NCBI GenBank assembly: GCA_023313575.1
Contig: JAJTTP010000004.1
Location: forward strand, 2,480,001-2,544,000
Length of the DNA: 64,000 nt
Direction of reading: 5' to 3'
DNA from: Eutypella sp. D-1
Lineage: Eukaryota > Ascomycota > Sordariomycetes > Xylariales > Diatrypaceae
Part shown: positions 1 to 64,000 of the stretch, one piece after another
How positions within the stretch are numbered: position 1 is the stretch's first letter
Layout: every line of letters starts with the position of its first letter
Translations under genes and position numbers: made by a program
The notes under the pieces: model-generated
What the model was told of the DNA's origin: nothing
The model's database searches: none
What the model saw: the letters and a program-made list of their open reading frames with translations, nothing else

Positions 1-282
1 ATCCTCCACAGCTCGCCGACCGGCCCTCCCGCCTGTTAATAGCGCTTCTTCGGTCGCTTCTTCGAGTCGACGAGCCATGGGGCCTGGCTCGGGGGCGTCA
101 TTCGGCAATTCATTGGCGTTTTCCTGGGCATTTCTTCCAGTATCTTCTTCCTTTTCTTCAGATTTTGTAGAGTATTTCCGCCATGGCTTGAATGTCGACG
201 ATGGACCTTTTATTGTTCGTAGGCCGAGAGCGCATCGGGCGCATACGTAGGGCAAGGACGTAGCATTCTTAGCCAATGTCAT
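1..282 (-). CDS. Probable mitochondrial protein, 5' end only (runs off window)
   Basis: An open frame of 94 codons runs from an ATG at 282 to the left window edge without a stop. The first ~40 residues are rich in basic and hydroxyl residues with almost no acid (several Lys and Arg, a W-R-K-Y-S-T tract near residues 35-40), the composition expected of a mitochondrial presequence. A charged Glu/Lys/Asn linker follows, then the start of a more ordered segment beginning P-M-A-R-R-L-E-E-A-T-E-E-A-L. I do not recognise the family with certainty. The rest of the gene lies outside the window, so neither its length nor its domain content can be judged. The start is the first ATG in frame. Mitochondrial location is an inference from composition. 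Confidence 0.65.
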   Translation of the reverse strand, partial: MTLAKNATSLPYVCARCALGLRTIKGPSSTFKPWRKYSTKSEEKEEDTGRNAQENANELPNDAPEPGPMARRLEEATEEALLTGGRAGRRAVED

Positions 283-1029
283 ATCTGACCGTGAGAAGCG
301 TAAGAACGATTCTAGGATATGACATCGTGATACATACGCAGTCAGAATGCGAAAAGTGAAAAAGTGGTAATAATTGTTGAGAGTGCGCAAGTGGCGCAAG
401 ATCGGGGTTCGGAGATAAGTTGGGCCTACTAAGTTTTTAAAGCCGCAAGTACTGGAATTGCTAGGGGTAGGGGGCCTATACCCACACCTGTTCGGCTATC
501 CAATGGCCCGTCATCTTCTTAGACGTTACCCATGGAAAAGCCTCAGAAATCAAACCTACAATTAAGTTATACCTCATAGGTATGGTAAAACAGCGCAGTC
601 AAATTAAGAATGTTATCACACTAATCCACCAATTTTTTAAAGCATCCAGGTAGCCGACCAGCGTGGCGACGGCGGTCAGGGCGGCCGGGGCCGAGGCCTA
701 GGAGTTAGGGAGACGGGCCCGGTGCCAACCATGACACTACGATACAGACGCGGTCCAGGCATTGAGTATTTAATTTCTCGCAGTTATAACTATTGGAAAG
801 AATGATAGACAGTAGTTGGACTATAGGAATAAAAACAAGGAGATACAACGGCCCACTATGAATTTCCTGCCTTTCAAAGCCGCGGCTACATTGGTAGTCA
901 TCTTTCCTGGCAGCCTGAGTAGTGTAGCTTTAATCGTACACCCAGATGGCAACTACTCTTTAAGCGGCTCGAGAAACAGGAACATGAGGGCATTGCGAGG
1001 GCGATGGCGTTGCAAACCCATTAATCAGG
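283..1029. other. Intergenic, promoter side of the partial gene
   Basis: No open frame here has convincing coding character. It should contain the promoter of the leftward partial gene and the 3' flank of the next one. A GC-rich patch lies near 660-725 in otherwise AT-leaning DNA. Confidence 0.5.
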
Positions 1030-1867
1030 TTACTCTTGCCACCTTTTCCCCTCCCCCTGCGCCTTTCTTTCAAGGTCAACATCGTCATAGATTTTGTCCA
1101 GGAACCCGGCCGCCAACTCATTGAGGTTGTTCAGGGTGTTTGCGTAGTTCAGCATGAGGCCCCGGTCCGTAGCCTGATTCCCTCTGATGGTCACTTGATC
1201 GATGTGGGCATAGTTATCCTGCTGATCGAGTCCATGCCCAGCTTGGCTATTGAGTATAGGCGCATTCAGCATAATGCCCCGGCTAGTCGCGATATTGTCG
1301 ACGATGGTGCGAGACGTCATAGGCCTGTTGACACTATCTGCGCTTGGCACCGATCTGGTGACGAGCTCTTGAAGCTTCCGGTTGATTTCAGACGACAAGC
1401 CGATATTCACGATGCCAATGGTGAAGCTGAGATTGTTCTTGCTGGCTGTCAACTGCTCGATGGACCGCTCCAGGGCTAGCTTCTTCTTATTTTCGCTGAC
1501 GAGTGTGCGCGCTATGTCGGCAACCCCTCTGCCCGCGTTGTTGCTTGTAGCCAGTTCCATCTCGATGGCCTTGGCTATCATCATGATCTCCCGAGCCTGT
1601 TTGGTGGCCCCGGGATGATTCTGTAGGGTTGGCTCGGCTTTGAGGGCGTCAAGGATGACAGTGGCTATGTTGACTTCCCTCTGAGATTCTTCAAGGAAGA
1701 CGCGCATCTCCATCGAGTCTTTCAGGACGTCGTAGACCGCACCGATGGCCACGCCAGCGAGACGCAGGACCGCGGCAGTAGCACCGAAGATCTCCAATCC
1801 AGACTATGCTCGTGATTTTAGTTAACCAAATAATCATTCAGGCGGACGGATAGGTATGCCGTACCAT
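1030..1867 (-). CDS. HeLo/SesA-type helical protein with two C-terminal HET-s-related amyloid motifs
   Basis: Two exons are inferred: 1865-1867 (the ATG alone) and 1803-1030, joined across a 61-bp intron (1804-1864, GT..AG, with a TTAAC/CTAA element near its 3' end). The product has 258 residues. It opens S-G-L-E-I-F-G-A followed by a hydrophobic helix to about residue 27, the usual opening of fungal HeLo/SesA-like domains at the N-termini of NLRs and cell-death effectors. Helical, charge-rich sequence continues to about residue 150. Two pseudo-repeats follow: I168-N171-A173-M179 and I207-N210-A212-M218, 39 residues apart, with 8 identities over a 13-residue core. HET-s also has two 21-residue repeats separated by a linker, with an N-x-A/V ladder. 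Inferred role: membrane-targeting cell-death effector switched on by amyloid templating. The upstream in-frame triplet at 1797 is TTG, so the spliced ATG is preferred. Confidence 0.72.
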
Positions 1868-3375
1868 ATTTGCTGTCTTCGAAGAATCAACCCGTTCAAT
1901 TTCTCAACGTTTTAAAGCAACCAGATGCAACTAACGCTTTCGACAGGATAATCTTGATCAGTCAGGGACAACACATGTAATATCACTACTGAGAGTAAAA
2001 ATGCCCAACTCACAACCTCTAAGGTAAAATAAGACATCGGCTATAATGTACGAAAGCGCACAAGTTTCGGGCTTCACAGAGGGAATGATGAGTTTATCAA
2101 TGCACACATCTTCAGCGTCGCTCTGCAACATAGGAGTCCAATCGTGGGGACTCGCACCTGCCGGATGATATCCTGTCATATTCTGCAATTATTTCGGTGA
2201 AGGTTCTACATTGTGGTTGCATACAGTAATGGGAGGGTTCCATGAATGAACCAGGCTACACCTTCCAGTCTTCTGTCTTGATATCAGCCTCACAAGCATC
2301 TTTCCGCCCTCATGTCTCTCGGGCGACAACAACAACTCGACCGCTACTTCCTATAACTACGCCGTCTACGGTCCTGCATGTTGGAGAGGTTCATGCGAGT
2401 GGCATATATTGCAACCATGCTGCATGAGAAAATACGACATAGCACTTTTCGGCACGTTGTTGGAAAGGCAGAAATATCTTCTCGGCATCGGGGCGCACCC
2501 AGTAGGTCGGCTTCTCCGGTGGCTGGAAATCGCTCCCCGGGTTGGTGGAACCATGTAGAAACTAATAAGTCAACCTTGATCTCACCGTTACATCGAGACT
2601 TTTTAGTACATGAACCCGTTCGGTTCGTGCTTTCGGAGCTGGTGCATCGGGTAATGTAACCGACTTCGGTGAGAAGACCTGAAGTCTGGAGGGGTGACTG
2701 ATGTGGCGCTTGGGGGCCAATTTTCGGTGTACATAGATGTATACATGCGGGTATCGAACATGCGTCAGCATACGGTCTCTCTTACCATGGTCTGAATCTC
2801 AATAGCTTCTTTACCGACTGAAGGTAATTACCTTTTCCTGCACGGCAAACTCAATCCAGCACAGGCCCGAACGTCGGCCGTGAAAATGTTGATTTTGTGG
2901 TGAATCGTGTTCAGCCGGCTCGGTTCAACAAGGTGAAGCGGAACCAGAAATATCTTATGGGCCTGGACGGAATGGATTCGAGATTTCTAGGTAGTTTACG
3001 AAGAGATAATCCTGTAAATTATCTTATACCCCTATCGTACTCACAGCGACTCTAATCGGACCCTGCCAAGCAATTTCATGGGCTAATAAGTGGAGAATGG
3101 TCGCCTGCAATAAAAAGGGGTTGGGAGAGGCCTAAATCAAGCTAACGAAATCCGCTAAAACTTCAGAAGCACACGCCCATAGTTATATTGAATTCAACCG
3201 TTCCTAGGTTTAGTTCCGTCGTGTGGTGTCTTGTATTGTCAAAGACCATCAATTTCTGCTTGGCTTCTGATTTGCCCACTCGGATTAGAAGTCGAACTGC
3301 ACCATACTATTGCTAGTTCCTACCGAACAGGAATACATGTGCATCTTCCGTCCATTCCAACACAACGCAGCTAGT
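1868..3375. other. Intergenic with short, possibly decayed coding fragments
   Basis: It contains a 76-codon minus-strand ORF with an ATG (2188 to 1958) and the tentative spliced ORF listed separately at 2391-2771. Neither resembles a family I know. Nothing recognisable lies between 2772 and 3375. Confidence 0.4.
2391..2771 (-). CDS. Tentative small two-exon ORF, unknown function
   Basis: An ATG frame from 2771 can be joined to a second frame by removing 2562-2609. That 48-bp interval starts GTAC, ends TTAG and has a TTGAC branch-like element, and the phases agree, giving 110 residues. The second exon reads like protein (for example P-T-Y-W-V-R-P-D-A-E-K near its middle), whereas the first is less convincing. 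No domain is recognised and no HRAM-type motif is present. It could be a decayed gene fragment in this repeat-prone block. Transcript evidence would settle it. The call rests only on splice-phase agreement and composition. Confidence 0.22.
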
Positions 3376-4341
3376 TTAAGCAACCAGAGGCGTAGTCCCC
3401 CTCATCTTCGGCACATCCGCCCATGGCGACGGCGGCGGTGGCGGCGTGAACCCCCCGCTCGACGCCAGCGTGATGGTGTGGATGTACCGAACTTTGCCGT
3501 TCTCAAGTCGGAACAGGTGGCTGTCGGGCGCCATGCTGAGGTGCTCAAACACACACAGCACACTGATTGTCCCCATCGCCTCGTCGATCACGTATCGCCG
3601 TCCCGAGTTCGGAGCCTGATTGTGGTTTGACGGGATTCCCAGCTTGCATGAGTCGTTCGGGCCCCCGTTGCCCGTGTACACCGAGCCTTCGAGCCGCGCG
3701 CAGGGGGTACCCCATCTGTATAGTAGATAATTTCAGCCATGCACTAGGTTGAGGGTAGCTTGGGTGGACTATACTCACGGTACCGCATCAGCGGCCGTCG
3801 CGTTATCCCACATGCTGAGGTATGCGTCGGCAGCGTTCTTCAAGAGCTCCCTGGTGTCGCGCGCATCTTCGGGGATGGGGTCCCAGGTCTCCCGATTTAT
3901 CCAGTAGAGAGTACCAGTAGCGTTGAAGAGCCAGTGACCTGTGGTCGAGACGATGCTGTCGATGAGGTAGGAGGTCATGTCCTCGGGGTTATGGCGGATT
4001 TGGGTGCCGATAACGTAGGGAGCGTCGCCGGCCGGCGAGTCGTCGCCCGTCACCACGATCTCCGTAAACGTTGCGCAGTCGATAGGGTCCACGAAGGTGC
4101 GGCGGTGGTCGATCACCAGCGCCGTGCTGAGGATGCCGTCCGCGATCTCCGCAGTCTTGTTGTCCTGGATGTATGCGAAGTCGCCCGCGAGGTTCTCCAG
4201 GGCACCTGGGTCCCCGCTCTCCTGTGCCGACACGTATGTGTCCGCAAAAGCGACTAGCGCCTCGCTGGTGCACTCCGCGAATACGGTCGGCAGCAGGAGT
4301 GCGCCAACAGCTCCCAGGAATCTGAAGGTTCCCTGAAACAT
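3376..4341 (-). CDS. Secreted DUF8021-family protein
   Basis: Two exons (4341-3779 and 3715-3376) are separated by a 63-bp intron (3716-3778) with GTGAGT donor and ACAG acceptor. The split proline codon keeps the frame, giving 300 residues. A signal peptide is clear: a hydrophobic core followed by V-F-A before E23. The mature part matches the fungal DUF8021 pattern: an early Cys, an A-D-T-Y-V-S-A-Q stretch, a central C-A-T-F-T-E segment, W-L-F-N-A-T-G, R-D-T-R, then after the intron W-G-T-P-C-A-R-L-E-G, R-R-Y-V-I-D-E, P-D-S-H-L-F-R and N-G-K-V-R-Y-I-H-T. The C-terminus adds a short proline run. The family is secreted, its biochemical function is unknown, and copies often occur in accessory DNA. 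The gene lies between two HRAM effector genes on the same strand; nothing shows a functional tie. Confidence 0.85.
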
Positions 4342-6097
4342 CGTAGATATGGAAGGGTCTACTTCTGTATCTTAATCCAACCAGATCATTCCAGCCTAGC
4401 GTTTTAGCTATAGGCAGTCTAGGGATACGCGGAAATATAACTCAATTGGATTTGGGGCGATTTGGGAGGTTTAAATCGGCTTCGGCGACGAAAGTAGATG
4501 TGCCGCCGCTTAATTTCGTCTAGGCGCATGCTACCGTTCCGCACCGGGAGAATAGGCGGCAAAGTTGGTCATGTCGGTTGAGACGTCAATAGTTCATTCT
4601 TCCGACCTATAACTGGGTTTATTGAACGGCAGTTGTATCCGGAGCGTAAGGTTGTTGGATATTCGGCCTAATGTAGAATGATGTATCGACAGCCATTGGC
4701 AGTCGCTAGCAACAAATTCGAAGCGCGGCGCAACAGTCCAGAGCCATCTTAAGGTTTATAATACTGCTTCTAATCTAATACTGAATCTAGTACAAAAACA
4801 ATACCGACGTGGCATTGTTTGCTATTCAATCCATATTGGCCGTAAACGCATGGCCTAGTCACTGTAGTTATTTTCTCCACTCGTCGAGAAGGTTCTACAT
4901 ACGAAACGATAGAGACATACATAGTCAGTTAAGTTGTTAGACTAGGAGACACAAACATCAGCCATTCAGGTAAAAAGCTATAATGAATTATAATCTTGAA
5001 TCGTCGTTATACGCACACTAGCAGCGTTGCCCAATCTACCACAGAAGTGGGGGGGGGGATCGATATCCCCTATATCAATACAGAATGTGTCGCAACCAAT
5101 GAGAGCAGCCTACTATTGGTTGTGGGGCTCTCTCTCATACAGGGAGCAGGGGGATAATACTCCCCCGCTCCTCCTATATAAGATATTCTAGATAGCCCTT
5201 CTCTTCGTTAGAACTTAGAAAATACATGATCAGTTCCATCTGTATCACGACGCTCCTTATATTCAGTCTACTGAATGCGACAAAATGCCTGTAGTACGAG
5301 TTATATATAGCAAGTCCTGCATAATCCATTCTACCGCTAATTCACTGTAGTTCACGTAAATTTATAACGTAAACTTTCAAAAGTAAATACATGTTGTTTC
5401 CGTAAAACGACATGTCACGTGATCGTAGGCTAGCAGCCGTCCTCCGCCGATCAAAGCACCACGATGGACGAGACCATCCTATCAGTCGGGAAGGGGTTTT
5501 GGGGGGGGGGGGGGGGGGGTTGATTTGAATAACTATTCAATCAACCTCTACCCATCCTATCAAGCTAGCTCATGGCGGTTACCTACTTTTTTTCTCTCAA
5601 TCCGTGCCCAAATCCTTTGAGATAGACATGAAAGTGAAATACTGCCCGTTCAGTATCGGATGATCACGGAGGAGACGTCGGCTTGCCTATCCCTCAATAT
5701 GGACATGACCAATATTAATGAATCACAATTTCGATAAGCTACAGGTAGATCAGCCCCTTGACACGACCCGTTGATTTCAACTACATGAAGTTAGTGACAC
5801 GGAATTGACTGAACGCTAAGCTGGATAACGGGCTTCTGTTGTTCTGCCAGGGGAGGAAAACGACGAATAACCTAACTAACTGATGCTTCCAGTTATCCAC
5901 TCCTTAGACTGCACGGGGCGGGTCAGGTGGCGATCTGCCACCTAACTGCCTCCATACCGTGACAGTTACATGATACCAAGTCATAGCCACATTGAGTTGC
6001 CGTGGGTCTCTCTACATAGAACAAGTTGTGCAAATGCAATACAGTGCTATATCATTCCATGTAGACTGACCGTCACGAACAGTGCCCATCCCATGGC
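4342..6097. other. AT-rich intergenic DNA with two poly-G tracts
   Basis: No credible gene is seen. The DNA is AT-rich and TpA-rich, consistent with decayed sequence. Uninterrupted G runs lie at about 5049-5058 (10 G) and 5501-5519 (19 G). Confidence 0.5.
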
Positions 6098-6713
6098 CTA
6101 ATCCCGCCTGAAATACTTTATCCAGTTGGAAGATTTCCCGCCCATATTTCCTTCACCTAGGTGGTTTGATTGTTCACCGTTATCTGCCTCATTCTGTGAA
6201 ATGGATGCTGTCGAGCCTGGGTTCATACCACTGGGATTCAACCAGTTGCGCTGTATAGCTCCACCGCTAGATTTATTCCCACCTATGGTGGTTCGAATGC
6301 CGGTCAGCAAAGTAACTAAATCACCATCTGTTCATTCAATCTAGAGCGGGATGGTAAAAATACTGATAGAATAGTTACTGGGAATGGAATGATGCTCTGT
6401 GTGCCAGTACACTGTGCCGCCTCGGGATGCGTGACCAAACACCTGGTCAGCATCTTTGAGTTCCGTTCGGTTCATATTTTCCAGGCGAATCACCGTAGAA
6501 GAGCTCAGATTTTTCGCATCACGTATCTTCTGTTTGATTGACGCAATGGTGTCATTGTCCGTATACTGTATGGTGATGGCCTCGTGGGGATTCGAGACTA
6601 GTTCAGACCTATCAGAATGGTACTTGTAGAACCATACGTCTCACTAACGCCATAATCGGAATACATCTGGATTCAATCTTACCATTCTTGATTTCGAGCT
6701 TGCTTCCCGACAT
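6098..6713 (-). CDS. Ubiquitin-like domain protein with two C-terminal HRAM motifs (copy 1)
   Basis: Three exons are inferred: 6713-6683, 6597-6379 and 6315-6098. The introns are 85 bp (6598-6682, GTAAGA donor) and 63 bp (6316-6378), and all phases agree. The product has 155 residues. Residues 5-78 alternate as a beta-grasp fold would: strand K-L-E-I-K, strand A-I-T-I-Q-Y, a helix about 27-40 (I-A-S-I-K-Q-K-I-R-D-A-K), strand T-V-I-R-L, then a D-A-D-Q-V loop and strand T-V-Y-W-H. This is the ubiquitin order. The C-terminal part has I94-N97-S99-Q105 and I122-N125-A127-Q132, spaced 28 residues apart, and ends in an aromatic tail (W148, Y151, F152). It is a diverged paralogue of the gene at 8664-9271 with the same exon plan. 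Inferred role: receptor-triggered amyloid effector with a ubiquitin-like head. Confidence 0.65.
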
Positions 6714-8663
6714 TGTATCGCAATCGGTTACTAGTTCTTGTTGACAAGATAAAATATCACATTATTTTTTCTATGAAGAGGTGATATACGGCTTCATTAA
6801 ATACAGTGATAGGCTGGGGTTAGATGGGGAAGGGGGGTCGCGTAATGATATCATTACAAGTATCATTCAATCATATATACCAATTAAAGAATCACAGCTA
6901 GGTGCTTTTTCCGGTCAGTAGAGTGGCTATACCCTGATCAGCTGTCCTCCAATTTGTAGGGTAGCATCAGGTCTTCAGCCTTCACCCATCCTTCTTTCTA
7001 CGCTTTCAAACGATCACCCCGTTATATCACCACATTTCTACCAGTCATCGGACAATTCCTTCGTTTCTCTGCCTCCTGCAGTGGGGTTGCTTATTTTTCT
7101 TCTCCTTTCACCTAGTCTAGTCAGCCATCAATTATCATCGCCCTTCACTGCACCCCAACTAGTATTAAGGCGATTTCAGTACAGATTGCCTTGTTGGGCC
7201 TCATTACATAGTTCTTAAGACGCCGAGCCCCTCATCATTGGCAATAAGGCCAGCTGTGGGTCATTTAGTTGCATTGTGGCTTTAGGACTTCCTTACCGGT
7301 CACACTGGCCTCGATTAAGAATGGGCTAGAACGCGATAAAGCACAGTGGTTACCGTACCCGTTATGATATAGAATTGCCCTTCGATTGGATTCAGTGATC
7401 AATTTAATTGCCGGTTTTCTCCTTCCATGTATCTTACGGGCTGAGGTAAGTGTCCTGCAGGGCTGCATGTGGATTGTGGATCATATAAGCCTCTTTCTTA
7501 CGGCTCTCGGGCGAAGTCCGTCGCCCGATATGCAAAGCTACGGCAGCAAGTCTATCACGCAAGAAGAATGATTGGGTCATGTTCAATTCTCGTAGCTTTC
7601 TTGAATAGTTTTCTCATACTCACCGAAGAGAAGAGAATGGAGGTTAGTTGGGGAATGAGAAAATTAAACGATCATAAGCAGTGTAACGTCGTAATCTATG
7701 CCGATTGTCACTCTAAACAAGTCCTACTGCTACTTCACGATGAGATTGACGATTCGGTATACTTCACCTCCTTCCTAACCGGGCACGAAGATTTGCCCAT
7801 CCGACACGAATTGTGTGATAGCAGCCTTCTCGTCGGCTTTTCCGAAGCTACCAAATGCAATCAGTAAACATCCGACTCCACTGTCCTATCACGGTAACCC
7901 ACGTCTATCCCTATGCAGGCTCAAGCCTCGCCCTAGGCAGGCTCAAGCCTCGTTATCCGAAAAGCTAGCCCTTGGGGTGATTTGCGGTGAGCAAAAGTAT
8001 CATCCCTTAATTTGTTACTCTGTGCAGTAAGCTGACTTTCATTCTTGGTCCATATGGCAGGTCTTCCCGATGCAGCACTCTCTCAGGAGACATGGCAGTG
8101 CCTTTCTGATCACCCCCAAACGTATTTGAAAGGTTCATTATGTAGGCATCCAAACACAGCGTGATTTACAGTATTTTGTGGTCGTCATTACTGGGGTTAG
8201 ATCAGAATTGGTTCCACTATGAAATCTGCAGGTTTCGATCCTGCTATGAGCCTACCCGTGCGAGGCTTTGGTCTAAACGTTACCCTGCAACCCTCTCGCG
8301 CCTTCAAATACGTCAACAGCAACAACGATGGCAATATACCGTTGTTAATAATCCGGGTACTAATCCCTTCTTGGCCACGGACGATTTATTGTTACTGTAG
8401 GTCAACAGTGTATATGCCACTACACACACCATATTATTGGAGCTTTCAGTTAGAGTGTAAATTATGATGTAGCATCCATCTTATGCCTTAATTATCAAAT
8501 AAAACAAGGGATGCGAATCAAGGTATTCAGTGCCCCATCAATTGAAGAAACCACCCTTCTCAAAGCATTTCCTTCTCAGGTAACTACCCGTGGAGCAGAT
8601 GTACTGAAAGCGACGTGACCGTCAATCCAACACACAAGACCAAGATGGTAGATATATTGGGCC
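6714..8663. other. Intergenic between the two ubiquitin-like/HRAM genes
   Basis: No gene is recognised. A 132-codon plus-strand frame (7469-7867) and an 82-codon frame (8219-8467) are present without any known motif. A 15-bp unit (CAGGCTCAAGCCTCG) occurs twice, about 23 bp apart, at roughly 7915-7955. Confidence 0.45.
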
Positions 8664-9271
8664 TCACATTTTGAAACCCTCTGGTATGTGCTCCGAAACC
8701 ACACTGGTCTGGCACGACTTGCCCGTTGCCACATTGTTGGTTATTTCCACTGTACGAGTGCAGCCAGACGCGAATCCAAAGATAGCAAGTCGCTGTTTTG
8801 CAACATCTGAAGCCTTATTGTTGTCGATCACGTCTTGCTTACGCGTTAGCACCCTCTTCATGAGGAAGAACTAATGGCTCCGGGGTAGACATACTTTTGG
8901 ACGGCCCTACACCCTGCTTCTGATGAGGCACATTGGTTGCCCAGTGCACTACTTGGCCCGCATCAACCATATCACTTAAACTCGCGACATGTGATATGTG
9001 TTGCATATTCTGATTGAATAGGTATATGGTGGTCTGTCCATCCAACCCATATTTCCCGCGGATCCACTCTATCAAACTCGCTGGGTTATCATCGTAGGAT
9101 ACGTCTGTCTGCGCAACGTCGGCGCCATCTTTTGGGCCTACGTATCAACCCGTCAGTACAATGCTTTAGACATGATAAGAGCGGATCCCGTTTGCATATG
9201 TGGGTCATATATTCTAGGCGAAGCTAGTAATACTTACTATCCCGTATCACGATTTGAGAAGGGGTAGTCAT
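8664..9271 (-). CDS. Ubiquitin-like domain protein with two C-terminal HRAM motifs (copy 2)
   Basis: Three exons (9271-9238, 9137-8895, 8833-8664) are separated by introns of 100 bp (9138-9237, GTAAGT donor) and 61 bp (8834-8894, GTATGT donor, GCTAACG branch, CAAG acceptor). Phases agree throughout, giving 148 residues. The N-terminal 80 residues read as beta-grasp: strand Q-I-V-I-R, strand Q-T-D-V-S-Y, helix 31-41, strand T-T-I-Y-L-F, a S-L-S-D-M-V loop and strand Q-V-V-H-W. After a short linker come two motif copies in exact 28-residue register: I95/I123, N98/N126, A100/A128 and Q106/Q134. The intron positions match the paralogue at 6098-6713: one after the first strand, one just before the motif region. 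The motif-bearing exon can therefore be viewed as a module. Function is inferred by analogy with HET-s-type effectors. Confidence 0.7.
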
Positions 9272-10688
9272 AGTGAAGTATCCTGTTGAGGCTTAGTACA
9301 CTATGTATTGAGAACTGTCGAAGGCAAGTAAGGAAGATCCGACTAAGTGAGGGAGCCTGTAATAATATTATATACCTGGCTCAATACGCTGGAAATTTCA
9401 GCTACTCGGTGAGCAGCTTACCACACCAGCCATATAACTGCTTCTCTAGAGAATTAAGTTGCTTTAATAGTGAGTTATGTCCTGGCTGCCAATCATCCCC
9501 CCTGTGCCATTCCTTTCCTACCCCCAAAAATATTGTGGTTATTTTCATATATAATATGGTGTCATACTGGCACCCTCACCAATAGCTACGCCTATGCCTT
9601 GTACTGAATTATACATAGAGGATGGGTAGCTATTGCAACCACATCGCCGAGACGTAATTATTCGCTTCGGTCATTTGTTGGTCACAATCACTGAGACCCC
9701 AGGGACAAGGTATGAGCGTATAGAAGCAGGCTGAGATAAGCCACAATAGCATTACTAGCTAACATGGAAAATGGCACAGTTGAACTCGGGTACTGAAACC
9801 CTTCGCAGGTTGATGCCCCTCCCAGATGGGTAGTGATCAACCCATTCTCTCTCCCTACACCGAAGCTCTCTCATCTAAGGCTGAATACCACACCCATGGT
9901 GCAGGTGATGTTGGTTGAGGATGCAGGTAAATAGTGGTATGTGCATACTGAGAAGCCTGGACGTCCCGGACCATATATTATGAAAATTTGCGCGGTTCAG
10001 TACTTCCGCGTAAGAAATTCCCATCCATGATATTTTGACCTCCGTGTAGGATGAATACATATTATAGTTAGCTGCAAGTGTTCAGCTCATATAGATAGCT
10101 TCTGTGAGATGTATATCCTGCGGTCGAGCGATATTATGTTCCAAATTGTACGTTAGTGATAAACTAGGAGTATCGAAGTCGTCACTACTGGTCGTGACTT
10201 CATATTACAAAATTTTTAGAGGGTTTAATTACTTAGATTGATCGTTGGGTATCTAAAGAGAGAGACTATCTTAGACGGGTCCCAGCCCATATCATTCATG
10301 TACCTAAAAGGGTCACCACCAAAAGTGAGGATTGCCGAGGATTCGTAGAGATCTTGGCGATCCAAATCACTTGATGCGCTGCGGGGGTTGCTTTGGTGGC
10401 TGGAAATGAGTGGCTTGCAACCCTAGACCGCTAAATCCTACTCTCGGGTAAAAATATCAAGAGCTACCTATGGAAAAATGAGCCGAACTGCTTTGCCTTG
10501 CGTAAAAGCTTCCTTCCTCAGCTTCTTTATGTCTTGTTCCCAATGCTGCATTCTTGTACAAGACCCAAATCGTGGGTCCTATGTTCTATTGAAGAAAATG
10601 GAGTGTAGAGAGAAGGTTTAATATGGCTGGTGAATGAGCAAATACAGATAGCCCTGCCCAATGCAATAGTCGAATCAGCTGGACATCC
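9272..10688. other. Intergenic, no gene recognised
   Basis: Upstream region of the second ubiquitin-like gene and 3' flank of the next effector. Short frames occur on both strands, none with a recognisable domain. Confidence 0.45.
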
Positions 10689-11511
10689 TCAAACATTCCA
10701 TAGCTTTTTTAATGCCTTAAGCGGGGGGGTGCCACTCGATATAATGCTACTCTGGCTGCTGCTGTTAAGCGCCATGTTCTCCGAGATACGTGCTGTAGTT
10801 GGTGACTTGGTCTGGTTATAGCCAAATATCGCGTTGACCTGTCTTGACGCATTCTCTGCAACATTTCCTTCAATCACCAGGTCCCTCTCTAAAGCTTCTT
10901 TTAGAGACTCCCATTTCGTTAATTGTTCCTGGGTGTCGTGCTGCGACCTATTCCCTTCGCTTTGTGGCTCAATGATCAAATTTTCGTCTTGACGCTCTGC
11001 TCTTTCTAGTCTCATGCCGCGCTCAAGCTCCGCAATGATGGATACGGTAGCTACATGAAGTCGTAATGATAATTCTTGGTTAGCTATCACCATCCGTGTT
11101 AAGATTCCACGTAATCTCTCATCGTCCCTTCCTCGACAATGTAAAGCATGTAGTCCTTGACGTAGTGGGCTTCGCCTTTGCCATTCAATCATGCCTTCTA
11201 ACACGTCTTCGAGGTCTATCATGATAGATCGAATGACACTGAGGTGAGGCTTGATTCCATCGATACGAAGTCTCGGCTGGTTTTCAATCTGTTTCACAGT
11301 ATTTTGCAAACTGAACAATTGTGCCTTCACCTCCCTGATCACCTTGGGGGCATCCCGCACACTTTGTCGGGATAGATCGATCTCCTGCCAGAGAGCTATA
11401 GCGGACCCGATCAGCTGGCTGATGGTTGCAATGGCGCTAAAGGGATCCTACCCGTGCAAACAGGTTACTTAACACAGTTCGATAGACCGGGGGGTATCTG
11501 GTACTCACCAT
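10689..11511 (-). CDS. Fungal NLR-N-terminal-type helical protein with two C-terminal HRAM motifs
   Basis: Two exons: 11511-11509 (the ATG alone) and 11447-10689, across a 61-bp intron (11448-11508, GTGAGT donor, GGTAG acceptor). The product has 253 residues. After the intron the protein reads D-P-F-S-A-I-A-T-I-S-Q-L-I-G, the opening typical of fungal NLR N-terminal (HeLo/SesA-like) helical domains. Amphipathic helices continue to about residue 150. The C-terminus carries two motif copies in exact 29-residue register: I193/I222, N196/N225, A198/A227, N200/N229, S202/S231 and Q204/Q233. A short basic, Trp-containing tail ends the protein. The ATG-only first exon is shared with the gene at 1030-1867, which argues for common descent even though the rest has diverged. 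Inferred role: cell-death effector activated by an NLR carrying the same motif. Confidence 0.72.
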
Positions 11512-14500
11512 TTAAACCTGACAGTGTGGTATTTTTAGCAGAAAGATTGATTGGTATATCGGTAGTTTTGATAAGGCTGCCGAATCGGGAACAGCCGGGC
11601 GTCCTGGTCGGACCTACTATCGCAACCACCAAATATTTAATCAAAAGGGGGGAAGGTGCTAGCAATATGTTCCGTCGTCAATTGAACGGAATTCAACTCA
11701 ACTATACTGTAGGGGGTTTATAGTATATGGTAACTAGGAGGCCAGAATCAAAGTTACCAGATAATAAAGTGAGCAGCGCAGTACCCGTGATTGCTTAAGT
11801 ACCAAAGCAGTTTGCGACATACATCTACTTTCGTATACGGCATAGCCGCTTTTTGTAGTGCCTCATATTCAATGGTGGTTGCCCTACCAACGGTAAAAGC
11901 CTCGCCACGCCATAAAAGAATGCAACGGTTTCACATTAGATACACGTATTCTTTAATATAAGTCTTACTATTATAACGCGACACACATGAAGCAACGGAG
12001 TCTCAATAGAGTTCTAAAGGACCCCAATACAAAATGATAATATATTCCCCCCAACAGAAGTTGGGGCCCATTAAGTTCACATTATTCGAATTGAGCCCAC
12101 AATATTTTTGGATGCATAATGCTAAAATACCCGTCGGTAATGCCCGAAGGCAGTGACAACGTGCATGGGGTCCATTAATTCTTGTAGAATCTTCCCTACA
12201 ACGATTGCGTTCATCGCCTCAAGCAGGTTCTAATATTTCATGCAAGAAAATTTGTAAGTCTGGTGCCACGTTTAACTATAGCTATGGCTGGCTGGCAGGA
12301 GCTGGAGAAAGTCGGCCTACCTACATTTTCGCGCTGAGCTACGATACGTCGCATTATTAACAAGGTACATCATTTAATTTTCGAGTAAGCCCTAGGGAAT
12401 GTCGGGGCAAAACGAAACATGCGCCCTTCTATTTAGATGCCGGCATCTAATTCCGCCTAAATTATAATATAGTGGTTGCATATATTCTCACAGGACCAAC
12501 GATCCACCGCGAAAAAAAAAACAAAAAGAACAAAAAAAAAACAATAATATCTACTCCGATTTACCCTCGAACGGTGAACACGAATGAGTCTGAATTTTTC
12601 TGTCTGCGACTTAGCACCGTGGCGAGATTCATTCAATGAGAGGCAGGGATTGTCTCTATTTTGGATGGGGTGGCAAGGTGGTTCGGTGGGTATGATTGCA
12701 GCTGTGGTGACAATGAAGATTCCCGATATGTATCAATATGCATTGTGGCAAGAAGTACCCAGCAGGCCATTGGGGGAGGGTAGGAATTGGGGAGCTGCAG
12801 GTGGGCAAGTTGTTGTCGGGGGGTGGTTGTATACTCCCGACAATGGTCTGAGACATGCTAGATTAATTGCCGGACAATATAATTATTCCCGAGGTCCTCT
12901 CTACTATCTGCAATCCAATGTATTGCAGTCAACCTCTTGCCCCATCTTCATCGGCTTTTTTAGCGCGATATTACCATGTTAAACACTGCTTGGACTAGAT
13001 AGAATGCACATCCATCCTGCGTCTTGAAATAATTGGCCAAATGCAAGCTACTGATTTATTATCGCAATATAATTATTATCGAAACCCCCTCCCACCTAAT
13101 AACGACATCCTCACCTGCAATAAAGCAGGGGGCCGAGTGCATGCTGATGCTGCGCAGGGGGGCGATGTAATGAGATATACTTTTGGGGCGCAGTGAATAA
13201 TAAACCTATACCGCCTGTGAGATCCAGCGTCGTAAAGGCAGTAGCGCCGTTCCTTACCCATGTAAACGTCTTTTTTTTTTTTTTTTTTAAAAAAGAAGAA
13301 AATCACATTATTCCCCGGAAGCATACCATGTTCTGGCCATTGAATCTGAGTAGGCCTATTTTCGTATGGAATATCCTGATGGTTTCTTGACCGACCCTCG
13401 AATGATATGTACCCAAGCGTCTTTGCTAAGGCTGACTCATTGAGATTGATTATTCCATTTAATTGAAGAGCTTCGCCTTCTGTCCAATTCCTTCACATTA
13501 TGGTAATTTGGGCTCCTGACTGTTCTTTGAGCTTCACATTCATTCCGCCATTCTTCAGCCCCTTCGCACCTGCATCCCACTCCGTGTTTTAGCTCTGATC
13601 TCTTTATTTGCACTCTACCGTTCTAGTATTCATATTGCGGCATCCTGAGCATTGATGATATGGACTATATTAAGTCCGGTACGTTTCTTTTTTTCTTACT
13701 TAATGTACATAAGTACGGATATGAATACAGTGCACTTTGTCTTTCTTCCTACCGATGATAGATGGCAGCATAGATTCTATAAGGCAGATTGATATCTACG
13801 CTTATAATCAATATAGCATTAATTGGCTTTTTCTTTTAACAAAAACTATATTATTCTACCGTAATGCGTCTATTATCCCTATCTTCCTGGAATCTTATAG
13901 ATCTCCTACAATTCCTAGACCCACAACGTGATGCACATATCATTTGTGGCCTATGGCTTGCCTATTTCAACCCCCCCGCGATTCCAGAAATGCATCACAT
14001 CTCGGATAATCTCGAGCTAAGGATCAATTACGAGGGCTCAATGGTGGTTTGCGTCCGCGCTTTCATTCATGTCCTGCTGATTAGATAGCCGTGGCTGTGC
14101 ATTGTCTTGGGAATCTCAGATTGCCAACTGCCTGGGTGCGGGCAGTAGCCAGCACAGTTCACTGTGATAGTTCGATCGGTCTCCATGGTGAAATAGACTG
14201 GGCAAAAAGCTGAGAGTTATTATTGAGCCGACGACCTCACAAACAGCACATCGAGCTTCAAATACTAAGAGAGTAGGATTTGGAGATGAGGGGCTGAGCG
14301 ACTCCACCACACCCTGCTCCACTGCCAGACTGCTAACCAGGAAGGCGAGCCTACCTAAGTGTTTATCTAACCTTCGACTGCTGTAGACCACTGGTCAACC
14401 GATGCGTTCGTAATGTTCACAATAGTGACAGGGGCGATCCTAACCACTGCAAAGGCGGTCATAGCCAGTGCCATTCTAGACCGTACCAAACCTAAAAGGC

Positions 14501-16256
14501 GCAACATTCCTTTGTGCACTAATATCTATAGACCTTAGCGTCGTTGACTGGCATCGTTAAAAGAAAGTGTGGCGCTCATTAGCATGTATTAGTGGCTATG
14601 CAATGATAGGGAGGATCGATCAATTAAACGATCGAGATAGGGGCTCACGATACGTAGTTACTTTCGAAAAATCTTTAAGGGGAAGCATTACGAGACTGGC
14701 ACCTAAAAACAATTGCCAGCTATTTACTGTGAGACTTTCAGTACAAAGTTGTGTACTATTCAGATTGAACGATTGTCTTCGGGAGTACTTAATCATATCA
14801 TTCAATATTGTCTAGCCCTACGTAGTACCTTTCTGCAATGCCCCGGGAGGCTCCATAAAGCCATTCCCTACGAATTAAAGCAAGGGGTGCGAAGCAAACA
14901 GTCGCTATAACTCAGCAAAGGATAACTGATTGCTAGTTACCTGGTATTGGCTGTATGGCCTTGATGGCCCCGGTGCCTCTGTATCTCCGGTCCCGAGAAA
15001 CCTTTGGTTGGACCAATGTAACGTGAGCGGAAACCTCCTGGAAAGTCAACTTCAGCGGTTTTAGCTACGTAGAGATTGATACAGTTCAGTTCTACTCCGG
15101 CGCTGCCTTTCCAACGGTTAGAACCTAGCCACTGTCTTAGGTGTACTTACCCCCTATACTGAGAACTGGAATAGAGTTTTTCTCGGCAGACTACGTTTCC
15201 CGGACTTCAGGGGTCACCCGCTCCGCAGGTTAGCTATGCTTAGTCCCTCTATCTCAGCTACCACGGTACTAATGTATATCAGATATGCCTTCACCCTTTC
15301 ATAAATACTCCGGGACGGCATTGAACCTTTCATTCTTCTATATGCATCATGCATACTCTCCGTACAACGTTTCAGTGAGCATCACGAATCAAGTCAGCCT
15401 GACGTCCTCGCCTAATACACCGGTCTTCCATGAACTACGACTATCGACAGTCCCGAATAGTGGATGCAGAAAAGCTACCACTTGGCGATGCTCCTAGTCG
15501 GCAGTGTTGGTCACAAAGATACATACAACCCAACGATTGAGCACCAATATTGATATCACACCACACAAGAGTCTAATGGAATGATCTATACAAGCAGTGA
15601 GACTGCTCTGGCATCACGAGTAGCCAACAAGGAAGGTATATCCAGTTCAGCGTGTGATTTTCTGCTGGGTCTGCATTACGCACAACCATCCAAGACAAGG
15701 ATGGCAGTGACAGTTCATCATGCAGGAGTATTAGCAAGCAACGGATGCTCATAGCCTTAAGCTACATGATCTCGGGATATGTCTCATTGGATACTTCCAT
15801 ACTCTGGTTGCTAGCTTGCAGGACGCCTTCGGACGCACGGATCGATATTTCGGTGAGTAGAGGATCACTACCCTGATTCTGCACTTGTGGGTGGCAGCCG
15901 TATGCATGACATGTTCGCATGAGCATGATCTGCTCCAAATGACATGGAATCTATTATTCGGCCCATGCAAGTGATGTAGAAGTGAGGCGGTCAGGATTAT
16001 TGCAAAGATTGAGAGTGATTTACAAGATGTACAAAGCATAGTTTGATGTTAATGGGGCATCCATGGGAAGGTAGACACTGTGTGAATCTGGCATGTGCTC
16101 CAGTGCTTTTATAAATAGAAGGCTCTACACTCTGATCATTCATCGAATCCACAACTTGAGCTTCCCTAAGCAATTTCACCGGTGCTTCGCTGTTTCTTAC
16201 TTCTTCGCTTTAAATTGCCGAGCTCAGACAAGTTCCACACTACTTATATAACTACA
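11512..16256. other. Gene-poor stretch with unassigned frames
   Basis: About 4.7 kb without a recognisable intact gene. It holds a 132-codon plus-strand frame at 12584-12982, A-rich and T-rich homopolymer tracts near 12511-12542 and 13271-13290, and the tentative spliced fragment at 14937-15192 listed separately. Scattered short protein-like frames between 13.7 and 16.0 kb may be decayed genes. Confidence 0.45.
14937..15192 (-). pseudogene. Tentative spliced coding fragment, unknown family
   Basis: On the minus strand an open frame ending at 15151 is followed by a GTAAGT donor, a TTCTAAC branch-like site and an AAAG acceptor (intron 15107-15150, 44 bp). The frame then continues in phase to a TAA at 14937-14939. 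The downstream exon codes about 56 residues with protein-like composition (G-G-S-A-G-V-E-L-N at its start, a Gly/His/Arg-rich end). No start codon can be fixed and no family is recognised, so this may be the 3' half of a broken gene. The splice signals are its main support. Confidence 0.22.
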
Positions 16257-18719
16257 ATGGGACAGGTCTATTCCAGATTTCATGCCATACTGGATTCTGC
16301 AAAAAAGGACAGCCATCCCCGCAGCCTCGACCGATCAGATGCGATGCAGCATCCAGATGCATCTCCGAAGTCCCCTTTACATACAAGTAACGGTTCAAAC
16401 AGACCGTGTGAACAGCAGTCCGACTTGGGGCTTACCGCTTCAGCGACAAAGAGATCGAGATTAGATGAACAGCCTCTCTCTGTGAATCACCGTCGTGGAT
16501 CGAGCACACCCTCAGAAACAGATCAAAGTCCAGTAAATCCCAATAATTACTGGAACTGTAAGCATCAGGTGAGCTTCATAATAATCTATGGTTAACCCAA
16601 AATAATTTGAACTCACTGTTTGCTTCAAGTCCCGGAAGTCTGAGCATGACCAAGACTCGCCAATCTCAACGAACTTCCCAGGCAACCAAGTCCGAGATCT
16701 TGAAACCGGAAATGTTGTCTTCGAGAAACGGATTGGTGAACAGAAACCGGCATTCAAGCTTCATTGTCCGCTTCTCATTGCTTTCCTGCGATATGCCGTA
16801 ACCTATGTCCTTCCGGGATCCCACAGCAAATGGAATCACTCCATGGTGACCCTAGTTGATGATGAGCAGTTCGACATCGTGTTTCATTACCTCCCCGAAA
16901 TCGAGGAGCTGAGGTCCAAAGAAACAGACAAAGATACCGTACGACATGTCAACCTTCTCCTGGAATCTGTGAAAGAAGCGGATCCAGCAACTTGGCAGAA
17001 AGCCAAAGAAATACAATCGGGAGAATGCAAAAGCATCTCTTTCAAAGACCTCTGGCTTCTGTACCGACCTGGATCCACCATTCTGAGGAAGGATAACGGC
17101 TCCTGGAGAGCCTACAAAGTTGACAGACTGGAGTCTGGCACTCATCTGAGTAAGGAGACCTGGAATGTCCACTGCATTTACCTTGACTTTGATAAAACAG
17201 GGAAATGGCTAGTACCTCACTGGGAAGTACTTGCTGTACCTTCGTACACTTCAGAGAGACCTGTTTCAACCTTGGAAATGATTCCAGAGCCGTACCTAAA
17301 CAATGCAAGTCAAATTCTCACGCAGTTGGTTGGTCACTCCAGTCAATACTGGAAGTATAGTGGGAGTGTACACTATCAAGAGTATGATGGCGATGAGTGG
17401 CCGAAGATGCCACACGAAGTAAGTAGCACTCGAGATGCGTCCTTCAGCTAGTGGCATACTTATACTCGCTAGGGCCCTGTGAAAGTCATTGTTGACTACG
17501 TGACGAGTAGCCAACATAAGGCAGACAAGGACTCTTCGCTACTCCCATATGACAGTGGCACGTGTTCTGTGTGTCTTGGGGAAGATGTCGGACTCGGCTC
17601 ATACCCTAAAGGGGCACCACATGATCCAGATATATGCCCACGGTATAAAGAGACAGACATACCCCAAGGCAACGGCGGTGATATGAAGATCTCGTCACCA
17701 TTCTGCCCACCCAGAGTTTGGGCATTCTCACTCAAATATAAAACCTGGAGGTTAGTCTTTCCGCGTGATCTAGCGGATGTCCGACCGAACAAGGAACCCT
17801 TTAAGCAGCTGTATGTCGAAAGACAGGAGAACCTCGAGCTTCTTGAATTCACCATTGCTGCCTACATGAACGAATATCAGGCAAATTGTAGCCTTGATAC
17901 GATGACAGGTAAAGGACATAGTCTCAATGTCCTTATCCATGGCAACACAGGCACAGGCAAAACTCTCACAGTCGGTAAGTATCATCTATTATATATCATA
18001 TCAATACTACTTTTACCGACGACTAGAGTCACTGATAATGTAAATAATTAGAGTGTCTTTCAGAAAAGCTTGGACTGGCACTCTACGTGGCAGATTGCGC
18101 CCATTTGGGTACCGAACCAGATATTTTTGAAGAGCGACTTCACGAAACCTTTATCCGAGGGGTCAACTGGGGGTCGATCATCCTTTTGGATGACGTTGAC
18201 GCTCTTATTTCCCAACGTTCTCGATGGGACATGAAGCGCAGTGCCCTGGTCTCTGTCCTCCTCCGACACCTTGAGTATTCAGAGGGGATTCACGTCATAG
18301 CCACTAGTTCTTCCGACCAGCTTGACACGGCCCTATTGTCAAGAGTTCATCTACCCTTAGGGCTTCATGATTTTGAGTTCCGCACCCAAAAGCGAATCTG
18401 GCTCAAATTCATTGGAGGTATCGAAGGTCCACGCGAGGAAGCCTATAAAAAGGACCTTGCATCGTTCATCGAGAACAGCCTAGAACTTCTCGATTCCGGG
18501 GCCTATAAGGAAATGAATGGCCGACAGATCAGGAACTGTGTTGATGCTTCATTGGCCCTGGCGCGCAGTAAAGAGTCACTTCTGCAGCCGATGCATATCG
18601 TTCAAATGCTTCGTCTAGGCAATGAATTTAGAGCGTTCCTAGAACAGCATCACAACGTGAGGGGGCAGTCTAACGGACGTGCCTTGAATCTACCCGTGGA
18701 GCTACAAAGACACCAGTAG
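16257..18719 (+). CDS. Fungal AAA+ ATPase with DUF7025-like N-terminal region, divergent active site
   Basis: Four exons: 16257-16568, 16630-17418, 17473-17974 and 18064-18719, giving 752 residues. Introns are 61, 54 and 89 bp with consensus GTGAGC or GTAAGT donors, and phases agree. Residues ~1-110 are hydrophilic and disordered. Residues ~140-470 resemble the DUF7025-type region that precedes AAA modules in fungal ATPases (F-K-D-L-W-L-L-Y-R-P-G, then F-S-L-K-Y-K-T-W). Walker A is intact, G524-N-T-G-T-G-K-T531. Walker B is L-L-D577-D578-V-D, with Asp where most AAA enzymes have the catalytic Glu. The sensor-1 stretch A-T-S-S-S (614-618) lacks the usual Asn. The S-R-V-H arginine-finger region is kept (R628), and a helical lid follows. 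ATP binding looks preserved, while hydrolysis may be slow or lost. It converges on the NLR-like gene at 19796-20784. Substrate is unknown. Confidence 0.85.
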
Positions 18720-18902
18720 GGGACAGTACCTGGCCGATGATGACGATGCTACGAATTTCATTTTCTACCATATATAACATTATCATTTAAGTGAAAAAGA
18801 TTAGCCTGCTTCTTGAGGCACACACGGTCTCCTTGTTTATTAGTCTCTCCATTTCTCATCAATTATTACATATTTTCAAGCATGGAAGCAGCTTGTTATA
18901 CC

Positions 18903-19517
18903 CAGGGGCGCAACTAACTGCACGGCACGGCACTGACGGTCCTGGTGCGTTGCAGTGCATCACATGCACGGCCACCTTCATTTTGGTGCAGTGCAGTGCG
19001 TTATATCTGCACTATCGCACTGCACTGGTGCGATAGTGCAAGTTGTGGGGTCGCCTGGGCAGAATGAAGCCTAAGATTGGTATCGTGATACAGATTTTTG
19101 GTGTTTTGCTGGTTTATACCACTGTAGCCACTATAGCCACCATTATAGCCCCTAACCAGGCATCACTGTAGCCATTAACCGGCCACTATAGCCACTAGCC
19201 GGCCATTATTATGGCCATTAACCAGCCACCACTATAGCCACTAACCAGCCACTGTAGCCACTAACCAGCCACCACTGTAGCCACTAACTAGCCACCTGTT
19301 AGTGATACCATATAAATATATAGGGAGCACTAACAGTGGGTCTAATGGCCTATTTTCGTGCGTTATATCTGCACGGCACGGGTTGCACTGGGGACCCCCA
19401 GTGCGTGCCGTGCGGTAGTGCGTTAAAAAAAAAAAGGCCCAGTGCGTGCCGTGCAGTTAAATGGTGCGCACTAACGGTGCGCACCACGGTGCGATAGTGC
19501 AGTTAGTTGCACCCCTG
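18903..19517. mobile_element. Non-autonomous hAT-type DNA transposon (615 bp)
   Basis: The element starts CAGGGGCGCAACTAAC and ends in the inverted complement (one mismatch over about 21 bp). It is flanked on both sides by the identical 8-bp GTTATACC (18895-18902 and 19518-19525). An 8-bp duplication with CAGGG-type ends is diagnostic of hAT elements. No transposase frame is present, so movement would need a transposase in trans. The subterminal regions are rich in GTGCAGTGC/GCACGGCAC units. The middle (about 19120-19300) is a minisatellite built on GCCACTAACCAGCCAC-like units. The clean duplication and GC-rich ends suggest a fairly recent insertion. Confidence 0.88.
19120..19300. repeat. Minisatellite inside the hAT element
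   Basis: Imperfect tandem units of the type GCCACTAACCAGCCAC and CACTATAGCCAC recur throughout this interval. Unit lengths vary and there are no unique spacers, so it is not a CRISPR array. Confidence 0.75.
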
Positions 19518-19525
19518 GTTATACC

Positions 19526-19795
19526 AGTTTCATTGTATGGATTAACAATCTGCAGGTTCTTCAACGCCATGCAACGATACTCTTCGAGCGCTTCTTTAGT
19601 TGTTCTCAACATGAAAGGGAGGTAACAGGCCTGCTTCCAAGTTCTACGCTTCAAGAAGACTATCGCTGTCATAACTGTGGTTGTACAAGGCCATAGTTCT
19701 AAATATAGCAACACATCAAGCATCTCATTATGACGAGGAGACGAGGCAGCCAATACCCAAATCGCTCTATATCCCAGACTTTAGTAATGCAACAA
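19526..19795 (-). pseudogene. Possible decayed 3' extension of the receptor gene
   Basis: Beyond the stop of the receptor a shifted minus-strand frame (start about 19753, running into the hAT end near 19517) has protein-like composition but no recognised repeat unit. It could be the ruined C-terminal part of a longer NLR interrupted by the hAT insertion, or simply 3' UTR. Confidence 0.25.
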
Positions 19796-20784
19796 CTAAA
19801 AACGTATTCCTGCTCGTCCGTCAGGAGGACTGTCCAGCTCAATGTCGATCAACCCCTTCCAAGTTTGCTTCAATTCTCTTGTCGCACCACGTGACCTGCT
19901 TGTTATCAATATTTTCGTAATAACCTTCGTTCTTTGAGATAAATGCTGCAGGTTATTTATGAAGCTGCGTTCGTCGGGATCAATTGCATCGATGTTGTCA
20001 AGCATGATCACTACATGCGGGGAACCTGAAGCCATAATGCCTCGTTCAAAGAGTTCCCAATGCTTCCCACCATTTCTGGATTGATCCCACTGTTTACACC
20101 CCTCGTGGCCGATGAAAACATGTGGGTAGTACTCGCGGAGTTGGGCAAGAAGGTTGTGTACCATAGTCTCCACCTGTCTGCCTTTTACCACATGGTAGCC
20201 GCAGAAATGTACCAGAAGAACCGGATCATACCCCAAAGATCCAATCAGCTCTAATGTCATATCTGTGGTCCAGTTGAAGCCGATGTCGTTGGATTCGTAC
20301 CGCCCAATGGACACGACTGCCGATTCCTTCGATCCAATCCATTTGCGAATATTTTCCCATTGATCTCTGCGGAGAACGTCAATGACAGAGCGGTATCCGT
20401 TTAGATAGTTGCGTAGGGAATCTTCCAGATCTTTTATAACGCAGGACGGCTCCAAGAAGCAATCGCTATCAAGGACACAGTCTTCTTGGCGTATCATGCG
20501 GCGGGACGGCTCGGTACTATCTCCACATGCTTCTTGTATACCAAGACACCCCTCTATGCTTTCGAAGTAACGTGATGCTGCATACTTTGTCAGAAGTTCA
20601 CTTCAATCATTAGTTTCCAATGAATAATATGAATACCTTCGTCTTTCAGTCCTTTATTCTCCGACGTTCTGAAACAGCCTGCAACGAAAATTTTCACTGA
20701 GACTTTGTTGTTGATATTGTATTGTGTAGATAAGCTAGAGACACTGTTGCCACTGATAGAGTTTGAAGTCGTTCTAGAACCCAT
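19796..20784 (-). CDS. STAND/NACHT-like receptor with one N-terminal HRAM motif (short form)
   Basis: Two exons: 20784-20637 and 20577-19796, joined across a 59-bp intron (20578-20636, GTATTC donor, ACTAAT/CTGAC branch candidates, GCAG acceptor), giving 309 residues. The start is a true ATG at 20784. Residues 10-21 hold a single motif copy, I10-N13-V15-Q21, in the same register as the double copies of the four small effectors nearby. The rest resembles fungal STAND cores: W-x-N-I-R-K-W-I, a V-L-L-V-H-F-C-G-Y strand, a W-E-L-F helix, a Walker-B-like V-V-I-M-L-D-N-I-D and K-I-L-I-T-S-R-S-R-G. I see no GxxGxGK P-loop and no C-terminal WD, ankyrin or TPR repeats before the stop. It may be a naturally short receptor or a truncated one. 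Inferred role: trigger that templates amyloid folding of the effectors. Confidence 0.72.
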
Positions 20785-23094
20785 TAGAAATGATTGGAGG
20801 AGGGTACATAAAGCGCTTCAAAGTTAGACGGAAATAATCTTAGGTTCTCAGAAACGATGGATAAAGCACCTTATTAGTGATCCACACCATGAGCACCAAT
20901 TCACCGCCTTGCAAGGATCATGATAAATGTAGTCCTAAGTCGATGGGTAATGGTTATTGCCAAGGTTACATCTCTGGGTACCTCGCCCGTCATTCATTCA
21001 TTACTGTCATAGACCCCCTACCGACGGCCAGCTCACCGAACATATCTCCATGAGGCTATGTATGTAACTATTTGTGAGGGGAAGAGCGCCACATGTTACC
21101 CTCACTTCCGTCTGACACCCTACTTCTCAATACTATCATGCGCTAGGTTATGGCAGTTTCTAATCACAACCTACTGTCTACTTCCATTCTGCCAAGCACC
21201 CTGGGGCGGCAGAATTGGCTCAACCACATACGTAGTCCAACCATTGTTGAGGATCGCCAAGAAGAACATTACTGATAGCAAGGGGGGGGTATCTTCAGTA
21301 GGCACGAACACCCGCAGATCCCGAATGGAAGTACAACGTCAGCACGTACTCGACAAAACCCACAGGGGTGTCCAGCTTACCCCGACCACATCATGCGAAC
21401 ACTGCGCCCAATCTTTCAGTGTCTTGTGTTTCTCTTCCAGGTCAAGGGAATCCAGAACATGGACCATCACCTCCGAATCGTCGATCTCGAGGACATAGGG
21501 GAGAACGGAGGGGCTCGTGGAGGGATCTTCCCACGGAAACTCCCTCACTGTATGCCTGATACTAGGGAGATCTATGGAATTGTACAGCGTCTTTTACTTG
21601 GAAAAGCGCACAGAAACCTCTTGATAGGCAGTAGAATGTATAATTTAATCTTGTATCTCCTGCATGTTCACTAAACTATGACAATCATGCATCGATGCCG
21701 TGTGGTCAATAACCAATACATCATGAGATTAGGAAAGTGCTCCTAATATGAACCTAATGATTGAAACAATTATTTATTAGTATTATGGCATTCAAGGACC
21801 GATACATCCAGGATACCAAGCCAGGCCCATTAATCTCGTCCGGCAAGGCATACACGGACAAAACCGATCATTTGCAGGCTCCATTAGGGACATGTCTCAA
21901 TCAAATTGACTAACGGAAGTTTCTTCTTCTAGATTTAAATTAGCTTTCACTAATTTCTACAGCATTACGGAGGCCTTCAGGTTCGGAGGCTCTTGTAGGT
22001 AAACTGTGCTCCACTTGAATATCCCCCTTTCTTTGCTCTCCACTTAGCGTCCAGGGGCAAAAACTCCAGGTTTGAACAAAGCATCGCAATCAAGACTGCC
22101 AGTAAAGTCAATAATACGGCTCATGCGCAAACCACACGAATATTCGCGTGAAGAATTGTGACCAATCATTAAATATTCGGCTATTCTTATTTCCATTTTC
22201 TGGTCTCCAGTTCATGCATGTGCAACCCCGCACCTGTATTTATCCACCTTCTCATTCCTGGCCTGTGACTTTTGCTCCCCGTAATGAATAGATAAGAATT
22301 TCGCGGGGCAATCATCTCGCCCGCCTTTACTCAGAGCCATGTTGTCAAGTGAGCTGAGAGGATCAGAGTAACCGCAGTAGCAGCTGGATGACATCAGCTA
22401 CATGCCAGTAGACCCAGAGTATATCGGGACTATTCCATTCCACTAAAACCTGGCCTCCCTTCGAGATCCTAGGAAGTTTGCAGTGGTCAAATGGTGAACC
22501 ATGGAACAGCACAACTCCTAATGCGAACACCCAAATAATCCGATTGTGATTGACAATTACCGATACAGGGAGTTGTTGATTATGTACGTGATTATTCAAA
22601 TTGATAGGGACTATGCTGATGCGACGGATAATAGTGGCAGTAGATAGATCTGGGATCCCGCCCGATTTCTTGCCAACTCCTACAGCCTCGGCACTTCAAG
22701 AACGGCGTATATACCACAGAATCACATAGGCTTTAGAAAAGCCACTTGCTGGGTCTCTTGGCAGTGTGATGCAGTGCTCCGATCCCAGCATCGCCGACCC
22801 TTACGTGATCCAGTAGACTCCTCAAGATCCCGCCGAAATATGCCCAACGCCAAAGCCACCCCCCTCCCCCCTTCACAGGGCACCACCATAACGGATGGCC
22901 GAACTTCTTATCATCATAGCCTATTTATGCAACCATCATCTCGAGGCTGAAGCCATGTAAAAGCTCACTGGTCGAGCTCACCGAAATCGATGTGTAAGCA
23001 TGATGCATCTGCACACACCCATACGACGAACACATACATATGCGCTGCCCTACGCTAAGCCACCGCGGCGGTGGGGTGACGCTATAGTGTGCTG

Positions 23095-23265
23095 TGCATG
23101 CATGCAGCCCCAGGGCTCTGCAGGCACGTGCATCAGCAAAGGCCGGGCGAGGGCGAGGGCGAAAGGGCGACAACAATGTTAGCCACGCATATAGCACATA
23201 GAGCCCACAAGGCAGACAATTCTACAAGCGTTTCAACCTTACGTAATAACAACTTATAAGACTAT
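23095..23265. repeat. Diverged repeat, left copy (relative at 25335-25605)
   Basis: It shares AGACAATTCTACAA and the following roughly 25 bp with 25559-25600, differing there mostly by C-to-T type changes. Upstream, GGCTCTGCA, GCATCAGCA and GGGCGAGG blocks recur in the same order in the right copy. Both copies are in the same orientation and flank the 3-ketosphinganine reductase gene. Confidence 0.55.
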
Positions 23266-23289
23266 ATACAGTTAAGGAGGCGAAGAAAG

Positions 23290-23400
23290 ATAAGGGAGTA
23301 ACTAACTGCATTGCATTATATTAACGGTCCTGGTACCTTATAATACAGCATATATACGGCCACCTGTATTTTAATGTAATACAATGCATTACAGTTAAAG
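23290..23400. repeat. RIP-decayed relative of the hAT element
   Basis: This interval aligns by eye with the left end of the hAT element at 18903: AACTAACTGCA, then ACGGTCCTGGT, then ACGGCCACCT occur in the same order and spacing. Intervening GCACGGCACGGCAC-type sequence is replaced by GCATTGCATTATAT-type sequence. The changes are overwhelmingly C-to-T and G-to-A, as RIP would produce. Only about 110 bp of the element are represented. Confidence 0.7.
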
Positions 23401-23772
23401 ACTATACAAAGGAGTATCACAAGAATGTAAGTCTAAAATATAGACCAACCAATATAACCCTAGGCATTCCTGCAAAAGGAAAACATGCCAAAACCAGCTA
23501 ATATGTAAGAGCCAAAGGATCTGTTAAAGATGCCGCTCAAATATACTGTGTGTCTATGGAAATTTATATATCCCAACTTATTCTACCGATAAGTATCGGC
23601 TTCCATTCATTCCGTTTGATAGTTTCTGGAGAATCAATCAATCAATCCTGACCTCGTTCAAGACGATCTTACCTAAGACTAAGAAAAAGAAGAGATGAGT
23701 CATGGCCCTTACAAACCAAAGAGAATTATTAGGTGTCTGAATCTATTCCAAGCCCTACAAGCCCTTGTAACA

Positions 23773-24868
23773 CTATTTGTTCTTCTTTGCCCACGTCGAG
23801 ACCACATTGTTCATATCCCAGGTGACATAAAGCATTATGAATGGCAAGATCGAGGCCATCACTGTATCGATGAACCAGTTATTCCTAGGCGAGTTACCCA
23901 TGGCGCTCCACCGCATTAGATTGCCGAGAAATGATGTCGTGATGAAGTAGCGACCCTTCTCGAGGCCGGCAATAGACAGGCTGGCGACTTCATCCGCGCT
24001 CTGGGGCTTGTCGGCTCCCTCGAGCTCGTGGGTGACTTGAGGCTTGGTCGCATTCTCGCGATCATAGCAGGCAGTGGTAATTGAGTTGGGCAGGACCAGG
24101 TGCACTTCGATAGGGACGTCGGGGTAGAGCCGGACCTCCATGACGAGGGAGTCGGCGAGGGCGCGGAGTGCGAACTTGGACGGCGTGTAGGTGCCGTGGC
24201 CGGCTGAGGAGAACGTGGAGAGGATAGAGCCCGTAAAGATGATGTGCTTGGCGGCGGGACGGGATTGGCTGGTCGAGGGTTGCTTTGCTCCCTGTCCAGT
24301 GGGAAGCCAGGCGCGCATGATGGCTTGAGACATTTCGGCGGAGCCAAAGTAGTTGACATCCACTACAATAAACCTTTCGTGAGCAACGTACTGCATAGTA
24401 GACCTAAGAGGTCACTGCTTACTGTTGTAGCGAGCAGCCTTCATGGCTTCGTCCTCGGTCCACAACATAGGCGTCGAGAGGCCAGCCAGGCACCACACAA
24501 TCTCGGGAGGTTGCCCGTTGTTCCAGGCGGTGGCATCAACTACAACCCACTCGGCGTAGCCGGGCTCGGCCACATCGGCCGCAATGGCGTAGAAGCGCTG
24601 CGTCTCGGGCGACTTCGCTTGCGTCTTGATGCTCTTTATCGCCTCGTCGAGCTTCGCCTGGTTCCTCGACACGATGACGATATTCGCACCTTTCCTCGAG
24701 AAGATACGCGCGGCACTGAGTCCGGTGCCCTCAGAACCGCCCGTCATGAGGATAGTCTGGTTGCCTAAGATCAGTGGCTGTGCCTGCGGCGCCGTGTTTG
24801 CGCCTGCCCCCAGCAATTGAACTTACACGGCCCTCGACGGGCATGTGGTTGTGGCTAAACCAGCCCAT
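23773..24868 (-). CDS. 3-ketodihydrosphingosine (3-ketosphinganine) reductase
   Basis: Three exons: 24868-24829, 24764-24423 and 24362-23773, with introns of 64 and 60 bp, giving 323 residues. It is a short-chain dehydrogenase/reductase with the Rossmann glycine motif G22-G-S-E-G-T-G28 and S-R-N near the end of the second strand, consistent with NADPH use. The conserved segment A-W-N-N-G-Q-P-P-E-I-V-W-C is typical of the TSC10/KsrA family. The catalytic set is S173, Y186 and K190 (Y-T-P-S-K). A C-terminal hydrophobic segment (after N-N-W-F-I-D-T) is the membrane anchor seen in the ER-bound fungal enzymes. It reduces 3-ketodihydrosphingosine to dihydrosphingosine, the second step of sphingolipid synthesis. 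The first donor is best read as C|GTGTAA, because the nearby GTAAGT breaks the frame. The family assignment is firm; the exact first-exon junction is less so. Confidence 0.9.
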
Positions 24869-25334
24869 TCTTTTCGCAATGAGACGGCGTGATACACGAA
24901 TGAAAGATAAAATGGCTGACGTTTGAATCTCGCGATCGTTTGGATCGTGAGCTCAACAGTAAAGATCACGTTTGCAGTCAGGCAGCTCTGGAGAAAATGG
25001 GGAAATCGTATTAAGGGAGGAGCAGCTGTGGCCCCGACGCAAGGGGTTGAGCCGCCCGGCTCTATTTGGTTCAGTTGGTTGGTTACACATAAATCACATC
25101 TTGTTTGTCAATCCCTACCTGTATTTTCGACATATGAGTTATACTTCTTAGCAAGTCATGCACATATGGCACCGCCTCGCCAAACACTCGCTCTAAGCCT
25201 ACGCCACGGTGATACTAAACTGTTTGTGCGTGTTTGGATGCTTAGATGTACTCGTGGACCGGTGGACTGGCGGACTGACGTGGGCCTTTCAGAACCGTCC
25301 AGTTCATTATGAACTCAGGCAGGCATGATAAATC

Positions 25335-25605
25335 AGCTCCAACACGCCCAAGGCTCTGCAATCAATAGTCGCGCCCGCATCAGCATGAGCTGGGCGAGGA
25401 CGAAGCAATAGCACTCTGGCACTATAACGTCATTGTAGAGTACACGTAGGCCAGCCACAAGTAACCGACTGCGCTCCCATGCAAGGAGTCTCCAGCCACG
25501 CCAGTCGAAGAGAGACGAGCAAGGCGTGCGTTGGTCAGGCACATAGGCGTCACAAACCAGACAATTCTACAAACATCTCAACCTCACGCACCAACCTCAC
25601 TCAAC
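25335..25605. repeat. Diverged repeat, right copy (relative at 23095-23265)
   Basis: Same orientation as the left copy and longer. The best-preserved shared block begins AGACAATTCTACAA at 25559. The right copy keeps C where the left copy has T, so it is the less decayed of the two. Confidence 0.55.
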
Positions 25606-25630
25606 AACAACACACACACACACACGCACA
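25606..25630. repeat. CA dinucleotide microsatellite
   Basis: About nine consecutive CA units, with a single CG interruption near the end. Confidence 0.8.
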
Positions 25631-25757
25631 AGTGTTACAAACTACTCATTCCAAAATAGACCTACCTACTGATAACAGAAATCACGTGGCGATAGGATCG
25701 TCCAGACCCTGTCTTGGCGATCCATCTCCTTTGGTAGTAACCCTTCAGATATGAAAG

Positions 25758-26058
25758 TGTCACGGTTAGGAAAAGGACCGGGGACCCCCCTTTTGGGGCT
25801 TGGCCCTGTGGCGCTCGTACGCCCTATAAATAGGGCTCCCAGCCATCTAGTAGGGTAGTTATTCTTCTATTCTCCCTCTCGCAGAGGGCTCCCACAGGTC
25901 GCCCAGAATGGGCTCGGTTGAACGTGACAGAAAGGGAATGGGAATCACTCTTATCTAGATAGTCTCTCCTTTAGCTAGCCAGCGATTAATCTAAGTATTC
26001 ATCCCTTCTACATCTTCTGTTATTTAAAATCAAGACCAGTGGTGACGGCTTCGTTACA
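25758..26058 (+). mobile_element. Solo LTR (copy 1)
   Basis: The interval starts TGTCACGGTT and ends GGCTTCGTTACA, giving TG..CA ends over about 301 bp. A TATA box lies within the palindrome CCCTATAAATAGGG near 25825. No gag or pol sequence adjoins it. A second member at 59202-59594 shares ordered blocks (CGTGACAGAA, AGTCTCTC, GCGA..AAT.TAAG, ATCCCTTCT, the 3' CTTCGTTA end). No clean 5-bp target duplication was found. The retrotransposon superfamily cannot be told from the LTR alone. Confidence 0.65.
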
Positions 26059-27297
26059 ATAAGACGACACGAAACGATACGATTGCACAGATGAGACCGA
26101 GATGGCAAGGCCAGGAAAGCCCATGATACTGAGCGTTGAGAAAAGCGTTGCTTTGGGCATTTCATTTCATTTCATTTCAGAACTCTTCCGCTCTCGTCCT
26201 CGCCCTCGCCCTTCCTCCACACACACACACACTCTCTCTCTCCTTTTGCCCGAGAACTATGTAGGTAGACAGACATGGGAAGGGGTGGTCGCGTCGGGGG
26301 ATCTTGAACACCAATGGTATATCCTCTTTGCTCTGGCCGCCAAAACCGAATCAAAAACCAACCAAACAAACCGATTAAACCCCCGGGCCATTTGCCAGTT
26401 TATACCACGCAAGCCAGTCCAAGTCGCTCGCTACGCTCATAAACCCCCTCCCTCTCCAGCCGTTCATAGCTGTTCTTTTTCCTCACACACGCCCCCCTCC
26501 CCCCCCTCCTTTTCATTGCCCGATATGCCTGACAAATATGCCCGTGTTGCCATGAATTTTTCCCAAGACCCTGTTTGTATGATTTGATGAGACCATGCGA
26601 TAACCCAACCCCCCACTCTGTGTGCATCCTGTCCGTACAGACCAGACCAGGTCGGAAGCCCAACCCAGCTTTTTTTATAAGTCCCAGTGAAATTCATACA
26701 GCAGTATAAAAACAAGCCACTTTCGCCGGGTAAATAATTCGAGAACGCTTGGTAGTTGAGGTTTCCCCCCGCGGCGTCAAGAGCTGATTCGAACACGCCA
26801 TGATGCCAAAGCCCATGGGAAGAGGAAGCCAGCATAATGAGGCGAAAAGCGAGGGAGCCGAAAGGAGACCGAAACGAAATTGGCAAGTGGTGAACTAGCC
26901 GGAGCAGAATACCCAGGGACAATCCGTGGAATTTCCGGAAACGTAGACAATAAATAGAAGTTATGGTAACAATGGGAGAGAAAATCGTTCTCGGCGCGCG
27001 CCGACCTTTGAACTCCAATATCTGCTGGGATAAACTGATAAAAAAGATCGAAATTTTGATAGTAATGAACCGGCCGTGCATGCAATAAAAATCCAGAGCT
27101 CATTATCGACGTGAATAGTACAAGAAAAAGGGATTGGGGGTATCAATAAAAATTGTTAAAATAATAGTTCCAGGAAGTGATAAGGATACTTCTTCGACAA
27201 TGCGAACGAAGCTGAGGTAGTGATTCAGATGTCATATATTGTATCGTAAGTCGTTGCGATCAATAGTGGCCATATGCGTCCGAGGGCCGGAGTCCAC

Positions 27298-30200
27298 TCA
27301 GACGGCCACAGCGTTGTTCGTGTTGTTGCTGTTGTTATTGTTGTGCCGGTCTCGCGAGATCCAGCCGAAGAGGTCCGTTTTTTGAGCTGGGGTGGCAGGA
27401 GTACCCTCGGATGGAATTCGGGGGATGGCGGTCTCTCGAGGCTCGAGGAGTAAGCTTTTACGATAGTAGCTAATTTGAACATTCGTGTTCTTATCCGCCT
27501 GCTTAACCCGCAGTACTTCGGCCTCGATCCAGTCCTGCATAACTGGCAGATCGTTGAGCCTGTAGGGGATCTGGAATCTCTGCAGCTCGCCGATGATCTT
27601 CGCGGTTCGAGAGTGTTTATCGAAGTTCACGATGGTCAGTCCCTGTTCACTTCCCGACGGACTACCGATCTGCCTGGTGGCAGGGTTGCCGACATCGACG
27701 AAGTTTAGATCCGTCAGGAACATGCCGAGGAATGGTAGGCAGGGAGGAACGTGCTCTTGAAGACGTGCTCGGACCACCTTGTTGTTGCCAGTAGGCTCGA
27801 CGATGGCCTGGAGGGTGCTGAGCATCTCTCGCCTCTTGGGGCTGATGACATCCCAAGTCCTGTGGAGCCGGCTGATGATCGAGCTGTTCAGGCTGCAGTT
27901 GATGGCCATCAAACCATCATAATTCTTGAGCTCAAGACACTGGTGGGCGATCTTGATCCATTGCTTGATGACCGAAGCCCGTTTCTTGACATCAGGGTAT
28001 TGCAAGATGGTATCCGTCACTAAGTTCGAGAGGCCAGTCGAGAACGCAGACATCGCCTTGACGTTCGGTGTGTCAGCACCGCCCTTCTTCATCCACTGAG
28101 AGCCGAGGAGCTCCTCGGGCAAGATCGCGCAGAATATGCTCATCTGCTTCAGCGTAAGTTGGCGGGCAATCTCGACAGGATCGAAGTCCATGATTGAAGG
28201 TGAGGTTCCACCCATCTTCCAGTTGTTGAGCAGATTCTGCTGGCTCTTCGTGATCGTGGGGTTGGGTGATGGCGCATCAGCAGGCGCGGACTGCGAGACG
28301 GACGAGTTCGTCCTGCCTATGGAGGACATCAGACGAGGAACCAGGAGGGTCTCGGTAGAGGAAACGCGCTTGGCAAGCTCCTCGAGACGCTTCCCAGCGG
28401 TGGGGAGCACAGGCCCCAGCTTAGACTCGGCGAAGTGCTGGATAAGCGGCAAGGCTTCCTGGTCGGACGAGTTCCGCCAGTGAGACTCCAGCCATCCTTT
28501 GAAGACGTTGTAGACACGAAGTCGGACTGGATTGGCGATTTGGGGCGCCTCCCCTACGTAGTCGAATCGATCGATCAGAGCCTCGACGAGCTTCACAGGC
28601 GTGCAAAACAACCTGAAGGTGAGGTAGAAGGTTGAGACGAATATTGCGTCTGGCGTGGACTCGTGGGTCGTCAAGCGCTCTACGAGGGCTGGCAAGGAAC
28701 CGCCGGTGACCTGGCCTTCCTTGTTGTGTATTAATTCATGGGCGAAGGTCTTCTCCATAAGTCTCGATTCGACATCGTCCACCTCGTCGTTCGTACCACA
28801 GCTTCCGGTGGCGCTTAAACTAGACAATGACGGTTGAGCCTTGGGCATAAGAGATATATCGGGTGTGGTTGCACGAGTGGAAGTTGCCGACACCACACTT
28901 GATTCCGAGTCTCGACTGAGGTAAGTGCTGCTAGTCCCTGCGCTGGACGCAGTGAGGGTATCAGAGCGGAACGAAGTTTGGTACCCGCTGTCGTCGTGCG
29001 AGGGCTCGACAGGGCTGTACCCATCTGCCGTGAGCAGACAAGTAGTGAGCTTCGGCAGTGGAGGCAGGCTGGGGCGGATCGATGACACGGTAGACTCCAC
29101 AGTCGATTCCACAGTCGAACCTACGGTCGATACGCCGTCGTCCGTTGCTCTCGACTGGGGGCGCGAGGGAGGTGGTCCCTCCGTCTCCGAAGCCACGGGT
29201 ATGTCGGGTAGTGGCTTGTCCATCGATTCGGCGATCGAGCGGGCAGGTGCTGATGGCGAGTCGGAGGCGTTGCTCTCGATGAGACTATTCCTCTGCTGCG
29301 GCGGCGTCTGAGGCCGGCTCTCCACCACGCTGTCGAACACCTGCAAGTCCAAGCCCAGATCAACCTGCTCGCCCTCGAACTCGAAATCGCCGATTCTCTC
29401 GATCATCCATTTCGTCTTGGCCACGCATTCGCCCGCTGCCTTCACACAACCCGTCGCGGCGTATAACAGGCGGCCGTTATCTTGGGGCATGATGACGTCC
29501 TCCATATCGGGGTCGGACCCGTCTTTGCTCAAAATTTCCCGTGCCGAGTACACGAGGTCTCGAATACGATCATACATTACGGCGTGGGCCTGATCCAGCG
29601 TCTCCGAGACATGTGGGTTATGGTTGCAAACCGCTGCGACGACGGCGAGAAGCTGACCGCCGGAAATGGCGGACTGTTTGATGGCCAGCGCCAGATCTGG
29701 GCGTGACTGAGACTGTAAGTGCAACCTGCCAATAAAGGATCCAAGGTACGACAAGAAAGTGTCGTGGCTCGCGTTGAGCCGTTCCGAGACAAGTTTCTGT
29801 GGGTGCGAGGTGGGTGAAGGGCCGGCTAGAGACACCCTGTGGGAGATGGTGGCAGCCGACACACGATTACAGTGCGACGTCTGTGATAACCGATAACTCG
29901 TGCTATTGGGGGGTGAGTAGACGGATGACAAACGCTTGTTGGACGGATCGCTCGTTTGTGCGCCCTCAATCGACTGGGGGGCTAGGCCGCCATCGTCCGT
30001 GCATGCTTGGTGCGTCTCGTCGATTCCGACGCGGGAACCTGCATATTGAGCGTCATCCCGATAATTCTCGAAACCGTTCGACTCGGCAGGTGGCGTCGGT
30101 GGGACGTATGATTCCTCCACAACAGTCGCCATCACCGTAACTGACGGAGCTCGTAACCGTCTATCCTCGTCCAACAGATCCAAGAATCGTACACCCTTGA

Positions 30201-31009
30201 CGATAATCTTGAACGCCTTCAAAATCATCTCATCGATGACGTCGTTAATTTCGTCCATTGTGTGCGGAGGGAGCGCTCTGAGTATCTCCTGCAAGCGCTT
30301 CGCCGTCTTCACCAATGACGAAAGCTCGGACAATAGAGATTTTCGGCTGCGCCTGAGGCCATCATTCCGCTGTATTGTCGCGGATTCTCTCGTTAAGCAG
30401 TTGGTTTTCTCCTACAGGCTAGTTAGCAATTCATAGGCCTCAGCCAGCGGACACTTCGGGAGGGCTTCATACTAAAAGATATCGAACACCTGCAATAATT
30501 CCCTTCATGAACTCCTGGTTGCCAAATATGTCTTGGTCGTTGGTTGCCGTACTCCTCAGCAAGTCCCAGAAGTTCAGGAGCGCGTTAAGCAGATTTCTCA
30601 TTTCTTCCGGATCGTAGGCGTCACAATAATTCGTTGGCAGCCATCCTCTCGCTCCAGAAAGGAGTAGTGTACCGTCTGCCCACCCATTCGTGTGGATCGA
30701 GTGAACAAGGACCACGTCACCCTCATTTAGCGGCAGGGTCACGGTCGCGTCGCTCATGGCGTATGTCGGGTGAAATGGATAAAATGCTCGGAGGAAGTTG
30801 TGAAATATGGGCTGCGGTGGTGTCGGTTGAGAGATGAGCATCTCCTGAGAACTGCTGGGTGTTATCGGCGGTGTTATGTCGGATCGGGCGTAAGGATGTG
30901 TTGAGGCAGCCGCCTCCTCTTCGTGAGATTCATGGCTCCGGTCCTTATGTATTGATAGGGGTGCCACCTGCAAGCTTGACCGGCGGGTCGGTTGCTCGTC
31001 CAGCATCAT
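27298..31009 (-). CDS. Cdc25-type Ras guanine-nucleotide exchange factor (SH3 + RasGEF_N + RasGEF)
   Basis: Two exons (31009-30473 and 30411-27298) are separated by a 61-bp intron (30412-30472, GTATGA donor, TTGCTAAC branch, TGTAG acceptor), giving 1216 residues. An SH3 domain lies at about 72-130 (A-F-Y-P-F at its start, W-A-D-G-T and G-W-L-P-T-N-Y-C at its end). A helical region at ~190-260 and ~380-530 is followed by a long Ser/Pro/Thr-rich linker. RasGEF_N is at ~735-855, with the characteristic T-F-Y-L-T-F-R-L-F. The catalytic RasGEF domain is at ~920-1160 (F-D-P-V-E-I-A-R-Q-L-T at its start; P-C-L-P-F-L-G-M-F-L-T-D-L is the Ras-binding core). The C-terminus is an Asn-rich tail. It promotes GDP/GTP exchange on Ras, upstream of cAMP and MAPK signalling. 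SH3 plus this order matches yeast Cdc25. The two ATGs at 31009 and 31006 are equivalent. Confidence 0.92.
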
Positions 31010-34000
31010 GATGGCTGTTCAGCAACGACCGTGGAGAACCATGGGAGACTAGCTGCTACTGAACAGAAGGCAATAGCTGACAGATAATCGGTATCTCCCT
31101 CCCAAAGCCCAAATCGTCTGGGGTCCTCAGCTGCCGGACCACCAGCGGTCGTGGATTAGGGGCCGGCGAAGCCTAGACCTTTCCTCCCACAACCAAATCT
31201 GGTCGCCTTGGTGATTCTGGGTCCTGCTAGAGATCGACTCGTATCGCCAATGAGGATCTCCAGCCGTCACAACTACCAGATTTAGCTTCGTAAATTATCT
31301 GCGGTTGAGAAGTCGGTCAGTACGGGCGCGGTATGATACAGTGGGAGTTCTGCAGTCCTCGACCGGAATTGGAAGTGGTAATGGTGCGGAAGGTAGTTGG
31401 GAAGAGCAATAGCGATGTGTAATATTGGCGATAGAATGTTTTGTTTCTCCTACGCGCGAAAGAGGTATACAATTCTAGGGCGTGGGGATTATGGAATGAA
31501 GGGAGGGGAGGAGAATCAACGGGAGCGTTTATCGGGCAGCTGTCGGGATGGAGCGGAAGGGGCAAGACAGGTGGACAGGAATGTTGAAGTTCCTTGAAGA
31601 GCCCAGTCACGATAATAGTGCGGTCGCAGGGAATGCCCTTGACGCAGACTCGCACACGAAACCCGGATACCTGTATAGTTGGTTCCGCGTAGACACCCGC
31701 AATATACCCATGGAAAGGATCATCATGCATCTCTGGGAAGACTGTGTGGCGCGATGATGGGCTACTGGGCTGCTGGGACAGGTGAGAATCATAACGGTTA
31801 TTCAACATACGTACCTCTCTGGCTCTCTCCAGGGTTACTGCCTTTCTCCCCTATTAAGATTCTGCGTTCCCGCCACTACCAGACGATCGATCTGGTGTTG
31901 CGCGAGGACCTTTCGTGTGTGTAACCAACCTTGTACAATCGTGGGGTGCGATGCGATGTGATGCAACGGGATGCTATGCGATGCGACGGGATAGTTGGTT
32001 ATTGGACAGCGCAAGACAGTGAGCGAGTAGGTGAGTAGGCGGATGATATGTGCAATGAGATCAAACCCACCACCACGCAGCAAAGGTCTAGAGCCTAGCC
32101 AAGTACTGAAGTGGGAGGAGAGATTGAGAGGAATTAAGGTGATGACTGATTAGTTAAGTCTCGGTAATATTTGATGCGACGCAGCGATCCACAGGATTCA
32201 AGCGTATCCGGTGTCTCCAGTGTCTCCAGTGTCCCCCAGTCGTCAGTGTCCCCAGTGTATCCAGTTAATTCAGTGTGTTCCCCCCGTCGTAAGTCCTTGT
32301 ACTCCGTAGAACCTGGGAGATAACCTAACCAGATAATCCACCTAGTCACTACCTAGTTAAGGTAAGTGCTAGGGCAAGCAGGTTTAGTCCCCGAAAGTGC
32401 CTGAATACCCTGAATACCCTGGACTTGTCTGGCACACTTCCTAGTAGGTCTCTTAGAGGTTTCCTAGGTCTAACCAGCAAAGGAACCGGTTAAGCCCCCG
32501 TCTTCTTTTGGGGGGACTAGCGGGTTGGCGGAATTTCGTAGCGCTGGGACGATGCTGACGTCCCATAAAAAATTGGCGGAAGTTCGCCGCCAAGGTGAGA
32601 GCCCTGAAGAGCACTCGGTAGATTCCTTTCTCTACGAAGTCTTGGAAGTACGACACAAGGTACTAAGTACGCAGGTACGTACGTATTCAGTGTCCAGCAT
32701 TCAGTTCCGGGAAGCAGAAACGAAAGACCGTTTTGGTGGCGCCGGCGTGGATGTATGTAGTGCAGTATATAATTAGGTCGACACGCAACATGCAACACAC
32801 AACACAGCATGTACCAGTGTGTGTATTCGAGCAGTTGCCGTTCGCCTCGTTAGCCTCAGTCGTCACGAGTGTTAGTTAGAGAGTAGTCCGCATGAGTGGT
32901 GGCCTTTTTCCGCCCTTTTTTTTTCGTCTCTCGTGGTCTTATTACTTGTTATCGTGGCGTAGCGGCTGGTGCGAGGTGGTAATTGGGATGATTGTTTTTG
33001 CTTTTGCTGTCTCTTCTTTTGATGTTTTCTTTTTTTGCCTGCGGTAGTGTCTTATTAAATCGCGTGGTTGGCTTTGGCTTTCTTCTTAGGTGCTGTCTTC
33101 GCTGTAATGTTCAAAGTGTATATATCTCATACACTCGATCCCTGTATCCTTCTCGTCCGTGCGGTGTTGGGAGTTTCAAGTTTCGACCTCGTCTAGTTCA
33201 AGTCCAGGCTGGATAGGCTTGCAGGTTTGCAGGCTTGCAGGCTTGCAGGCTTGCCCGGAGAACAGGTCTCTGTTCCACACGATTCGCAAAGACTGACCGA
33301 AGGAGATGGTCAAGCTTCCGAGAAGCATCCCAATGCGGCCTGGAAGAGGCTGGAAAAGCAATTGTGGCAAAAGAGAGGCAGAAGAAGATAATATTAGCTA
33401 ACTAGAAATGACCTGCTGCCCTTCTTCAAGGACGATGACTACAGTATACAGTGACAGTCCCTGTGGTCCGTGCCAGTGTTGCTTGGGCTGGCTGACTGGC
33501 TTGGCTGGCTTGGCTGGCTGTCTGGTTGAATGGAGAATGCGCACGACCAGAAGGAGGGAACACGATATGCTGGTGATATGTTGGGCGTGTCCAGTCTGGG
33601 TAGCATGCGAGGGGAGCAATGCAATGCACGTTGCACATGGAGAAGGTCGAGAGGATCACCAAGATAGTAGCAACCTTCGAATAATAGCAATAGTACCTAG
33701 CAGCGAGTGGCAGCAGTGGCAGCAGTGGCAGCAGTAACAGTAGAGCAGCCAAAGTCAAATTCAAGGTCGCAGTTACCCAAGTGCCCAAGTGCTCAGTTGC
33801 AGTTGCAGTTGCAGTCGCAGTCGCAGTCGTAGTCGCAGTCCCAGTCGCACTTGCAGCATCCGTATATAATAATGCTACCAGGTAGGTATATAATACTACT
33901 ACTTACATGTAGGTGTATCTATGTATGGGGATTCGTAGATGGGAAGGGCCAATGCGGACCTGCATCTGCACATCCGTCCATCCATTCACCCACCATCCCA

Positions 34001-37000
34001 TCATATTCCAGGTCCACCTGCAAGTGCAGTGCAAGCAGGTAATATGGGATGCAACCTTAAGTGATTGAGTGCCTCCTATCCAATTGCCAAATACACTAGG
34101 TAGGCAAATGCATAGGCGGATACTTCCATAAAAGTAAGCAGTAATTGGTGGTCAAAGTGGTTTGTGGGTATCAATTGGATGGACAAGAATTGGTTGCAGC
34201 TACCTTCGCTTCTGTAGAGAACCACAACTGGAGTACTTTACTTAGGTAGGTACTATACTCCAGTCAGTGCACCCGCATCTCTACAAGCTTACACTGGATA
34301 GTACGTACTGGTAATAAACTAATAAGCCAATAAGATGCATTCTTCATATATCACAGCGTCTCCTCCCCTCCCCTCAAGCTCCTCAGGTCAAATTCAATTA
34401 TGACGGAGGCACATCATCAAGCCCATCACATAAATTCTGGGTACATATGTATTTTACTACCACTCTGTCTGGTTCTGTTTCTATGTATGTATGTACCTCT
34501 TTAGTAACGACGGGTGGAGCGTACATAATCCGCCGCCGTCTGGTCGTCCACTCTGCCACTGCCGCAGCCAAAAAGATTTGCATGTCCATCTCCCGAGCTG
34601 GCTTGGCTGGCCACACACTGGCTAGGTATGTAGACGAAAACATGGATCGACAGGTAAAGTGGAAGACAGAGAAAGCAAGGGAAAGCCAAGTCGACAGTTG
34701 GAACAAGTGAAGGGTTTTTTTTTTTCGCTCATCGCTCAATCGCTCAAGGCACAGCAACTAACTTTTGCCCATCATTGCCATTCAGAGATGTCCAGATCAG
34801 CAAGCTTGGAGGCTGATACATACTTAGGGATGAATGCGCATGTACAAGTTCTGTTTACAGCCAAACAACTACGTAACTATCGCACCCGAATTCTAGAGCT
34901 AAGGATTGAGGGAGCAATATTTCGGTATCACATGGGAGACTCCCTCTCATACATAGTTACTGTATACAATTGGCTTTGTCTTGCCTGCATTCCCACCTCC
35001 CTGGGTGCAAAGTAGGTAACTAACTATGTCTGGCAGCGCAAGCCAAGTATCAATTGTCAATCAGTCAAATCAATCAATCAAGCAACCTAAACGTGACGTG
35101 ATAAATCGTTTATGGGATGAGATTTCTGAAAGGATTTTCCCCTCAATTGTGTCACTACTCCGCTCTTCTCGGCTTCTTCCTTTGGGTCCGTCCTTTACCA
35201 GCATCGCACTGTGGCTTTCGTCATACACGCCACAGAGGTGGTGGTTTATTTTATTGCTATTCTTGTCGGTCTCCCTCCTTCACCTTCTCTCCCTTTGTTC
35301 TAACCCACGTGCTCGTAAACAAAGTCAGTTGCAGCCCGGTCGACGGCAACTCGGGCAATCGGTACCGCAGCCCGTCTACACCCCCCCATCAACATCCTGT
35401 CAAGATCTCCGTCACCCAATCCTCTGGGAATTGCTACCTGGAGCTTGTTACCCAGGTAGGCAAGTGGTAAAAGTTTGGAGGCTTGCGAATTACCAGGTTA
35501 CCATAATAGCGAACTAGAGCTAAACACTAACTCGAGAAGTACCTAGGTAGTTATCACTCCGCCATTCCCAGCTCTTCATGGATGTAGGTCTCGGTAACAG
35601 TTGTCACTTTACGGGAAACCCTTGACATCTTCAATTCATTCATATTCATGCAGAGGCAGGTTTAAAAAAAAAAAAAAAAAGTTGGTAAGTACCTGCGCAT
35701 TACGTTGGAAACCCAGACAGCACAGCCAGGCAGCCAGGCAAAAAAACCCAGGGTTTTGTATCTACCGGAAAGATAACAGCTGCGGTTATGGTGGAGGATA
35801 AAGTGGGAGAACAGGGGGCGGGTTATAGGAAGCCCCACACGAGCTTCCAGGGTCCCCCCTTTAGGCCAAATGTGGGTACCTATAGGATGTTAGCTTAAAC
35901 CCCCTGGTGGCCTGCAAGGGTAGGGAGTTCTGGGAGTTCTGGCTGTTTGGCAGAGTGATGGGTGGGCAAGTGGGTTTGGTGGACTACACATACACATACA
36001 CATACACAATTGAGGAGTCGGGCAGCCGGGGCGAGCAAGCAGCCAGGAGGGTGACAAGCGGACATACATATTGGGGCACAGCAAAAAGAGAAAAACAGGG
36101 GGGTGGCAAGGGAGCAGGGGTTACGCATGCATGTTGCCCCTGGAACGAACACCCGGCCAAGGCTTCTCTTTTCTGTCTTAATTGGCCAATCTGGTCCTGT
36201 GGTTTTTGCATCTCCATCCCAAAGATTCCCGAATTGCCTTTTCTCTTTAACCTTCCAGTGGCTCGCAGTCCTTTCCAAATCGGTGCCGTAACTATGTGTG
36301 TATAATACGGCGTCGCAATACAACCCGCGGCGTACATGAAATGAAATACGTGCGTAGCATGGGTCGACCATTAATCAACCGACCCAGCCCACCTGCCCAT
36401 CTCTTTTCCCTTCCCGCATGGCTAAACCCAGTTGAAATCCACGAGGCGCTGGGAAAAAACGAAAAGGAATGAATGAAGTCGGGAATAGAACAGATAATAG
36501 AGGACGTAATCAAAAATAGATGGTCTTTTTTCAGATTCCCTCCCGTCCGTGTATGCAAGTTCCGGTCGCCGCTTAAGCGGCCTCGTTGCAACTCCTTTCC
36601 CCTGGGATTACGTAGTATCGGATCTACTGGGGCTGCTGGGCCGCGCTGCACATTCACATGGCTGGCATGTACTACGACTATTGTACCTAAAGGAGTGTCT
36701 GGGCAATCTGGGCAATCTGGGCCGGCCGTATGGCTACTCACCGTGAGCAATGTAATTCGAGTCTCAGAAATCTGTATGCTCCGTATATACAGCCAATTGC
36801 CAGTGAGCTGTCGCAGCCACAGTATCGGTCGTGGTACTCCGGCAGGACGTGATAGGCGAGGTGTTGACGTTGTACTCGTCGCGGCGGTAGGGAGAATACG
36901 GGTTGGGTAGATAGAATAGAGCAGCGACGGCCTCTCGTCGGCTGCACTTCGCGGTGTACAGTCTTTCTTACGTATGTGCACTGCTGACGGACGGGGGGTC

Positions 37001-37200
37001 GCGATGGCGGGAGGACCAGTCGCGGGTGCTATCAGCGGGCCGGGGTCAGGGGCTGCTCATCGGGGCTGATACCCCGGAAAAGGATGTGATTCCTCGTTGG
37101 GCGAAGAATAAGATATATGCTTCTAAGCGCCCATGTGAAAGTCAAGAGTCAATCAATTCGTCCTGCTACCAAATCGGGTGTTGACGAGAACTGAATGCCC
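31010..37200. other. Long non-coding stretch upstream of the RasGEF gene
   Basis: No convincing gene is seen on either strand, although several 100-230-codon frames occur by chance in simple or biased sequence. Features seen: GCGATGCGATG-type repeats at about 31945-31995, GTGTCTCCA-type repeats at 32210-32275, GGCTTGCA repeats at 33215-33255, GCAGTGGCA repeats at 33705-33740 and GCAGTTGCAGTC repeats at 33790-33855. The first part should include the RasGEF promoter and a possible long leader. Confidence 0.5.
33705..33855. repeat. GCAGTGG / GCAGTYG short tandem repeats
   Basis: Two nearby imperfect arrays: units of about 9 bp (GCAGCAGTG) at 33705-33740, and 6-bp GCAGTT/GCAGTC units from about 33790 to 33855. 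Confidence 0.75.
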
Positions 37201-40200
37201 GCACCTGATAGGCCACCGCTGCTTTCACCCGATTCCCGCCGTATCACTCGCCGCTGGTGGCTGAAAAACGTCCTCGCCGTTCTCCCCTAGCACCACAGCG
37301 GTCCCGGGACGGGCGTTCTCTGGCGTCAGTCCATAGCGAAGCACCGACCACCCAAACCGCCCACCCATCTTCTGACCGACTCGTACCTACATGCCCATTT
37401 TCCCCAGCCGCATATGTAAAGATGCGCTGGAAGCAATATCACCGGTAAGAATTATCGAGATGCCGGACGCCTCAATATAGAAAACCGTGCGGTAATAGAA
37501 CTGAGCCACCTCACCCTGCAACCTTACATGTCTTGCATCTTACGCTTGTACCCGTGTGTTCCCATTCCTTGGCAATATCCTTTATATTCCATTTGGTAGT
37601 TAGTCACATGATTACATAGTAGGGCATACTCTCGGATTTAGTAGCATCGACAGATCTGTATTGAAATAAAATATGTCAAGCTGTAGTATTACGCCCACTG
37701 CCACACCAGGCGCAATTTAGCAATAGAGAGGTCTCTGATGTCCATGCCATCTCAATCAAATACCACGTTGTCCCAAGGAGCTCTATCGTACGTGGACGTA
37801 TCAAGAGTTCGAATTTCAGCTGCTACGACTCCCGCGATGCAATGAACTACAATTAGGACTTCGCAATGCCACGCCTTGTCCATGCAACTTTTCCCGCGCG
37901 TGGGTTGGTTGCACATGCAAAATCGGCCGGACTACATGTCGTGCTACTACACTTACTTTCCCTTGGCACTGTTACCGTTGGAAGAGCGTGCTCTGGGCGT
38001 AGATTCCTGCTCTACATCACGCCCACGCCCGCCGCATTGCTCCCCACATGGCGCTTTCCCACGCGACTGGCTGACAACGCGTACAGCGTCGACGCCTCAT
38101 TTTCCGGGTATGATCGTGACCGACGAGCATTCTCTGAGGGGAGCATGTCAGCTAGTGAATGGAGCAATGGGCCCTGTCCTCCAATTATCGTCAAGTGATC
38201 TGGATTCCATAGATGTGCCCGTCGCCACCAATAAGTAGTATATCCCACCTGCTAGATGGGGCACATAACTAGCTAGTTCAGTAGTGCTTTGCCTGACCTA
38301 TCAGCCCATCCAATGCCGTGATGGCTAGCGGCAAGACTGGAGCCCGATATCCCCATAGACCCCAACGCCGGTATGGGTAAATATTTCCCATGGGCGTCGA
38401 GGAATGTGACGACCGATGCAGGAAATACCGTCACATCTCTCCGGACCCTACACACAGCACGTCGCGTCCGCTGAAGCCCTCCTTCCCGGAGGGGTCAATT
38501 CCCGTGATCGAGCAAGAGTGCCGTCCAGTTGCAGGCGCAATCTCCCCCCGGTTACATTATGCGCGATCTTGTTCATCGGTGGCCTGTGGCCTCCCCCACG
38601 ATTCCTCCATAGATAGCCCAACCCAGGACCATCATCTAGACCCCATTCTTCAGCCAGTCGAGGAGATCGTGATGTCGCCCGCCCCAGGCGCAGGGGTGGG
38701 CCAGCATCAGATATCACCTAGCTCGAACCCCGGCCTGTCACTCACGTCAAGATAAGTTGACAGCCTTTGACAGATGGCCCGCCCATGTTTTGTGGCGGGA
38801 AATATTACCCTTCCACCCAAGCCCCTCAAGCCCCCCCAAAAACCACCCCTGCCATCACATAGTCACTGCAGCGAACCCCTGCAGTGCACGGTGATATCTC
38901 AAGCCGCGCCCACTCTTTGCGCTTCACCCGCACCTTCAAATTTTTTTCTCTACATAGTACCGCTAACATGCGGAGCTGTGGTGGGAGAAGAGAAAACATT
39001 GGCAAAGGCCGGGGTCCACAAACTAGTTATGGCTATTACTATTCCCAATGGCCACGGCAACGCAGCGCCGGGACTCAGGCACGAATGCAAAGGTACATAC
39101 AATGTTCCGATTTAGCAATCATCTACCGATTACCACGTAACTAATAACGCACGTCTACGCCGAGAGCAAGGCCGTTCCTCTCGGGGCCTACTGGTGCATG
39201 GTTCACCATGTGGTCGGTCGTCTGGGGTAAGACCCGGGCAGTCGGTCAATCGACCGAGATAATTGCTGCTACGTGCTTGATAGTTATCTCTAGTCCTGTC
39301 CAGATTGGTATGTCATTGCCCGTCATTGTTCACCGAAGGTTGCTGAGGATCGGAATAATGCCGAAATGCCACGAGGCACTCTTGATTGTGAGCGACTTTC
39401 TTTCTGCCGAATTTGGATGTGGATTCTGGGGAATCCCTCGAGCCGATGGTTGTTTAGCTCAACATAGACTGCGAAACTGCCTGAAGCTAGCTTGCATACT
39501 GGAGCCCTATGCCATCATCAGGCACCATGTAGGGCATGGTATCGCAAGGCGACATCAAGATCGCGCGTCCAGCGCCAGGGGGGACAACACATGGGCGCTA
39601 GCTAGTGAGGACCCAGATCTCAGACCCAGATCATATTTATCAGATGCTCAATCACGATGTCATTCAGCTTCGGTCTACCTGAGCTATTCAGTAGCCTTAG
39701 CACACCAGCCGCACTACCGCCCCGTCGCCGTTGCGCCGCACCACCCCACTTAGGAATGTCTAGCAAAAGTCGTCACAATGGGTGCGCTGTGATGTGACTG
39801 CTCACGATGCAGCGCATACTTCGGCAGAGGGATCACTTTCAGTCCCCGCCTACCTATCTATCATCACGACTAAGATGCAGATATCGGTCCCTCCACGTCT
39901 CTACTAGTTAGTGAACTGGCTAGCTGAACATTAGCAGCTGGCGAGTTACGAATTGCCATTATCGCCTGATTCAAAAAGAGGCTTGCATAGTCCTCTGACC
40001 GGTCTCGGTTTTCCTCGACGGGGCAGTTTCAATTGGCGAGTAGTGATTACGTAGGTTGACAGCCTATGTGCCAATACGAAGAAAATTCTATGGGAGTGAT
40101 GGGACTCAGGGATGCTATCTGTCAAAAAGGTTGCTAATAATCCATTCGAAGGTTAACTAACACCGACCGTCGGAAAGACTAAGAAACGCGATTTAGTTCA

Positions 40201-43200
40201 AAATGTGGAAGCTAGAATTTATCTTTTGTCCGCCCGTCTGTCACTCAACCTCTGTATCTTTCTTTTCTCTCCCGAGAAGTTTATGCATAAATAGTTAGCT
40301 CTACTAGGTGACGGTGCACATGTTCCTGCATACCGTTCATACCACACCTCTTCGGCCGGCTGTTCATCCCACCCTTCGACTATTTTCGGAATAGGGGGGT
40401 CTGAGGCTATTGGCCAACTTCTCTAGGGGTCCACACCCCACGCCGCGGGGAAGCCATCCGGACTGAGCCCAGAATCCTCAGCGTGATGCTCCGCGCGTGG
40501 CGAGTGTGTTGACCAACAAGCGACATGTTACAACTCTGCTTACCACGGCATGGCTGGCATGGCAGCAGAACGGACAATGCGATGCTCGTGAGGGCGCAGC
40601 ACACCTCGGCTAGAAAGGATGGATAGCATTGAAAGCCGTGCCTTCGGGTAGCAATGCAGTTTATTTCGCTACATATCATTTTGACCGAGTTAGTTGGGCC
40701 AATATTCAAAATTAACCCTCCGAATCATTTACCCCATCGCAGATCAATATGCGCACGTATATTGAAGCGAAGAGCATCTATCACATCCTCTCAAGAGGTC
40801 CACGATGCGGCTAACTTGTCTATCCCTAATGAGATGGAGTTGCATCTGCGCGCATGTACAACCGGTATAGCTAAACCCAGCGGATCGGACATCCCCTGGT
40901 TACTTACTAGGCTACAAAGAGCGCCATACCATTGTCTATCCATGCAAGTAAGAGTCGTGCACTGACGACTCTCAAGCATCTCATTAGGCACCCCGGCATC
41001 TCACAGGACTTTTCGGCTGCGTACGTACAGGAGATGTCACATGTATGCGATGCAGCTACTGAGGGATCAGCGCGACGGTCTTCAGCGAGCAGGCGAGTAA
41101 AAACCTAGTAGACGTCGGGTTTTTTTTTCTTTCTGTCATCTGGGTCCACCGTTTTCCACCGTTGTAGATCGTCTGTGATCGTCACCACCACCACCACCAC
41201 CACCACTACTAGCTATCTACTATGCGGACTGTCTACTATGTATTTAGGCCAGTACTCTGGTCTGCACACTATTCTCTCGGCAAATATAGATACCTGCGGA
41301 GACTGTAGGAGTCTTGGGAAGTCAAAGCCAAGCTGTGACCGAGGTCGTACGCGCGGAAACGGGCCGCTAGGAATCCAAGTGCCGTTACCGGTCGTAGCCA
41401 CGTGTGTAGGCCGTCTTCGCTGCCATTCACGATAGTCGGTCGGTGGGAATAGAGTTAGAAAAACATCGCGCAGTTCTCAATAGTCGACAATAAAAGGCGA
41501 CGCTAGTCACATTATGTGATGAACGGCGGGACTTCACGCTGGATTAGCGCTGGGATCTCCAGGCGCTACTGTAATATGTCGAGCTCTTGGCCTCCTATCG
41601 GCCCATCCGTGCTGGCAGGGATTCCCAGAGCAACCTCTGCTACATATGCACGTAGATAGCTTCATTGTAATTGCTTGTAATTAATTACTATGTCATTCTG
41701 GAGGAGCCCCCCCCCCCCCATCATTGTGCTCCTCTCCAACGTTCAATGCCTCTTATTCGGTATCACATAGTTCCTCGTGACCATCACATCCCACAACACC
41801 CCCATCACCAGTGGGCACGCAATTCGAAAGTTTGACACAGGCATATCGTGGCATGCGATTGCTGTTGCACGGTGGTATATGTACCGCCGATGAAATATGT
41901 CTCAGTGGCGGACCATCACAGAAGTTGGCAAGGCGTTCAAAGTGATGGACCAATGGGCTTTGCTTTACTGTGTAATTAGTACTAGACAGAATGTACTCGC
42001 ATCTTATCGTCTCTCGCGTATTGCCTTACCAGAGGCTGCCGGAAATTTCCCCAACAACTACAGTCTTGAAGTGTTTTGAACAAGGTGCTTCCGCTTCATT
42101 GGAATCATCCCCCCTGCTAGCCGGTGAAGTCTGAACCAGATTGGTGTCCAACTGCGACATACATCGTAGCGGCGGCGTGAGCCGCCTCTCACACCTCCGC
42201 CTCGCCGGCCGCCTTGCGCAAGCCAAGATCCCGGCGCCACGGTCCTGGGAGGCAGTAGCACCGAGACAATCAACGCCCTACCAACACAATGCACGTGTGG
42301 CCGCAAGTTGGCGCTTCCGCTGTTGCTTCTTGGGTAACAACCCGCCTGTTATCCTGCTGTACTACGGAAGTCCTCAGGGACGGCTCACGTTGACGTAGGA
42401 CAGATGCGGCCCTCATGTCTCGTTCAAGGCGGCAGAGCCAGGCTGCAGGATGCTTTAGAGAAGATCGTCGCAGGGGTCAAGCAAATCATGTGTCGGGGTA
42501 CCTGATTGACAAGAACAACTGCGGTAGCAAATTTACGCGAGAATTAGTCTAGAAACATCGTCAGGCACTCCCGCCGTCGCGATGACATAGTACGTCACTT
42601 GTGAAGCTTAACTTACAGTTAACCCTAGGCACCAAGGTATCACCCTCCATAGAAAGGGGCTAGAGTAAGAACGGTTATATGCGCCAAAAAGGTCATAGAG
42701 TCCTATAAACCATTGGATACTGCCTCAAAAGCCGGCACACGCCGCCTGCGTTAGCATTGAAGTAGCTGTCCTACCTGCGATCACGCAGGATCGAACTACA
42801 TCACTTCCAACCCTCAAGCCATCTTCAAACTAGATGTCGCAAGGTTTCTGATCGGTTAAGGCAGGCTGGAGCACGGCTACGAACAACCGGTCAAGGAAAA
42901 GCACCTAAACATACATAATAATCGACAAGTACTCTTGCTCATATCTTGGGCGTGCATACACAGGAATTCGCACCTCGAAGGCAGCCGCTAGAGGCTGTCT
43001 TTCACTGTGCGGCACAGATCTGTTTCAGCACGGCAGCAAACACATGGCCGGCATGTGACGACCTTGGGCGGTGTAGCCTACGCATCACTGTTACGCCCCC
43101 AACAGCATTTATCTATCGTGCACGGCAAACATCATGGCATCCCGTTCTTTGCAATTTCCAACATGGAAGAAATTCGTCCGGATCCTCGGTACCGCCAAAC

Positions 43201-46200
43201 TAAGACATGAACTAGAAGATGTGGCGTTCGAGATCGCTCCCGATTGAGAAGCTATAGCAGCACCTAGACCGACTAAAATTTCGTCGCTCTGCCATCCTCA
43301 TGCCCCACGAGATTGTCCGTATAGGAGGTGTTCACGCAGGTTGGGTCGTAGCTACCCAATCTAGTCAGGGGTTACACGATGGTTTATCTTCAAGGGGGTG
43401 CGGAATCAACTCTACGGTACAGAATAGATGATATACCTAATGCGCGCGCTAGCAAAGATGTGTAGATGACAGGATTTCGGCCGAAGACCATGGCAGCCCC
43501 GGTCCTAGAGGAAATTGCCTCATAATGTTGATCCAAGGCTCGCGGAGGAGCAGTTCGGGAGATCTCCTATCAGTTCAGTACCCTCTAAGTAGGTCCAGTA
43601 ATATCAACCAGCGGGTCAGGGGCGAACAAACCTGTTCTCTCGATACTATCGTATGACCAAAATTTTACAGCTCAGCACAATACCGGAGGTCGAAGACAAC
43701 TTCCAGTCATAGCCAATGAACTATACTCAGGGCTTGAGCTGATCAGTCACATATGCTTTCGTTTGCCAAGTCGTACAGTGCCGCACACGACGCCGTGATA
43801 GCTTCATACGACTCAAGCATACATAGTTACTCGAGTCTTCAATTCCAATGCCCCTAATGTCACCAACACCAACCTGCATCCAGCTGGCTAGGCTAACGCG
43901 ACACGATGTCACATTAAATAGGAGCGTCCCAGACTACTGGCACTCACCTTGGCTCGAGGCTGGCCACCACAGCGGTCATCCCAAAGAACTTTGGTTATGC
44001 ATGCATGTACTCGCTAATGATTACCTGACAAGTGACGTATCTATTCTCATAAGTCACCGGGGATCGCGATCGCCATCATCTTCTCTCGTCATCGCCAACA
44101 CTGATGCGTCCTTGAATGGGAGGTAGAGAAAAAAGGCACCAGTACCAAGCTCAACATCGTCACTAAATCTGTTACGCGCCAACAACCCACTTAGGGTCGG
44201 GCGACGATACCCGGTACCAACCCGGCGGGCCGCGTAGGGTATGGACTTTGAAACCAAGATCTAGGCGCACGCTGCTTCAACCACCTAACAGCAGCGATGG
44301 TCCAGAACCTTCGTCCATTCCAATCTCGACACTAGGTTGTGTAAATCCTACATACATTGACTGGCCATGGTTTTCAACTTGCCTCATCGGGCGTGATGTT
44401 TATAAATAGGTTGACAGTACTCGCGACGGCGGAACGACATGACCGGACTAACAAGGACTATTTCGTACTGCTATATCGTGCTGTTATACCGTACTGACTC
44501 CACACTTGTAGGGCTTCTCATCTTGGGCATTTGCTGTTGTTGGTACGGAACCCTAGGTGACAAAGGCGCACCCTCGCCACAATCACTCCCAGGTTCTCCA
44601 CATACCTTATTATGTTGGATGTCGCGTCTCTACGGCGACGTATATACGTAGTCATAAAAGAATCAGCGTAGACGCGAGACGGTCCGACTCGCATTTGGAA
44701 ACCAATGTCCGGATCCGAGTCACGCTCCCTTGTCGCATGAATATTTGCACCAAGTGATCGTTATTTACCGGCTTGGCACATGGTGCCTATATATGCATGC
44801 TCTTAACATGCCGTGACTGTGGCAAGGTGCTCGGGTGGGTGTTACCACGATGAGGATGACGTTTGATCATTACAGATAATCCTTTTTCGCGCGGTGTTAT
44901 CGAAGGTCCAATCCTCAATCGATCTGATCCAAAAAATGCAGACCACTTACCTCTTCTCGTACGTGGTTACATAGTCGCTTTACCAGCTTGCGTATGCCGC
45001 ATGTGATAAGGCAGTAAGAACGGGGTTCCGTGGTGATCCAGTGTCGCAAAGGACTCTCCGTAGTCCGTGCACTCACAGCAAAGACCCCTGGTCTGAACCC
45101 AGCAAGTCCTTCGGTCCATCCTTCTGGTGCCCGACAGAGCACATGACTGGGTAACCAAGTGACCAAGCTTTGAAGCAGCAGCACAAGCTCGACGTGATCA
45201 GAGTTTCGGGATCTAACGTTGACCCCTTGTGTGCGATATCAATGCGGGGAGGTGATGATGTGCATGCAGATAGACTTTTTAGTTTGGACGCTCAGGCCGG
45301 ACATTCGCCATTGCCTGCCTAGTCTAGCCCGTCTATGACATGCTGACAACCGGAGGGATCTGACTTGAGAAGATCGGGTAGATGGATCTACTGCTCGTAT
45401 CCATCATTAAGGCCGGTTCGTATAACTACAGAGGCGTTGGCACTATCAAAGCTTCCAGAACATGACCGTACTTTACCGGAGGGATTACGAGTTAGAATAC
45501 AAATAGAATGACCGAGCCGCGGGCATGACGGGCTCAGCTTCGTTCATTCGCCAACTGCCTAAATGGGGTATCGCCCGCCGTTAGCAGTGGGGTTCACGTT
45601 TCCAGCTGGGATCTTGCCTGTTCGGCCGGCCGGGTAGCGCGTCAAAGTGACAGGCTAACGCGTGACGGCGTCCTCGAAGCCTGGGGGCCGCGTTCGCACC
45701 ATCGCCTCCCCCTCTTCGTAGTGGGAGCTGGGATGTTGCGACAGGAATGTGAGATGTAAGGCTCGTCTGCGGAGAATGGAAAATGACCGCCTCAAGTCCT
45801 TATAATGTACATGGCCTGATTGACTTGATTAGTATCCATAGATAATTCTGGCCGCTTTGCGTCTTTCGCGCTTCTGTTAGCGCTTTTATTACCCGCCTAA
45901 CGCTGGATGATCCGTGCGTTGCATTTGCGACCTGCGGTTCGTTCGTTCGACGTACTCCGTAAAACGCTATGAATACAGCATCATGTCTGACCATGTGACG
46001 TCCTGCGTAGCTAGATCAAGATATTGCAGAAAAGAAGTGCGCCGGCGTGTCAGAACCAATGTGATTAGACATAGCTGTCATGTTGCCTTGGTCGCCAAGA
46101 GAGGTTGCTTGATAGGCCTGCATGGTAGATCAAATGATATCATGACAAGGGCAGTGCTCTGCGTGACCGAACTGTGGAATTAAATCCTTGCGAATTATAG

Positions 46201-48480
46201 AAGAGAGTTCATCGAAAAGCTTGTAATGCCATGCCATTCGTGATGTACTACGATTCCAATGCCTTTTTGAACGAGGGGCAGCGGGGTGTAGGCGGGGTGT
46301 AGGGACGATGTTTGATCTACCTTCTCACACTACCATGGAGCCCAAATTTAGCTGGTAAGCCGTAGTTAGGTATCAAGTCACTATGTCTCATGTTAAAGCC
46401 TGCCAATTATTGTCAGATAGAGCTGGGAGTCATGCCCTGGCTTCATGAGTTAATCTATAGTACCCATAGTCGTCATATGTATGTACTGACACTATAAGCT
46501 GTATATACAAGAATATCTTTGATGCCACAGCACCTTACTCTTCTGTTTGGCTCGACATTGCGTAAATGACCATTGCATGATGGCTCTAGTTGTGGGTTTG
46601 AAGGTAGTTTGGGAGCAACCCATAACTACCCTCCCTCCACTCCGGAGAACTTGTCATGACGTCCAAGTCTGGAACCTGATCCAACAACCTCTGGCGTGGG
46701 TATTTCTTTTACTGGAATCGATGGTATCTAACATTGGGGTATATTTTTTCCATATATTAACTTGAGTCTACGTATTAGAAACTATTCTGGACCAACTCGT
46801 CGAGTTCAAGCCACTCGAGTACATCTCGGCTATTCCGAGTACTTCCTTGAGTCGATGTCAACAAGTTGCTCAGTACGTTTTACAGCCTCGCTGGCACCTT
46901 GGAGGGACCCCCGGACACGCATATGAGTGGCCAGTGTCTCTCAGGCTGCTAATAGTAGCATTGTCATCGTGACAGGAAGAGGCATACTGGAAAGAGGTTG
47001 AGTTACGGAGAGCCACGACATATTCCTTGCTGTCCTAGGAAGCCTCTTAGAGCTGATTAAGCTTGCTGATTGACTTAAATACTGGAAAAGAATGGTTGGA
47101 TTTCACAGTACGTTCCCTGGGATGGACTAGAATAGAGAGGAAAGTATATACTATGCTCTAAGTAAATGGGATACGGACAGTGAAAATAGGTGTCTGCCGT
47201 GGAAATCATCGTAGCTAATGCTCATTCAGCTGGACTACACTGACCTCAGATGGTTCTATCTCTTACCAACTTTATGTCCTAGTCTCGTTCAGTAAAACCA
47301 CAGTATCCAAGCGGGTGAACTGGAATACAGTAGAATTTCTAGGCTGTACCGCGTCTTTTTTCTACGAATGGGTTTGACTGTCTTGTACCTTCCGTTTCTA
47401 GCCTCAATACCGTGAATCATATATTAGAAACGGTGTCGACGTAAGGGTCTGTGAAAAGGGCATAGCCATAATCTGATCATGAGATCGTTGCTCTCTGATC
47501 CTTAGGATGAATCACCTGCAGAGCTCAAGGAGGGAAATTTGTCCTTGTACCATTATGTGTAGTCGAGAGTAATTATTGCTAGCAACCCGGTTTATGCAAC
47601 CTATATCGAGTGAATGTCAATCATGTAATAAAACACCAAAGCTCTCGCTCTCATACGACATCATGGGCTCTTCTCAGCAACGGCTCGACCGTATTAGGCC
47701 TAAAGGGGCATGACGAATCAGCCATAGCGGACACTAGAACGACATCATATGAATGGAATAGCAGGAAGAACTATCTCATGCGATAACCCATGCAGGCGTT
47801 GGGCAAGACAGTTAACCCATCACCCCCTGCCTTAGCTTCACGATTGCTAAAGCAAGGAAGATTTTATTCGGAGTAATATGGCAGCTTTTGCGTATTTTGA
47901 ACAACCTCTTCTTTCCTGTATTATACAGCCAATGACCACGGGTGTTACAGGCCGAACGAAAAGAAACTAACGCAGCTTCTTCTACGAAGCTAACGCTCTC
48001 GCCCAGTCGCTGCTCATACTGATCATCATCGTGTTAAGATGCCCTTGAGTCACCATTGCCGCCATCGACGTACGTCATACTTCATTAAAGTCTCAATAGA
48101 CGGGCTATATCTGCAGGAACTCCCTGGTAAGTAACTCACAAGAAGAGGTCTGATGAGAAATGACCCGAGTCCTTCTTGTCTTAAGTAATTAGATGGACTG
48201 TTGACTGGGGTGACAAGGACGCTGGTTACCAATTTCTCGATAATCGAGTCAATATCACGATCCTCTGTAATTATCTAGCCTTAATAAGGGTGTGCAAACT
48301 GTCGAATAGGCCTGTCACCGGTTATTTCTTACCGCCACACTCCCCTGCCGCATCAACGCTTTCATTCTCAAGCTCCAGATATCGCGCTTAGTTACCATAT
48401 TACATTAAATGGTACGGGACTATGGTCTGATTTCTGCTCGATCCCACCGGCCTAGAGGACAAACCACCAAATGAGATGAG
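37201..48480. other. Gene desert, probably decayed repetitive DNA
   Basis: More than 11 kb without a credible gene. Frames are short on both strands, with no domain motif or consistent splice structure. The longest (39208-39753, plus, 181 codons) has no recognisable feature. Simple sequence is limited to a CAC array at about 41183-41207 and a C run at about 41709-41718. Confidence 0.5.
41180..41212. repeat. CAC trinucleotide microsatellite
   Basis: Eight to nine consecutive CAC units ending in CTACTAG. Confidence 0.8.
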
Positions 48481-48486
48481 ATCGAT

Positions 48487-48990
48487 ATGTCGACGGCCTG
48501 CCCACTATCGACTCCACGGCGGAAATTTAGGATATGGGAAAGGGATGGTGCATTGCCATATTGTGTTCTCCCGGGAGAGGTGAGCGCGGCATTGACATGT
48601 CCCCACGAGGGGCATGGGCATTTTGCCCTTGGTATCACCCCCAGGAACCTCCACGGCCATTTTTGGTGGCCGGCCCGATACCGAGACGTCGTCAAAAGGT
48701 GCAGGTGTTGCCATATATGCGGGGAGACAGCCCGGAAGGAGTCGAGCAAGGCTGGACGCTTGCTGGTTGCACGATCCGAACCGTGGGAGTTGCTGGGAAT
48801 GGATTATGTGGCCTCCACCAGCCCTATAGGACAAGAAGGGATGAAGCACGTGTTACTTGTTGTGGATTACTTTGGAAGATTTGCCTTTGGGATGTTATCA
48901 AAGGAGGTGGGATGGTTTCCCGTTATCCTGATGTGGCGAAACGCAACGCCGTACATCTCCGGACATACACCCTTACAGGCATTGCTCTAA
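48487..48990 (+). pseudogene. Ty3/Gypsy-type integrase remnant with internal deletion
   Basis: A 167-codon frame without a proper start contains the integrase zinc-binding pattern: H40-x4-H45, then W-W-P, then C75-x2-C78. The beginning of the catalytic core follows (W-E-L-L-G-M-D-Y-V with a candidate first Asp at 106, then V-V-D-Y-F-G-R-F). The next block, about residues 138-166 (K-E-V-G-W, M-W-R-N, S-G-H-T-P-L-Q-A-L-L), corresponds to the far end of the core and the G-Y-T-P segment of Gypsy integrases. The middle of the core, including the remaining DDE residues, is missing, so this is a dead fragment. No reverse transcriptase or LTR was recognised next to it. The frame has stayed open across the deletion. 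Confidence 0.75.
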
Positions 48991-51120
48991 AGCCCCTCGA
49001 GATACTCACGGCGCCTAGGCCCAGCCCACAGAGATTTTAGATCTGATCCGTCTAACCTAGAGACCTAGCCTCAACCCCCGGTCTTTGCACCTGGGACGGG
49101 TTCTGCCGTTACGTGGAAGCCGCTATCGGAAGGGGGGGGGGGAGTCGTGGTAGGATTCGCGGCCATAGATCCCAACCGACTTTTTCCTCCTTGTCTTCTG
49201 GGATTCACGTTCACCCAGATAATAACTCTTGGGCACGCAGGGTGTCGCTTGTGGATGGCTGCGCCCCAACCCTCCCTCCGAAGTACGCTTCGATTCGAGG
49301 TGTAATCCACATGCGCCGTTTCGCGGCAGCTGCAATCCTCACGGACACCTCGAAAAGCCCCCCAACTATCTCTCTCCATACAGGCAGGCTATGAACAGCT
49401 GCGAGGCATAGACGTCGTTCCTCAGCAGCCATACCGAAGACCGCGCCGCGTCATAGATAGAATCGATAGGTCCCGTCCTTATTCTCTGATCAACTCGAGC
49501 CGATTGGCACCAGCAAGGGATGGGTCGAGGACTTACTTCCAACCAATTGACTAACTGCCCATCCCATGCTGAGGCCGATAAATAACTCACCTCGGGCTAT
49601 CCGTCCGGGACGTAGACTTGAATGACGTAGCGAGGTTAGCTGACCACCTCACGACCTCACCTCGTCGTCTAGGCTGCCCACTTGTACTAAATCGACATGA
49701 CGGCGTGCCGATGAAGTCTGGCCAGTTCATCGATATAGCCAGAGGCTTCAACTTCCGTCCGACAGGACGCGCACGTTCCACTCCTCAACCAAGCCGACGT
49801 AGTATCGTCAACGCAACACGTATGCGTCCATCCATCCAACACGGGGTAGATCCGCGCGGTACGGCCACTCTCGACGAAGTTCGCGTAATTTCCCATTCCC
49901 TCAAAGCAGTCCAGACACCGGAATCTCACGCTCGTCGGGATTTTTTCCTTTACGACGTGTCCGTCCCTGTATCTGGCGCATGCCCACGCCCTGTATGAGG
50001 AGAGGTGAGGGGTATAAACGCCCCTTACTCTGGTAAGCCTAATGAAATACGCAAGCGAACTCCATCCACTGGGAGAATAGGCGAGGGCCCTCTCCGGTGG
50101 TGATGGTGATGGTAATGCTGTATCCTTTCCTTGCGCCGACGAAGTCGGGACGGGATAACCCCAGCACCAGTCCCAGGCTGAAATTAGATGGTATGGTATG
50201 GTATGCCGCGTTCCACAAAACCCGAACGAATATCCCGATCTCAACCTGGGTGGGGCAAGCAGCGGCTTCCGTCCATTACCGTCGACATTGGGTTTAGGGT
50301 GGGGGAGGACGGCGTTATTAATAGATTGGACTTCATTAATAAACGCGATATCGATACCGATACCGATACAATACCTAGCTGTAATGCTTGTCGTACTTAC
50401 ACGCATATAATCGAGACATCAGCTAGGCAGACGAAGGTAAGTCCTCATTCATTCATCACCGGACTCGGGACTCGACTCCTATATCAATCAATCAATCAAT
50501 CAACCAACTACACTCGAGCACAAAGAGCGCACGAGGCCTAATCGCGCAGAAACTGCCCGACTAACTGCTTGCCTGCCTGCTTGACTGAGCAACTGGTTGA
50601 CTGCATGGGTAGTGCAATTACTTATATATATATATATATAATTATAAACATTATACCCCCCCTCCCCCTCCTTTGCTAAGTTTCTCCATCTCGCGATTAA
50701 CGCCCCCCATTCCAAAGCGCGCCATCACAGACTTTCCCTCATCTGTGAATCTGTCCGGCTGTATATAGATACGTATGTTTAACCAAGGGTATGCCCACCC
50801 ATCCCATCCCAACCGAGCCAAACCGACCACGTGACTCCTGCTGCTGCTGATTTTTCTTGTTGTTCCCGATCCGGTCCGGTTGCCCAGCGATGTTTCTTTT
50901 TCGTCGTATTATTTATTCCACTGCCCTCCCCCTCTTCCTCTCCTCCCGTTCTGTCCAACCCCGCTAGTCGATGGGTGATGGGTTCGCATATATATGTGCA
51001 GCATGCCATGCCATGCGTACGTGGGGTATGTACACGCATGCGCGTTATGTACGTCCGCAAACCAACCCCCCCCCACCTCACCCCCCAAAACAAGCAACAA
51101 CACCAACACCAACACCAATC
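48991..51120. other. Intergenic, 3' side of the low-complexity protein gene
   Basis: No recognised gene. A 239-codon minus-strand frame (49687-50406) lacks any motif and overlaps simple sequence. A GATACC array lies near 50350, CAAT repeats near 50484-50505, and a TA repeat at about 50622-50640. Confidence 0.5.
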
Positions 51121-54100
51121 CTATATACGCCCACGATCAATGACTTCACGGGCAAGAACCTCAATCTCCCCCGAATCCGCCGTGCGTCTGCGCTCCATGA
51201 CCCAGCGCGGCGCCCCTTCATTTTCCTCCTCCTCGCGCATGTACGACACGCTATCCGCGCTGCTCTTGTGCTTGTGCCCCTTGCCTTCGTACTGTTTCCT
51301 CTGAGAGTCTACGGCGTTTTCGAACCCGCTGTTCATCGATACAGGCGGCGCCGTATGCCGTTTATTATTCCCGCCGCCGCCGGCGGAATTTAGTGCGCTA
51401 TTCGTGAAAGCAGGCGACATAGCCGGTTCATCCTCCCCGTCCCCGTATGCCTCGAAATCGTCCGTCTCTTCGTCCTCGAGCACGGGCGGGCACGCTGTCG
51501 TTAGGCTGCTCGCGTGCGAGTACTGGGGTGGCGGTGGGGAGGAGTAGAGCTGCGGGTGCTGGGGCGGCGGCGGGGGCGGGCTGGCGGATTTCTCGTAGTT
51601 AGATTTCGGGGACCGGGAGGCGTTGGCAGCGTTGGGATTAAAGGAACTCATGGGGATGGTATTATTAGACATGGACATAGACATGGACATAGACATGGAC
51701 ATAGACATCGTCATCGTAGGACTACTACCCGACCCGGCACTACCCGCACCCGCGCCCGCGCCCGAGTCCTGGCTCCAGAGGGAAAAAGCCGAGTTCTTGC
51801 GCCCGTGGTGGTGGTGCGGCGAGTGGTAGTCCTGCTGTTGCTGCTGGTCCCAGGGGCTAGTGGCGCCGTTATTGCGGTCGTAGGGGGATCCGTCGCGCGA
51901 GCTCGTTGCCGAGGCTTGCGAGCCTGTTCCCCATGCCTTATTGCGGAAGCGCAGGAGCGCCGAGAGGGACATACTGTCGTCGTCGCCACTGCTGCCCATC
52001 ATGGCGAGCTGGGCTAGGCCCGGGCTTTGCAGCGGCGCTACTGCTGCTGCTGGGGGGTTGTTGGGGTTCGCGTTCGGAGGCATCAGGCTCATCAGGGAGT
52101 TGCGGTTGGAGTACTCGGAGCGCTCGGTGATGGGGGTTAGGTTCGGCTCGCGCGAGACGACGCGTCCGGAAACCGTGCGGTTGACGCCGCTGGGGCCGAA
52201 ATAGCCGCCGTGGGAGTACTGGAAGAGGTTCTTTTCACTGAGGGCCGTCGACGACGGGGCGTGGTGGTTGTGCGACGACAGCGGGGCCGAGTAGAATCCG
52301 AATTCCTGTCCATACCACCCATCAGTGTCGTTAGCTAGGGCGCTTGCGTTCGCCTCGGCGATGATGGCATCGTCATCCAGTTCGTAGTCGTCCAGACCCG
52401 CAGAGGTATAGCCACCGTCATCGTACTCGTAATCTTCCAGTGCGTTCTCGTTCCGCGGATCGGAATGCGCAGAGCCGCACGTGGTCGGGCTTGTGACGGT
52501 AAGATCCGCTGGCGTCCCCGGCGACGAGTCGCGCCGGAATTTCCCGGAGGCCGCGGCCTGGTGCGCCGCCGCGGCCAGGGCAGCCTGATAAGCCACCACG
52601 CTATCCTGCGGCTCGGTAGTCCAATCCGGTGCCTGCGTCTGCGGTTCGGGGGCTCGCTCGGGCGTCTTGGTCACTTCTGGGATCTCGGGAACTGGTTTTG
52701 GCTGTTGGTCAACACTCAGCGACGTATGCGCCGTGGAGTGGGTCACGCCCGACTGTTGCGAAAGTCTCGATGTCATGTCGGACTCTCGTTTCTTCGTCTC
52801 CTGCGCAGCGGTCCTCTGGGACAAGGCCTTGGCAAACATCCCGGGGATCGGTCGGCCGTACTGGTCCGTGTCGTCGAGATCGAAGATCGATTCATCAAAG
52901 GCAGACCCATCGCCTTCGCCGTCGAAGTCGTGTATCAGACCGTCGTTGAAGTAAAGCTCATCTTTTTGATTAGGGTACTCGACCTGTGCAGGTGGCTGTT
53001 GTTGTTGTTGTTCGGTCGTCTTCGTGGGCTCCGCTCCGGTTCCTAAGTCCTGGATCCCTAACCCAGTTGGGGTACTCAGCCTCGGAGACTTCAATGGCGC
53101 CGGAATACATGACGCATCCGTCGGTGTCAGAGTGTCTGGTTGTGGTTCTGGCGTCCCGCTAATGCCGGCGCTGGCGTAGCCGATTACGTCGCCGTCCACA
53201 TCTCTCGGAGTGGATAGTAACCCTGCGCTACGGGGGCTCGTCAACGTACTAGTGGGGTCCGATCTCTGGAAAGCGAAGCCCGCAAAATTCTCCTGGTCAT
53301 TATCCGGGTCGTTGAAGGCTTCCAAGTCATCTTCCTCGTCGAAGTCGGCATTCACTCCGGGGATCCTCTCCTCGAGTCCGTCGTCGTAGTCTAGTGCATC
53401 GTAATCAAATGCGTCTTCGTCAAAGTCGTCAAATCGTGAATCTCGCGGGCCATACTCGTCTTCCCCATCCCCCTGCCTGTCTTGCTGCCTCTGCCGATGT
53501 CGTTCTTCCAATATCTTCTCCTGCTTCGCGGCTCCGATCATGTCGAAGCTAAACCTGGACGAGGTGCTCTTCATATGTTTCGGTATGGAGGAAAACATGC
53601 CCTTGCTAGATGCCGCCGAGGTATTGCGGGACATGGAAGCGAGCGAGGCAGGCATAGAACTTTTCCTTCGACTGCTCATGAGGCTACGCCTCTTGTGTGA
53701 AATGATAGTGGGATCTCGGCTCAAAGCATCTTGTTTGTTTTCGGCCGTCGCCCCGACATCAGGGTGCACATCTTGAGAACGGCCTGAAAACGACGTCCTT
53801 TTCGATGAATTGCTGCGGTCATCCTTGGGGGGGAGTAAAGGAGGTGTGTCGGAGGCGCTCGTCGATGGGTCCTGACCGGGAGCCTTTTCGGTCGCTGTAT
53901 GCGCCGGGTCATGGATACGCATGGGTGGCCTCGGCCGCGGCGCACTGAAATCGTGTACCCGAGTGCCACGGATCCGGGGGTCATAGACGGGCTCCTGTTC
54001 TTTTTGAAGCGAAAGAGCCAGTTCGGGCAAGACAGTTTGGCTCGACTTCCTCCTCAACAACAGAGTTGACATGGGATTCTTCAAAAAGGGGAGCCCCTTC

Positions 54101-55143
54101 TTGCCTCTCGGGGGATCCTGGGACATTGACTGGACAGCCAGAGCTTGCGGTTCAGATCCCATCCGCATACCTGCTGGGCGCTTCCCTCCAGTTGCGGAGG
54201 GATGGTGAGTGGGGGGGATATAAGTAGAGGCAGCCTTGGTAGCTCTCGTGTGTGAATGTGGGCGGCTCGAAGTATGAGACTGGCTGTCTGATACGTAGCC
54301 GTCATCCCTATTTAATAAGCCAGCATTTAACAAAGCCTCTTGCTCCCGGCGGTAATTCTGTAGGGCGAGCCCGCCAATAAAACCAGTCTCTTCGTTGAAG
54401 GGAGATCGCACGGATGATTTTCGTGGTGGGTCATCGCGTGGTTGTGATTGTGATTGTGATTCCGGTTGCGTTTCGGGTTGTGGCTGTGGTTGTGGTTGTG
54501 GTTGTGTTTGTAGTTGTAGTTGTAGTTGTGGTTGCGGTTGGGGCTGCGATTCTGGCTGTTGCTGCTGCTGCTGCTGTGGTTCTTGTAGTTGATAGTAATG
54601 CGATGGCTGCTGCAGCGAAAGTCGTGGTTTCGATGGTCGGGACTGTGGTTGTAGTGGTAGCAAGGGCTCTGCCAGTGATTGGCGCTGCGGTTGCGATTGC
54701 GGCTGCGGCTGCGGCTGCGACTGTGGCTGTGGATCTTTTAATTCAATGTGGGTGTCTCCGAAGTCGAGGGAGAAGTCGGAGCCGTTCGAGGTCACCCTAG
54801 CAATAGGTGGGAGAATAGGAGCTTGTTGATGTTGGTGATGTTGGTGTTGCTGGTGTTGTTGTTGGTATTGGGGCTGCTGAATCTGGGACGACGAAGGGGA
54901 CGACGACGACTGCGGAGATGACGAGCGCGGTGGCGGTGGATAAGCGGGAGGTTGATGAGCAGCAGGATAAGCAGGAGGAGGATGTGCGAAGGGAAGGGAG
55001 TTGGAGGACCTCGGACGAATCTCGGGAGCGGGAATGCCTTCGTCGGGTACCAGCTGCGCGGTATCCCAGGGACTGGAATCGGGAGGGATCGGGGATGTCG
55101 GGTTCGACGGTCCCCGTCTATGGAAGCGTAGATGCGACAGCAT
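51121..55143 (-). CDS. Large low-complexity, probably intrinsically disordered fungal protein
   Basis: A single open frame of 1340 codons starts at an ATG at 55143. I do not recognise a catalytic domain. The N-terminal ~330 residues are Pro/Gln/Ser-rich with long Q and Q-P runs. Islands that look conserved follow: E-E-T-G-F-I-G-G-L-A-L-Q-N-Y-R at about residue 250, P-V-Y-D-P-R-I-R-G-T-R-V-H-D-F near 390, then a strongly acidic Asp/Glu region and a D-E-L-Y-F-N-D-G-L-I-H-D-F segment that looks like a short linear motif. Further on there is a Met-Ser dipeptide array (about 51669-51715 in DNA) and a basic, ordered C-terminus around W-V-M-E-R-R-R-T. Such proteins are common in filamentous ascomycetes as scaffolds or regulators. 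The length of the frame and the mix of motif islands with repeats argue it is real. Function unknown. Confidence 0.82.
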   Translation of the reverse strand: MLSHLRFHRRGPSNPTSPIPPDSSPWDTAQLVPDEGIPAPEIRPRSSNSLPFAHPPPAYPAAHQPPAYPPPPRSSSPQSSSSPSSSQIQQPQYQQQHQQHQHHQHQQAPILPPIARVTSNGSDFSLDFGDTHIELKDPQPQSQPQPQPQSQPQRQSLAEPLLPLQPQSRPSKPRLSLQQPSHYYQLQEPQQQQQQQPESQPQPQPQLQLQLQTQPQPQPQPQPETQPESQSQSQPRDDPPRKSSVRSPFNEETGFIGGLALQNYRREQEALLNAGLLNRDDGYVSDSQSHTSSRPHSHTRATKAASTYIPPTHHPSATGGKRPAGMRMGSEPQALAVQSMSQDPPRGKKGLPFLKNPMSTLLLRRKSSQTVLPELALSLQKEQEPVYDPRIRGTRVHDFSAPRPRPPMRIHDPAHTATEKAPGQDPSTSASDTPPLLPPKDDRSNSSKRTSFSGRSQDVHPDVGATAENKQDALSRDPTIISHKRRSLMSSRRKSSMPASLASMSRNTSAASSKGMFSSIPKHMKSTSSRFSFDMIGAAKQEKILEERHRQRQQDRQGDGEDEYGPRDSRFDDFDEDAFDYDALDYDDGLEERIPGVNADFDEEDDLEAFNDPDNDQENFAGFAFQRSDPTSTLTSPRSAGLLSTPRDVDGDVIGYASAGISGTPEPQPDTLTPTDASCIPAPLKSPRLSTPTGLGIQDLGTGAEPTKTTEQQQQQPPAQVEYPNQKDELYFNDGLIHDFDGEGDGSAFDESIFDLDDTDQYGRPIPGMFAKALSQRTAAQETKKRESDMTSRLSQQSGVTHSTAHTSLSVDQQPKPVPEIPEVTKTPERAPEPQTQAPDWTTEPQDSVVAYQAALAAAAHQAAASGKFRRDSSPGTPADLTVTSPTTCGSAHSDPRNENALEDYEYDDGGYTSAGLDDYELDDDAIIAEANASALANDTDGWYGQEFGFYSAPLSSHNHHAPSSTALSEKNLFQYSHGGYFGPSGVNRTVSGRVVSREPNLTPITERSEYSNRNSLMSLMPPNANPNNPPAAAVAPLQSPGLAQLAMMGSSGDDDSMSLSALLRFRNKAWGTGSQASATSSRDGSPYDRNNGATSPWDQQQQQDYHSPHHHHGRKNSAFSLWSQDSGAGAGAGSAGSGSSPTMTMSMSMSMSMSMSMSNNTIPMSSFNPNAANASRSPKSNYEKSASPPPPPPQHPQLYSSPPPPQYSHASSLTTACPPVLEDEETDDFEAYGDGEDEPAMSPAFTNSALNSAGGGGNNKRHTAPPVSMNSGFENAVDSQRKQYEGKGHKHKSSADSVSYMREEEENEGAPRWVMERRRTADSGEIEVLAREVIDRGRI
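51660..51716. repeat. GACATGGACATA 12-bp array (Met-Ser repeats in protein)
   Basis: Tandem GACATRGACATG-type units on the plus strand encode the Met-Ser dipeptide run in the minus-strand gene. Confidence 0.8.
54440..54745. repeat. Gln/Pro-coding simple repeats
   Basis: GGTTGT, GGCTGC and TGCTGC hexamer/triplet arrays on the plus strand encode Gln, Gln-Pro and Gln-Leu runs in the minus-strand gene. Plus-strand frames here (such as 54414-54800) are their shadows. Confidence 0.8.
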
Positions 55144-57349
55144 TTTCCAATATATATATATAATTTTTAAGCGAAATCTCTAGCGAAAAAAGGATCAATA
55201 GCGACCTTGATCTCTGATCTCGGCCTCGACTTCGACCTCGACCTCGGGAATTGCGACAGATGCGACGGCTGCGACAGTTACGATGCCTCGGTTCTCTTAA
55301 CTGCCTATCGGGATAATAACCACCGGGGAAAGTGAAAGGTCATTATGAATCGTATGTGAAGCAAGCGTTGCTTGGGAAGTATACAAGAAGTTTGTACGCG
55401 ATAAAGAGTCGCGCGAGCAAAAGCCGTGGGATGTGGATGTGGTGTGACGGGTGTGGAATATAAAGTCGTAGTCGCGCTTATCAACCTGGAAGTATTATGC
55501 CACGTGACAAGGAAATTATATATAGAGTCGACAGTGATAGCGACAGCGACAGAAATAGCGATAGAAATAGTAACAACGTTACTTAGGTAAGTTCTGTCAG
55601 GGCTGTCGAGGCTGGTTGGTGTTGCAGTGATGTTTGTGTGGTAATGTTGTGTGGTAATGTTGTGTGGTAATGTGGTGGTGATGTGGTTATGATGGTGGTG
55701 GCGTCGGTAAATAGCGTTGTTTCCCATCCAGTATGCGTTCTAGGCTATAACTAGTCGAAAGTGTATCGAAAGTGTACAAAACCGAAAAGAAAAAAATTAT
55801 ATATATAGGTACTTAGGTATATCCAATAAGGCAGGCTTCTTCTATAGCCCCCGTCAGCCCGTGTTTCTTTTCTGGGAGGCCTAAAATTGATGTTGTTGGC
55901 TGGCTGACTGACTGACTTGACTGAATGAACTAAACGCGAAAATAACGAGATAGGCAGGACATTAAGAACAAGAGGGGCTTTACTTAAAGAGATAATGCAC
56001 TATAAATGATCGAATAGGAAGGGATAATCTTAACAAAAAAAAACTATGAGTAGGTACTTATAAGTATATACGAAGTTAAAATAAAGGGGGATTAGGTATA
56101 AACAACTTGGTTGAAGGTTACTATGTATTATCTCTCTCCTCTCTCGCTTCCCGCAGTTGTTGCCTAGTAGATACCATGTAGGTAGGTAGGTTCTCTTTTT
56201 TTCCTTCTAGAATGAAGTCACCACAACATCAAGAGAGAAATAATAGTATTAAAAAAAATCTACCGTCGCATCGGAAACTTTTTCCAAGAATTCCAAGGAA
56301 ACTCGTTTCCGTCCCAAATGTTTCATGGAATTAATTAAAAAAGCCAAAACAGGCCAAACAAGGCCTAGTTAATTGTCATATTGTATGTATGTATTACATA
56401 ACTGGACTTTACCTTACAAGGAGATGATCGAGCATGTCTTGAACTTTCTTTACCTTCCAAGAACGTCATAGTTTGGTGGCTTTCTATGGCTGTGCTTTTT
56501 TATCAGCCACAGCCATAGCTACACGCATATGTATGGAATTAACCGACTCTCAGCTTTTCAGCTTAACGGAACTAAACGCCTCCTTGCTTCTTAGCGCTTA
56601 CACTCCCCCACCCCTCCCCTTTTATCATGTGAAACGTAAAACGAACGTACGCCATAACGATGTTGTGATACTCGAGCATGGAAAAGGGGATAGAACAATG
56701 GTCAACCTGCCGAGTACGCTATCATGTATGTATAGCAACGAGCACTATGAAAGCAAGCTTCGAGTATATATACCTTCCTAGCTTTGTACACAAAGCCATG
56801 GTGCAGGTTAACGAATAAGTGAGCTGGCGGAGTGGTCATGATATGATATAACTACCGCATACGCACGATAGGGAAGTTCCGTCGAACGGCGCCGGTCGTA
56901 GGCTCCAAGATATCCCAACAACCTGGGCAGGGCAGGACAGAATCGGATCTTCCCCGCGGTGTCCGGAACTGAGGGGAGGGAGAGTGATGAATTGTGTGCT
57001 ATTAGTTAGTATATATATATATATATCGTCGATTTGTCGAACAGCTAGCTATGTTTTAAGTAGACAACGGTCAACAAACCTTCATCACTTACCACCCTAT
57101 CTAAGGAAAACCAGCCAGCCCCCTTACCCCTTCGTAGACTAGGTCTCACCATTACATTATAAGAAAATCGTCGGAAGTCGTTGGGCTTTTTTCACCTTGC
57201 TCACTTGAACAAGGCAGGTAGCAACTATTACTTAAGTCACCCTCTGCGCTATCTACATTGCCTTCTTCCTTCTTCGAGTGTCGAGACTTTCCCTATTGTT
57301 TGCTTGCCAGTACCCCCCCCCCCCGGTCCATCGACAAAGACTCTTCACG
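55144..57349. other. Divergent intergenic region
   Basis: It lies between the divergently transcribed low-complexity protein gene and the methyltransferase gene, so it should hold both promoters. No gene is recognised. A TGTGTGGTAATGT repeat occurs at about 55635-55680 and a TA array at 57010-57026. A TTATAAGA element near 57158 is a possible TATA box for the methyltransferase. Confidence 0.5.
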
Positions 57350-58261
57350 ATGACCACAACCACAAGCACCGCAGACCAACAAAACTACGACCCATCAAAC
57401 TACTGGCTAGCGTCCGCCCACAACTTCCGCACATCAGCCCGTCTGCACCTGCAGCACCTCCTCTTCCAAAACACACTCGGCCACTACCTCTCCCCTCCCA
57501 TCGAGGCGTCCTGCATCCCGGATGGCGCAGCCTCCTCGCAGCCCCTACGCGTCGCCGACCTCGGCTGCGGCAACGGCGTCTGGCTAACCGATCTCTCCTC
57601 CGTCCTTCCCGCTTCCCAGGCCGTGTCTGCCCGTCTCGACGGCTACGACATCAACACGATCAACTTCCCCGCCCCCGCCTTCCTACCCCCCGCCGTAACG
57701 CTCAGCAAACTCGACGTCCTGTCCAACGACCTCCCACAAGAGCTCCGCGAAGCCTACGACATCGTGCACGTACGCGCCTTCATCAGCGTGCTCGCGAACG
57801 GAGACCCTAGCCCTCTCCTCCGCGCCGCCCTCGCGCTCCTCAAACCCGGCGGCTGGCTGCAGTGGGAAGAGAGTCGCGCAGACACGTACCACATCGACGC
57901 TCCGCCCTCCGTATCCAAACAAGCATGCGACCGCATCGCAGCGCTGCTGCAAGCCAGCGATTCCAACTTCGCCTTCCTAGCGGACCTCGCGCCGCACCTG
58001 CGGAACCACGGGTTTGAGGACGTGCAGGTCCGTATGGCGCCTACCAGGAAACAGGACTATAAGGCTTGGACCGAGGATTATCTCATGGTTTGGGAGGAAC
58101 TGCATGTTTTTTTCCCGCCGCGGGTTCAGGCGCTGGGGACGGGGCAGATGACGCGCGAGAAGTGGAATGAGTTGTTTGCGCGCGCGGTTGCGGAGACGGA
58201 GGCTGGGGTTGTCGTGCATCATGGTCACATTGTTACTGTTGTTGCACGGAAGCCTTTGTAG
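57350..58261 (+). CDS. Class I SAM-dependent methyltransferase, substrate unknown
   Basis: Single exon, 303 residues. The chosen start is the first true ATG in frame (57350); upstream in-frame codons are non-ATG. SAM-binding motif I is V-A-D-L-G-C-G-N-G at 68-76. The acidic post-I position is in G-Y-D-I-N (98-102), followed by L-D-V at 121-123, then D-I-V-H-V-R (137-142) and L-L-K-P-G-G-W-L-Q-W-E-E (163-174). This pattern is the fungal family related to LaeA-like and secondary-metabolism methyltransferases (methyltransferase domain 25/12 type). The C-terminal half carries the variable substrate cap. No biosynthetic genes adjoin it, so it need not belong to a cluster. Codon use is strikingly C-rich at third positions in the first two thirds and less so near the end, as in a well expressed gene. 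Confidence 0.87.
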   Translation: MTTTTSTADQQNYDPSNYWLASAHNFRTSARLHLQHLLFQNTLGHYLSPPIEASCIPDGAASSQPLRVADLGCGNGVWLTDLSSVLPASQAVSARLDGYDINTINFPAPAFLPPAVTLSKLDVLSNDLPQELREAYDIVHVRAFISVLANGDPSPLLRAALALLKPGGWLQWEESRADTYHIDAPPSVSKQACDRIAALLQASDSNFAFLADLAPHLRNHGFEDVQVRMAPTRKQDYKAWTEDYLMVWEELHVFFPPRVQALGTGQMTREKWNELFARAVAETEAGVVVHHGHIVTVVARKPL

Positions 58262-59201
58262 GGGTGTTCTGTGGGTAGCTATATGTTTGGGGGGCACCGG
58301 GGGGGGGGGGTCGCGGTAAAAGTTAAGCATGGAAAAGAACTTGAGTAACGGCCTGTTAAAGTGGACGGTGAAATTAGGAGTGGATTGAATAGCGATTCCT
58401 GATATAGCGTCACAGTGGCTTAAATACAAAACAAGGCTGGCGATTTCGCAGTTGTTTATCTGGGCAACATCCAATGGCAATATCCAATCCCGTATAGATA
58501 GCTAAGCTATTGCAGGTATGATCCATCTATCCCAAAGGACTTGCAAATACATTTAAGCCGCTTCAGATTACGGTTACATTAGTGACGGCTTAGAAGTAAT
58601 TACATATATGAAGTTGTTAGCCCATTAATACGGTGATCACTAAGGGAACCCCTGAGCTTAGTTTAAGGGGGTTGTTTTTTTTCTTCGCATATCATTAATA
58701 ACGGGGAGGCTGCACAATTACTCTCGACACTCGAACTCAAAGAGAGATCTGATTGGAACGAACATCCTGTACAATACTGGCGCCCAGGTGAACCTTCGCG
58801 TAGAGATGGACTGTGGACAACTCCGGAGCCGCGTAACAGACCTAGGCGAGGCTACCTTTGGTCACATCCGTTAGGGGGCCGCCGCATACGATTCGGGCTA
58901 TGTAATGATAGTCGGAAAGGTGCAAGGGGGCTTGGAAGGATATGACCTTCTGGGTTGCCTACTAAGATGTCATTAGAGCTAATTATAACCGAGGATTGCC
59001 AACGAGTAGGTTTAAATCGAGCTTAAAAGGGTCGTGGGTAAGTACTTGATTTCGGGTAAGTATCGTTGACAATGTTATCACTACGCAAAGGCATCTTGGG
59101 ACTTGTCGTCTCGAATCTAGTGTCGTGCGGTTTTTTCTCTTTTTATGCCAAGCCTACGATAGGGGTAAAGGGGGGGGGGGGGGCTAGTAGTGCTGCGAAT
59201 C
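58262..59201. other. 3' flank of methyltransferase, no gene
   Basis: No gene recognised. A G run lies at about 58300-58310 and another of 15 G at about 59169-59183. Confidence 0.5.
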
Positions 59202-59594
59202 TATCACGGCCTGTTAAGCCTCACCTAGAATAGGGGTACTATAAAACGGGAAATCGGACATAAGCGATCACGTGAGCTGTATCTCCGGGGATCGGCAGGG
59301 TATATATAGGCCCAGGGCACCCCCGTTCTGTAACTAGAAGATCGTCTTTCTCTTTTATGCCAATCTACGATTCTCCCACATACTATCTTTGATCTATAGA
59401 CGTGACAGAATCACTTATGCCAAAACCCCGATCCTGATTATGGGGACCTCTACGAAGATATAAATGATATAAGCTGACTCCCGTTATGGACAGTCTCTCA
59501 TTACCTGCCTAGCGAGCAATATAAGCGCCAATCCCTTCTGTGCACCCTGTTATCTAATTAGATCACGACTACTCTCGTGATAGCTTCGTTAACA
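59202..59594 (+). mobile_element. Solo LTR (copy 2, diverged)
   Basis: It starts TATCACGGCC (TGTCACGG in copy 1) and ends AGCTTCGTTAACA (GGCTTCGTTACA in copy 1). Between them it shares a TATATATAGG promoter-like box, CGTGACAGAA, AGTCTCTC, GCGAGCAATATAAG, ATCCCTTCT and TGTTAT blocks in the same order as copy 1 at 25758-26058. At about 393 bp it is longer than copy 1. No coding sequence adjoins it. Confidence 0.6.
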
Positions 59595-59877
59595 TAAGCA
59601 GTGTGAAACTCGTAGCCGCAAGACCAAGATGCTAGTAATAGTAGTTACCCAGTAATCCGCTGATTTTTGATGTGCCTGGGAGTTTTTAAATTCTTGGTAT
59701 GTCACATAGTAATATCTAGAAGCTCTGAAGATACTACGCATTCGCATTGGCCGTGAGAGTGTACTTAAACTGACGATATTCCCGAAAGCCTCGCAGCACT
59801 TTGCCATGAGATGGAGTTTTACACTCGAAAGGAATGTCCATACCCGAGAATTTTAGAAACGATGAGCTATTGCTGTA

Positions 59878-60590
59878 CTAAAATCTCTTGGAGATATAGC
59901 AAGGCGTTCGAGACGAGACTGAGCACTGCAGACGGAGGTGGAGACAAGATAGGGGGGGAAAAGTACGAACGGAGAAGGTCGAGAATGGATCCGTGACAGC
60001 CGACACCGCTGCTGCGATCTTGATGACTCTCTGTTGATTGAAAGGGGGATTGCCACCGTTATTGGGGACGCCGTCACCTGAGGCAGCACCACCCGAAGCG
60101 TTGCTACTGGGGGCAGACGCAGACGCAGACGCAGAGGCGTCTCCGTTCTGGCTGGGCAGACATCTGCGACGATGACGAAGACTGCTGCGAAGAAGACTGA
60201 CGATGCAAAGAGGACTCGTGGCGAGAAGAAGACTTGGGAGTACCGTCTTGAAAGGGTGATGAGTCAGTCGGGAGACCGGACAGTCGGCTGTAGTGGACGT
60301 TAATTTGGGATGTTGTGACGTCGAAGATCCGTCTCGAGGGGGGAAACTTGGACTCGATAGAGTGTGTAGACGATGAAGACGACGTCTGAGCACGCCTCTT
60401 TTCGAGACGCAATCGTCGCGAAGACGACGAAATTCCCCAGAGTCGCCTCTTTGCGCGAGGTCAAGACGTCAGCCATTCTCGTTTTTTCCATCACCTCACG
60501 CCGAGTGAGTTTGCGCCAAGACTTTGTTGTTGTCTTTGCCTTTCCTGCTTGATCGGAATAGGCTATATATACTAGCAAATAGCAGCGCAA
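59878..60590 (-). other. Serine-rich open frames, coding status doubtful
   Basis: Overlapping minus-strand frames include a Ser/Arg-rich one (60412-60104) and one with Ser-Ala-Asn-Gly-rich sequence (60393-59878). They would need a frameshift or an unseen intron to form one protein. No domain is recognised. A GACGCA hexamer array near 60115-60135 encodes the Ser-Ala run. This may be part of a gene for a low-complexity protein, or chance. Confidence 0.25.
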
Positions 60591-63412
60591 CTAAAAAGGT
60601 TGTATATACATATAAATCATTACCAGATACTATGTAGTTATTAGGCCTATAAAACAGCAAAGTGCCAACGTACCTAAGGCAACCTACCTAAACAACTGGA
60701 ATAATTGACCTCATTATAGAAAGTTTCTTTCGAAAGGTACGTAGGGTGACAATCGAATGTTAAGCAAACGGCAGCTAGCTAGGCTGCCCGCTGACTGGAT
60801 AGACGTAGAAGTCCCTGGAAGAAAGCGGGCGCGTGAATACCCAACAAAGCTGGAAAAGATAAAACACTAAACGCGAATATCAAATAACCCAGCAAGATGT
60901 AATCACAATTCTACCGTACATTCACTATTGATTATGTCACTGGTTATTAGAAGCTTGGGCTTAATAGGCACTGCGATAGTATAGCAAGCAGACACGAGTA
61001 GTATACTCAATGGTAGGTGGTGGATTAAGATCCGTCCGGTATCTTGCACACTCCTACAACGAGAACATCTAGATGCGGCATATTCTGATAGCCCACTGTC
61101 CGATAAGCTGAGATCACATATTACATTACCCGTGCCAAGCCGGGCTCACTGCCTCATGGCTTCGCCCTCGCCGTCCTCGTCCCGCAGGCGAAGACTTTTT
61201 TTTTTTTGCGGAAGACGCGGGAGCGCGGAACCGGGTGGGTTCCCGACACGGCAGCGTCGACCGAGGTTCAGGTAACGCGTCGGCGTCGACTTCGAGCCTT
61301 GTTCTCGATAAACTCCATGCCGCCCTTAAGGTCGAAGGCAAGCAAGCAAGGGACTGATCGGACCGGTGCAGAGAGTATAGCATCCATTGCATCCGCTATC
61401 CGCATCCATGCGCCCCTGCCCCGCGCGGCGGTGACGGGTAATGCAGCGGAGCGGCGGAAAATTCGGGATAAAGTAGCGGGGCCTGCAAACTAGTCTGCGC
61501 GTGTGTATGTACATAGATAGAGATCTGGGGTCGGGGGTTTTCAAAATCCACCTGGATCTATGTATCTATGTATATCTGCACTCCCGGCTTATCCGCCGAG
61601 TGGGAAGGGGTTTCTTGATCCAGAGAGAGGTCTTTCGATTTACTCTGGTTCACTTCACTGCGCAGAAGAAAAACTCACACCCCAGATGGCGGGGGTGGCG
61701 AGTGGGATTTTTTGTTTTTAATTTTGCGATACCCGTATGTATGGGGAAGATCGCGCGTCTGTTCTATGTGGATGGATGCACGTATGTACGCAGGCAAGCA
61801 GGCATGGTGACATCGGCTGGGGTACATACCTAGTAGGCCACACCCCACGGTCAATGTTGCAGGATGGATTGTGGAGGGGGATGGGGGAATAGGGCCGAGG
61901 CGGAGCCGCAAGCTGAAAGAAAAAAAAAGGAAAGGAAAGACATGGGGAAAACGAAAGTATGAGAGGGAGAGACACGTGACGTCCATAAATGCCTATCTTG
62001 GCCAGTGCCTACTAGTCTGACTTGCTTTGGCTTCCGTTGCTGATGGAACGAACCATGGCGCCGGGATGAGATAAGAGTGAGATGGGATTGTTGCATTCCC
62101 TTGGGCCAGCCAGGGAAATGGACTAGGTAAGCCACTAGGCGGCCTAGGAGGGAAGAAACGTGGTGGTGGAGGGAGACTCCCGGCGGCCGACCAGCCGACA
62201 CTGGGGTCGATTGATAGATAGGTACCCAGATATCCACTGCCTTGGGTCACTGGGTAGTGTGATGGCGATGGTGATGGTTCTAATTGAACTACTAAAAGTA
62301 TCTAGCCTACCGTTCACTGATATTTTAACGAAGGCACTGATCGACCATTGCGAGGCTACCCGGCAGTGCGTGAGACGGTATCTATAGCGCTCTGCCTAGG
62401 CTAGTCCGAACACCCCCCTCCTCAATCTCGAATCGAACGGTAAAGGGATTGCATGGAAGATTATACACGCAACGTAAAATGATTCATCCATACTTTTGGC
62501 ATGGAAATACAACCTGCCCCTATTCCCCCTATCCTTTGTTGTTAGGTTAGGTAGGTGGTATTGAAACTACTTGTTTCGGCAGAGCCCGAGCGATTGGATC
62601 GATGGAAAATGAAGATTAGTTCCTTAAAGAGGCAGGAAAACCTTCGTCGATGTTACCGAAACGGGAAAGTCGTTGGAAATTTGGGGTTACTGCTGTGGCG
62701 CACCTGGCTTGTTACTGGATGGAATCGAGCCGGAGGTGATTCGGACTCCCCAGCTCATCTCACTTGAGAGGATTGGGGGGGAATCCGGGAATTGGGCTGA
62801 TCTCGGAGGCAACATGACCATCCATGGACGATGGTTCCGTCGATCTCGGTGGTCACCATCGAACGGTTCCTTCCCCCTTCCCACTGGACAAAAAAGAAAA
62901 TGAAATAGAACATGCCTGGCTAACTACTGATAATTTTTTTGTATGGAGTAAATTCCCCATCATAAGGTTACCATTTTTTGCTTGGCCGCTTGGCCCGGCT
63001 AACGGTGCCCGCCAGGGATTTTTAGGGCGGCCCCGAGAAACTCGACTAGCCTTGCAATGTAACCTCGCGATTCTCAGCGTTCTGGGACGGGTTTTTGGTA
63101 TAGGAAAGACCAGGCAAGGAAGCCTCTCTGGTCAACTGACAATTGGTAGGGCGAGTATGCGACTTTTTATGAATCGATAACCTGAACTCCTAATCCCTTT
63201 TTTAATTGTCCTTTTACGGCGTAATGCTTAGGCTTACGGAACAGATACATATGTAGGTAGAGACTACTACATACTAGCCCCCCCCCCCCCCCAGGACAAT
63301 CAAGTCCCCAAGTGCTGAGTAAGTCGACGGACAGCCCATTCCATCCACGGATCGCGGCCAGCGTCAGGACCACTTGGTACTCTACTTCTTTACCGCAGCC
63401 ATGTGCCACGTA

Positions 63413-63448
63413 GCAGTAGTAGTAGTAGTAGTAGCAGTAGCAGTAGCA
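63413..63448. repeat. AGT/AGC trinucleotide array
   Basis: Tandem AGTAGT units changing to AGCAGT units. Confidence 0.75.
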
Positions 63449-63774
63449 GTTTACTCATTAGAGGTGCGACCGTGATACGTGATAGATAGATAGACAGATA
63501 TATGGAAAGGGGGGCAAAGGTTGTTTTACGCACGATGAAACATAGAAAATCCGCATGTTCACTGGCCCAATAGCTACCTAGCTAGACGGGTATCACAACT
63601 TCGGGTGGTAAGTGCCATAACAACGAATTTCGGGACTGATGACTGGATATAGCGAATCAGATCAGGGGACGGAGAGTAGGACGTTGAAGTGAATGAGCAG
63701 CGAAGTGCTTCTATGTACATAAGAGCCAGAGTAACCCTTGACGTTACGTTACATGGTTGGCTGGCTGGCTGATT

Positions 63775-63819
63775 GGTGGTGGTGGTGGTGGTGGTGGTGG
63801 TGGTGGTGGTGGTGGTGGT
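63775..63819. repeat. GGT trinucleotide microsatellite
   Basis: About fifteen uninterrupted GGT units. A minus-strand ORF spanning it would encode a poly-His run and is not considered a gene. Confidence 0.9.
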
Positions 63820-64000
63820 ACACCTTAGACAAGCCTCCTGACTGACAGACAGACTGCTTGCTTAGGGAGGTGGTAGGGTAGGTAACTATGGTGGCTGCTG
63901 GATACATAGTATATGTAGTACCAACTGGGAACAAATCTTCATTGGCTCGACATTGATTGTGAATGGAATGTTGCTCAACTATGTATGTACTTACGGCAGA

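Follow-up and report, generated by a model that had tools for sequence, protein, structure and literature searches.

A candidate amyloid-type NLR/effector cluster in Eutypella sp. D-1 whose shared motif differs from HET-s/HRAM1

Introduction

Can a single NLR-like protein and four small neighbouring proteins form one amyloid signalling unit? This question is raised by a locus of Eutypella sp. D-1 in which an earlier note had described one receptor and four death effectors with a HET-s-like motif in common. In recent papers, amyloid units have two or three genes and the fungal motif families number four or five. Here, we examine which parts of this description hold and which reading of the locus accounts for them best.

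Materials and methods

The window, meaning the whole stretch of DNA that was analysed, comprises 64,000 nt of Eutypella sp. D-1 (assembly GCA_023313575.1, contig JAJTTP010000004.1, positions 2,480,001 to 2,544,000, forward strand). Gene models A to E were made by minus-strand splicing with splice sites inferred from consensus alone (Table 1). The pattern scanned was I..N.[ASV].....[QM], with I, N, A/S/V and Q/M at offsets 0, +3, +5 and +11. Because an earlier reader had picked this pattern on these same data, leave-one-gene-out scans were added with both a PSSM and a profile HMM. These covered 279,651 positions and the rank of each left-out copy was counted among the non-training matches; in the PSSM scan, C1 was scored with its pre-splice residues. 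Pairs of proteins were compared by Smith-Waterman alignment with 1000 shuffles. This was used after BLASTP failed to align the tails of C and D, for which it gave no alignment, and gave noise only for whole A against D.

Table 1. Gene models and motif copies, in positions of the window.
Feature	Position	Strand	Length and exons, or motif sequence	Motif isoleucine (residue)	Remark
Gene A	1030..1867	-	258 aa; exons 1867-1865 + 1803-1030		
Gene B	6098..6713	-	159 aa; exons 6713-6683, 6597-6379, 6327-6098		
Gene C	8664..9271	-	148 aa; exons 9271-9238, 9137-8895, 8833-8664		
Gene D	10689..11511	-	253 aa; exons 11511-11509 + 11447-10689		
Gene E	19796..20784	-	309 aa; exons 20784-20637 + 20577-19796		receptor-like
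Motif copy A1	1270..1305	-	IVDNIATSRGIM	168	weakly linked to other genes
Motif copy A2	1153..1188	-	IRGNQATDRGLM	207	weakly linked to other genes
Motif copy B1	6251..6286	-	IGGNKSSGGAIQ	98	
Motif copy B2	6170..6202	-	ISQNEADNGEQ	126	Q one residue early
Motif copy C1	8793..8828	-	IDNNKASDVAKQ	95	
Motif copy C2	8709..8744	-	ITNNVATGKSCQ	123	
Motif copy D1	10839..10874	-	IEGNVAENASRQ	193	kept in 2/2 relatives
Motif copy D2	10752..10787	-	ISENMALNSSSQ	222	kept in 2/2 relatives
Motif copy E0	20722..20757	-	ISGNSVSSLSTQ	10	residues 10-21

Results

The motif pattern reported in the earlier note is present in the five minus-strand genes as described. Eight of the nine copies are exact and in the ninth (B2) the glutamine is at +10. 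One copy lies at the N-terminus of the NLR-like protein E and two lie at the C-terminus of each of the small neighbours A to D, where the pair spacings are, as claimed, 39 residues in A, 28 in B and C, and 29 in D. There were 10 stop-free matches to the pattern between window positions 1 and 21000, consisting of eight claimed copies and two unrelated matches on the plus strand, compared with none between positions 21001 and 64000 and three in 60 kb of flanks. In 100 dinucleotide shuffles of positions 1 to 21000, the mean was 0.62 matches with a maximum of 4. Motif pairs in the same frame and 20-50 residues apart were observed three times versus zero times in 100 shuffles.

Results from the leave-one-gene-out PSSM scan ranked D1 and D2 at 1 and 5, the C1 site and C2 at 1 and 4, E0 at 2, B1 and B2 at 4 and 402, and A1 and A2 at 108 and 64. 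On the same sequences, the profile HMM ranked E0 at 5, B1 and B2 at 1 and 7, C1 and C2 at 1 and 5, D1 and D2 at 3 and 289, and the best A copy at 50. With an HMM built without relatives and applied to the window and flanks only, E0 had rank 3 (4.3 bits) and the A copies were absent among the 16 matches listed. The left-out copies score alongside the best unrelated frames, which reach 15.2 with the PSSM. These ranks support C, D, E and B1, and B2 in part; the A copies fit the pattern without grouping with the others. Together, the shuffles and leave-one-out scans rule out chance or composition as the origin of the motif. A search of the PDB with the nine-motif profile returned only deoxycytidine kinase chains (E 1.5 or worse), which we take as chance.

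Beyond the pattern, the resemblance between C and D is strong. Their C-termini aligned over 51 residues with a score of 75, where shuffles averaged 21.9 (sd 3.9) and 0/1000 were as good. Their N-terminal domains are unmatched (136/1000 shuffles as good). Judged from the sequences, the ubiquitin-like C and the helical-bundle D, both folds being putative, carry one repeat-linker-repeat module on unrelated N-terminal domains. At residues outside the pattern, the like-numbered copies are similar (C1 to D1, p 0.004; C2 to D2, p 0.026), compared with p 0.37 and 0.19 crosswise; clustering by repeat order is also reported for HRAMs (PMC4518210).

Protein E is connected to this module through C. The alignment of the first 49 residues of E with C covers the motif and continues into GC.RT.E, and its score of 42 (3/1000 shuffles as good) beats all 1378 ATG-started control 49-mers from loci L016-L075 (maximum 38). 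Direct matches of E were not significant with D (373/1000 shuffles and 104/1378 controls as good) or with B (191/1000 and 48/1378). The C-terminus of A matches none of B, C, D and E (100-607 of 1000 shuffles as good). In single-sequence searches of the genome, we found no paralogues of C, D or protein E (E values up to 0.1) or of A (E values up to 1). The evidence that an NLR N-terminus and effector C-termini share a motif is good for C, D and E (for E through C), moderate for B and weak for A. The receptor copy E0 has no charged residue among 19, versus 2-6 in the effector copies; low charge is reported for the NLR copies of HRAMs (PMC4518210).

The first exon of E (49 codons) carries the motif and ends in phase 1, and the second codes for a degenerate NPHP3_N/NACHT-type domain. 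The match to NPHP3_N begins at profile position 54 of 164 and the model ends directly after the core. Apart from E, the matches listed include none to NPHP3_N, NACHT or NB-ARC within 170 kb on the contig. Walker A is absent from E and from every minus-strand frame of window positions 19001-22600; all but one of the genome's 30 best NPHP3_N loci have it. No sensor repeats were detected by Pfam in the 309-residue model. Because both Walker A and sensor repeats are missing from the model, oligomerisation driven by ligand as in NWD2 is doubtful. The single N-terminal copy in an NLR-like protein holds up, but the term receptor is not supported by a NACHT-type domain in this state. A protein search scored no relatives of E among 515 candidates, with length limits that leave out full-length NLRs.

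These features suit the alternative that survives best, unlikely as we consider it, in which E is a relic: a truncated, non-functional NLR that has lost its P-loop and repeats, with the effectors left on their own or under an unlinked receptor. A repeat element at 18902-19518, with 40 genome matches including itself, lies approximately 278 bp beyond the stop of E, and published NLRs may act on effectors from unlinked genes. Against this, the reading frame of E is still open, its intron is plausible and the exon with the motif is retained. Also, among 60 NPHP3_N/NACHT loci (L016-L075, overlapping sets) taken with approximately 1.5 kb on either side, motif scores did not stand out from background in any frame: the best was 8.1 bits in one scan, and the PSSM scan reached 15.2.

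We compared the motif with the published definition of HRAMs. These are 21-residue motifs with loops of 6-18 residues, corresponding to offsets of 27-39 (a 2-residue loop occurs in 1 of 155 published cases), in which glycine 19 is perfectly conserved and positions 5, 8, 10, 16 and 18 are hydrophobic (PMC4518210). PF11558 recognises just one in four or so of the HRAMs published. The repeat offsets of 28-39 at this locus are inside the implied range. Across 36 ungapped registers, no more than four of the nine copies ever place a glycine at position 19; the control copies r0, r1 and r2 of this genome each have one there. Even with A, T and C allowed, the five hydrophobic sites are occupied in 26/45 cases at best, in three registers that hold the glycine in 0, 2 and 1 of the nine copies. 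PF11558 had no match at the locus in a search that finds the genuine HET-s/NLR pair of this genome approximately 330 kb away, and hhalign against the genome's own HRAM1 copies gave a probability of 0.1. The glycine count, the PF11558 result and the hhalign probability thus leave the label HET-s-like unsupported, and similarity to an HRAM profile, checked for the HRAM1 copies of this genome, was not borne out.

It is therefore improbable, in our view more so than a relic, that the nine copies make up an HRAM subfamily which has diverged strongly, folds into the two-rung beta-solenoid of HET-s and forms a multi-effector HRAM signalosome. This idea can draw on the offsets and the charge-poor NLR copy, and on an asparagine at HRAM position 3 in 9/9 copies when the motif asparagine is placed there. 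It is followed two residues later by A, S or V, and the genome's HET-s repeats have N-x-A in 3/3. HELLF, moreover, is described as only 17% identical to HET-s yet has the same fold. The glycine, hydrophobic, PF11558 and hhalign results all oppose this idea.

The four candidate effectors appear to be of two kinds. A and D both have a phase-0 intron directly after the ATG (61 nt in D), and in both the most hydrophobic 19-residue stretch is the N-terminus. Both motif copies of A have M in place of Q; A matched no Pfam family and has a relative (P0006) that is 93% identical. AlphaFold predicts a four-helix bundle over residues 1-145 of D (block pLDDT 52-83). Fold searches with it gave generic bundle matches, a common arrangement, and HeLo and MLKL chains were not among the matches listed. 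None of the HeLo-type Pfam families PF14479, PF17111 and PF17107 was over cut-off for A or D: D reached 14.8 bits with SesA (PF17107; cut-off 26.3) and matched neither of the others, and A matched none of the three. No HeLo or MLKL chain of known structure matched the profiles of A and D in sequence, and searching PDB sequences with A, D and E returned no meaningful match.

Two relatives of D, P0007 and P0008 (55-59% identical), were found. Loss of the motif in orthologues, named earlier as an outcome that would speak against the proposal, was not seen in these relatives of D, both repeats being kept in 2/2. The repeats are identical at 28/35 and 27/35 positions versus 80/144 and 75/135 in D residues 44-187. 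The last 44 residues of D have pLDDT below 50, and its first motif copy is inside a low-confidence predicted helix (164-208) and not in a free tail.

B is predicted to have an N-terminal ubiquitin-like domain, with the motif pair on a separate last exon. The N-terminal domain of C is homologous to it (0/1000 shuffles as good) and both introns match in place and phase. B by prediction and C by homology probably have a ubiquitin-like (beta-grasp) fold. For B, the Pfam ubiquitin family PF00240 was below cut-off (15.3 bits vs 25.4), as was the best Pfam row, SL4P (E 0.00074). The only row for C was Kre9_KNH (E 0.034, below cut-off), and the Pfam matches of B and C do not include PF20147. A three-sequence ubiquitin-like profile ranked two designed TIM barrels (E 0.0015, 0.0017) above ubiquitin chains, with no single stretch significant. 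The sole relative of B, P0001, stops before the motif. Four death effectors was thus too strong a description, given two proteins predicted to be ubiquitin-like (B, C), one predicted four-helix bundle (D) and one protein without a Pfam match (A).

Least likely of all, we think, is a non-amyloid motif, either a short linear or a helical partner-binding segment spread by local duplication and exon shuffling: B/C and perhaps A/D resemble duplicate pairs in their intron positions and, for B/C, in sequence, and the first D copy is in a predicted helix, but the N-termini of A and D are unmatched (313/1000 shuffles as good), and the two-copy/one-copy layout, the NLR-like neighbour and the N/Q/S/G-rich segments suit amyloid signalling better.

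Discussion

We put at roughly one in two the probability that this locus is an amyloid-type NLR/effector cluster with two effector classes, a degenerate receptor and a motif that is not HET-s/HRAM1, as compared with the HRAM definition and the HRAM1 copies. Direct support comes from the motif and its arrangement, the C-D module, the resemblance of E to C, the two D relatives, the predicted fold of B and the lack of Walker A in E. From these we infer an amyloid fold, templating, the interaction partners, cell death and E as a working receptor. In this mechanism, the NLR-like E would present its single N-terminal copy as a template for two-repeat tails, which would then polymerise; the tails concerned are those of C and D, with B as a probable and A as a possible further case. 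The helical-bundle candidates (D, probably A) could then act on membranes like HeLo or HeLo-like proteins, and the ubiquitin-like B and C may be arrayed as a multivalent scaffold that recruits further machinery. What remains of the multi-effector amyloid signalosome first proposed is the one-copy NLR-like protein beside two-copy neighbours and the C-D module; its HRAM identity is lost and the link to A is weak.

A bolder form of this mechanism, which we hold to be doubtful and place between a relic E and a diverged HRAM family, is a branched signalosome. Here a new motif family would join a P-loop-less NLR-like protein to four effectors of two unrelated folds. Templating would polymerise ubiquitin-like domains and membrane-active bundles, so that killing and a scaffold might both be switched on by one motif, perhaps with no need for activation by nucleotide.

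As a comparison, HET-S/NWD2 of Podospora anserina (HRAM1) and HRAM2-5 likewise have one N-terminal copy in the NLR and two C-terminal copies in the effector, a similar spacing range, a charge-poor NLR copy and nearby genes (PMC4518210). They differ in having glycine 19 and the hydrophobic pattern, in PF11558 matches, and in having one effector, where this locus has four candidates, two of them ubiquitin-like, and a receptor without Walker A. The PP cluster HELLP/SBP/PNT1 of Chaetomium globosum and the sigma cluster SESA/SESB/HET-eN of Nectria also join an NLR to two or more effector classes through a common amyloid motif (PMC7885112, PMC5485727). By contrast with the four candidates here, each of these has two effectors, a HeLo-type protein and a lipase. 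The GxQxG segment of the PP motif is, by eye, absent from the nine copies, and the sigma motif is about 40 residues long. More than two effector genes per NLR are known from Sphaerobolus stellatus, where an NLR and three HeLo proteins share one contig; there, all are HeLo, the nearest is 95 kb from the NLR and the motifs are HRAM-like (PMC9815663). A ubiquitin-like domain is also used in a fungal NLR context, as part of the NLR itself (PMC9815663), whereas B and C are small stand-alone proteins whose C-termini carry a motif pair. We found no amyloid-motif effector with a ubiquitin-like domain in the literature searched, which may miss published cases.

Should the preferred reading of an amyloid-type cluster be true, the lists of units and of motifs would both widen, by a unit of five genes whose motif lies outside the HRAM definition and whose templated partners include ubiquitin-like proteins; if confirmed, fungal cell-death circuits would gain a motif and a type of output protein that are both new. 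Two questions would then be open to direct test: can a single receptor copy seed effectors that differ in kind, and does amyloid templating extend beyond pore formation to scaffolding of the ubiquitin type? The motif pair in B and C and the single motif in E each occupy their own exon with phase-1 boundaries, and this matching phase, together with the C-D tail on unrelated domains, makes the locus a clean candidate for a motif moving between proteins.

Occurrence of the motif and gene models

The nine copies of I..N.[ASV].....[QM] were found where the earlier note places them, and its spacings for the C-terminal pairs (39 residues in A, 28 in B, 28 in C and 29 in D) were borne out, as was the Q lying one residue early in the second copy of B. 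Scanning positions 1-21000 of the window with the regular expression gave ten stop-free matches, eight of which are these copies. There were zero matches in positions 21001-64000 and three in six flanking stretches of 10 kb. In 100 shuffles of positions 1-21000 the mean was 0.62 matches with a maximum of 4, and same-frame motif pairs, of which three were observed, did not occur.

Within this assembly (48.5 Mb, 72 contigs), minus-strand models with GT-AG introns of 51-100 nt were obtainable for all five genes. Intron lengths in this range, together with the presence of a HET-s/NLR pair, point to a filamentous fungus. Both introns of B and C lie at corresponding places in phase 1, and the last exon of each carries the motif pair and nothing else. 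The motif of E is on exon 1, which has 49 codons and ends in phase 1; A and D have in common a 61-nt phase-0 intron straight after the ATG. This layout of matching introns, phases and separate motif exons suggests that the cluster arose by internal duplication and that the motif moved as an exon.

Features of the A-E locus and its surroundings (window coordinates)
Feature	Position	Strand	Basis
Gene A	1030-1867	minus	
Open frames between A and B	3400-4341	minus	signal-peptide-like start by eye
Gene B	6098-6713	minus	
B middle exon model, predicted ubiquitin-like	6380-6595	minus	VIA-align
Gene C	8664-9271	minus	
Gene D	10689-11511	minus	
AAA+ ATPase gene	16843-18719	plus	DUF7025, AAA and fungal AAA lid matches, three reading frames scanned
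Non-autonomous-looking element	18902-19518		terminal inverted repeats
Gene E, NLR-like	19796-20784	minus	
RasGEF-domain protein, ordinary neighbour	27298-30333	minus	Pfam scan

Relationships among the copies

Because the pattern had been chosen on these same data, copies were scored by matrices trained on the other genes and two D relatives (for scoring D itself the relatives were dropped as well). Across the 279,651 positions of the window, flanks and NLR loci, the ranks were 1 and 5 for D1 and D2, 1 and 4 for the C1 site (pre-splice residues scored) and C2, 2 for E0, 4 and 402 for B1 and B2, and 108 and 64 for A1 and A2. Profile HMMs ranked E0 5, B1 1, B2 7, C1 1, C2 5, D1 3 and D2 289, with the best A copy at 50. 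Trained without relatives, the HMM placed E0 at rank 3 (4.3 bits), and the A copies were absent from its best 16 rows. Similar scores were also reached by unrelated frames, so these scans rank the copies and do not prove each one.

The genes were separated more clearly by Smith-Waterman alignment of the tails with 1000 shuffles. The C and D tails align over 51 residues spanning both repeats and the linker (0/1000 shuffles as good); their N-terminal domains gave no match (136/1000). B and C have an N-terminal domain in common (0/1000) and weakly alike tails (25/1000), and the value for the B and D tails was 66/1000. E aligned with C (3/1000) and not with D (373/1000) or B (191/1000), and the A tail matched none of the others (100-607/1000). 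Against the tail of the D relative P0007, values were 3/1000 for the B tail and 24/1000 for the first 49 residues of E. As a control for E we took 1378 ATG-started 49-mers from NPHP3_N and NACHT loci of this genome (L016-L075); none equalled its match to the C tail, and 104, 48 and 5 did so for D, B and P0007, respectively. The E-C alignment extends past the motif, across a five-residue gap, into GC.RT.E.

Protein searches found one relative of B (P0001) with B and C as queries, one of A (P0006, 93% identical) and two of D (P0007 and P0008) with A and D, and none with E; all come from short public contigs. In each D relative the two copies retain I..N.A.....Q, the I of the first copy being supplied by neighbouring residues at a six-residue alignment gap. 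Identity to P0007 and P0008 was 28/35 and 27/35 in the repeats (three gapped sites left out in each), 80/144 and 75/135 over D residues 44-187 (the P0008 figure excludes nine gapped sites), 3/7 in both linkers, and 8/16 and 7/16 in the tail; the first 29-39 residues of D are missing from both. P0006 also keeps both copies, at a closeness that makes this uninformative, and P0001 ends upstream of the motif and therefore has no bearing on its conservation in B.

Relation to HET-s-related amyloid motifs

About 330 kb away on the same contig are a true HET-s homologue, which has a HeLo domain and two HRAM1 repeats, and an NLR gene that is transcribed divergently from it and bears one N-terminal copy of its own. 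This pair (contig positions 2151705-2152915; loci L007 and L008) served as positive control. PF11558 scored the homologue at 77.8 bits and its NLR at 22.8 bits, below the cut-off, and had no match at the A-E locus. Excerpts of PMC4518210 define HRAMs by glycine 19 and hydrophobic positions 5, 8, 10, 16 and 18; glycine falls at position 19 in at most 4/9 copies whatever the register. Comparing the nine-copy motif with the genuine HET-s/NLR copies by hhalign found nothing. The description "HET-s-like" is not supported for the motif itself. The layout is like that of HRAM systems in the one/two copy rule, the spacing, the charge-poor receptor copy and the clustering by repeat order, which the same excerpts report: in residues outside the pattern the C1 copy is like D1 and the C2 copy like D2, and crosswise likeness was not seen. 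The cluster therefore looks HRAM-like in layout and is a non-member by PF11558, glycine position and hhalign against the genome's own HRAM1 copies.

A candidate signalling cluster

The most likely reading, whose probability we put at about one in two, is that A-E form an amyloid-signalling cluster. In it the copy in E would template the C and D tails, probably also that of B and perhaps that of A, leading to two outputs, bundle-type and ubiquitin-like. The motif, the architecture and the conservation in the D relatives were established here, and the folds by prediction; amyloid formation, templating, choice of partner and toxicity are steps that we infer. The main doubt concerns E, which lacks a P-loop and a sensor: its role may be that of a decoy or a constitutive seed, or the gene may be a relic.

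Published excerpts describe one NLR with two effectors in the PP and sigma systems (PMC7885112, PMC5485727) and, in Sphaerobolus, a contig that encodes an NLR along with three HeLo proteins (PMC9815663). Literature searches aimed at amyloid motifs with ubiquitin-like domains or three effectors, and these and other excerpts on fungal amyloid signalling (PMC7889193, PMC12258605, PMC12881547, PMC12261475), yielded no description of effectors that combine a ubiquitin-like domain and an amyloid motif.

Neighbouring features

The AAA+ ATPase gene is situated between D and E on the opposite strand, and the motif expression has no match over it. About 278 bp beyond the E stop lies an element whose terminal inverted repeats measure 30 nt. 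A target duplication of 8 bp was made out by eye, and the element has 40 genome matches, itself included. The NLR repertoire of the genome is large, with at least 89 NPHP3_N, at least 41 NACHT and at least 12 NB-ARC matches in overlapping sets. Several NPHP3_N matches, read in one frame, lack their N-terminal third; introns account for some of these.

PB1 domains are able to polymerise head to tail. Since PB1 domains, tied with ubiquitin, were the top VIA-align rows for the B middle exon model, possible PB1-like behaviour of this predicted ubiquitin-like domain is worth a look.
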